Source: a bacterium | GTDB lineage: Bacteria; CAYTYR01; UBA6262 | Length of the DNA stretch: 35,474 nt | Reading direction: 5' to 3' | Assembly (NCBI GenBank): GCA_028712895.1 | Contig: JAQTPL010000021.1 | Span: forward strand, 1-35,474 | Shown here: one piece after another, positions 1 to 35,474 of the stretch | How the letters are laid out: the number at the start of each line of letters is the position of its first letter | Numbering within the stretch: the stretch's first letter is position 1 | Notes under the pieces: generated by a model | The model's input: the letters and a program-made list of their open reading frames with translations, nothing else | What the model was told of the DNA's origin: nothing | The model's database searches: none | Program-made: the position numbers and the translations under genes

Positions 1-199
1 GGCATGAAAATGCCGTTACCTTTTAAATTACAAGCTTATCCCGGATAAATGCAAGAAATGCGGCTTATGCCTTTCTAATTGTGTGTTCGGCGCTATTTCC
101 GGGAGCCGGGAACAGGGCTATGTGCTGGATCCGGCCAAATGTACTAAATGCGGCCGTTGCTATGAAGTGTGTAAATTTAAAGCGATCGGTAAAGGATGA
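1..199 (+). CDS. hydB: HydB/NuoF-type NADH-binding hydrogenase subunit, C-terminal end (partial)
   Basis: Only the end of the gene is in the window. The frame ending with TGA at 197-199 reads K-C-R-Y-L-L-N-Y-K-L-I followed by two CxxCxxC motifs (CKKCGLC near 50-70, CTKCGRC near 140-160). This is the 2x[4Fe-4S] ferredoxin tail found after the NuoF core in HydB of trimeric [FeFe] hydrogenases, which carries electrons between the FMN/NADH site and HydA. The CxL-L-x-Y segment before the ferredoxin domain is also typical. The stop overlaps the ATGA at 196-199, so hydA is co-transcribed and translationally coupled. An in-frame TGA at 5-7 interrupts the frame four codons from the window edge (see findings). 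The NADH/FMN part is not visible, so assignment to HydB rather than another NuoF-like protein rests on the adjacent hydA. Confidence 0.72.
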
Positions 200-204
200 C
201 ATAT

Positions 205-1956
205 ATGAAAAAAGTGGTGAAAGCGAAGATCAACGGAATACTGATCAGGGCGGAGGAAGGGACCACGATCCTGGACGCGGCCAGGAAAGTGCAAGTCAAG
301 ATCCCAACCTTATGTAAGCATCCTGACCTGAAACCTTCAGCCAGCTGCGGCTTATGCATTGTTAAAGTCAAAGGCTCGAATAAAATGCTGCGAGCTTGTT
401 GCACGCCGCTGGGAGAAGGGATGGAGATTATCACTCATGACCCGGAGATCGTGGATATCCGCCGGACAGTGTTGGAATTGATATTATCCAATCACCCGAA
501 TGATTGCCTGAAATGCGACCGTAATAATGATTGCGAACTGCAAAAATTGGTTGCTGATTTCGGCATCAGGCAGAGCCCTTTTACCCAGGTTTTAAGGGAC
601 ATTCCGATAGATAATTCCACGAAAGCGGTGGAATTGGAACCGCAAAAGTGTATCCTTTGCGGCCGCTGCGTGGACGTCTGCCAGAACAGGCAGGATGTCT
701 GGGCCCTGTCATTCCTGGAACGGGGTATGCAAACCAGAATCTCACCAGCCGGTGATATTCTATTGGCTGATTCTCCCTGTGTCAGGTGCGGCCAATGTTC
801 CGCTCATTGCCCGACCGGAGCTATCGTGGAACAGGATGACATCGGCAAAGTCTGGGAAGCGTTGCTTGATCCGGATAAATATTGCGTGGTGCAGATCGCT
901 CCCGCGGTGCGCGCTTCCATTGGCGAAGCTTTTGGCCTGACCGGCAAAAACATGACCAAACAATTATATGCTTTGTTGCGCAGATTAGGGTTCAAAGCCG
1001 TCTTCGATACTAATTTCGCGGCTGATGTCACGATCATGGAAGAAGCCAGTGAATTTGAAGAACGGCTGATAAAAGGCACCAAGCCACTGCCGTTGATCAC
1101 TACCTGCTGTCCTTCCTGGGTTGATTTTATGGAAAAATTCCACAGCGATATGATCGAGCATTTCTCTTCGTGCAAATCGCCGCATGAGATCCTGGGCGTG
1201 TTGTCCAAAACCTATTATGCCCAGAAGAATAACCTTGATCCGTCGAAGATCACCATGGTCTCCATCATGCCGTGCACGGCTAAAAAATATGAAATTACCC
1301 GCAGCAATGAAATGTCAGCTTCCGGGTACCAGGATATCGACATTGTCTTATCCACCCGGGAATTGGCCCGGATGATCAAGCAGGCTGGTATTGATTTTCT
1401 CAGTTTACCGGACGAAGAAGCTGACAGCATGCTTGGTGAATACGCCGGGGCCGGTGTTATTTTCGGCGCTACCGGCGGTGTCATGGAAGCAGCTTTGCGT
1501 ACTGCCTATTATTTTGTCACCGGGACAGACCTGGGTAAAGTTGAATTTGAAAGTGTCCGCGGATTAAAAGGCGTCAAGGAAACAGAAATAGAAATAGCCG
1601 GCAAAAAGATCAGGATCGCTATCGCCCATGGTCTGGGAAATGTCGAGATCGTGTTGGATAAGGTCCGGGAAGCCAAAAAGAATAACCAGGAACCGCCGTA
1701 TCATTTCATCGAAGTGATGGCGTGCCCCGGCGGTTGTGTGGGCGGCGGCGGGCAGCCGTACATGGTCACTGACGAATTACGCCTGAAGCGGGCCAAAGTC
1801 CTGTACCAGGATGATATTGATAAGCAGATCCGTTGTTCGCACCAGAATCCGTATGTCAAACGCTTGTATACCGAATTCCTGGAAAAACCACTGGGTCAGA
1901 AATCAGAAAAGCTATTGCATACCAAATATACGCCGCGTCCTATATATAAAAGGTAG
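205..1956 (+). CDS. hydA: [FeFe] hydrogenase catalytic subunit HydA (multi-cluster, NAD-linked type)
   Basis: This 583-residue protein catalyses reversible H2 oxidation and proton reduction at the H-cluster. In order it has a plant-type [2Fe-2S] domain (C37, C48, C51, C65), a His-ligated [4Fe-4S] (H97, C101, C104, C110), two ferredoxin clusters (C149/152/155/159 and C192/195/198/202), and the catalytic domain with all three signatures: TTCCPSW (299-305), MPCTAKKYE (355-363) and EVMACPGGCVGGGGQP (503-518). A C-terminal small-subunit domain follows (NPYVKRLY near 548). Every H-cluster cysteine is present, as is the proton-relay Cys of the first signature (C301). ATG 205 is preferred over ATG 196 because AAAGGA at 191-196 is then 8 nt away. 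Together with hydB this suggests the cytoplasmic, NAD-linked (possibly electron-bifurcating) HydABC group; hydC is not in the window. Confidence 0.96.
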   Translation: MKKVVKAKINGILIRAEEGTTILDAARKVQVKIPTLCKHPDLKPSASCGLCIVKVKGSNKMLRACCTPLGEGMEIITHDPEIVDIRRTVLELILSNHPNDCLKCDRNNDCELQKLVADFGIRQSPFTQVLRDIPIDNSTKAVELEPQKCILCGRCVDVCQNRQDVWALSFLERGMQTRISPAGDILLADSPCVRCGQCSAHCPTGAIVEQDDIGKVWEALLDPDKYCVVQIAPAVRASIGEAFGLTGKNMTKQLYALLRRLGFKAVFDTNFAADVTIMEEASEFEERLIKGTKPLPLITTCCPSWVDFMEKFHSDMIEHFSSCKSPHEILGVLSKTYYAQKNNLDPSKITMVSIMPCTAKKYEITRSNEMSASGYQDIDIVLSTRELARMIKQAGIDFLSLPDEEADSMLGEYAGAGVIFGATGGVMEAALRTAYYFVTGTDLGKVEFESVRGLKGVKETEIEIAGKKIRIAIAHGLGNVEIVLDKVREAKKNNQEPPYHFIEVMACPGGCVGGGGQPYMVTDELRLKRAKVLYQDDIDKQIRCSHQNPYVKRLYTEFLEKPLGQKSEKLLHTKYTPRPIYKR

Positions 1957-1975
1957 ATGGCCGACAGGTAAAAGT

Positions 1976-3361
1976 ATGGAATTCAGAATAGAAAAGGATA
2001 GTATAGGGACAAAGCAAATTCCCGGGAACGTTTATTGGGGTATTCATACCCAGCGGGCACTGGAGAATTTTTGCCTCAGCGGGAGAAAAACCAGCTGGCC
2101 GCTGATCAGAGCGATCACTATGGTCAAGAAGGCGGCTTGTCAGGCTAACTGGGAATTAGGTTTTTTAACAGAAGCTAAAGCCACAGCCATTATAGCGGCT
2201 TGTGATGAAATACTGGCGGGCCAATGGTCCGACCAGTTTCCCTTGGATGCCCTGCAGGGCGGGGCGGGAACCTCTACCAATATGAACGTAAATGAAGTTA
2301 TTGCCAACCGGGCCGGCGAATTATCCGGCGGCGAACGCGGCGACTATTCTTTGATCCATCCCCTAGCTGACGTCAACCTGCATCAATCCACGAATGACAT
2401 CTATCCTACAGCCCTGAAAGTGGCAGTTATATTAGGTCTCCGGGAATTGAGCCCGGCTGCAGCGCAGTTACAAGGGGAGTTCCAGAAAAAAGAGAAGGAG
2501 TTTGCAGCAATCGTCAAGATCGGCCGCACAGAAATGCAGGAAGCCGTGCCCCTGACCCTGGGAGCGGAATTTTCCGCTTTCGCGGAAGCAGTAGCGCGTG
2601 ATCGCTGGCGCACGTTCAAGTGCGAAGAAAGAATACGCGTGGTCAATATCGGCGGTACGGCGGTAGGTACAGGTTTAACCGCGCCCAGAAGTTACATATT
2701 CCTGGTGACAGACAAGTTACGTGAACTGACCGGCTTAGGGATTTCCCGCGCTGAGAACGCGGTGGACCAAACCGCTAACAGCGACACTTTCGTGGAAGTA
2801 ACAGGTATGTTGAAAGCCCAAGCAGTCAACCTGATCAAGATCAGTAATGACTTGAGACTGCTGCACCTGCTGGGGGAAATAGAATTACCTAAAATGCAAG
2901 TCGGTTCTTCTATTATGCCGGGCAAAATAAATCCGGTCATTCTGGAAGCTGTGATCCAGGCTGGCCTGAAAGTGATCGCCGCTGATAACCTGGTAACCGC
3001 GGCCGCGGTCCGGGGAAATTTGCAGATCAATGAATTTTTACCTTTACTGGCGGAAAGTTTGCTGGAAGCGGTTGATCTGTTGATCAGGACCTGTCAAATG
3101 CTGGCCAGGCATGTCGCCGGGATAAAAGCCGATCCCGAAAAATGCCGGGAATACCTGTCAAATAGTCCTACCCTGATCACCGCTTTTCTTCCTGTACTTG
3201 GTTATGACCAGGCCAATCTATTACTGGCAGAATGGCAAACTGACCGGCAGACAAGCTTCCTGGAATTCTTAAATAAAAAATTGGGCCGGGATCTGGTGGA
3301 TAAAATCCTGTCCCCGTCTAATCTGACTGCTCTGGGTTACGCAGATGAAAAACACCCCTAA
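1976..3361 (+). CDS. aspA: Aspartate ammonia-lyase of the fumarase/aspartase superfamily
   Basis: A 461-residue protein predicted to interconvert L-aspartate with fumarate and ammonia. Superfamily motifs are in order: GGAGTSTNMNVNEV (95-108), HPLADVNLHQSTNDIYPTA (128-146) and the lyase signature GSSIMPGKINP (310-320), whose first Ser after Gly is the usual catalytic base position. The signature is intermediate between aspartase and class II fumarase forms; the following V-I-L-E rather than T-Q-C-E favours aspartase. ATG 1976 is the first start that gives the family N-terminus (RIEKDSIGTKQIPGNVYWGIHT). It lies 19 nt after hydA and its 3' end overlaps hydF by 17 nt. The aspA gene is a known neighbour of hydrogenase-maturation genes in other anaerobes. 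A role supplying ammonia or fumarate for H-cluster assembly is possible but is inference. Confidence 0.85.
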   Translation: MEFRIEKDSIGTKQIPGNVYWGIHTQRALENFCLSGRKTSWPLIRAITMVKKAACQANWELGFLTEAKATAIIAACDEILAGQWSDQFPLDALQGGAGTSTNMNVNEVIANRAGELSGGERGDYSLIHPLADVNLHQSTNDIYPTALKVAVILGLRELSPAAAQLQGEFQKKEKEFAAIVKIGRTEMQEAVPLTLGAEFSAFAEAVARDRWRTFKCEERIRVVNIGGTAVGTGLTAPRSYIFLVTDKLRELTGLGISRAENAVDQTANSDTFVEVTGMLKAQAVNLIKISNDLRLLHLLGEIELPKMQVGSSIMPGKINPVILEAVIQAGLKVIAADNLVTAAAVRGNLQINEFLPLLAESLLEAVDLLIRTCQMLARHVAGIKADPEKCREYLSNSPTLITAFLPVLGYDQANLLLAEWQTDRQTSFLEFLNKKLGRDLVDKILSPSNLTALGYADEKHP

Positions 3362-4589
3362 ATCATTAAGATTGCATATTGGTATTTTTGGCCGGACCAA
3401 TGTCGGTAAATCAAGTTTCCTGAATTTGGTCGCCGGCCAGGATGTCGCCATTATCTCCCCCGTGCCCGGTACAACCACTGATGTTGTGGAAAAAACTATG
3501 GAACTGCTGCCAGTCGGGCCGGTGGTTTTCCTGGATACAGCCGGTATCGATGATCGTTCATTATTGGCGGAGTTGAGGATAAAAAAATCCCATAAAATAT
3601 TTGACCGGGCTGACGTGATCCTGTTGATAATTGAACCGGATTACTGGACTGAATTTGAAGATGAGATAATAACAGAAGCGGAACACCGCGGCCTGCCCTG
3701 TATAATTATCATCAATAAAACAGACCTTAAAACGCCCGGTGCTGAGTTCTTGAACAAAGTGAAGGAACAAAGCTCCAGGATCATTTTAACAGCGAGCCTG
3801 GGTACGGCGCGGCGCGAAGCGACTTTAACTGACTTGAAGAAAAACTTATTAGAGATAGTGCCGGACGAATTTCTCAATCCACTACCGTTGGTCGGTGATC
3901 TGCTAAAACCCGGCGGATTAGTAATATTAGTCGTGCCGATCGATCTGGAAGCTCCCAAAGGACGATTGATCCTGCCGCAAGTCCAGACTATCCGGGATGC
4001 CCTGGACAATGACGCCGCTGCCTTAGTGGTTAAAGAAAGGGAATACGCCAGTGTCCTGGCTAATCTCCAGAATCCTCCAGACTTGGTCGTGTGTGACTCC
4101 CAAGTGGTCTTGAAAATGGCAGCCGATACACCTCCAAATATAAAGTGCACCACTTTTTCCATCCTTTTCGCCCGGCAGCGCAGTGACCTGGTTGAGGCTG
4201 CCCGCGGCGTAAGCACGATAAAAAAGCTCAAGGCCGGTGATAAGGTCCTGATCGCGGAAGCGTGCAGCCATCATCCTGTGGAAGATGACATTGCCCGGGT
4301 TAAGATTCCGCGCTGGCTGCGGCAGTATGTTGGCGGAGACCTGCAGATCGATGTTTCTGCCGGACACGATTTCCCGGAGAACTTGCGGGAGTATAAGCTG
4401 ATCATCCATTGCGGTGGTTGCATGATCAATAAACGGCAGATGTTTTCTCGCATCCAGCAAGCCCAAGCCCAGGGAGTACCCATTACTAATTATGGGCTGT
4501 GTATTTCATTAGTTCACGGTGTATTAGAGAGAGTATTAGAACCATTTCCGGCTGCTTTGAAAGCCTACCGGCAAACCGTAAAAAAATAA
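3345..4589 (+). CDS. hydF: [FeFe] hydrogenase maturation GTPase HydF
   Basis: HydF (414 aa) is the GTPase scaffold on which the 2Fe subcluster is completed before transfer to HydA. The N-terminal GTPase domain has P-loop GRTNVGKS (16-23), switch PGTTTD (41-46), DTAG (64-67) and NKTD (124-127). The C-terminal cluster domain has the diagnostic CxH ... HCxxC set: C307, H309, then H355, C356 and C359. Length is normal. The gene starts inside the last codons of aspA and no good Shine-Dalgarno sequence is visible, so it probably relies on translational coupling. The radical SAM maturases HydE and HydG are not in the window and must lie elsewhere, or upstream of the window. Confidence 0.96.
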   Translation: MKNTPKSLRLHIGIFGRTNVGKSSFLNLVAGQDVAIISPVPGTTTDVVEKTMELLPVGPVVFLDTAGIDDRSLLAELRIKKSHKIFDRADVILLIIEPDYWTEFEDEIITEAEHRGLPCIIIINKTDLKTPGAEFLNKVKEQSSRIILTASLGTARREATLTDLKKNLLEIVPDEFLNPLPLVGDLLKPGGLVILVVPIDLEAPKGRLILPQVQTIRDALDNDAAALVVKEREYASVLANLQNPPDLVVCDSQVVLKMAADTPPNIKCTTFSILFARQRSDLVEAARGVSTIKKLKAGDKVLIAEACSHHPVEDDIARVKIPRWLRQYVGGDLQIDVSAGHDFPENLREYKLIIHCGGCMINKRQMFSRIQQAQAQGVPITNYGLCISLVHGVLERVLEPFPAALKAYRQTVKK

Positions 4590-4604
4590 TAACAAATATT
4601 TTAC

Positions 4605-4633
4605 TTGAAATATTTTTGGCTTTATGCTTAAAT
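4605..4633 (+). promoter_or_regulatory. Candidate sigma70-type promoter for the 4652 lipoprotein gene
   Basis: TTGAAA (4605-4610), 17 nt, TTAAAT (4628-4633), located in the only gap between hydF and the lipoprotein gene. The predicted transcript would start about 12 nt before the ATG, and AGGAGA (4640-4645) would lie at its 5' end. Match is 5/6 at -35 and partial at -10, so confidence is moderate. Confidence 0.45.
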
Positions 4634-4651
4634 GATTATAGGAGAAAAGAG

Positions 4652-5215
4652 ATGACAAAGATAGTTTTGATCATAATAGCCACATTAGCATTGTGTTCCT
4701 GCGGTGCCACTACAGGTACAACTACCAGTTCCAACCGGCAAGTGTTATCTATTTCAGGTTATCCCTCCAAGCCAGACTTAGTAGTATATGAATATTGCAA
4801 GGCTGATGCGTATGGGGCGCGTTTGACCGATGAAACCAGTGAATTAACTACCCGGTATTATTCTATAAATAGTCCTCCTGAACTGGGTTGGAACTATATT
4901 TACCTGATCCGTGATTATAAGATCCAGCAGACCATTGAAAAAGGCGATACAGCCGTAGTATATGTGATCTATGATTATATGGCTACCTTAAATGTCGATA
5001 AAGCTGATGTTTATGTAGAGGATATGCCATTTCTGGTAGAATTTAATCTGGTCAAAGAGCGGAACTTGTGGAAAATAGCTGCTTTTAAAACACTACCCTG
5101 TGTTTACAAAGAAACAGCGTTGGCTTATTTGAAGGATAGGTTTAAAGGTTCTGGCAACCAGAGACAGGAAGACGAAATGCTCTCCCTCATCCAGAAGGTC
5201 AAAACGCTGGAATAA
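4652..5215 (+). CDS. Small lipoprotein of unknown function
   Basis: A 187-residue protein whose family I do not recognise. It begins with a short lipoprotein signal: Lys near the start, a hydrophobic stretch IVLIIIATLAL, then C-S-C-G. The second Cys (L-C-S-C) best fits a lipobox, so the mature protein would be membrane-anchored. A Thr/Ser-rich linker follows (GATTGTTTSS), then a folded-looking region with many Tyr and acidic residues and no recognised motif. ATG 4652 is chosen over upstream in-frame codons because AGGAGA sits 6 nt before it and because it places the signal peptide at the N-terminus. It is flanked by its own candidate promoter and by a terminator at 5272-5308, so it may be a single-gene transcript. 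Confidence 0.8.
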   Translation: MTKIVLIIIATLALCSCGATTGTTTSSNRQVLSISGYPSKPDLVVYEYCKADAYGARLTDETSELTTRYYSINSPPELGWNYIYLIRDYKIQQTIEKGDTAVVYVIYDYMATLNVDKADVYVEDMPFLVEFNLVKERNLWKIAAFKTLPCVYKETALAYLKDRFKGSGNQRQEDEMLSLIQKVKTLE

Positions 5216-5271
5216 GTGATCACCGCTCCGGCAGGCATAACTAATAAATGATTCTAACAGCAGGCAGGTCA

Positions 5272-5308
5272 GTCAGGGTGAGATTTATTATCCCTGGCTA
5301 TTTTTTTT
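5272..5308 (+). terminator. Rho-independent terminator after the lipoprotein gene
   Basis: Arms GTCAGGG (5272-5278) and CCCTGGC (5292-5298) form a 7-bp stem with one G-U pair and a 13-nt loop, followed by TA and a run of eight T. The ribosome-binding site of the next gene (GAGGAGG, 5311-5317) starts just after the T run. Confidence 0.75.
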
Positions 5309-5329
5309 AAGAGGAGGATTTACCGAACA

Positions 5330-6535
5330 ATGATCCCAGAAAAAGTGATGCAATCACTGGCAGTAAAAACCAATTCTAAAATAGTGTTATTGATCATGGA
5401 CGGTGTAGGCGGTTTGCCGCTTAACGGTAAAACCGAATTAGAAACTGCGCGCAAGCCAAATTTAGATAAATTAGCCCAAGCGTCTATAGGCGGCCTGACT
5501 GACCCGATCAATCCAGGGATCACGCCGGGAAGCGGGCCTTCGCATCTGGCGATATTTGGTTATGATCCGTTAAAATTTGATATCGGCCGCGGCGTGTTGG
5601 AAGCTGCGGGTATCGGTTTTGAATTAACTGGCCGCGACTTGGCCGCCCGGGGAAATTTCGCCACTATGAATGATGACCAGGTGATCACTGACCGGAGAGC
5701 TGGCCGCATCCCTACGTCCAAGAACGAACAGATCTGTGCTGAACTGCAGGGCAAAATCAAGAAAATTGATGATGTGGAAGTATTCATCAAGCCGGGCAAG
5801 GAGCACCGCTTTGTGATCGTTTTCCGCGGTGATGGGTTACAGGGCCCTTTGACTGACGCTGATCCCCAGAAAGAAGGCCTAAAAATTAAGTTTACTGAAG
5901 CGCCGGCACCGGAGAACAAAAAAGCCAGCGACATTGTTAATAAATTTATCAAAGCAGCAAATATTATTTTAAAAAGCCACCATCCGGCCAATACCGTGCT
6001 CTTGCGCGGCATCGCTAAAGTACCTCACATACCTTCCATGACCGAACTATTTAAGCTAACTCCGGCTTGTATCGCTACCTATCCTATGTATAAGGGGCTG
6101 GCCAGCCTGGTGGGCATGAAAATATTGCCTGGCGGAGACACGATCGCTTCAGAATTCCAGACGCTCAAGGAACAATGGGATAAGTATGATTTCTTTTATG
6201 TGCATATCAAGAAAACAGATTCTTACGGGGAAGACGGGAATTTTGAGAATAAAGTTCATATCATTGAAGAATTAGATGCCTGCCTGCCCCAATTGCTGGA
6301 GTTGAACCCTGCCGTCATTGCCGTGACCGGGGATCATTCTACCCCGGCTGTAATGAAAGGTCATTCCTGGCATCCCAATCCTTTCATCCTTTACTCTCAA
6401 TGGGAAAGAAAAGACAGCCTGAAAGCTTTTACCGAGAACGAATGCGCACAGGGTATCATCGGCCGGTTCCCGGCTTGTGACGCTATGCAGCTGATGCTGG
6501 CGAATGCCTTAAAACTGAATAAATTTGGTGCGTAA
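5330..6535 (+). CDS. apgM: 2,3-bisphosphoglycerate-independent phosphoglycerate mutase, archaeal type (ApgM)
   Basis: A 401-residue cytoplasmic enzyme of the alkaline-phosphatase superfamily that interconverts 3- and 2-phosphoglycerate in glycolysis and gluconeogenesis. The N-terminal metal motif is LLIMDGVGG (near 25-33). The segment PGSGPSHLAIFGYDP (near 66-80) carries the Ser that is phosphorylated in this family. C-terminal metal-binding histidines lie in VTGDHSTP and HSWHPNP. Length is typical of ApgM and much shorter than bacterial GpmI (about 510 aa). The ATG is preceded by GAGGAGG at a rather long 12-nt spacing, directly after a terminator. ApgM is widespread in anaerobic bacteria and archaea. 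Confidence 0.93.
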   Translation: MIPEKVMQSLAVKTNSKIVLLIMDGVGGLPLNGKTELETARKPNLDKLAQASIGGLTDPINPGITPGSGPSHLAIFGYDPLKFDIGRGVLEAAGIGFELTGRDLAARGNFATMNDDQVITDRRAGRIPTSKNEQICAELQGKIKKIDDVEVFIKPGKEHRFVIVFRGDGLQGPLTDADPQKEGLKIKFTEAPAPENKKASDIVNKFIKAANIILKSHHPANTVLLRGIAKVPHIPSMTELFKLTPACIATYPMYKGLASLVGMKILPGGDTIASEFQTLKEQWDKYDFFYVHIKKTDSYGEDGNFENKVHIIEELDACLPQLLELNPAVIAVTGDHSTPAVMKGHSWHPNPFILYSQWERKDSLKAFTENECAQGIIGRFPACDAMQLMLANALKLNKFGA

Positions 6536-6556
6536 TAATAGCGCCTGGGTAAAAAA

Positions 6557-7084
6557 ATGTCAAAAAATCCGGCCAAAAAAGTATTAATAGTTATCGCCCA
6601 TGAAATTTTCCGCGATGAAGAGTATTTGCAGCCTAAAGAAATACTCGAGTCTGCGGGGATCAAAGTGGTCACCGCGTCCATTAGCCTTAAACCGGCAACC
6701 GGCAAGTTGGGAGCCATAGTGTATCCTGATGTCTTGTTGCAAGATAGCCAGGCTGGGGACTATGATGCCATTGTGTTTGTCGGTGGTAGCGGGTCCAGGA
6801 ATTATTTTCATGATCCAGCTGCCCAGGCTTTAGCCAAAGGGGCTATAGATAATAAAAAATTGCTGGCTTCAATTTGCAGCGCGACAGGTATTCTGGCTGC
6901 TGCCGGCGTGATCAAGGGTAAAAGAGTGACCAGTTTCCCGGCAGAAGCAGAAATGATCGAACAGCACGGCGCTCATTATACCGGCCAAGAAGTGGAAATT
7001 GACGGCCGCCTAGTTACTGCCAATGGACCGGCTGCGGCTGTTGCTTTTGGCCAGGCGATCAGAAAGATATTATTGAAAGAATAG
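6557..7084 (+). CDS. DJ-1/PfpI family protein
   Basis: A 175-residue glutamine-amidotransferase-like protein. The nucleophile elbow is ASICSATG with Cys107, and the acidic partner expected in this superfamily is in FRDEEY (E21 or E22). It lacks the GlxA regulator extension and matches the short DJ-1/PfpI/YhbO type, whose members act in repair or detoxification of damaged proteins and carbonyls; the exact substrate cannot be told. It follows apgM by 21 nt and precedes the spermidine-synthase-like gene by 5 nt, so it is probably part of one transcript with them. Confidence 0.9.
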   Translation: MSKNPAKKVLIVIAHEIFRDEEYLQPKEILESAGIKVVTASISLKPATGKLGAIVYPDVLLQDSQAGDYDAIVFVGGSGSRNYFHDPAAQALAKGAIDNKKLLASICSATGILAAAGVIKGKRVTSFPAEAEMIEQHGAHYTGQEVEIDGRLVTANGPAAAVAFGQAIRKILLKE

Positions 7085-7089
7085 AAATA

Positions 7090-9291
7090 ATGATCTGGAA
7101 TCTTAATCTTTTTGCTGCTGGCTTCACCGCCCTCATTGCCCAGACGCTCCTGGTCCGGGAGATGGTGAATGTGTTCAGCGGCAATGTTTTTTCTCTGGGC
7201 TTTATTTTCGCGGGTTGGCTTTTTTGGATCGCCTGCGGCAGTTACCTCTCCGGAAAATTTTCTCGCCGTTTTGAGCAAACCCCAAGCATGTATATTGCCG
7301 GCCAGGGTTTAGTGCTTTTACTCCTGCTGCTGGAAATAGTCTTGATCCGGGCCCTGCGTTTATTGCTTCACATACCCCAGGGCCAGCTTATCAGTTTTTC
7401 ACCTTTCCTGATGAGTGCCTTGCTGGCCACTGCTCCGCTAGCCTTCCTGGTCGGCTGGCAATTTTCCCTGGCTTGCCGGCTTCTTCCTTCCGTATCCCTG
7501 GTGTATCGTCTTGACGTACTGGGCAGCCTGGCAGGCGGGATAGCCTTAAGCCTGTGGCTGGCTTATGCCCAAAATTCTTTTTATATTGTTCTTACGGTTA
7601 TTTGTCTTAACCTGGTGGTGCTTTTATTATTATGGCAAATTGCCGCTGAAAAGAAGAATTCCGGTCTTTTTACCGCGCTTATGATCAGCCTGATCCTGGC
7701 CTTTGGCGTAGTTTTTAGCGGCCAGGTTACCTTGCTGGAACAACGTACCCAGCGTTTGAACTGGTCCAAAATAATATTACAGGAGTCTGCTATTTCACGC
7801 TATGCCCACTATGCTGTCGCCGGGGAAGGGGATCTGCGTAATTTTTATATTAACGGTTTATTAAGTTATTCCAATCCCGATATTACCGGCAGCCAGATGA
7901 TTGCTCATCTGGCCATGCTGGAGACCCCTCAAGCCAGACGGATCCTGGTCTTAGGGGGAGGATTTAACAGCCTGCTCAAAGAAGTTCTTAAATACCCGGT
8001 CACTGAAGTATATTATATCGAATTAGATGAAGTTCTGATAAGACTGGCTAAGGATCACATTGCGGCTGAAGACCGGCAGGCCTTGTATGACTTCCGGGTT
8101 TTACTGCGTAATATCGATGGCCGGTTGTTTTTAAAGGACAAAACCATAGGCAAATTTGATGCCATTATCGTGAATACAGGGAGTCCGCTGACTGCAGAAG
8201 CTAACCGTTTTTATACCCGGGAATTTTTTCAGGCTATCCAGCAGAAACTTACCCGCGCAGGTATTGTGATCCTGGGGATTGAATCCAATGAAAATTACCT
8301 GAGTCCTGAATTGCGCAACTATAATGGCTGTCTCTACTGGACGTTAAAAAGTGTTTTTCCCAGCGTGATAGTAGTGCCTGGCGAGATCATGTACCTGGCA
8401 GCTTCACCGAGTGATTCCTATCTCACGGATACGGCGCGGGTCTTGGCTGAGCGGTTGCAGGAACGTAATATTACCGCTCAGTATTTTGCCGCTACTATCC
8501 CTTATCGGCTCACTGCGGAAAAAATAGGCTTTACGCTGACGGCCCTGGAAGATTATCCTGCCCAAAAGTTGAACTATGATTTTGCGCCGATCAGTTATTA
8601 CCATAATATTATACATTGGGGTAAGCAATTTCAATCGTCCTGGCCCAAAATATTGTGGTCAGCCATGCAATGGAAATGGTGGCACTGGCTATTGATTTAT
8701 TTTTTACTCATTTTGACCGGGTGGCTGATTATCAGAAAAACATCATTTGCTCTCTTGCCGACACAGGTTTTTATAGCTGGGTTTGCCGGTATGGCGGTGG
8801 AGCTGGTCCTGATCCAGTCCTGCCAGATCATGGCCGGATATGTGTACCATCTATTGGGGATACTGATCGCTTGTTTTATGTTAGGACTTGTCTTGGGGGC
8901 CAGGATCGTTAATCGCTTTAATTCACTGCCAGTCCAAAGGTTTCCGGTTTTGCTAAAGGTAATGGTCTTATTTGGCTTATTTATAATCGCCTTGCCCGTA
9001 GTATTGGCCCTCTTAGCCCGGATTCCCTGGGCTCCCGTACTCATTATTCTTATTTTAGCCCTAACGGTGCTGGATGGCTTATGGGTAGGGATGGTTTTCC
9101 CTCTCAGTTGTTTGATCAGGAATAGGCCAGGGCTGTTTTATGCCATGGACCTGCTGGGCGCTTGCGTAGGCACTATTATAGTAAACCTGATGCTTATTCC
9201 TTTATTAGGGATTTTTGGCGCTTGTTATGGTTTGGGCGGCTTGGTCTTGGCTGCTGCGCTGATCGGTTTTTGTTACTTTAAGGTTGCTTAA
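7090..9291 (+). CDS. Membrane protein with a spermidine-synthase-like domain
   Basis: A 733-residue protein with multiple membrane segments at both ends (about six before residue 220 and about six after 530) around a soluble Rossmann methyltransferase-like domain. That domain has a nucleotide motif VLGGGFNSL followed by YYIELDE, as in polyamine aminopropyltransferases, and then DAIIVNTGSP...RFYTREFF. In true spermidine synthases the strand-4 motif carries Asp residues (D-x-x-D-P) used for amine binding; here they read N and S. This fused membrane family is common in uncultured anaerobes but its reaction is unknown, and polyamine synthesis should not be assumed. It lies 5 nt downstream of the DJ-1-type gene. 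Confidence 0.85.
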   Translation: MIWNLNLFAAGFTALIAQTLLVREMVNVFSGNVFSLGFIFAGWLFWIACGSYLSGKFSRRFEQTPSMYIAGQGLVLLLLLLEIVLIRALRLLLHIPQGQLISFSPFLMSALLATAPLAFLVGWQFSLACRLLPSVSLVYRLDVLGSLAGGIALSLWLAYAQNSFYIVLTVICLNLVVLLLLWQIAAEKKNSGLFTALMISLILAFGVVFSGQVTLLEQRTQRLNWSKIILQESAISRYAHYAVAGEGDLRNFYINGLLSYSNPDITGSQMIAHLAMLETPQARRILVLGGGFNSLLKEVLKYPVTEVYYIELDEVLIRLAKDHIAAEDRQALYDFRVLLRNIDGRLFLKDKTIGKFDAIIVNTGSPLTAEANRFYTREFFQAIQQKLTRAGIVILGIESNENYLSPELRNYNGCLYWTLKSVFPSVIVVPGEIMYLAASPSDSYLTDTARVLAERLQERNITAQYFAATIPYRLTAEKIGFTLTALEDYPAQKLNYDFAPISYYHNIIHWGKQFQSSWPKILWSAMQWKWWHWLLIYFLLILTGWLIIRKTSFALLPTQVFIAGFAGMAVELVLIQSCQIMAGYVYHLLGILIACFMLGLVLGARIVNRFNSLPVQRFPVLLKVMVLFGLFIIALPVVLALLARIPWAPVLIILILALTVLDGLWVGMVFPLSCLIRNRPGLFYAMDLLGACVGTIIVNLMLIPLLGIFGACYGLGGLVLAAALIGFCYFKVA

Positions 9292-9346
9292 TAGACGCTA
9301 GATATGATATAGTAAGAAATATTAAAGTTATATCAGGGGAGGGGCT

Positions 9347-9562
9347 ATGCCCTCAAAAAAAGGTTGTTTTGTTATCCGAAAAGGAAAATTTTTCTGGGTA
9401 CAATTAGTGATGAGCCATTCAGATATGGGTGGTAAAGAGTACTTTATCGCTTACGGCCAGTATATTAATGAAAAAGAGGCCCGCAAAACTTGCCAGAAAC
9501 AGAATCGTTTTGCCCTTTGCCTGGATTGCCAATGGAAGAAAAAAGCCCTTTGCCAGATCTAG
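9347..9562 (+). CDS. Small Cys-containing conserved-looking protein, unknown
   Basis: A 71-residue basic protein, not recognised. It is accepted as real because a strong ribosome-binding site (GGGGAGGGG) sits about 4 nt before the ATG, it fills the gap between two genes on the same strand, and its composition is protein-like (aromatic- and Lys-rich, with C7, C49, C58 and C69 by count along the chain). The last two cysteines lie in LCLDCQWKKKALC, which could be part of a metal site. There is no signal peptide or membrane segment. A weak TTGCTT-18-TATAGT promoter-like pair lies at 9284-9313. Confidence 0.65.
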   Translation: MPSKKGCFVIRKGKFFWVQLVMSHSDMGGKEYFIAYGQYINEKEARKTCQKQNRFALCLDCQWKKKALCQI

Positions 9563-9600
9563 CTTAAGTACGGGGCAGGATAGTTGGAGGAAATATTTTC

Positions 9601-10527
9601 GTGCAAATTAAAGATTTGATCTCGATTTTAGATTTATCAGTAGCAGATATTGAAGAAATCTTCGCCACTGCTCGCCGGTGTAAGGAAAAGCAGAAAAAAG
9701 GCGAGGAATATACGCCTTTAAAAGGCAAAAGCCTGGCCATGATCTTTGCCAAGTCTTCTACCCGGACCAGGGTGTCTTTTGAAGTAGGTATGCTGCAATT
9801 GGGTGGCCATGCACTCTTTATGAGCACCCAGGACATGCAGTTAAAGCGGGGGGAGACGATCCATGATACTGCTAAAACACTTTCCCGTTATGTAGACGGC
9901 ATAATGATGCGCACGTATAGCCACAAAGATGTCCTGGAAATGGCCGAGCATGCCACTATACCGGTCATTAATGGATTGACCGACCTGTCGCATCCCTGCC
10001 AGGCGCTTACAGATATCTTCACTATTATAGAAAAAAAGGGTAATCCCGCTGGATTAAAGATCGTCTATCTTGGCGATGGCGATAATGTAGCTAATTCCCT
10101 GGCCCTTATCGCGGGCAAGCTGGGATTGCACATGGTGTTATGTATCCCGCCGGGTTATGAGCCGGACAAGGGGATTATTAAAGAAGCGCAGGGCTTAGCT
10201 GATCATTCAGGGGCCAAGCTGGAGTTGACTAATGACCCGCAAGCTGCTGCTAGCGATGCAGATATCCTGTATACTGATGTCTGGACCAGTATGGGCAAAG
10301 AGCAGGAACGGGAAGAGCGGCTAAAAATATTCAAACCTTACCAGTTAAACGGCAGGCTTTTAGCCAAAGCTAAACCCGACTGCATGGTGATGCATTGCCT
10401 GCCGGCGCACCGGGGAGAAGAGATCACTGATGAAGTGATGGCCAGCCAGCAGAATATTTCTTTTGACCAGGCCGAAAACCGGTTGCATGTGCAAAAAGCT
10501 ATACTCACCTTATTATTAGGAAAATAA
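9601..10527 (+). CDS. argF: Ornithine carbamoyltransferase
   Basis: A 308-residue cytoplasmic enzyme of arginine biosynthesis that makes citrulline from ornithine and carbamoyl phosphate. The carbamoyl-phosphate site is SSTRTR (52-57), the second signature is HPCQ (131-134), the ornithine-side DVWTSMG is near 226-232, and the catalytic HCLPAHRG starts at 265. SMG (rather than the aspartate-binding motif) separates it from aspartate carbamoyltransferase. The start is GTG 9601, with TTGGAGG about 11 nt upstream. No other arg genes are adjacent and no obvious ARG box was seen, so regulation is unclear. Confidence 0.96.
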   Translation: MQIKDLISILDLSVADIEEIFATARRCKEKQKKGEEYTPLKGKSLAMIFAKSSTRTRVSFEVGMLQLGGHALFMSTQDMQLKRGETIHDTAKTLSRYVDGIMMRTYSHKDVLEMAEHATIPVINGLTDLSHPCQALTDIFTIIEKKGNPAGLKIVYLGDGDNVANSLALIAGKLGLHMVLCIPPGYEPDKGIIKEAQGLADHSGAKLELTNDPQAAASDADILYTDVWTSMGKEQEREERLKIFKPYQLNGRLLAKAKPDCMVMHCLPAHRGEEITDEVMASQQNISFDQAENRLHVQKAILTLLLGK

Positions 10528-10563
10528 TCCAAAAACTATAAATAGATCCGCACGGGAGGAATT

Positions 10564-11157
10564 ATGAAAAAAATACTGATTGTTTTAGCTATAATAATAG
10601 GACTATCGGCCTTGATTGGATTAGCCATTGCCGGTAAATATAACAGCCTGGTCAAACAGGAAGAAGCAGTGAAGACTGCTTGGGCCCAGGTAGAAAATGT
10701 CTATCAGCGCCGGTTGGACCTGATACCTAACCTGGTGGAAACAGTCAAAGGTTATGCCAAGCATGAAAAAGACGTATTTATAGACGTTACAACGGCGCGG
10801 GCCGGTGTGGGGCAGATGAAAATCGATGCTGGTTTGATTAATGACCCGGCAGCGCTGCAATCCTTTCAGAAAGTCCAGGCGAGCCTGAGCGGTGCCTTAA
10901 GCCGTTTGCTGGCAGTAGCAGAGAATTACCCGGCTTTGAAAGCTAATGAGAATTTCCTGGCTTTGCAAAGCCAGTTGGAAGGAACGGAGAACCGGATAGC
11001 GGTAGAGCGCAAGCGATATAATGATATTGCCCAGGGTTATAATACCAGTATCAGGCAATTCCCGGCTAATTTTATTGCCGGGATGTTTGGTTTTAAGGGC
11101 AAAGCTTATTTTGAAAGTGAGCCAGCAGCAGCGAAGGCGCCGGCGGTGAAGTTTTAA
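10564..11157 (+). CDS. lemA: LemA family protein
   Basis: A 197-residue protein with one N-terminal membrane anchor (residues 4-24) followed by the all-helical LemA domain; the signature W-x-x-V-x-N-x-x-Q-R-R-x-D-L-I-P-N-L-V is at about 40-58. LemA proteins expose the helical domain outside the inner membrane; their biochemical role is unknown. A GGGAGGA ribosome-binding site is 5 nt before the ATG. The following two genes encode TPM-domain proteins, and lemA plus TPM is a recurrent pairing in bacteria, suggesting a shared envelope function. Confidence 0.93.
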   Translation: MKKILIVLAIIIGLSALIGLAIAGKYNSLVKQEEAVKTAWAQVENVYQRRLDLIPNLVETVKGYAKHEKDVFIDVTTARAGVGQMKIDAGLINDPAALQSFQKVQASLSGALSRLLAVAENYPALKANENFLALQSQLEGTENRIAVERKRYNDIAQGYNTSIRQFPANFIAGMFGFKGKAYFESEPAAAKAPAVKF

Positions 11158-11160
11158 CTA

Positions 11161-11216
11161 ATGCTGAATGCTGAATGCTAGATGCTAAATGCTAAATGCT
11201 AAATGCTAAATGCTGA
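11161..11216 (+). repeat. Heptanucleotide tandem repeat, 8 units of ATGCTRA
   Basis: Eight consecutive 7-nt units read ATGCTGA, ATGCTGA, ATGCTAG, four of ATGCTAA, then ATGCTGA, filling the whole gap between the lemA stop and the ribosome-binding region of the TPM gene. The 7-nt unit shifts reading frame at each copy and contains TGA and TAG/TAA stops, so it is not coding. Confidence 0.95.
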
Positions 11217-11226
11217 AAGAGAGAAC

Positions 11227-11979
11227 ATGCCTAGCCGTAAACTACTTTTAAAAATATTATTAATAGGAGTCCTGTCGTTTTTCTGCGCGACAGCCTTGGC
11301 ACTGGAAGTTCCGGAAAAACCAATCAGCCGGGTGAATGACAATGCCGGGATGTTTTCTAGCCAGACAGTAATGGAAATGTCACAAAACCTGGGTGATTTT
11401 GAAGCCCAAAAAGGCATCCAGATAGTAGTAGCTACTTTCCCCTCGCTGGAAGGGGACAACCTGGAAGATTTTTCCATCCGGCTCGCGGAAAAATGGAAGA
11501 TCGGGCAAAAGGGCAAGGATAATGGCGTTATCATTGTTATTTTCAAGAATGACCGCAAGATCAGGATCGAAGTAGGCTATGGCCTGGAAGCGGTCCTGAC
11601 TGATGCCATATGTTCGCAGATTATAGCCCAGAACATTGGTCCCAATTTTAAGCGGGAAAATTATGATGCTGGCATAAAAGAAGCGATTATTGCTATTCTC
11701 AATACGCTCAATGAAGAGCGCAGCGGTCACGGAAAAAAATCTACGCAAGACTCCAGCGGAACAAAAACAAATAAAATATTCGCCTTCTTCTTCCTGGTTC
11801 TAATCATAATAATAATAATTTTAAAATTTATTTCAGCCACATCGTACCATATTTCCGGCCGCGGTGGATATGGTGGAGGGTTCTGGGGTGGTGGTGGCGG
11901 CGGCTTTAGTGGCGGGGGTGGTGGTTTTAGCGGCGGTGGCGGCAGCTTTGGCGGAGGAGGCTCCAGCGGTGGCTGGTAA
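11227..11979 (+). CDS. TPM-domain secreted/membrane protein with Gly-rich tail (YgcG-like)
   Basis: About 250 residues: signal peptide (cleavage likely after A-L-A near residue 25), a TPM domain (start VNDNAGMFS; core IQIVVATFPSLEGDNLEDFSIRLAEKW; then KDNGVIIVI and IRIEVGYGLEAVLTD), one membrane helix rich in Phe and Ile, and a C-terminal tail of about 45 residues that is almost all Gly with interspersed Phe and Ser, ending GGW. TPM proteins partner with LemA; roles proposed for the family range from membrane-complex assembly to phosphatase activity. ATG 11227 is preferred over the in-frame ATG 11203, which lies inside the heptamer repeat and would put charged residues ahead of the signal peptide. 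Confidence 0.9.
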   Translation: MPSRKLLLKILLIGVLSFFCATALALEVPEKPISRVNDNAGMFSSQTVMEMSQNLGDFEAQKGIQIVVATFPSLEGDNLEDFSIRLAEKWKIGQKGKDNGVIIVIFKNDRKIRIEVGYGLEAVLTDAICSQIIAQNIGPNFKRENYDAGIKEAIIAILNTLNEERSGHGKKSTQDSSGTKTNKIFAFFFLVLIIIIIILKFISATSYHISGRGGYGGGFWGGGGGGFSGGGGGFSGGGGSFGGGGSSGGW

Positions 11980-11982
11980 TAT

Positions 11983-12438
11983 ATGAGGACTTTTAAACCG
12001 AATAAATTCTTAACTAGGGAAGAAAAAGAAAAAATTGTCGCTGCGATCAAGGAAGCTGAAAAGCAGACCAGCGGCGAGATCAGGGTCCATCTGGAAAAAA
12101 AGACCCCAGCTCCGGTATTGGAACGGGCTAAAGAATTATTTTTTAAGTTGAGTCTGGATAAGACACGGCATAAAAATGGGATCTTGATCTATTTGGCTAC
12201 CAGAGAAAAATTATTTGCTATAATCGGCGATGAAGGCATCAATCAGGCAGTGCCGGCTGGTTTCTGGGATGAGATCAGGGATATAATACAGAAGCATTTC
12301 AAGGATGATAATTTTAGTGATGGTCTGGTCGAAGCTATCCAAAAAGTCGGGGAGAAGCTGAAAGCTTATTTTCCGTATCAAACTGACGACCGGAACGAAT
12401 GCCCGGATGAGGTTAACGAGGGGGAAATAGGAAAATGA
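11983..12438 (+). CDS. Second TPM-domain protein, no signal peptide
   Basis: A 151-residue protein with a TPM domain (SGEIRVHLEKK, KNGILIYLATREKLFAIIGDEGINQAV) but no signal peptide and no membrane segment, unlike the preceding gene. Such short soluble TPM proteins often lie directly after a LemA and long TPM pair. It starts 3 nt after the previous stop and ends in an ATGA overlap with thiM, so all are probably co-transcribed. The C-terminus is acidic. Subcellular location is probably the cytoplasm, which would leave it on the opposite side of the membrane from its long paralogue; that is inference. Confidence 0.85.
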   Translation: MRTFKPNKFLTREEKEKIVAAIKEAEKQTSGEIRVHLEKKTPAPVLERAKELFFKLSLDKTRHKNGILIYLATREKLFAIIGDEGINQAVPAGFWDEIRDIIQKHFKDDNFSDGLVEAIQKVGEKLKAYFPYQTDDRNECPDEVNEGEIGK

Positions 12439-13226
12439 AAGTATCCAAGCTACTGGATAAAGTGCGGAAGCAGAAACCAATAGTGCATCATTTGACTAAC
12501 TGGGTAACTATTTATGATTGTGCCAATATCGTAAAAGCATTAGGCGCTTCCCCGGTCATGGCGCATGGCCCAGAGGAAGTTGCTGATATGGCGAAAATTG
12601 CCTCAGCTCTGGTATTGAACATTGGTACTTTAACTACTGATTTTATTGAAGCAATGAAACTAGCCGCGATCAGCGCTAACAGCAAAGGAATCCCGGTCAT
12701 ATTAGATGTGTGCGGAGCCGGAGCCACTCCTTTCCGGGATATTAAGTGTTTTGAACTATTGGATCAGGTACGTATTAATATTATTAAAGGCAATGCTTCA
12801 GAAATAGCGAAGATTGCCGGGGAAAATGTGCAGACTAAAGGTGTCGATGCCGGGAAAGTTGAAAAAAACCTGATAAGTGTGGCTCAGTCCTTGGCTAAAA
12901 CCAGGCAGGCAATAGTAGTGATCACTGGCCAGGAAGATATCATTGCCGGCCAAAATAAAACATTCTTAGTCCGGAATGGCGATGAAATAATGACTCATGT
13001 CGTTGGTACCGGCTGCATGGCTGCTTCGGTCATCGGGACTTTTGCCGCGGTTCATGAAGACTTGGCAGAAGCTGCTGCTGCCGGTTTGGCCTGTTATGAA
13101 ATTGCGGCTGAGCAGGCAGCAAAAAAAGCCAATGGGCCGGCGGATTTCAAAGTTATGATGTTTGATGCCATATACAAGCTGAATGGTAAAACGGCAGACC
13201 TTAAACAGCGGATCGTTAAAAAATGA
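12435..13226 (+). CDS. thiM: Hydroxyethylthiazole kinase
   Basis: A 263-residue ribokinase-fold kinase that phosphorylates 4-methyl-5-(2-hydroxyethyl)thiazole in the thiamine salvage route. Family features: N-terminal KPIVHHLTNWVTIYDCANI, GASPVMAHGPEE, VLDVCGAGATPFR, IIKGNASEI, VVITGQEDII and the catalytic anion-hole region VVGTGCMAASVIG, with the Cys typical of ThiM. It overlaps the TPM gene and thiE by ATGA junctions at both ends. No TPP riboswitch was recognised in the gaps upstream of this operon. Confidence 0.96.
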   Translation: MKVSKLLDKVRKQKPIVHHLTNWVTIYDCANIVKALGASPVMAHGPEEVADMAKIASALVLNIGTLTTDFIEAMKLAAISANSKGIPVILDVCGAGATPFRDIKCFELLDQVRINIIKGNASEIAKIAGENVQTKGVDAGKVEKNLISVAQSLAKTRQAIVVITGQEDIIAGQNKTFLVRNGDEIMTHVVGTGCMAASVIGTFAAVHEDLAEAAAAGLACYEIAAEQAAKKANGPADFKVMMFDAIYKLNGKTADLKQRIVKK

Positions 13227-13828
13227 GAGGATACTACTTTATCACTGATGCCGGGTTAAGCCTTGCCGGTATTATAATTGATGTGAAAAATGCTATCCAG
13301 GCTGGTGTAGAGGTTGTGCAGTACCGGAACAAAACCGGTACTACAGCTGAATTGTATAACGAAGCAGCAGCCTTGCGCGGCCTCTGTAAAAGAACGCATT
13401 TATTGATCAATGACCGGATAGATATTGCCCTGGCCGTAGGTGCAGACGGTATTCATTTAGGCCAAGAAGATATGCCGGTCAGGGAAGCCAGGCGTCTAAT
13501 AGGCCCGAAAAAAATTATTGGCCTTACCGTTCATTCACTGCAAGAGGCTAAAGAAGCGCAAAAACAAGGGGTTGATTATATCGGCGTATCCCCGATCTTT
13601 GCCACTGCTACTAAGCTTGATGCCGGAGAGCCGGCTGGCGTATTGCTGATAAAGAAGATCAAAAAAGAGGTAACCCTACCACTGGTAGTTATCGGTGGGA
13701 TTACCCTGAAAAACGCTCCGCAGGTGATTGCTGCCGGCGCTGATGCTGTCTGCGCCATCTCCGCTGTTATCACCAAAAAAGATGTGCAAAGTGAAATTTT
13801 GAAGTTTCAGAAGTTATTTAGTTTTTAA
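13223..13828 (+). CDS. thiE: Thiamine-phosphate synthase
   Basis: A 201-residue TIM-barrel enzyme that joins HMP-pyrophosphate and thiazole phosphate to thiamine phosphate. Motifs: YYFITD at the start, VVQYRNKTG, LLINDRIDIALAVGADGIHLGQEDMP (phosphate and Mg site), IGLTVHS, GVDYIGVSPIFATATK and VIGGITLKNAPQVIAAGADAVCAISA. Its role directly follows thiM in salvage. ThiD, which supplies the pyrimidine half, is not in the window. The stop is immediately followed by a heptamer repeat. Confidence 0.96.
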   Translation: MRGYYFITDAGLSLAGIIIDVKNAIQAGVEVVQYRNKTGTTAELYNEAAALRGLCKRTHLLINDRIDIALAVGADGIHLGQEDMPVREARRLIGPKKIIGLTVHSLQEAKEAQKQGVDYIGVSPIFATATKLDAGEPAGVLLIKKIKKEVTLPLVVIGGITLKNAPQVIAAGADAVCAISAVITKKDVQSEILKFQKLFSF

Positions 13829-13861
13829 CTATCAACTATCAACAATCAACTATGAACTGAT
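13827..13861 (+). repeat. Heptanucleotide tandem repeat, about 5 units of AACTATC
   Basis: Consecutive 7-nt units AACTATC, AACTATC, AACAATC, AACTATG and a weaker AACTGAT begin within the thiE stop codon and run to the hairpin before the next gene. Confidence 0.85.
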
Positions 13862-13874
13862 TCCGGGAGGAATC
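13859..13874 (+). promoter_or_regulatory. Hairpin enclosing the ribosome-binding site of the glycosidase gene
   Basis: GATTCC (13859-13864) and GGAATC (13869-13874) are perfect 6-bp complementary arms with a GGGA loop. The arm and loop together form the Shine-Dalgarno GGGAGGA, and the GTG start at 13875 follows the stem without a gap. If the stem forms, the site is partly masked. Confidence 0.6.
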
Positions 13875-15806
13875 GTGGAACAACTCCCCCAGCCAAAATT
13901 TAAACTGGAAATTCCTGGTTCTGATACGGTTGTCGATTACCGGCTCTATGGTGAGTTTAAAAATGTGGGTACCTTTGAGTATGAATACATCATCAGGGAT
14001 AAAACTGGCCTGGCTAGGTCTGTAGGACAGGGTATCTTCCCTCATGAATATGATTATAGCCAGGATTCCTACTACCAAAGCATCAAAAGTAAGGGTTTAT
14101 TGGAAGGTAATCCCTGGGATCATATCTATACTGATAATCCGCAAGCTGATTTTTTTATCTGGGCGACTACTGATAATGTTGAACGGGGAGTACGGCAGTT
14201 CTTTATCGGGGAGATTTTTCAGTATGCCGGTTTAATAGCCCAAGCGGTAAAAGCATTTTATGCTACCCTGGTCCATTATCCACGCAGTATCTGCTGGTCC
14301 AATGACAACCGGAGTTTTTTCTGGTTTGTCGGCCAGGCAGCTATAGTTAAGATCAACCATCTCTGCCGGCAATACCCGGAACTTGGGGTGCGCCTGGAAG
14401 GTGCTGATTTTAATATTGGCGGCCATCGTGAATTTCCTTTGCGTAATCTTGACCTGGGTAAAGAAAAAATTGAGATCATCCCCGGGTTTTTCAGCCCCTG
14501 GGGCAGGAATGAGCGGGTCAAGGAAGAGAAAGACCTGAATGCCATGGAAATAACCAAGACTGTGGGCACCGGGAAAGTCCAGTTGGTGCAATTTGGCAAC
14601 CGGCATTGGCAGCTGCGCGTTGACGGGAAGCCATTCTTTGTCAAAGGCATAACGTATGCGCCGACCCGGGTCGGGGAAACCCCGTTCCCGGAAACTTTGG
14701 CCAAATTTCCCAAAGCTATGCCCAAAGCCAATTGGATGTGGCAGGATACCAATAATAACGGTAAAATAGATGCTCCTTATGAAAGCTGGGTAGACAAGAA
14801 CCGCAACCGGGTCCAGGATGAGGATGAACCAGTAGTGGGGGATTTTAAATTACTGAAAGATATGGGTTGCAATTGCCTTCGTTTTTATCATGAACCAGAG
14901 CATAATAAATATAATTATGCCTGTCTTAATAAGCCGTTGCTTAGGGATATGTATGTGAATTATGGAATTCGGGTAGCGCTGGGAGATTTCCTCGGGGCTT
15001 ATTGCCTGGGGTCAGGAGCGGATCAGTCCTGCGGCACTGATTATGCTGATCCCGCGCAATGTGCCAGGATGAAAAAAATAGTGGAAGACATGGTCCTGGA
15101 TAACCGGGATGAACCCTATATATTATTATGGGTCCTGGGGAATGAAAACAATATGCCAGCGGTCAATAGCATTAATGCGGTCCGCACCAATGCTTATACT
15201 AATCCGGTGGCTTACCTGAATTTTGTCAATGAAGTGGCCCAGATGATCCACCAGCTTGATCCTAATCACCCCGTAGTTACCTGCAACAATGATGTGGTCC
15301 ATCTTAATCATTTACGGGACTTGGCTCCGGATGTCGATATCTTTGGCGTTAATGCTTATAAGGGATCAGCAGGTTTTGGCGAGTTATGGCAACAAGTATA
15401 CCGGATCTATGACAAACCGATACTAGTGACCGAATATGGCTGTGATTGCTATCATCCCGGCCAGGGAGTGAACGAAGGGGAACAGGCCATCTATCATGAG
15501 GCCTGCTGGAAAGACATACTTTATAACCGGGCTGGCCGCGGTGGATATGGTAATTCAATCGGCGGCATTGTTTTTGAATGGCTGGATGAATGGTGGAAAT
15601 CCAACCGTGAAACCTCGCCTTTTGAGCATGATACGACGCATAATGATTTATTTATTCTGCCTGATGGAACAGTCAGTGAGGAGTGGTTTGGCCTCTGCGG
15701 CCAAGGAGACGGCAAGCAATCGCCATTCTTGCGGGAATTGCGACGGGCGTACTACCTCTACAAAACCATGTGGACCGAATGGCCGCTCTGGGAACCAAAG
15801 AAATAG
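13875..15806 (+). CDS. Clan GH-A glycoside hydrolase-like protein (GH2 TIM-barrel type)
   Basis: A 643-residue protein. Residues 1-215 are a region I do not recognise. From about 235 there is a beta-rich lead (WQLRVDGKPFFVKGITYAPT, typical just before a GH2-type barrel), then a TIM barrel with the two clan GH-A glutamates: acid/base in WVLGNEN (N423-E424) and nucleophile in LVTEYG (E520). Two EF-loop-like segments interrupt the first part of the barrel: D291-x-N-x-N-G-x-I-D299 and D307-x-N-x-N-x-V-x-D315. No signal peptide is seen, so a cytoplasmic place or an unusual export route must be assumed. The substrate is unknown; beta-glucan or storage-glycan processing is only a guess. The start is GTG behind GGGAGGA. 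Confidence 0.82.
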   Translation: MEQLPQPKFKLEIPGSDTVVDYRLYGEFKNVGTFEYEYIIRDKTGLARSVGQGIFPHEYDYSQDSYYQSIKSKGLLEGNPWDHIYTDNPQADFFIWATTDNVERGVRQFFIGEIFQYAGLIAQAVKAFYATLVHYPRSICWSNDNRSFFWFVGQAAIVKINHLCRQYPELGVRLEGADFNIGGHREFPLRNLDLGKEKIEIIPGFFSPWGRNERVKEEKDLNAMEITKTVGTGKVQLVQFGNRHWQLRVDGKPFFVKGITYAPTRVGETPFPETLAKFPKAMPKANWMWQDTNNNGKIDAPYESWVDKNRNRVQDEDEPVVGDFKLLKDMGCNCLRFYHEPEHNKYNYACLNKPLLRDMYVNYGIRVALGDFLGAYCLGSGADQSCGTDYADPAQCARMKKIVEDMVLDNRDEPYILLWVLGNENNMPAVNSINAVRTNAYTNPVAYLNFVNEVAQMIHQLDPNHPVVTCNNDVVHLNHLRDLAPDVDIFGVNAYKGSAGFGELWQQVYRIYDKPILVTEYGCDCYHPGQGVNEGEQAIYHEACWKDILYNRAGRGGYGNSIGGIVFEWLDEWWKSNRETSPFEHDTTHNDLFILPDGTVSEEWFGLCGQGDGKQSPFLRELRRAYYLYKTMWTEWPLWEPKK

Positions 15807-15815
15807 GAGTTTATG

Positions 15816-17465
15816 ATGTATAGTATCATCGGGATTTTGTTTTGGCTGGTCATAATTTATATTATTGTCAGGAAATTTATTGGATATAAAAGGAAGCATT
15901 ATGATTGGCTGCAAAAACAGATCATCACCTGGGAAAACGGTAAGCTTATTTCCACAGAGCAAGGTACTGCTATTTTAGCCAGCTACAACTTAAAACGGGT
16001 AGACCCGGCCAGGAAACTGGATACAATTAAAATATTGACTTTGATCGGCGCTATATTTGTTGGCGTAGGTATCATTTTTATGGTCGCCAGTAATTGGCAG
16101 GAAATACCAAAGATAGTACGCACGGCGATGCTTTTAGGTCTTACCTTAGGGACTTTATATACCGGGTATTATGTATCTTATGAAAGAACAGATTACCCTT
16201 TATTGGGTAAAAGCTTATTTTTGCTGGCTGGATTGTTCTGGGGTGGCAGTATTGCCTTAATTACCCAAATTTACAATATTCCAACCTCAAAGAACTGGTT
16301 TATTTTTCTGCTCTGGGCTTTCCCGATTTTGCCGGTAGCTTATTTCTTTAAAAATGAATATACTTATGTCTTATCTTCAGCCTTATTCTTGATCTGGGAT
16401 ATTACTTACTCTACCAGTAATAATACGGCTAACTATTATTATCTTGTACTGGTTTTCCTGCTGCTTCTGCCCATTGCCAGAATTTTTATTAAGTGGGAAT
16501 GGGTTAATGTGCTAAGTTTGGTTATGGCGGCGGTGAGTGCTGTTTTTCTTAAGCAGGACTATTTTATTTTAACTGCCAGCGCCGGCCTGCTGGTATATTA
16601 TCTCTGGGTCAAGAAACAGGAAATTTTCCTGTTGGCCGCTGCCTTGTGTTTCCCCCTCTGGCTTATTGCTTTCTTCATGATCCGGCAAGCTACCCCGAAC
16701 TTTTACTTCCTGCTGCCTTTAACCTTGCTCTTTTATCTTTCTTATAAAGCCAAATCCCAGGTGGCAGCGTCAATTAACCTGGCCAGCGCCGTGCTCTGGA
16801 TTAACCTGGTCCTGGCTGCTTACCTGAATATTACGCGGCAATCCTATAATATAATATCATTTAGCCTGTTACACTTCCTGGTCGGGAGTATACTATTCAC
16901 TATCGGCATGCTGCATAAGGGCTGGTATGAGGAGTATGTTCCTTTATATAAGATCAGTGGTTTTGCCCTGTGTTCTATTTTTGCTTATTTGTTGGCTTTT
17001 AAGCAGGTATATACTGCCGCGCTACCTGCACCGGGATTGTTCTTTTTCTCATCACAGGCAGCGTTGGTTTTACTGATTTTATTAGCGGCAATAGCCGGCT
17101 GGCAAGGTTACTTTAACCATAAAAACGGTAAATTGGAACTTATCGGATTGCTGCTGTCCGTATCCGGGGCCGTACTGATACTTTTGAATCCGGCGCAACC
17201 GCTGCTAAACACGGTCGTAGCTAATTTTATTTTAGTAGTTTTTGCCGTGCTCTGTGTTTTTAGCGGTGTGGAAGCGCAAGATCCTCTTTTATTCAATTGC
17301 GGGGTAGCCTTTTTTGTATTATTTATTATTACCCGGTATATAGATATTTTTTGGAAACTTCAGGAAAAGTCCATCTTTTTCCTGGTCAGCGGGATCATCC
17401 TGATCTTTAGCGGCATGTATCTGGAAAAAAAGCGGCGGCAAATTATTGAAAGGATGAAAGGTTAA
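15816..17465 (+). CDS. DUF2157 polytopic membrane protein
   Basis: About 549 residues. The N-terminus has one membrane helix, then a soluble stretch (YDWLQKQIITWENGKLISTEQGTAILASYNL) that matches the DUF2157 domain, followed by roughly 14 hydrophobic helices. GGAG (15806-15809) is 6 nt from ATG 15816 and only 3 nt from ATG 15813, so 15816 is preferred. It shares a TAATG overlap with the next gene, a GDYXXLXY protein. These two families are regularly adjacent in bacteria, and DUF2157 plus GDYXXLXY is presumed to form one membrane complex of unknown role. Confidence 0.9.
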   Translation: MYSIIGILFWLVIIYIIVRKFIGYKRKHYDWLQKQIITWENGKLISTEQGTAILASYNLKRVDPARKLDTIKILTLIGAIFVGVGIIFMVASNWQEIPKIVRTAMLLGLTLGTLYTGYYVSYERTDYPLLGKSLFLLAGLFWGGSIALITQIYNIPTSKNWFIFLLWAFPILPVAYFFKNEYTYVLSSALFLIWDITYSTSNNTANYYYLVLVFLLLLPIARIFIKWEWVNVLSLVMAAVSAVFLKQDYFILTASAGLLVYYLWVKKQEIFLLAAALCFPLWLIAFFMIRQATPNFYFLLPLTLLFYLSYKAKSQVAASINLASAVLWINLVLAAYLNITRQSYNIISFSLLHFLVGSILFTIGMLHKGWYEEYVPLYKISGFALCSIFAYLLAFKQVYTAALPAPGLFFFSSQAALVLLILLAAIAGWQGYFNHKNGKLELIGLLLSVSGAVLILLNPAQPLLNTVVANFILVVFAVLCVFSGVEAQDPLLFNCGVAFFVLFIITRYIDIFWKLQEKSIFFLVSGIILIFSGMYLEKKRRQIIERMKG

Positions 17466-18001
17466 TGAGTAAAAAAGCTATTACATTGGTTATTGCCGCG
17501 GCTTGGCTCTTAATCGCTTTAGCTATTATTATTTCCAGAGAACGGATCCTGTCCACTGGCCAGATGATCATGTTAGAAACCATTCCGGTTGATCCTCGTG
17601 ACCTGTTAAGGGGTGATTATGTTATCTTGAATTATAAGATCAGCACTATTGACAGGTCTCGTGTCTCCAGTGAGCCTGGCAGCTATACTTACGGGCAGCC
17701 GGTTAATGTGAATTTAGAACCTGTCGGGAAATTCTGGCAGCCGAAGGCGGTCTGGATAAAGAATAAACCATCCGGCGGAGTTAATATAAAAGGCCTGGTC
17801 AGGAGCAGCCAGGGACTATCTTTCAATATAGAATATGGGATAGAAAGCTATTTTGTCCCTGAAGGGAAGGGCGCCGGGATTGAAACTGCCCTAAGAAGAA
17901 ATGTATCTGGGAAGGTGGCGGTAGAGGTTGCTGTTGATAACAGCGGCAGGGCTATGATCAATCGGGTGTTAATTGATGACCGGCCTGTAAAATTTGATTA
18001 G
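17465..18001 (+). CDS. GDYXXLXY domain protein
   Basis: A 178-residue protein with one N-terminal membrane helix (about 5-24) and then the family-naming motif G50-D-Y-V-I-L-N-Y57 after PVDPRDLLR. The rest would lie outside the inner membrane. It directly overlaps the DUF2157 gene, its usual partner. Function is not known. The stop overlaps the stop of the convergent PilZ gene by 3 nt. Confidence 0.92.
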   Translation: MSKKAITLVIAAAWLLIALAIIISRERILSTGQMIMLETIPVDPRDLLRGDYVILNYKISTIDRSRVSSEPGSYTYGQPVNVNLEPVGKFWQPKAVWIKNKPSGGVNIKGLVRSSQGLSFNIEYGIESYFVPEGKGAGIETALRRNVSGKVAVEVAVDNSGRAMINRVLIDDRPVKFD

Positions 18002-18348
18002 CTGATAGGCAGGTCGGAACTGACCGACATGGAATTGATGGTGTCGACCAGTTTCTTAAGATGATAGGCATTATAGTTGGTAATTTCTACGCCGATATGG
18101 TAGCCGTCAGGAGAGCTGTTGACATATTTGATCTCACCCATGATACTGGAGAACTTTTTACCATCCTTGAAATCAAAGTCCATATTGATAACTTTGCCCT
18201 TGGTATAATGAGTAGATGTTAAGATGCCTGCTCCCTGCAGATTTATATCCATGATCGTGCCGGTGAATTTGACTTCAGCTTGGAAGTTATCATTAAAGTT
18301 TACCGGTAATTTGGCTTTATAGCGGGGTAATTTGCGTTTTTCAGTCAC
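17998..18348 (-). CDS. Single-domain PilZ protein
   Basis: A 116-residue PilZ domain, the usual cyclic-di-GMP receptor fold. RxxxR is present (R5-K-L-P-R9). The second motif (D/N)xSxxG reads D34-I-N-L-Q-G39, with Asn in place of Ser, so binding is likely but not certain. The start is GTG with AGGAAAGGA upstream on the minus strand. A perfect TTGACA lies on the minus strand at 18406-18411, but the matching -10 (TAAAAA at 18-nt spacing) is poor. It converges with the GDYXXLXY gene and diverges from the DUF502 gene. Confidence 0.88.
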   Translation of the reverse strand: MTEKRKLPRYKAKLPVNFNDNFQAEVKFTGTIMDINLQGAGILTSTHYTKGKVINMDFDFKDGKKFSSIMGEIKYVNSSPDGYHIGVEITNYNAYHLKKLVDTINSMSVSSDLPIS

Positions 18349-18463
18349 AAAAATAGTCCTTTCCTGGTGAATGGTTATATTTTTTTACCTTATTTGGCCG
18401 CTTAGTGTCAAGAGATATTACAAGCAGGGTATGTTCTATATTACCTGAAGGAGCATTAAAAAT

Positions 18464-19117
18464 ATGGAAACTAAAACATCTTTTTCTAAATTCAAGCAAT
18501 ATTTTTTATCCGGCTTAGCGATTATGTTCCCGGTTTTTGTGACCTTATGGGTGTTAAAGATACTGTTCCAGGTCTCAGACGGTTTTCTCGGCGGTTTTGT
18601 TAATGATTACCTGTACGCAGAGTATGGCTACTATATCCCGGGATTAGGTATTCTGATCATGGTCTCACTGATCGTGCTGGCCGGGTATCTTACCAATAAG
18701 GTCTTTGCCCGCCGTCTTTTCCCGGAGATCGAGCGCTGGCTGATGAAATTTCCCCTGATACGGAGTATTTATCCTTCCGCCAAGCAATTAAGCAAGTTTA
18801 TTTTTAATGAATCCAGCAAGGCGAAATTCAGCCGGGCAGCTTTGGTTCCCTGGCCGCATCAAAATTGCTACACCCTGGGATTTGTCATGAATGAAGAAAT
18901 CTCCTGCGAACGTTTTCCTAAAAGCCAAAAATACTATACGGTTTTTGTGACCACGGTCCCTAATCCTCTTACCGGGTTTATCAGCTTTTATAAAGAAGAA
19001 GATACTATCTTGCTGGATATAAAAGTGGACGAAGCCCTGAAGGTGATCATCTCCGGTGGCGTGATCTCGCCAAAAGTATTCAAGCCCCAGGCGCCTGCCC
19101 CTCCGCCAGCGCAATAA
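18464..19117 (+). CDS. DUF502 family membrane protein
   Basis: A 217-residue protein with two N-terminal membrane helices (about 16-36 and 57-77) and a conserved soluble half: LIRSIYPSAKQLSKFIF, RAALVPWPHQNCYTLGFVMNE, VFVTTVPNPLTGFISFYKEED. These are the hallmarks of DUF502 (similar proteins in plants are called COV1-like). The biochemical role is not known. GAAGGAG is 12 nt before the ATG. The Pro/Ala-rich C-terminus is likely disordered. Confidence 0.92.
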   Translation: METKTSFSKFKQYFLSGLAIMFPVFVTLWVLKILFQVSDGFLGGFVNDYLYAEYGYYIPGLGILIMVSLIVLAGYLTNKVFARRLFPEIERWLMKFPLIRSIYPSAKQLSKFIFNESSKAKFSRAALVPWPHQNCYTLGFVMNEEISCERFPKSQKYYTVFVTTVPNPLTGFISFYKEEDTILLDIKVDEALKVIISGGVISPKVFKPQAPAPPPAQ

Positions 19118-19125
19118 TATTTTAC

Positions 19126-19170
19126 TTGACAATAATCACTTAGGATGGTATATATTCTATTATTCGAATA
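19126..19170 (+). promoter_or_regulatory. Promoter and probable ArsR operator before the redox cassette
   Basis: TTGACA (19126-19131) with TATATA (19149-19154, 17-nt spacing; TATATT lies two bases on) is a near-consensus promoter. A perfect 10-bp palindrome TATTCGAATA (19161-19170) sits just downstream, at the expected transcription start. This is the normal position and base composition of an operator for the ArsR-type protein encoded next. Confidence 0.75.
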
Positions 19171-19191
19171 TGATAATATGGAGATCTTGTT

Positions 19192-19461
19192 ATGGGCGCA
19201 AAGAAGTTCAAAAGGCAGGCCCAGCTGTTTAAAATGCTGGCCAACCCGGTCCGGCTGGAAATATTGCAGAATTTAAGTAAGAGGAAAGTTTGTGTGAACT
19301 CCTTGAGCGAGCTGGTCTCCAGGCGCCAGGCCAATATCAGCCAGCATTTGAGCATTATGAAGAATATGGGGATCATCGACAGCCAACGGGCAGGTAAGAA
19401 ACAGTGTTATTTCATTACCAATCATGAAATTAAAAAATTAGTAGAAAAAATAAAATCCTGA
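19192..19461 (+). CDS. ArsR/SmtB-family transcriptional repressor
   Basis: An 89-residue winged-helix protein: KMLANPVRLEILQNL at 14-28, the recognition helix region SRRQANISQHLSIMKNMGII, and a short wing (SQRAGKKQCYF). The alpha-3 position that holds C-x-C in arsenic sensors is here KVCVNSL, with a single Cys (C38 region) and Asn instead of the second Cys; another Cys lies in the wing. The classical As(III) site is therefore incomplete, and redox or other thiol sensing is plausible. GGAG is 8 nt from the ATG. It heads a cassette with thioredoxin and FTR and probably regulates it. Confidence 0.9.
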   Translation: MGAKKFKRQAQLFKMLANPVRLEILQNLSKRKVCVNSLSELVSRRQANISQHLSIMKNMGIIDSQRAGKKQCYFITNHEIKKLVEKIKS

Positions 19462-19472
19462 AGGAGGAGATT

Positions 19473-19796
19473 ATGAGTAACGAAGTGATCTTAAGCGAGG
19501 CTACGTTTGAACAGGAAGTGCTGCAGTCAACCCAGCCGGTATTGGTTGATTTTTGGGCGCCCTGGTGCGGGCCGTGTATGATGTTAGGGCCGACCATAGA
19601 AGAGATAGCTAAGGATTTTGCCGGCAAAGCCAAGGTCTGCAAATTGAATACCGATGAAAATGAAGCTATTGCCGCTAAATACCAGATCAACGCCATACCT
19701 TCGCTATTGTTCTTTAAGGGCGGGCAATTAGTGGATAAAAGTGTCGGCGTGGCCAATAAAAAGGCTATTGCCGATAAATTAACCAAGTTATTATAG
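19473..19796 (+). CDS. trxA: Thioredoxin
   Basis: A 107-residue classical thioredoxin with active site WCGPC (31-35), the FWAPWCGPCMMLGP helix, and the cis-Pro loop INAIPSLLFF. It reduces disulfides in cytoplasmic proteins. GAAGGAGGAG precedes the ATG. The next gene, 7 nt on, encodes an FTR-type reductase and no NADPH-dependent TrxB is in the window, so this thioredoxin is probably reduced by ferredoxin. Confidence 0.96.
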   Translation: MSNEVILSEATFEQEVLQSTQPVLVDFWAPWCGPCMMLGPTIEEIAKDFAGKAKVCKLNTDENEAIAAKYQINAIPSLLFFKGGQLVDKSVGVANKKAIADKLTKLL

Positions 19797-19803
19797 GAAA
19801 AAT

Positions 19804-20082
19804 ATGACCAAGGACCTGGAACAGGAAAAAGAGCGGGTTAGGCAGTTTGCTAAACGCTATTGTGAAATATCCGGGTATAAGCTTCATCCTGATGAGAAGA
19901 TAGCGGAGATGATCATTGAGGGATTGGCCAGGAACCGTGTAGAAAAAGGTTTCCAGTATTGCCCTTGCCGGGTATTGACCGGAGATAAAGAGCAGGATAA
20001 ACTGAAGATCTGCCCCTGCAAGTGGCATAAAGATGAAATTGCTGCTGACGGCCACTGCCATTGCCAGCTTTTCTATAAGTAA
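19804..20082 (+). CDS. Ferredoxin-thioredoxin reductase catalytic chain-like protein
   Basis: A 92-residue protein with the FTR catalytic-subunit pattern CPC ... CPC ... CHC: C53/C55, C70/C72, C85/H86/C87. By analogy with plant and cyanobacterial FTR, C53, C70, C72 and C85 would hold a [4Fe-4S] cluster, and C55 with C87 would form the redox-active disulfide. Spacings (14 and 12 residues between blocks) differ from the plant form (16 and 8), as in many non-phototrophs. There is no variable (FtrA-type) chain nearby. It sits 7 nt after trxA, so it likely delivers ferredoxin electrons to it. Confidence 0.9.
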   Translation: MTKDLEQEKERVRQFAKRYCEISGYKLHPDEKIAEMIIEGLARNRVEKGFQYCPCRVLTGDKEQDKLKICPCKWHKDEIAADGHCHCQLFYK

Positions 20083-20093
20083 AATAAGTTAGC

Positions 20094-20123
20094 GGTGTGG
20101 GGTTCTATACTTACTTCCACACC
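20094..20123. other. Inverted repeat between convergent genes
   Basis: GGTGTGG (20094-20100) and CCACACC (20117-20123) are perfect 7-bp arms with a 16-nt loop, in the gap between the convergent FTR and mazG genes. No T-run follows on either strand, so a terminator role is uncertain. Confidence 0.5.
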
Positions 20124-20136
20124 ATCCAACCTGTTA

Positions 20137-20532
20137 CTATCGCTTCTTATCAGTTTTTTCTTTCTTCTTGATCGCGTGCCAGTTCCTGACCACTTCAGCG
20201 GCATTCTTCACGCGTACCTTGCCGAATACGTGGGGATGCCGCCTTTTTAATTTCCTGGTCAGGCCGCGGATCACATCGTTAATGTCAAATTCTTTGTTTT
20301 CCCGGGCGATCTGCGCGTGAAATATTACCTGCAGCAATACATCCCCGAGTTCTTCCTGCAAATGTTCCGGGTCTCTCTCATCTATAGCTTCCAATACTTC
20401 CCTGGTTTCTTCCCGCAGGTACTTTCTTAAGGTCTGGTGGGTCTGGTGCTTATCCCAAGGACAACCTTGCGGCGAACGCAGCAGGGCCATAACCCGGACC
20501 AGTTCATTAAAAGGCGATTTTGTCTTTTTCAT
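20137..20532 (-). CDS. mazG: MazG nucleotide pyrophosphohydrolase, single-domain form
   Basis: A 131-residue all-alpha NTP pyrophosphohydrolase. [10 protein letters not shown] (23-32) and the metal motif E41-E-x-x-E45 ... E61-L-G-D64 are intact, so hydrolysis of NTPs (often non-canonical or (d)NTPs) is expected. E. coli MazG has two such domains (about 263 aa); this is a single-domain form. The lysine-rich C-terminus is short. The ATG lies only 9 nt from a good -10 box and has no Shine-Dalgarno, so the mRNA is probably leaderless. It diverges from rnfC. Confidence 0.93.
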
Positions 20533-20541
20533 AATGCCTGA

Positions 20542-20570
20542 TTTATAGCATTATTTTGCTTAAATATCAA
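20542..20570 (-). promoter_or_regulatory. Promoter of mazG (minus strand)
   Basis: On the minus strand, TTGATA (20570-20565), exactly 17 nt, then TATAAA (20547-20542). The mazG ATG begins at 20532, 9 nt beyond the -10, so the transcript should start within about 3 nt of the start codon. Confidence 0.75.
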
Positions 20571-20603
20571 TAATTATAAGCTATTCCCCCCTAAGGAAAA
20601 ATC

Positions 20604-20632
20604 TTGACAGGGTCTCATGAAAAAGGTATAAT
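20604..20632 (+). promoter_or_regulatory. Full-consensus sigma70 promoter of the rnf operon
   Basis: TTGACA (20604-20609), 17 nt, TATAAT (20627-20632): a perfect match in both hexamers and spacing. It lies 33 nt before the rnfC GTG and would give a leader of roughly 25 nt containing CGGAGG. No operator-like palindrome is obvious, suggesting strong constitutive expression. Confidence 0.9.
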
Positions 20633-20665
20633 TTTAAATTAATTGTACAACGGAGGTTCGCCAGA

Positions 20666-22012
20666 GTGAAGGTATTAACTTTCCCTGGGGGAATTCATCC
20701 CAGCGGGAAAAAAGAACTAACATGCAGCCAGGTTGTCAAGGTTATGCCACCACCAAAAATGGTGGTTATTCCTTTATTACAGCATATTGGTGCTATCTGT
20801 GAGCCTTTGGTCCAAAAAGGCGATAAAGTAAAAAAAGGGCAGAAGATCGGGGAAAGCAGTTCATTGATTACGGCTCCGGTACATGCCTCTATTTCAGGCA
20901 CTATTGCTGATATCCGGCTTTACTCTCATCCGTTAGGCAATAAAGTCCTGTCAATTATTATTGAATCAGACGGCTTGGACCAATGGGCCGAAGATATTAA
21001 GAGAGATGATAATTTCTTCCGCCTTTTGCCCCAGGAGGTCCGTGACAAGATAAGGGACAAAGGTCTGGTTGGCCTTGGCGGAGCTGCTTTTCCTACCTCA
21101 GTCAAGCTTACTCCACCCGCAGATAAATTAATAGACGTAATTATTATCAATGGTTGTGAATGCGAACCGTACCTTACCTGTGATCACCGCCTGATGCTGG
21201 ATAATCCCCGGGGGATTGTTGAAGGCTTGAAGATCATTATGAAATTGTTGGATGTGGGTAAGGGGATCATTGCCATTGAAGATAATAAGATGGATGCGAT
21301 AAAGCTGCTTTCTGCGGCTGTTAAAATGGAACCTAATATAGATGTGGTCACGGTAAAGGCCAAGTATCCCCAGGGGGCTGAAAAACAGTTGATCAAAGCC
21401 CTGCTAAAAAAAGAGGTTCCTGCCGGTAAATTACCCTTTGAAGTTGGGGTAGTTGTCGATAATGTGGGGACAGCCGTGGCTATCTATGAAGCTCTGCACG
21501 ATAATCGTCCTTTGATCGAAAGAACAATTACTGTAACCGGGAGCGGGATCAAAGAACCGCAAAACGTTAAGGTAAGAATAGGGACCCTATTTAGTGAGGT
21601 TATTTCTTTTTGCGGTGGCTTGCAAGGCGAGACCGCTAAAGTGATCATGGGGGGACCCATGATGGGTATTGCCCAGTATTCGTTGGATGTTCCGGTGATA
21701 AAAGGGACATCAGGGATCCTGGTGTTAACTGCCCAGGAGGCTAAAGTTATCCAGGCTGGTCCTTGTATTCGCTGTTCTAAATGCATTGACGCTTGTCCGA
21801 TGAACCTCACTCCTTATTTATATGGCTTATATGGCCGTCGGCAGGAATATGAAGCTATGGATAAATATCAAGTAGCTGATTGTATCGAGTGCGGTGTTTG
21901 TGCCTATGGTTGTCCCGCCAAAATCCCCCTGGTACAGTATGCCAAATGGGCTAAAATGGAAATTGCCCAGGCCAAGAAAAAGAAAATAGAAAGTAAAAAG
22001 GATACTAAATAA
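20666..22012 (+). CDS. rnfC: Rnf complex subunit RnfC
   Basis: A 448-residue peripheral subunit with the NADH/FMN-binding NuoF-like core (GLVGLGGAAFPTSVKL, IIINGCECEPYLTCDH, GGPMMG) and a C-terminal 2x[4Fe-4S] ferredoxin domain: C367/370/373/377 and C406/409/412/416. It handles NADH at the cytoplasmic end of the ferredoxin:NAD+ oxidoreductase, which couples this redox step to Na+ or H+ transport. The start is GTG with GGAGG 9 nt upstream. It lacks the long Ala/Lys-rich tail of proteobacterial RnfC. It heads the order CDGEAB seen in Clostridium- and Acetobacterium-type operons. Confidence 0.96.
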   Translation: MKVLTFPGGIHPSGKKELTCSQVVKVMPPPKMVVIPLLQHIGAICEPLVQKGDKVKKGQKIGESSSLITAPVHASISGTIADIRLYSHPLGNKVLSIIIESDGLDQWAEDIKRDDNFFRLLPQEVRDKIRDKGLVGLGGAAFPTSVKLTPPADKLIDVIIINGCECEPYLTCDHRLMLDNPRGIVEGLKIIMKLLDVGKGIIAIEDNKMDAIKLLSAAVKMEPNIDVVTVKAKYPQGAEKQLIKALLKKEVPAGKLPFEVGVVVDNVGTAVAIYEALHDNRPLIERTITVTGSGIKEPQNVKVRIGTLFSEVISFCGGLQGETAKVIMGGPMMGIAQYSLDVPVIKGTSGILVLTAQEAKVIQAGPCIRCSKCIDACPMNLTPYLYGLYGRRQEYEAMDKYQVADCIECGVCAYGCPAKIPLVQYAKWAKMEIAQAKKKKIESKKDTK

Positions 22013-22929
22013 TGGCTCCTTATATTGTCTCGACTTCACCGCACCTTAAAAATACAGAAACTATTTCTAAAGTCATGCGTGATGTGTTGATCGCGCTGGC
22101 CCCGGCAGCCATTGCGGCAGTTTACTTTTTTGGCTTACCGGCTCTCTGGTTAATGCTAGTCAGTATAGCCAGTGCCATAGCAGCTGAATTTATCAGTGAA
22201 AAGATCATGAAGAGGGATGTGACTATATCTGACGGCAGCGCGGCTATCACCGGTTTGTTACTGGCCATGGTTTGTCCTCCGGGAATACCTTTGTGGATAA
22301 TAGCTATTGGCGCAGCTGTATCGATCGTGCTGGTTAAACAGGTATTTGGCGGGCTCGGCTACAATCCTTTTAATCCGGCCCTGGCCGGCAGGGCTATCTT
22401 GATGGCTTCCTGGCCGGTAGCCATGACCACCTGGATTATGCCTTTTGATGCCATTACCACGGCGACGCCATTGGCCATCGCCAAGTTTAATTTACCCCAA
22501 TCTTTACCTTCTTACTGGAATATGTTTATCGGCAACCGGGCTGGTTCCTTAGGTGAAACTTCAGCGGCGGCTTTGTTGCTGGGAGCAGTGTATTTATTAT
22601 ATAAAAAGCAGATTTCCTGGCATATCCCGGTTTCTTTTATCGCGTCTGTTGGCTTATTGAGCGGTATAATGGGCAAAGATCCGCTGTTTAATATCCTGGC
22701 CGGCGGTTTGCTCCTGGGAGCTTTTTTCATGGCCACTGATATGGTGACCAGTCCCATGACCGGCAAAGGGAAAATTATTTTTGGCGGTGGTTGCGGTATC
22801 CTTACGGTTTTGATCCGTTATAAAGGCGGTTTTCCGGAAGGGGTTTGTTATTCTATTTTGATCTTTAATATGCTCACTCCCTTGATCGACAAATATACTA
22901 TGCCGCAGAAGTTTGGAAAGGTGCAATAA
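22012..22929 (+). CDS. rnfD: Rnf complex subunit RnfD
   Basis: A 305-residue integral membrane subunit with about nine to ten helices, related to NqrB. NPFNPALAGRAIL (118-130) is the family signature. The covalent FMN site (S/T-x-A-T) reads T149-T-A-T152-P-L, so T152 is the probable attachment residue; attachment depends on an ApbE-type flavin transferase. It overlaps rnfC as TAATG and rnfG as TAATG, giving tight translational coupling. Confidence 0.95.
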   Translation: MAPYIVSTSPHLKNTETISKVMRDVLIALAPAAIAAVYFFGLPALWLMLVSIASAIAAEFISEKIMKRDVTISDGSAAITGLLLAMVCPPGIPLWIIAIGAAVSIVLVKQVFGGLGYNPFNPALAGRAILMASWPVAMTTWIMPFDAITTATPLAIAKFNLPQSLPSYWNMFIGNRAGSLGETSAAALLLGAVYLLYKKQISWHIPVSFIASVGLLSGIMGKDPLFNILAGGLLLGAFFMATDMVTSPMTGKGKIIFGGGCGILTVLIRYKGGFPEGVCYSILIFNMLTPLIDKYTMPQKFGKVQ

Positions 22930-23492
22930 TGGATCTAAAACAACTAGCGAAATTCGGTTTAATATTAATGCTGACCTGTGCCCTGGCCGCGGGAGCGCTG
23001 GCTTATGTCTATGCTAAGACTAAACCAGTGATAGAAGAACGAAAAATAGAAGCTGAAAAAGAAGCTATCCTCAGTGTCTTCCCGCAGGCAGCGGAGGTTA
23101 AAATAGTACCTCAGGATAAAGACAGCTTTAAAGTTGTATTTGATAAGGACCAGCAGGAATTAGGCGTAGCTATGAAAGCTTCTCCCATAGGATATGGCGG
23201 GCCCATAGAAATACTCGTCGGAGTCACCAGGGAGGGCAAAGTATCAGCGATCAAGATCATGAATCAGAATGAAACACCTGGTTTGGGGACCAAAACAGCT
23301 GAGCCGAAATTTTATGAACAGTTTGCCGGCAAACAGGATAAAGAACTGGCTTTGAAAAAAGACGGCGGCGCTATTGAAGCAGTAACTGCGGCCACGATCT
23401 CTTCCCGGGCTGTCACCAAGGGAGTAGACGAAGCAGTGAATAAAGTTTTGAAATTTTATGAGGGGCAGAGATCTAATGAGTCTCAAAAATGA
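22929..23492 (+). CDS. rnfG: Rnf complex subunit RnfG
   Basis: A 187-residue subunit with one N-terminal membrane helix (9-28) and an extracytoplasmic FMN-binding domain. NETPGLGTK (114-122) and the covalent FMN motif T153-A-A-T156 (the SGAT position) followed by ISSRAVTKGV are visible. FMN is normally attached to that Thr by ApbE. The 3' end overlaps rnfE by 17 nt when rnfE is started at ATG 23476. Confidence 0.95.
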   Translation: MDLKQLAKFGLILMLTCALAAGALAYVYAKTKPVIEERKIEAEKEAILSVFPQAAEVKIVPQDKDSFKVVFDKDQQELGVAMKASPIGYGGPIEILVGVTREGKVSAIKIMNQNETPGLGTKTAEPKFYEQFAGKQDKELALKKDGGAIEAVTAATISSRAVTKGVDEAVNKVLKFYEGQRSNESQK

Positions 23493-24075
23493 TTTCTTAA
23501 GCGGAATTATCAAGGAAAATCCCGTACTGGTACTGATGATCGGACTATGCCCGGCCTTAGCTGTTTCCAGTACTGCGGTAAATGGTTTTGGCATGGGTAT
23601 TGCCGCCAGCTTTGTATTGATCTGTTCTAATATTGTTATAGCCACGGTTAGGAAATATGTCCCGGACCAGATCCGCATCCCGATCTTCATTATTATTATA
23701 TCTACGTTTGTCACTATTACTGACTATGTAATGCAGGCTTATAATCCGGCTTTATATAAACAACTTGGTGTTTTTGTGCCTCTGATCGTAGTTAATTGCA
23801 TTATTCTTGGCCGGGCTGAGGCGTTTGCCTATAAGAACGGGGTCTTATCCTCCACCCTGGATGGATTTGGAATGGGTATCGGTTTTGCCCTGGTCATTAC
23901 AGTGATCGGTGCGATCAGGGAATTGATCGGCAATGGTACGATCTTTGGCAAAGCTGTTTTTAATCCAGAGTTCCAGCCAGCCTTGATCATGATCCTGCCT
24001 CCGGGGGGCTTTATCACTATCGGCATATTAATGGCTTTTCTGCATTATTTCCAGAATAAAGCGAAGGAAAAATAA
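23476..24075 (+). CDS. rnfE: Rnf complex subunit RnfE
   Basis: A 199-residue membrane subunit with six predicted helices, related to NqrD. Characteristic segments are NPVLVLMIGLCPALAVSS, a Cys in the first half-channel helix (GLCPALA) and the second in VVNCIILGRAEAFA. RnfE and RnfA are inverted-topology paralogues whose conserved Cys pairs bind an intramembrane [2Fe-2S] cluster. ATG 23476 (AGGGG 10 nt upstream) gives the family N-terminus MSLKNDFLSGI; the in-frame ATG 23458 would add six residues. Confidence 0.95.
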   Translation: MSLKNDFLSGIIKENPVLVLMIGLCPALAVSSTAVNGFGMGIAASFVLICSNIVIATVRKYVPDQIRIPIFIIIISTFVTITDYVMQAYNPALYKQLGVFVPLIVVNCIILGRAEAFAYKNGVLSSTLDGFGMGIGFALVITVIGAIRELIGNGTIFGKAVFNPEFQPALIMILPPGGFITIGILMAFLHYFQNKAKEK

Positions 24076-24077
24076 TC

Positions 24078-24665
24078 ATGGATTCTTCCAGTCTTTTTGG
24101 CATTTTGATCGCTTCTCTGTTGATCAATAATATTTTGCTTATCAGGTTTATCGCGTTATGCTCATTCTTCGGCGTGTCCAACCAGATGGAAACTTCCATC
24201 GGCATGGGTATGGCCGTGATCTTTGTGATGATGATGGCCTCTGCTGTGAGCTGGCTGATCTATTATTTTCTGCTGGTGCCTTTTGACCTGGTCTATCTGC
24301 GTACGGCTTCCTTTATCCTGACCATTGCTGCCCTGGTCCAGCTGGAGGAAATGTATTTGAAGAAATATGTGCCGACACTCTACCGGGCTATGGGTATTTA
24401 CCTGCCGCTCATCACTACCAATTGCGCAGTCCTGGCTGTGGCATTCCTGAATATCGATTATAATTACAATTTTCTGCAAAGCATGGTTTATACTTTTGGT
24501 GTATCTGCTGGTTATACCCTGGCGATCATTTTATTTGCCGGTATCAGGGAGAGGGTCGCTTTAGCGCCTGTGCCCAAAGCTTTGCAGGGTTATCCGATCG
24601 CTTTTTTCACTGCCAGTCTTATGTCCCTGGCGTTTCTGGGCTTTAAAGGACTATTTGGATTATAA
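24078..24665 (+). CDS. rnfA: Rnf complex subunit RnfA
   Basis: A 195-residue membrane subunit with six helices, related to NqrE. LINNILLIRFIALCSFFGVS contains the first Cys of the intramembrane cluster, and YLPLITTNCAVLAVAF the second. It begins 2 nt after rnfE. Unlike the tight junctions elsewhere in the operon, it is followed by a 107-nt gap with a facing repeat array before rnfB. Confidence 0.95.
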   Translation: MDSSSLFGILIASLLINNILLIRFIALCSFFGVSNQMETSIGMGMAVIFVMMMASAVSWLIYYFLLVPFDLVYLRTASFILTIAALVQLEEMYLKKYVPTLYRAMGIYLPLITTNCAVLAVAFLNIDYNYNFLQSMVYTFGVSAGYTLAIILFAGIRERVALAPVPKALQGYPIAFFTASLMSLAFLGFKGLFGL

Positions 24666-24667
24666 GA

Positions 24668-24755
24668 GCAGTTATAAGTTTTGAATTTTAAGTTTTAAGT
24701 TATGGTAAGAAGCTTTCACCTTAATTCAAAACTCAACACTCAAAACTCAAAATTA
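24668..24755. repeat. Facing heptamer arrays inside the rnf operon (AAAACTY family)
   Basis: A left array of about five 7-nt units (TAAGTTT, TGAATTT, TAAGTTT, TAAGTTA and a weaker first unit, 24668-24702) and a right array of five units (TTAATTC, AAAACTC, AACACTC, AAAACTC, AAAATTA, 24721-24755) are degenerate reverse complements, separated by 18 nt centred on AAGCTT. The RNA could fold into a long A/U-rich hairpin between rnfA and rnfB. Confidence 0.85.
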
Positions 24756-24772
24756 TATTTAAGAGGTACAAA

Positions 24773-25570
24773 GTGGTTTACGCTTTACTAATACTAGGTG
24801 GTTTGGGATTGATACTTGGCCTCGGCCTGGCTTTTGCCGGGCAGAAATTCATGGTCCATATGGATCCCAAACAGGAAGAATTATTGAAAGCACTGCCTGG
24901 TGTTAATTGCGGTGCCTGTGGCTTTCCTGGCTGCCTTGGGTATGCTGAGGCTTTAGCCCTGGGGAACGCAGAACCCAATAAATGCAGTGTCGGCGGCTAT
25001 AAAACCACCAAGGCTATTGGCCATATCCTGGGCGTAGATGTAGATGAGAAAGTAGCGGAGATGGCGGCGGTATTTTGCCGCGGCGACCGGGAGAATTGCA
25101 CTGATAAATATATTTATGATGGTGTCTCTGATTGCCGGGCAGCTATTGCCTTATCCGGAGGACATAAGGGATGTATCTATGGTTGTATCGGCCTTGGTTC
25201 TTGTGTCCGGGCTTGTCCTTTTGACGCGATAGATTGGCAACCAGGCAATCCGCCAAAGATCAATCCTGACAAATGTACCGGCTGTGGCCTTTGTTTTAAA
25301 ACCTGCCCGAAAAATGTCATCGGCTTGATGTCCCGCGAACATGCCGTCTGTGTGGCTTGTAAAAGCCTGGATAAAGGCAGGGAAGTAAGAAATATCTGTA
25401 AAGTAGGTTGCATTGCCTGTGGCGCTTGTGTTAAAATATGCCCAGTCAATGCTATTACCTTAAAAGACAACCTCGCGGTGATCGATTACTCCAAATGTAT
25501 CGGCTGCGGCAAATGCGTAGAAAAGTGTCCTACCAAGACAATCATTTTTGTAAAAGCCAAGGGAAAATAA
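24773..25570 (+). CDS. rnfB: Rnf complex subunit RnfB (multi-cluster ferredoxin)
   Basis: A 265-residue subunit that takes electrons from reduced ferredoxin. It has an N-terminal membrane anchor (2-22), the [4Fe-4S] domain C46-x2-C49-x4-C54-x16-C71, and then a Cys-rich region with several ferredoxin-type motifs: C168/171/174/178, C213/216/219/223 and C242/245/248/252, plus further Cys at 134, 138, 144 and 148. This is richer than the two-cluster RnfB of proteobacteria and like the Firmicute-type long form. The start is GTG with AAGAGG 6 nt upstream, after the repeat array. It is the last gene of the operon. Confidence 0.95.
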   Translation: MVYALLILGGLGLILGLGLAFAGQKFMVHMDPKQEELLKALPGVNCGACGFPGCLGYAEALALGNAEPNKCSVGGYKTTKAIGHILGVDVDEKVAEMAAVFCRGDRENCTDKYIYDGVSDCRAAIALSGGHKGCIYGCIGLGSCVRACPFDAIDWQPGNPPKINPDKCTGCGLCFKTCPKNVIGLMSREHAVCVACKSLDKGREVRNICKVGCIACGACVKICPVNAITLKDNLAVIDYSKCIGCGKCVEKCPTKTIIFVKAKGK

Positions 25571-25588
25571 TTAAATAAGGGTTTGCGT

Positions 25589-26458
25589 ATGGAAAGCATG
25601 ACAGGTTATGGAAGAGGTGAGGAAGGCGGCATCAGGGCCGAGATTCGTTGTACCAATCACCGGTACTGTGAAATCGGCTTAAAAATGCCTACCTTGCTTT
25701 TGCCGCTGGAAGATGAAGTGCGCAAGATCATCCAGGAAAAACTGAAACGCGGCCATATTGATGTAAACATCACCCTGGAATCAAAAACCACCCTTAAAAA
25801 AATCCTGTTCAAAGTTAACAAAGACCTGGCACAGGCATATACCTCAGTGCTCATTAAAATGGCTAAAGACTTGGATATGCCGGCAAATATCAGCCTGGAA
25901 TTCCTCTTGAGCAAAGTTCCGGATATTATTCAGGTAGAAGAAACCCCGGTCAACCTGATGAAAGTGGTCCCGGACCTGAAGAAAGCTATCTTCCAAAGCG
26001 TCAATAATGTTAAAATGATCCGTCACCGGGAAGGCAAAGCCATTGAAAATGATTTTATTGACCGTCTGGATGTGATCAGCGGTGTCGTAACAGAAATAGA
26101 ACAAATGGCTCCGCAGGTTATAGAAAAATACCGGAAAAATTTTGAGGACCGGATCAAGGCATTACTTAAAGGACAAGCTATTGATAATAATCAACTGATG
26201 CATGAAGTGGCTTTTTACGCGGAAAAAGTGGATATTACCGAAGAGATCGTACGCCTGAACAGCCATATCAAGCAGTTTAGCCAAATTATCAAGAAATTGA
26301 CCCCGGTAGGACGCGAGCTTGATTTTACCTTGCAGGAAATGAATCGCGAGATCAATACTATGGGGTCCAAAGCCGACGAGATAGTTATCAGTCAAAAAGT
26401 TATCCAGGTTAAAGGTGAGTTGGAAAAATTGCGGGAGCAGGTTCAAAATATAGTTTAG
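25589..26458 (+). CDS. YicC family endoribonuclease
   Basis: A 289-residue protein with the YicC start MESMTGYGRG, core segment EIRCTNHRYCEIGLKMP, and C-terminal DUF1732 motif KLTPVGRELDFTLQEMNREINTMGSK with acidic and Asn residues typical of the family. Family members act in RNA turnover in E. coli. ATG 25589 is preferred over TTG 25583 because AAGGG lies 7 nt before it. It starts 18 nt after rnfB and could be read through from the rnf operon. Confidence 0.93.
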   Translation: MESMTGYGRGEEGGIRAEIRCTNHRYCEIGLKMPTLLLPLEDEVRKIIQEKLKRGHIDVNITLESKTTLKKILFKVNKDLAQAYTSVLIKMAKDLDMPANISLEFLLSKVPDIIQVEETPVNLMKVVPDLKKAIFQSVNNVKMIRHREGKAIENDFIDRLDVISGVVTEIEQMAPQVIEKYRKNFEDRIKALLKGQAIDNNQLMHEVAFYAEKVDITEEIVRLNSHIKQFSQIIKKLTPVGRELDFTLQEMNREINTMGSKADEIVISQKVIQVKGELEKLREQVQNIV

Positions 26459-26470
26459 TTCAGCGTCATA

Positions 26471-26494
26471 GGGTCAGAGTGTCAAAGGGTCAAA
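26471..26494 (+). repeat. Short octamer tandem repeat GKGTCARA, 3 units
   Basis: GGGTCAGA, GTGTCAAA and GGGTCAAA follow each other, with weaker related 7-nt units (GTTCAGC, GTCATAG) before them from 26457. The array separates yicC from the ribosome-binding site of cutA. Confidence 0.65.
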
Positions 26495-26517
26495 GTAAGA
26501 GCTGGGAGGAGCAGTAC

Positions 26518-26853
26518 GTGAAAAAAGCCGGCAAGTATATTATGATATTTGTGACCTGTGCTCATTATAACGAGGCCAACGAGATAGCTCATGCCCTGGT
26601 CAAAGATAAATTAGTTGCCTGTGTCAATATTTTGCTGCACTCTGAATCTCTTTTTTGGTGGCAGAATAAAATAGATCGGGCCAGCGAGATCGTCATCATT
26701 GCCAAAACAACTGCCGCCAAAATGCCCAACCTGATCACCAAAGTTAAAAAAATGCACAGTTATAAAGTCCCGGAAATAATAGCATTGCCAATAATAGACG
26801 GTAGTGCAGAATACCTTAGCTGGATCGATGATTCAGTTAAAGAAAAGGAGTAA
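26518..26853 (+). CDS. cutA: CutA1 family protein
   Basis: About 111 residues, the normal CutA1 length. Family motifs: YIMIFVTCAHYNEANEIAHALVKDKLVACVNI, then SESLFWWQNKID (the S-x-Y-x-W-x-G-like strand), IIAKTTAAKMPNLI and YKVPEIIALPI. CutA1 trimers are linked to divalent-metal tolerance in E. coli but their molecular role is unsettled. GTG 26518 is chosen because GGGAGGAG (26504-26511) is 6 nt upstream; an in-frame start at 26479 would lie inside the octamer repeat and add 13 unlikely residues. Confidence 0.9.
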   Translation: MKKAGKYIMIFVTCAHYNEANEIAHALVKDKLVACVNILLHSESLFWWQNKIDRASEIVIIAKTTAAKMPNLITKVKKMHSYKVPEIIALPIIDGSAEYLSWIDDSVKEKE

Positions 26854-26859
26854 ATAGAC

Positions 26860-27948
26860 ATGAGATTAATAAGAGTTTTAATACTGGCGCTGATTGCGCT
26901 TACAATTGGCACTGTGGTTTGGGCTGATATGCCGGTAATGGCCAGCAGCACCACCAAAATAGGAGGCTATACCAGGCTCCGCTACCTGCTTTTGCCGCAT
27001 GAAGCAGATACTTTCAGGTTTGATGAACTTTCCTTGACTGTTAAAAATGATTTTAGTGAGCAGGTTTTTGGTATGGTCGGCGCCCTGGTCTATGGGGGGA
27101 GTGCTTTTTATTTAGAACATGCTTATTTAGGGATCGAGGGATTGCCATTGAACGGCATGTTATATATCGGGCAAACCCGCAATTATGCTTTTGGTTTAAC
27201 GCCCAGCTATGGCAACCGCAAAACCACTAATTACGGGATTGTCTCTGATGCTTTTACTCATGACCGCATCCTTGGCGTGCAGTATCTTGGTAAGGTCGAC
27301 GTTGTTGATTTTGCCGCTGCTGTTTATAACGGTTATTCGATCTCGTACCGGCAAGCCGGCGAGGGAACAAGCAATATCAGATTTCTGGCTGACCGTGATT
27401 CTACGCTCGGCACTTTCCAGGGGCGTGATCCCAGCGACAATAAAGAAGCTGCTGCCCGTATCGGCATGTCCAATATCGGTGGTTTCAGTGTGGGATTAAG
27501 CGGGTCATTCGGACGGCTGAGCAATACAGACCTGGTTTTTATGAAAACTAATGTCAAATCTGATTATGAAACCAGGACCAAGAACCGCTTTGGCCTTGAT
27601 GCCAAATATACTGCCGGGGCTTTCCTGGCCCAGGGTGAATTTTATCAGGGCAAAACCAGCGAACTCAACCATAATGCCTGGCAAGTTTTAGCTTTCTATA
27701 AGATCCCTTATGTGCAAGACAAAACTATCGATGTGTACGCCCGTTACGGCACCATCAATCCGGATATAGAGGCCACTACGTCCAGCTATACCTGGGTCTT
27801 GAAACAGACTGTAACCGGGATCATCTATTATTTTACCAAGAATATCTGGCTCCAGACAGAGCTGGAATTTAATACTGAGGGCCCGAGAGGCGGGATCGTT
27901 AAGATCGATAATGATGCTTACTTTACGGAGTTGTTCGTGAGCTTCTAA
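26860..27948 (+). CDS. Outer-membrane beta-barrel porin-like protein
   Basis: A 362-residue exported protein: signal peptide (about 1-22, cleavage near V-W-A-D), then alternating hydrophobic/polar strands throughout with many Tyr, Gly and Phe, and a C-terminal Phe (YFTELFVSF) like the Bam recognition signal. SSTTKIGGYTRLRY and FRFDELSLTVKNDFSEQVFG resemble the first strands of the phosphate-selective/OprP-like superfamily. The solute is unknown. AAGGAG is 9 nt before the ATG. The 3' end overlaps the radical SAM gene as TAATG. This gene is direct support for a Gram-negative envelope. Confidence 0.85.
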   Translation: MRLIRVLILALIALTIGTVVWADMPVMASSTTKIGGYTRLRYLLLPHEADTFRFDELSLTVKNDFSEQVFGMVGALVYGGSAFYLEHAYLGIEGLPLNGMLYIGQTRNYAFGLTPSYGNRKTTNYGIVSDAFTHDRILGVQYLGKVDVVDFAAAVYNGYSISYRQAGEGTSNIRFLADRDSTLGTFQGRDPSDNKEAAARIGMSNIGGFSVGLSGSFGRLSNTDLVFMKTNVKSDYETRTKNRFGLDAKYTAGAFLAQGEFYQGKTSELNHNAWQVLAFYKIPYVQDKTIDVYARYGTINPDIEATTSSYTWVLKQTVTGIIYYFTKNIWLQTELEFNTEGPRGGIVKIDNDAYFTELFVSF

Positions 27949-28946
27949 TGGAAGCGCTGTACTATAAAATTATTGATGCAAATAAAAAAGTGGCACAGTG
28001 TGAACTGTGCCCTTTTTTATGCGTACTTGAGCCGGAGCAGATTGGTAACTGCGGCATCCGCCAGAACCTGGACGGCAAGATATATGCTTTAGTCTATGGG
28101 CAATTTGCTTCGGTCAATCTTGATCCTATCGAAAAAAAACCATTGTACCATTTCTATCCAGGCAGTGATATTTTTTCAGTGGGGACCGCCGGCTGTAATT
28201 TCCATTGCCAATTCTGCCAGAATTGGGAGATTTCCCAAAAGAAGCCGTCAGAATTGCTGTTACGGGAAATTTCCATTGATGATATTGTGCGAATGGCCAA
28301 ACAATATAACAGTATTGGCATAGCCTATACCTATAATGAGCCGCTGGTTAATTATGAATTTGTCCTGGAATGCGCGGAACAAGCTCATAAATACGGTCTT
28401 AAGAATGTCCTGGTAACCAATGGCTATATCCAGGAAAGCCCGTTGCTCAGGTTACTGCCTTTCATTGATGCCGTTAACGTTGATGTTAAATCGTTTCGCG
28501 ATGAGTTTTACAAAAAAATGTGCGGCGGCCGCCTGGCTCCGGTGTTGCGTACGGTAGAAACCTGCGCCCGCAAAAAGATCCATATAGAATTAACCAACCT
28601 GATCATCCCGCATCTCAATGATTCCCAGGAAGAACTGGAAGATTTGACTGATTGGGTCTATGCGCTGGGAGAAGAGACCCCGCTGCATTTTTCCCGTTAT
28701 TTACCCTGTTATAAAATGACGGCAGAGCCGACACCTCTGGCGACGCTGCTTAAAGCCCGGGACATTGCCATTAAGAAATTGAAATATGTCTATATCGGCA
28801 ATGTATTTGAAGAGCGGGAAACAAAAACATATTGTCCCCATTGCCAGGAACTGCTGATCATCAGGCAAGGGTATCGCACTGCGGTCAAGGCGGTGAAAGA
28901 TAGCCGTTGCACAAAATGCGGGAACAAAGTCAATGTTATTCAATAA
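27948..28946 (+). CDS. AmmeMemoRadiSam-type radical SAM enzyme (PflA-like)
   Basis: A 332-residue radical SAM protein. The cluster motif is CNFHCQFC (C83, C87, C90). It is preceded by a Cys-rich N-terminus, CELCPFLC ... GNCGIR (C18, C21, C25, C35), and followed at the C-terminus by a zinc-ribbon pair CPHC ... CTKCG. This layout matches the AmmeMemoRadiSam system enzyme rather than a glycyl-radical activase. In that system it occurs with Memo-like and AMMECR1 proteins; neither is seen in the window. The substrate is unknown. It overlaps the porin gene at the 5' end and the ApbE-like gene at the 3' end. Confidence 0.9.
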   Translation: MEALYYKIIDANKKVAQCELCPFLCVLEPEQIGNCGIRQNLDGKIYALVYGQFASVNLDPIEKKPLYHFYPGSDIFSVGTAGCNFHCQFCQNWEISQKKPSELLLREISIDDIVRMAKQYNSIGIAYTYNEPLVNYEFVLECAEQAHKYGLKNVLVTNGYIQESPLLRLLPFIDAVNVDVKSFRDEFYKKMCGGRLAPVLRTVETCARKKIHIELTNLIIPHLNDSQEELEDLTDWVYALGEETPLHFSRYLPCYKMTAEPTPLATLLKARDIAIKKLKYVYIGNVFEERETKTYCPHCQELLIIRQGYRTAVKAVKDSRCTKCGNKVNVIQ

Positions 28947-29994
28947 TAACTCAAAACTCACCTGTCCTCGCGTCTTTGATTTTTTCCGTAGGACAAATCA
29001 GCAGGGGAAAACTCAAAACTCAAAATTGCTTTTTATATTCATATTAATATTTTTGTTCGGATGTAAGCCCAGAGAGCAAGAAGTGTACGATGCCAGGGTA
29101 ATGCTCGGCACGGTGATCGAGATTAAAATAGTTGATACCGATTCCCAAAAGGCGAGGCAAGCTCTCTCTGCGGCTTTCGATGAGATCAGCCGCATCGAAA
29201 AGCTCATGTCTCATTTTAACCGGGACAGCGCTCTTTCGCACTTGAACAAGAAGGGTTATACAGAAGATAAAGAGCTGTACGCGCTTATCTCCAAGGCCGT
29301 AGAAATTAGCAAAATTACTGACGGCGGCTTTGATGTGACGGTAGGGCCGCTCATGAGTTTATGGGATTTTAAGGCCCAAACCCCGCGAGTGCCGTCGACA
29401 CAGCAAATCAGTCAGAAGTTGAAGAATATTGGATACAAATATATAAATTTTGATTCCAATAAAAGTAGAATTATGATAAAAAAGGGCATTGACATTGATC
29501 TGGGCGGTATTGCCAAAGGATATGCGACAGACCAAGCCGTTGCTATTTTGCAGGAACAGGGTATCCATACCGCGTTAGTTAATTCTGGCGGTGATATCCG
29601 GGCTATCGGTGATAAAGAATGGCGTATCGGGTTGAAAAATCCGCGAGGTAATGATATCCTGGTCGCCATTACAGTTAAAAATAAAGCCGTCATTACCAGT
29701 GGAGATTATGAGCGGTATTTCATCAAAGATGGCCGGCGCTACCACCATATTTTGGACCCACATACCGGTTATCCGGCTGACCAGTGCCAGAGCGTGACTG
29801 TTATCGCTCCGACTGCCACTGCAGCGGTGGCACTGGCTAAGGGAATTTTTGTGGCTGGTCCAGAAAAAGGTTTGGGAATTGTTACCTCTCAATCTCAGAC
29901 GGAAACTATTATTATCGATAACCAGGGCAGCTTATATGCGTCCCCTGGTTTAGTAAAAAAAGGGAATACCTATCTGGTACAAGAGGCCCAGTAG
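28933..29994 (+). CDS. apbE: ApbE-like FAD:protein FMN transferase with altered metal site
   Basis: A 353-residue lipoprotein-like homologue of ApbE, which attaches FMN to Thr of proteins such as RnfG and RnfD. A hydrophobic stretch LLFIFILIFLFGC gives a lipobox at C44. ApbE motifs: MLGTVIEI, FDVTVGPLMSLW, DIDLGGIAKGYATD, NSGGDIRAIG (217-226) and HHILDPHTGYPAD (271-283). The closing motif, usually A-D-A-L-A-T-A, reads A298-V299-A-L-A-K303-G: the Asp and Thr Mg2+ ligands are replaced. The first 31 residues are encoded across a repeat and look odd before a signal peptide. No ATG or GTG lies nearer, so the start is uncertain. The location near rnf supports a flavinylation link, but activity is doubtful. 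Confidence 0.82.
   Translation: MLFNNNSKLTCPRVFDFFRRTNQQGKTQNSKLLFIFILIFLFGCKPREQEVYDARVMLGTVIEIKIVDTDSQKARQALSAAFDEISRIEKLMSHFNRDSALSHLNKKGYTEDKELYALISKAVEISKITDGGFDVTVGPLMSLWDFKAQTPRVPSTQQISQKLKNIGYKYINFDSNKSRIMIKKGIDIDLGGIAKGYATDQAVAILQEQGIHTALVNSGGDIRAIGDKEWRIGLKNPRGNDILVAITVKNKAVITSGDYERYFIKDGRRYHHILDPHTGYPADQCQSVTVIAPTATAAVALAKGIFVAGPEKGLGIVTSQSQTETIIIDNQGSLYASPGLVKKGNTYLVQEAQ
28947..29028 (+). repeat. Two short AAAACTC arrays flanking an inverted-repeat core, at the apbE 5' end
   Basis: TAACTCA and AAACTCA (28947-28960) lie on one side and AAAACTC, AAAACTC, AAAATTG (29008-29028) on the other of a core with complementary pieces CCTGTCC and GGACA. The unit is the same as in the rnfA-rnfB array at 24721-24755. 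It overlaps the predicted N-terminus of the ApbE-like protein. Confidence 0.75.
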
Positions 29995-30332
29995 TGGAAA
30001 AATTCAACGAAAAAGACAAACTTTATAAAAATGGCGACTGGGGTACAAAATATTTTGTGAACGGGCCTCACTGGGAAGGCGGACTGGTCGTCTTTAAACC
30101 TGGCCAAAAGTTGGGTGAGCATTTTCACCGGGAGGTGGAAGAGATATTTTACTTCCTGGAAGGCGCTCCGGCCATGATCATAGACGGCAAAGAGTACCGC
30201 GTACAACCTGGCGATGTTTTCAAAGTCGCTGCCGGTGAAAAACATGATATTATTAACGATACTGAACGACCAATGAAAGCGCTCTTTATTAAAAGCCCTT
30301 ACCGGCCCACTGATAAGATTGCTACGCAATGA
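29994..30332 (+). CDS. Small cupin-domain protein
   Basis: A 112-residue single-domain cupin. The metal-binding motifs are GEHFHREVEEIFYFLEG (H-F-H with a following Glu) and the second-motif His in GEKHDI, after YRVQPGDVF. All expected ligands are present. The substrate cannot be told; such minimal cupins often act on sugars or as small isomerases or sensors. The start is GTG 29994, overlapping the TAG stop of the ApbE-like gene. A large inverted repeat starts at its stop codon. Confidence 0.9.
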   Translation: MEKFNEKDKLYKNGDWGTKYFVNGPHWEGGLVVFKPGQKLGEHFHREVEEIFYFLEGAPAMIIDGKEYRVQPGDVFKVAAGEKHDIINDTERPMKALFIKSPYRPTDKIATQ

Positions 30333-30432
30333 TTACACAGATTACGAAAAGCGATTACACAGATTAAAACGAAGAACAACAAAAGCTTTGTGTAAGTAAT
30401 CGGTGTAATCTCTTTTGAAAATCAGTGTAATC
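30331..30432. repeat. 102-nt imperfect inverted repeat built from GATTACACA-type units
   Basis: The left arm (30331-30366) holds two direct copies of GATTACACAGATTA 22 nt apart; the right arm (30397-30432) is its reverse complement at 30 of 36 positions, with a 30-nt loop. The structure starts within the cupin stop codon and ends about 10 nt before the ribosome-binding site of the next gene. Confidence 0.9.
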
Positions 30433-30454
30433 TATTCTAACAAAGGATGTGCTC

Positions 30455-31849
30455 ATGAGCCAATCTTCGGAAAAGCATAAACATGAAAAACGCAAAACTA
30501 ACAGGTTGAGAACCAACATCCCGTTTAAGTACTATGCTCTGAGCGGGCGGGAAGAGATCCTCAAGGAAGGGAAAATACTGGAGATCTCATCAGAGAATGT
30601 TCTCTTTGATAATCCGGAAGGCATCAGTATCGGCGACCGTATCAGGTTTGAGGTGACTTTGCCGACGCTGATGGATGTAGTCCGGTGCTGGGGAGTCGTG
30701 ACCAGGCTTGATTACGACGAAAAGCAGGCTGCTCTGGAATTTGACCAAATGGAAGACGTAGGCCGTAAACAGATCCAAACCTTTTTAGAACGCAGTGACA
30801 TTATTCGCTTACTTGAAACTACCCTGGAAGAAGGCGCTAGTGACTTACACTTGTCAGTAGGTCATAAACCGCATATCCGGCTGGGCGGTAGTCTAAAGCC
30901 GTTGCCCAATCAGGATGTTTTGACCGGCATTATGCTTAAAAAAATGATCTACAGTATCTTATCTCCTGACCAGACATCTGTCTTTGAAAAACGAATGGAA
31001 TTAGACTCTTCCTTCGCTTTGTCTCCGATCGTCAGGTTCCGTTATAATGTGCATGTCCAGAGAGGAAATGTGGAAATTGCCTTCCGGCGCATTGAGTCAA
31101 ATATCCGCACCTTAACTGAATTAGGTTTGCCGCCGGTAGTTGCCGACCTGGCCCGGAAACACAGCGGATTGGTGATCGTAACCGGGGCTACCAATGCCGG
31201 CAAGACTACAACCGTATCCGGAATGGTAGACTTGATCAATAATGATCGTTCCTGTGTTATCATTACTCTGGAAGATCCGATCGAGTATGTCCATGATTTT
31301 AAAAAAGCCATCGTCAAACAGAGAGAAGTTGGACTGGATACGAAATCATTCACTATCGCTTTAAAGCATGCCTTGCGCCAAGACCCGGATGTGATCGTGA
31401 TCGGTGAAATAAGAGATGCCGAAACCATGGCCACAGCATTGTCTGCTGCCGAGACCGGGCATTTGATCATAGCAACCTTACCGGCATATGATTCGGTGCA
31501 GGCGATCAGCCAGATCGTAAATATGTTCCCAGTCGAACAACAGCGCCAAGCCAGGATGCAATTGGCAGAAACGTTGCAAGGCATGATTTACCAGATGCTG
31601 CTCCCTCATGCTGAAAGGCCCTGGCAGCGGGTATTGGCTACGGAAATACTGGTCGTGACTCCGGCCGTGCGTAATTTAATCCGCGACCAGCGTTTGGAAC
31701 AACTCCCTCTGGTTATCCAGACAGGAGGCGCCCAAGGTATGCATACTTTCGATTCTTCACTGGAACTGTTGCTGCGCCGCCGGGAAATAAGCCAGGAAAC
31801 AGTGAATGAACGCTGCCGTGACAAGAAGAAATTCGGGATCAAAGAATAA
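30455..31849 (+). CDS. PilZ-PilT fusion: N-terminal PilZ domain plus secretion/retraction ATPase
   Basis: About 464 residues. Residues 13-112 form a PilZ domain (RxxxR at R13-R17, but the second motif reads EISSEN instead of D/N-x-S-x-x-G). From about 115 it follows PilT: EEGASDLHLSVGHKPHIRL, Walker A G244-A-T-N-A-G-K250-T, the Asp box IITLEDPIEYVH (269-280), Walker B DPDVIVIGEIRDAET, TGHLIIATL, and the PilT C-terminal signature AVRNLIRDQRLEQLP (AIRNLIRE type). The second His-box His (TLHT) is Pro343 here. AAAGGA is 7 nt before ATG 30455. It may couple cyclic-di-GMP directly to pilus retraction or a related motor. No other pilus genes are in the window. Confidence 0.9.
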   Translation: MSQSSEKHKHEKRKTNRLRTNIPFKYYALSGREEILKEGKILEISSENVLFDNPEGISIGDRIRFEVTLPTLMDVVRCWGVVTRLDYDEKQAALEFDQMEDVGRKQIQTFLERSDIIRLLETTLEEGASDLHLSVGHKPHIRLGGSLKPLPNQDVLTGIMLKKMIYSILSPDQTSVFEKRMELDSSFALSPIVRFRYNVHVQRGNVEIAFRRIESNIRTLTELGLPPVVADLARKHSGLVIVTGATNAGKTTTVSGMVDLINNDRSCVIITLEDPIEYVHDFKKAIVKQREVGLDTKSFTIALKHALRQDPDVIVIGEIRDAETMATALSAAETGHLIIATLPAYDSVQAISQIVNMFPVEQQRQARMQLAETLQGMIYQMLLPHAERPWQRVLATEILVVTPAVRNLIRDQRLEQLPLVIQTGGAQGMHTFDSSLELLLRRREISQETVNERCRDKKKFGIKE

Positions 31850-31851
31850 AC

Positions 31852-32469
31852 ATGCGCTATAAATTAAAAACAGTCCCACTGACTATGGATATTCTAGTTG
31901 TCATTTATCTGGCCTTGTCACTCTGGCTGGTCTATGAAAGTGATGTCCTGGGATATACGAAAATATTCAGCTTGGTCCCGGCTAAGATTGCCCAGACCAA
32001 GGTATTTGCTCTGCTGTTTAGGATCAGGCTTTTTATTTTTGCTATTGTATGCTGTGCTTTTACGATCGGCTTATATTATCTGAAAAAATGGGCTTTTATC
32101 GGCACGCTTGTCCTGAATCTTATCACCCTGATCACGGCTGAACCATTGGTCAGGGTGGTCACTTTTTTTGCCATTATTTACCTTGTTTTACAGCGGGAAT
32201 ATTTTAGCATCGGCGAATTTAAAAGGCCTGAATACAAAGATCTTATTCATGTTGATCTGCTGAAAGGGGATAAGCAGTTAGGCCAGCCAGAAGAGCGCTA
32301 TGACTTGAAAATAGAAGAATTACTGGCATCTGGCCAGTTAAACGAAGCCAGCGAATATGCGCAAGGCTTAATCGCTATTGCCCGGCAAATGGCTGATGTT
32401 AAGAACCTGATATTTTATGAAAAATATGTGGAAAAAATAAACCGCGTCAAGAGTCGGACCGTGCTATGA
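31852..32469 (+). CDS. Membrane protein of unknown function
   Basis: A 205-residue protein, not recognised. It has four hydrophobic helices in the first 120 residues (about 10-28, 52-74, 78-98 and 102-118), followed by a soluble acidic/helical C-terminal half (ERYDLKIEELLASGQLNEASEYAQGLIAIARQM) that looks like a single TPR-like helical hairpin. It lies 2 nt after the PilZ-PilT gene and overlaps maf by an ATGA junction, so it is co-transcribed with both. A role as membrane partner of the fused ATPase is possible but unsupported by motif. Confidence 0.75.
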   Translation: MRYKLKTVPLTMDILVVIYLALSLWLVYESDVLGYTKIFSLVPAKIAQTKVFALLFRIRLFIFAIVCCAFTIGLYYLKKWAFIGTLVLNLITLITAEPLVRVVTFFAIIYLVLQREYFSIGEFKRPEYKDLIHVDLLKGDKQLGQPEERYDLKIEELLASGQLNEASEYAQGLIAIARQMADVKNLIFYEKYVEKINRVKSRTVL

Positions 32470-33062
32470 AGGATTCCCTGAAGCATGAATATATTTTAGC
32501 CAGTGCTTCACCCCGCCGCAAACAACTACTCAAGGAAATGGGCCTCCGGTTTAAAATAATCCCCAGTTCAATCAAAGAAGTGGCTGATCCTACCCTTAGC
32601 CCGTCACAACTAGTCAGGAAACTGGCTTGGCAGAAAGCAGCTGATATTGCTCAGCGGTTTAGAGGGAAAAAATATATTGTGATCGGGGCAGATACTATTG
32701 TTGTCAGGAAGGGCGAGATCCTTGGAAAGCCTCGGGATCCACGGCATGCCCGGCAGATCTTGCATAAGCTGAGTGACAGTGTTCATTTTGTATATACCGG
32801 AGTAGCGGTGATCGATGCCGTGACCGATCAGAAGATAATAGCTTATGAAAAAACCAGGGTGAAGATGAAAAAACTAAGCCGGGAAGAGATTAAGTATCAT
32901 TCCGGGAGGCATTTGGATAAAGCTGGCGCTTACGCGGTTCAGGAAGAAAAAGATGCTTTTATAGAAAGAATAGACGGCTGTTATTATAATGTGGTTGGCC
33001 TACCCCGTAATCTTCTTAAGGGTATGCTTAAGAAGATTAATAGTAAGAGCAAAAGGCAGTAA
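32466..33062 (+). CDS. maf: Maf/Ham1-fold nucleoside-triphosphate pyrophosphatase
   Basis: A 198-residue Maf protein that hydrolyses non-canonical or excess (d)NTPs to the monophosphate. Motifs: LASASPRRKQLL (17-28, substrate loop), VIGADTIVV with the catalytic Asp, GKPRDPRHARQIL, and GAYAVQEEKDAFIERIDGCYYNVVGLP near the C-terminus. Length is normal. It overlaps the membrane-protein gene by ATGA. The 3' end runs into a repeat and a bidirectional terminator facing the SurA-type gene. Confidence 0.95.
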   Translation: MKDSLKHEYILASASPRRKQLLKEMGLRFKIIPSSIKEVADPTLSPSQLVRKLAWQKAADIAQRFRGKKYIVIGADTIVVRKGEILGKPRDPRHARQILHKLSDSVHFVYTGVAVIDAVTDQKIIAYEKTRVKMKKLSREEIKYHSGRHLDKAGAYAVQEEKDAFIERIDGCYYNVVGLPRNLLKGMLKKINSKSKRQ

Positions 33063-33113
33063 TAGCGAGAAACAGTTGCCAGTAAGCGCGAGAGGCAGTG
33101 AATCAATTAAAAG

Positions 33114-33150
33114 AAAAAGCAGTTAACCTAAATTAAGTTAACTGCTTTTT
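33114..33150. terminator. Bidirectional rho-independent terminator between maf and the SurA-N gene
   Basis: Perfect 14-bp arms AAAAAGCAGTTAAC (33114-33127) and GTTAACTGCTTTTT (33137-33150) with a 9-nt loop. T5 follows the stem on the plus strand and, by symmetry, on the minus strand, so it can end transcripts from both convergent genes. Confidence 0.9.
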
Positions 33151-33171
33151 GTATTTATAGGTTTTCGCTCT

Positions 33172-33206
33172 AACTGCCATCTGCTATCTGCGATCTGCCA
33201 TCTATT
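33172..33206 (-). repeat. Heptamer tandem repeat ATCTGCN, 5 units, abutting a stop codon
   Basis: AACTGCC, ATCTGCT, ATCTGCG, ATCTGCC and ATCTATT run head to tail; the last unit overlaps the TAG stop (33202-33204) of the minus-strand gene. The segment 33161-33178 is also a degenerate reverse complement (about 15/18) of 33055-33072 at the end of maf, so the terminator is nested in a larger inverted repeat. Confidence 0.85.
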
Positions 33207-33933
33207 CTGTCTGTCCCGTCATTTGTTTCTCTATCTTTTCCAGGTTGTTTTCTATTTTTGCCGCAGCCTGCAGTTTTTTATACCATTCCTCAAAAAACTG
33301 TGACTTTTTCTGCTGCACCAGGGTTTGTTTTATCAGCTCTCTTTCCTTTAACAGGTCTTCCGGTTTCGGGGCTGGCTTCTTATCCTTGAGCTGTTTGGCT
33401 ACCTCATCTGCCAATTCTTTATCAGTGACCGTTACGGTGGCGATAACTTTTTCCTGCAGTTGCTGGATGATCAGGCTTTCCTTAACATCCTTTTCAAATA
33501 CTGCCGGGGTAGTGCGCAGCTGCATTTTCAGTATATTCAAATATTGCTGCTTGTCAAATCGGCCATCTTTCTGGAAATAAGGCAGTTTTTGAACGTAATC
33601 GCTTAACTCTTTATCTGAGACCCTGAGCTTCATTTTATTAGCTTCCTGGAGCAGGAGTATTTTGCCGATCATTTCATTGAGAACCATTTTTTTCAGGTTA
33701 TTGGCCATTTCTTCATTAATATCAATATTATACATATTGCGGTAATTATTCATTCGCTGCAAAAAAGTAGCATTGAATGATTCATACCTGATTTTCTTCC
33801 CATTGACCTTGGCGACCACATCAGCCGTATTAGTAAAGAAATAGCTCCCTAACCCCACGAACGTGGCCAGGATGAAAATACTGACTGCGAACCACAGGAA
33901 TATCTTGGTATTCTTACGTATTGCTTTAAGCAT
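33202..33933 (-). CDS. SurA N-terminal-domain chaperone without a PPIase domain
   Basis: A 243-residue membrane-anchored periplasmic protein. N-terminal helix 12-34 is a membrane anchor, followed by ADVVAKVNGKKIRYESFNATF, the SurA/PpiD start, and a long helical region (LNEMIGKILLLQEANKMKLRVSDKELSDYV, then PYFQKDGRFDKQQYLNILK) as in PpiD. It ends in a Lys/Glu/Gln-rich helix with no parvulin domain, so it should act as a chaperone rather than an isomerase. The ATG has AGGAGG 9 nt upstream on the minus strand. The MITE-like element begins 28 nt upstream of the ATG, so its promoter is probably in or beyond that element. Confidence 0.88.
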   Translation of the reverse strand: MLKAIRKNTKIFLWFAVSIFILATFVGLGSYFFTNTADVVAKVNGKKIRYESFNATFLQRMNNYRNMYNIDINEEMANNLKKMVLNEMIGKILLLQEANKMKLRVSDKELSDYVQKLPYFQKDGRFDKQQYLNILKMQLRTTPAVFEKDVKESLIIQQLQEKVIATVTVTDKELADEVAKQLKDKKPAPKPEDLLKERELIKQTLVQQKKSQFFEEWYKKLQAAAKIENNLEKIEKQMTGQTE

Positions 33934-33961
33934 GACCTAATTCCTCCTGTTAACAAAGTTC

Positions 33962-34126
33962 AACCCGGATTTTGCACTAGGTTTGATGAACCGAGATGGA
34001 AAAGCGCATAGTATTTTTGTCTCAAAAAAGTGCGAGCATACTCGTAGAGTTATGTAAGCAGTTTTTTAGACGAAAAGACGTAGCGATTTTTCGTCGAATT
34101 CCAAATCCTATTGCAAATTACGGGTT
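33962..34126. mobile_element. 165-bp MITE-like element with 20-bp terminal inverted repeats
   Basis: AACCCGGATTTTGCACTAGG (33962-33981) matches the reverse complement of 34107-34126 at 17 of 20 positions (mismatches at positions 7, 9 and 16). The interior has no ORF but several small hairpins: GGTT-TGATG-AACC, CGAG-CATA-CTCG, and GACGAAAA with TTTTCGTC. No target-site duplication was found. It fills the gap between two divergent genes. A structured RNA is the alternative reading. Confidence 0.6.
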
Positions 34127-34191
34127 AAGAGAATATACCCTAAACAGCAAAATAAAGCAAGTTTTTTTATAATGTAATATTAGGTTCGATA

Positions 34192-34200
34192 TGTTATAAT
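34192..34200 (+). promoter_or_regulatory. Extended -10 promoter of the AEC transporter gene
   Basis: TGTTATAAT (34192-34200) is an extended -10 element; no good -35 is seen at 16-18 nt. The ATG (34211) begins 10 nt after the hexamer and has no ribosome-binding site. A second TATAAT lies at 34168-34173. Confidence 0.5.
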
Positions 34201-34210
34201 TATTACTCTT

Positions 34211-35104
34211 ATGCCTACTATAACCATTCTTTTCTCCCGTGTTTATATTTTTATCCTGCTGGGCTATATTCTGGGCCGTTATGTGCGGTTCAATATCCAG
34301 CGGGAAGCGCAGGGGATCATTAATATCGGGATGTATGTCCTTTTTCCGGTTTTTGTGCTAGTGACAATGTGGGCGGAACCGCTGCCTACTGCATTTTTGT
34401 CCCGGGTCTGGCTGCTGGCCGCAGGAGTGGTAATTGGCGGCGCTGGCCTGGCCTGGTTATTTAGCCGGATTTATGCTATGCCCTATCGGGACTGCAGCTT
34501 GCCCATCATCTTTATCAATTCGGCATACCTCGGGATCCCTGTCAATACTTATATATTAGGCCCGGCAGCCACCAAATATGCCATTATTTTTGATCTGGTC
34601 CCGACTCTTATTATGTTCACTTTCGGCGTGGCTCTGGTGGCCAAAGGGGATAGGCTAAAAGAAATGCTGAAAATGCCCCTGGCCTATGCTGCTCTTATTG
34701 GTATGCTTTTAAATGCACAAGGTGTGCCTGTCCCCTGGCCAGTGCTTAAAATAACCGGTTTTATTAAAACTATAACCATACCCTTGATCCTGGTTATTGT
34801 GGGCTATGAACTTAAACCTTTTAAAACGACCTTATTGAACCGGGTGTTAGCTGCCTCCGTATTACGTATGGCTGGTGGCGCAATCATGGCTTTTAGTTTA
34901 GTTTCTTTGCTGCGGCTGGAAGGAATTCCGGCTTTGGTGTGTTTGATCAGCGCCAGCATGCCCAGCGCCGTCAATAGTTATGTATTGGCCAGGAAATACC
35001 AGGCTAATGCGGAATTTGCTGCAGCTGTGGTGGCTATGGGCACCCTGATCAGCCTCCCTGTTATTATGATAATTTCTTTACTTATACACGGGAAAATGAT
35101 ATAA
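34211..35104 (+). CDS. AEC (auxin efflux carrier) family transporter
   Basis: A 297-residue integral membrane protein with about 9-10 helices and the AEC layout: FILLGYILGRY near the start, LFPVFVLVTMW, INSAYLGIPV (conserved N-S-x-x-x-G-x-P, about residues 102-111), PLILVIVGYEL and a final AAVVAMGTLISLPVIM. AEC members carry organic anions such as malate, or act as amino-acid or other exporters; the substrate is not predictable. The gene appears to be transcribed alone from an extended -10 promoter and is probably leaderless. Confidence 0.92.
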   Translation: MPTITILFSRVYIFILLGYILGRYVRFNIQREAQGIINIGMYVLFPVFVLVTMWAEPLPTAFLSRVWLLAAGVVIGGAGLAWLFSRIYAMPYRDCSLPIIFINSAYLGIPVNTYILGPAATKYAIIFDLVPTLIMFTFGVALVAKGDRLKEMLKMPLAYAALIGMLLNAQGVPVPWPVLKITGFIKTITIPLILVIVGYELKPFKTTLLNRVLAASVLRMAGGAIMAFSLVSLLRLEGIPALVCLISASMPSAVNSYVLARKYQANAEFAAAVVAMGTLISLPVIMIISLLIHGKMI

Positions 35105-35155
35105 TAAATTTAATATTGATAGCGAATAAGAGCTGAATAGAAGCAGCAAATGACT

Positions 35156-35253
35156 CGAATACTTAATATTCGTGCGTTTAGTTGTTTTTATTAGCGGTAT
35201 TCGCTGCCTTTATTTGAGTGATTAGCATCTCTTAAATTCGCGTAATTCGCTGA
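35156..35253 (+). repeat. Nonamer doublets (ATTMGCGKW) and a hairpin before valS
   Basis: Three doublets of 9-nt units lie at 35190-35207, 35212-35229 and 35236-35253 (for example ATTAGCGGT+ATTCGCTGC and ATTCGCGTA+ATTCGCTGA). They are preceded by a perfect hairpin CGAATA-CTTAA-TATTCG (35156-35172). The 157-nt gap between the AEC gene and valS is largely made of this material. Confidence 0.7.
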
Positions 35254-35261
35254 GGTTCTTC

Positions 35262-35474
35262 ATGGAAATTCCGTCTAAATATGACTCTAAGGAAACAGAT
35301 AGCAAATGGTACAGCTTGCAGAGCCGGTATTTTCATGCGCAACCTGACTCAGCCAAGAACCCCTTTACTATAGTGATCCCGCCGCCGAATGTGACCGGCT
35401 CCCTGCACATGGGCCATGCCCTGAATAATACCCTGCAGGATATCCTGATCCGCTGGCGGCGTATGGAAGGGTAT
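35262..35474 (+). CDS. valS: Valyl-tRNA synthetase, N-terminal start (partial)
   Basis: The first 71 codons are present; the gene runs off the window. The protein begins [17 protein letters not shown], and the class I signature is in [37 protein letters not shown], where HMGH is the HIGH motif and PPPNVTG is typical of ValRS (IleRS and LeuRS differ here). It charges tRNA-Val. The TGAGG upstream (35251-35255) is 6 nt from the ATG and overlaps the last repeat unit. Confidence 0.93.

Follow-up and report, generated by a model that had tools for sequence, protein, structure and literature searches.

Intergenic gaps of the 35,474-nt stretch of DNA from an uncultured bacterium analyzed here (the window), and of the genome that it belongs to, carry short hairpins built from degenerate 7- or 8-nt units. 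We show that one family of these hairpins is replaced in place by another in congeneric genomes, between flanking genes that are ∼86% identical. The pattern probably reflects a population of miniature palindromic elements, REPIN- or MITE-like, that replace one another at a few permissive intercistronic sites.

We surveyed the window's own genome (1.25 Mb sampled, 715 intergenic gaps, with gaps defined from coding sequences called by a crude longest-ORF rule). The lag-7 self-match of intergenic DNA was 0.2975, far above the 0.269 of dinucleotide shuffles, and harmonics appeared at lags of 14 and 21. We observed 83 period-7 segments in 70 of the 715 gaps and none in five shuffles; intergenic repeats are thus real and genome-wide, as an initial annotation of the window had proposed. 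That annotation had suggested periods of 7-9 nt: period 7 was borne out, period 8 was weaker (13 segments in gaps versus 0 shuffled), but period 9 was absent from the genome-wide signal (0 segments across the 715 gaps). Coding DNA held 31 period-7 segments versus 7 shuffled (1.13 Mb), a density ∼35-fold below that of gaps. The co-directional gaps had their first array a median of 8 nt past the stop codon and their last array a median of 17 nt upstream of the next start. The predicted closeness to stop codons was seen (≤20 nt for 34 of 53 first arrays), but it mostly follows from the element occupying the gap.

Many gaps contained an inverted pair of arrays, in which 5′ and 3′ arms flank a core of ∼20 nt. 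Each arm has about four degenerate 7- or 8-nt units, with about five fixed letters and two or three variable ones, and the 3′ arm is the reverse complement. The typical element is a hairpin of ∼80-110 nt, interrupted by mismatches at intervals of about 7-8 nt and lying between the stop codon and the ribosome-binding site; RNA folds showed these periodic mismatches, with z from -1.4 to -6.2 across the tested hairpins. Composite gaps that combine several unit families also occur. Some arrays stand alone and are almost perfect (CTRAATG x8 in the own genome, GTCGTTC and GGTGTARA in the congeneric genome G001), and these look like products of local slippage. The same hairpin architecture was found on Nitrospinota and Nitrospirota contigs, and the GKGTCARA octad of the window also forms an inverted pair in a Nitrospinota locus (L034).

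The sites in the window and the contents of the orthologous gaps are listed in Table 1. The arrays annotated initially were recovered at 11160, 13827, 24670, 26465, 29008, and 33174, but the 30331 and 35190 sites proved to be inverted repeats with spaced 9-nt-like words rather than strict tandem arrays. Units do differ from gap to gap and resemble STRR-type heptads, as had been noted; the frequent inverted pairing of arrays and the recurrence of each unit at many loci had been overlooked. No Rfam family matched in the window at the gathering threshold.

Table 1. Repeat sites in the window and the orthologous gaps of congeneric genomes G001 and G002. Copy counts are from Tandem Repeats Finder run on the window.
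Position	Strand	Feature	Details	Orthologous gap
11158..11214	+	CTRAATG (ATGCTRA) single heptad array	11160-11214, 7 nt, 7.9 copies; downstream of the 11157 stop, before next gene; without inverted partner	G001: AGTTGCGAGTTTCGAG
13827..13858	+	AACTATC single heptad array	4.6 copies; overlaps stop codon of upstream gene	G001: AACTCGN units
24669..24701	+	Inverted heptad pair, 5′ arm: AGTTTTR units, starts CAG	24670-24701, 4.6 copies	Both arms (24669..24754): G001, AACTCGN; G002, GATACGAT
24702..24722	+	Core separating the arms, ATGGTAAGAAGCTTTCACCTT	GGTAAAA/TTTTACC-type palindrome common to family members	
24723..24754	+	Inverted heptad pair, 3′ arm: AAAACTY units	24726-24752, 3.9 copies	
26465..26496	+	GKGTCARA octad array	8 nt, 3.9 copies	G001: GKGTCARA octad as well; G002: GTGATAAA-type octad
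28948..29028	+	AAAACTC heptads, interrupted by insert	29008-29025, 2.6 copies	G001: GTCGTTC heptads; G002: AAAATCA-like repeats
28961-29007	+	Insert splitting the AAAACTC heptads	47 nt, CCTGTCC...CAGGGG	
30331..30432	+	Inverted pair of GATTACACA-type words	Starts within TGA stop; RNA fold z -6.2	G001: octad hairpin of ATCAGGNN
33174..33203	+	CTGCNAT heptad array	4.3 copies; end of convergent gap, which also has a conserved terminator-like hairpin	G001, G002: different 3′ part
35122..35254	+	GCGAATA / ATTCGC inverted pair, degenerate		G001: same family

The unit families are recurrent, each occupying many loci, often as inverted pairs. Copies of the TAGCGNN family align end to end, and both orientations are present. 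In a slot-consensus test confined to this family (15 elements), slot-specific letters were common across loci at 0.668, compared with 0.586 ± 0.010 for order-permuted units with orientation re-fitted. We reasoned that slot consensus together with both orientations marks dispersed copies of one whole element, not slippage after stops. This runs against the earlier suggestion of a common process without a common sequence, since units form recurrent families with shared slot letters, and the slippage or reverse-transcription mechanism then proposed to act after stop codons would not give such a consensus in both orientations.

Unit vocabularies are lineage-specific. AACTCGN had 44 copies in G001, 1 in the own genome, 0 in G002, and 8 in G003; ATCAGGNN had 39 in G001, 4 in the own genome, and 1 in G002; and CTAGTNN had 17 in the own genome, 2 in G001, and 11 in G002. 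TAGCGNN counts were 35/46/34, with 0 in genomes of the same family and the same class. Backwards-pattern controls gave 0 in these genomes. The AACTCANx2 pattern was unsuitable for counting, with consecutive units that vary and a backwards control that is a register of a family itself. Carriage by phages was also considered, but the matches to TAGCGNNx3 (at least 120 in 2.9 million viral contigs) were near a rough chance estimate and uninformative.

The nearest named RnfC hits reached only ∼55% identity (UBP18, Zodletone bin, Nitrospinota/Nitrospirota). We then compared orthologous gaps between the own genome and a sister species whose genes share 86% DNA identity with it; all genomes of the genus used here are fragmented drafts. 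Gap occupancy agreed in 187 of 213 orthologous pairs, and 14 of the 20 gaps where a unit could be read in both genomes had different units; the 24668 and 28947 sites each held three different units in three congeneric genomes. Independently assembled relatives thus have arrays as well, with other units, and the unit replacement that the initial annotation had looked for in sister genomes was found. The same gap is occupied by a different word, which indicates rapid replacement of the elements in place. None of 13 orthologous sites that carry AACTCGN in G001 had this family in the own genome: 11 had another periodic unit, one had an inverted repeat that is not periodic, and one had nothing. Gap lengths were similar between the two genomes. 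A naive random-gap expectation (52% empty in the own genome at sites of the G001 family) is an unfair null if insertion is length-weighted; the argument for replacement is instead that swaps occur without lengthening. The own gap was empty in 15 of 112 pairs with a G001 gap of at least 35 nt. In pairs 325, 393, and 909, one sister had a short or empty site and the other had an element; no target-site duplication was seen by eye at the empty sites. Many promoters and terminators at neighboring gaps were 80-98% identical.

Replacement by palindromic elements would work as follows. The elements may spread as non-autonomous mobile DNA, perhaps via a single-stranded hairpin, and would survive mainly at the few intercistronic sites that tolerate or use a hairpin, where new families would displace old ones, partly via composite intermediates. 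Occupancy may be retained because the hairpins have a mild role in the mRNA, insulating cistrons from each other or stabilizing the transcript between them. A search for a linked transposase found none: the gaps flanking two Y1-transposase (Y1_Tnp) genes of the own genome, and those surrounding three in G001, were without these elements. A RAYT link was rejected on this ground, and the presence of Y1_Tnp is itself uninformative because it occurs in 28 of 40 genomes. Against the mobile-element reading, plain transposition does not account for the unit length and architecture that families of unrelated sequence have in common. Tentatively, the hairpins could instead be a distinct class of bacterial element, occurring in several phyla, that inherits its site, length, and architecture but swaps its 7-8-nt unit for another from a genome-wide vocabulary, under a mobilizing or templating activity that recognizes hairpin architecture and not sequence.

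It is doubtful that units are rewritten in place, by gene conversion, hairpin template switching, or a reverse transcriptase, with site, length, and pairing kept. The concordant occupancy would fit, as would the 24668 arms, which have equal length and register with different units (AGTTTTR in the own genome, AGTTTCG in G001), and some pairs with an identical change in every unit (CGAGTC versus CGAGTT; GTGGTAAA versus GGTGTAAA). However, swapped units are mostly unrelated and even differ in length (7 versus 8), so homologous conversion cannot act, and empty sites exist. The idea that one arm templates the other by folding back was rejected, as arm complementarity at variable letters (0.42) was not above that of order-permuted units (0.50).

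Selection for intercistronic RNA hairpins, with size kept, sequence free, and repeats as the cheapest source, is unlikely to be the main explanation. Occupancy conserved while sequence is replaced agrees with it, as do the 24668 hairpin, predicted in all three genomes (z -1.4, weak, in the own genome; -3.2 and -2.4), and the scarcity of divergent gaps, which make up 2 of the 70 array-bearing gaps versus 53 of all 715. Such selection leaves dispersed many-copy families, slot consensus, and regular unit length unexplained, and partnerless single arrays exist. Classical SSR/LSSR formation, in which local replication slippage at stop codons makes simple heptad repeats, is improbable as the general origin, even though, among the long SSRs of bacteria, heptads form the most common class, one for which slippage has been suggested (work cited in PMC4679880 and PMC4692102). 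Single near-perfect arrays such as 11158-11214 fit, but families that recur across loci and inverted pairing speak against it, recent slippage would not leave units with two or three variable letters, and the TAGCGNN slot test disfavors a slippage-only origin for paired elements. An artefact of assembling metagenome-derived genomes is barely credible despite the draft state of the genus genomes, as arrays span 30-50 nt, well below the length of the gap flanks, the genes on either side are syntenic, hairpins have balanced arms, and conserved arrays agree between separate genomes.

Heptad repeats were previously reported genome by genome and word by word, with slippage or regulation invoked ad hoc. 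In the congeneric genomes studied here, hairpins at the same gaps are spelled with different words; each lineage has its own vocabulary, and related words appear in distant phyla. This makes the origin of bacterial heptad repeats testable. Overall, our results point to palindromic elements that turn over rapidly as a population, and they supply matched sites, families, and empty sites for finding the engine. They also warn that element turnover accounts for much of the intergenic DNA in such genomes.

Individual cases of heptad hairpins are known, from Xanthomonas, Geobacter, and Nostoc; we found no description of multi-family in-place replacement in the literature. Similar to REPINs, or REP doublets with RAYTs, which are inverted short repeats forming ∼70-110-nt extragenic hairpins with several families per genome (PMC3116915), the elements here consist of two inverted short repeats around a spacer, form hairpins, and are scattered through extragenic DNA. 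A linked RAYT and invariant 16-mers characterize REPINs (PMC3116915), whereas the arms here are degenerate heptads; family alignments lacked an invariant 16-mer, and no sharp termini common to different families were found. STRR and long simple-sequence heptads also have tandem 7-nt units in several copies at many intergenic loci, but as simple direct repeats, in contrast to the many inverted pairs with a core and an element consensus found here. The TAACTGA repeats of Beggiatoaceae, Cyanobacteria, and Bacteroidetes are abundant intergenic heptad arrays near start codons (MacGregor 2015, PMC4679880); they have the same word in distant phyla, as a single unit in direct repeats (one indirect), without unit replacement. 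The accessible text on Geobacter metallireducens (PMC2700814) reports multicopy elements in which heptads are repeated in tandem four or five times (GGGACCG x4 at 49 sites, MTYCTGA x5), some drawn as folded pairs, which are proposed regulator sites and also lie within genes; that text does not describe a comparison of units at orthologous sites. In the P6b stem of the Nostoc tRNA-Leu intron, degenerate heptads lie on both sides of a hairpin, and two repeat classes can hold the same position in different Nostoc (PMC3488679, citing Costa et al. 2002); as described there, this is one locus in a group I intron with two classes, whereas the replacement here is genome-wide and involves many families. 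The GGGAATC heptamer repeats of Xanthomonas and Nostoc are degenerate as (GGGANTN)n, with four units preferred, mostly intergenic, and often near stops; at 70-75 sites they form inverted pairs (Rehm et al. 2015, PMC4692102). The elements here likewise have about four degenerate heptads per arm, inverted and intergenic. The Xanthomonas units carry G-tracts able to form a G-quadruplex, which are absent from the units listed here (TAGCGNN, AGTTTTR, CTAGTNN, TAGCTCN, and GTTGATA). Xanthomonas and Nostoc have one unit family per genome, with the same unit at 83% of sites in sister species (PMC4692102), whereas most comparable sites in our genomes have changed unit.

All of the short-period repeats that the initial annotation had listed are present in the window sequence (see the table), and its claim of a genome-wide pattern proved real and stronger than stated. 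The draft genome totals 1.93 Mb in 75 contigs, the window being contig C29; 1.25 Mb of the genome was sampled in stretches, and genes were called crudely (ORFs of at least 80 codons, longest first). Intergenic self-match at lag 7 was 0.2975, compared to 0.269 for dinucleotide shuffles, with harmonics at lags 14 and 21; coding DNA from the same sample lacked a lag-7 peak of this kind. We observed 83 period-7 segments in 70 of 715 gaps and none in five shuffles, and 13 period-8 segments versus none in shuffles. No period-9 segment was found in the 715 gaps, and segment density per base was ∼35-fold lower in coding DNA than in gaps.

The units are common to several gaps rather than gap-specific and form a limited vocabulary, in which TAGCGNN, AGTTTTR, CTAGTNN, TAGCTCN, GTTGATA, and others recur. 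In many gaps, an inverted-pair element occupies the interval from the stop codon to the next ribosome-binding site: about four units make up its 5′ arm, units in reverse complement make up its 3′ arm, and a core of ∼20 nt separates the two. RNA folding predicted long hairpins with a mismatch at almost every unit (z of −1.4 to −6.2, seven examples). Flanking genes were co-directional at 61 of 70 array gaps, convergent at 7, and divergent at 2.

Reverse transcription acting after stop codons, an origin suggested by the initial annotation, found no support. TAGCGNN elements from different loci, found in both orientations, align over their full length after choosing orientation, and their variable letters are slot-specific across loci; the third 3′ unit, for example, is mostly CTACCCG. 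Slot similarity was 0.668, compared to a mean of 0.586 (sd 0.010, maximum 0.627) over 500 permutations of units within arms with orientations re-fitted. This excess over permuted units shows that the TAGCGNN elements are dispersed copies of one ancestral element, which reached its many loci by copying and not by slippage. Arm-to-arm complementarity at variable letters was no higher than for order-permuted units (0.42 versus 0.50), so the mismatches are a property of the element, and, the compared elements being mutually non-independent copies, the inference extends to mismatch ownership only.

We then compared orthologous gaps, located by mapping both flanking genes, in two congeneric sister genomes, G001 and G002 (RnfC identity 92% and 83%). 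Gap occupancy was concordant: of 213 adjacent gene pairs, 88 had both gaps short, 99 had both >30 nt, and 26 were discordant. Among 65 pairs with both gaps of 56–260 nt, identity was widely spread and seemingly bimodal; values of 70–98% are retained at promoters, at terminators, and at a small number of elements, and 31 pairs are at the level of mismatched gaps, with flanking genes averaging 86% identity. Unit replacement between sister genomes, raised in the initial annotation, was borne out: where a unit was readable on both sides, 14 of 20 pairs differed and 6 agreed (3.7% expected to agree under random pairing).

Several families were lineage-biased. AACTCGN matched 44 times in G001, once in the own genome, never in G002, and 8 times in a same-family genome; ATCAGGNN was biased likewise (39, 4, and 1 in G001, own, and G002), and CTAGTNN in reverse (2, 17, and 11). 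At 13 orthologous G001 AACTCGN sites, the own genome carried another periodic unit in 11 (two being CGAGTC, a one-letter relative), a non-periodic inverted repeat in 1, and nothing in 1. Gap lengths were similar and the other genome's occupant was absent; one own gap additionally carries a large insertion. The genomes compared do not polarize the direction of replacement. Empty sites and composite gaps with several families are also present. Independent insertion into empty sites predicts, from the discordant counts and with all sites equal, ∼1 doubly filled site; sites are surely unequal, which limits this expectation, so the candidates are hot insertion sites that turn over quickly and rewriting of existing elements in place. 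The comparisons show that elements are dispersed, that their copy numbers are specific to lineages, that some sites are empty, and that units are exchanged; our best reading is a population of miniature palindromic elements that would turn over fast while confined to permissive intercistronic sites; we infer a mobility machinery and a function for them.

Repeats and conserved features, with their sister-genome counterparts
Location	Feature	Counterpart
Window 11160, 13827, 24670, 24726, 26465, 29008, 33174	Arrays recovered by Tandem Repeats Finder	
Window 30331, 35190	Inverted repeats of spaced words, not strict arrays	
Window gaps 11161, 13827, 30331	Repeat gaps	Different unit in G001
Window gaps 24668, 28947	Repeat gaps	Different unit in G001; three units across three genomes
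Window gaps 26471, 35190	Repeat gaps	Family kept in G001
Window 28961-29007	47-nt CCTGTCC...CAGGGG block splitting AAAACTC heptads	Related blocks in G001 (pair 101; own gap 8 nt vs 183 nt) and G002 (L251)
Window 33118-33158	Convergent gap; hairpin then T-run (GCAGTTAAC...GTTAACTGC), likely terminator	Hairpin retained in both sisters; adjacent repeat words change
G001 L198, ∼53.4 kb	30-nt double palindrome TCAGCCAGAGGCTGATCCGCCTTTGGCGGA cleanly within one arm of a GTTGATA element; CCCGCC/GGCGGG palindrome in the other arm	TCAGCCAGAGGCTGATCCGCCTTTGGCGGA absent at own L021+L134:33679
Own C13:5313-5639 (L015), C44:15982-16218 (L117)	Y1_Tnp (IS200/RAYT-like) genes; regions hold other repeats, e.g., GGGGTCAGCCCTTGAAA, and no heptad hairpins	
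Nitrospirota contig L090 1099-1342	Divergent gap; tRNA-like sequence, then directly an inverted AACTTCN/AAGTTNA heptad pair	

Given its relatives in both sister genomes, the CCTGTCC...CAGGGG block looks like a second dispersed repeat landing in heptad arrays. The palindromes at G001 L198 belong to a REP-like class that occurs alongside the heptad elements. A 220–230-nt leader, 85% conserved between the own genome and G001 (gap pair 427), resembles a cobalamin riboswitch.

Three consecutive TAGCGNN units had no match in same-family and same-class genomes, and 48 and 14 matches in two unrelated genomes (backwards control, 0 in both). An unrelated gene was used to fetch 80 contigs from other phyla; of these, contigs from Nitrospinota and Nitrospirota showed the same inverted-array architecture; one locus (L034) carries the window's octad GTGTCARA as an inverted pair, and another (L053) has TAGCGNN and GTCATTN-type pairs.

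REPINs are the nearest mobile analogue; their hallmarks (an invariant 16-mer and a linked RAYT) did not turn up for the elements studied here. TAACTGA arrays are known from Beggiatoaceae, Cyanobacteria, and Bacteroidetes, the P6b stem of the Nostoc tRNA-Leu intron consists of pairing degenerate heptads of two classes, and Geobacter metallireducens carries multicopy elements of four and five heptads. We found no description in the open-licence literature of multiple coexisting heptad or octad families exchanging at orthologous sites. Xanthomonas has degenerate heptads, with four units preferred and 70–75 inverted pairs (Rehm et al., PMC4692102); these resemble the own-genome elements in their degenerate four-unit inverted pairs but differ in having one conserved unit, retained at 83% of sites between species (PMC4692102).
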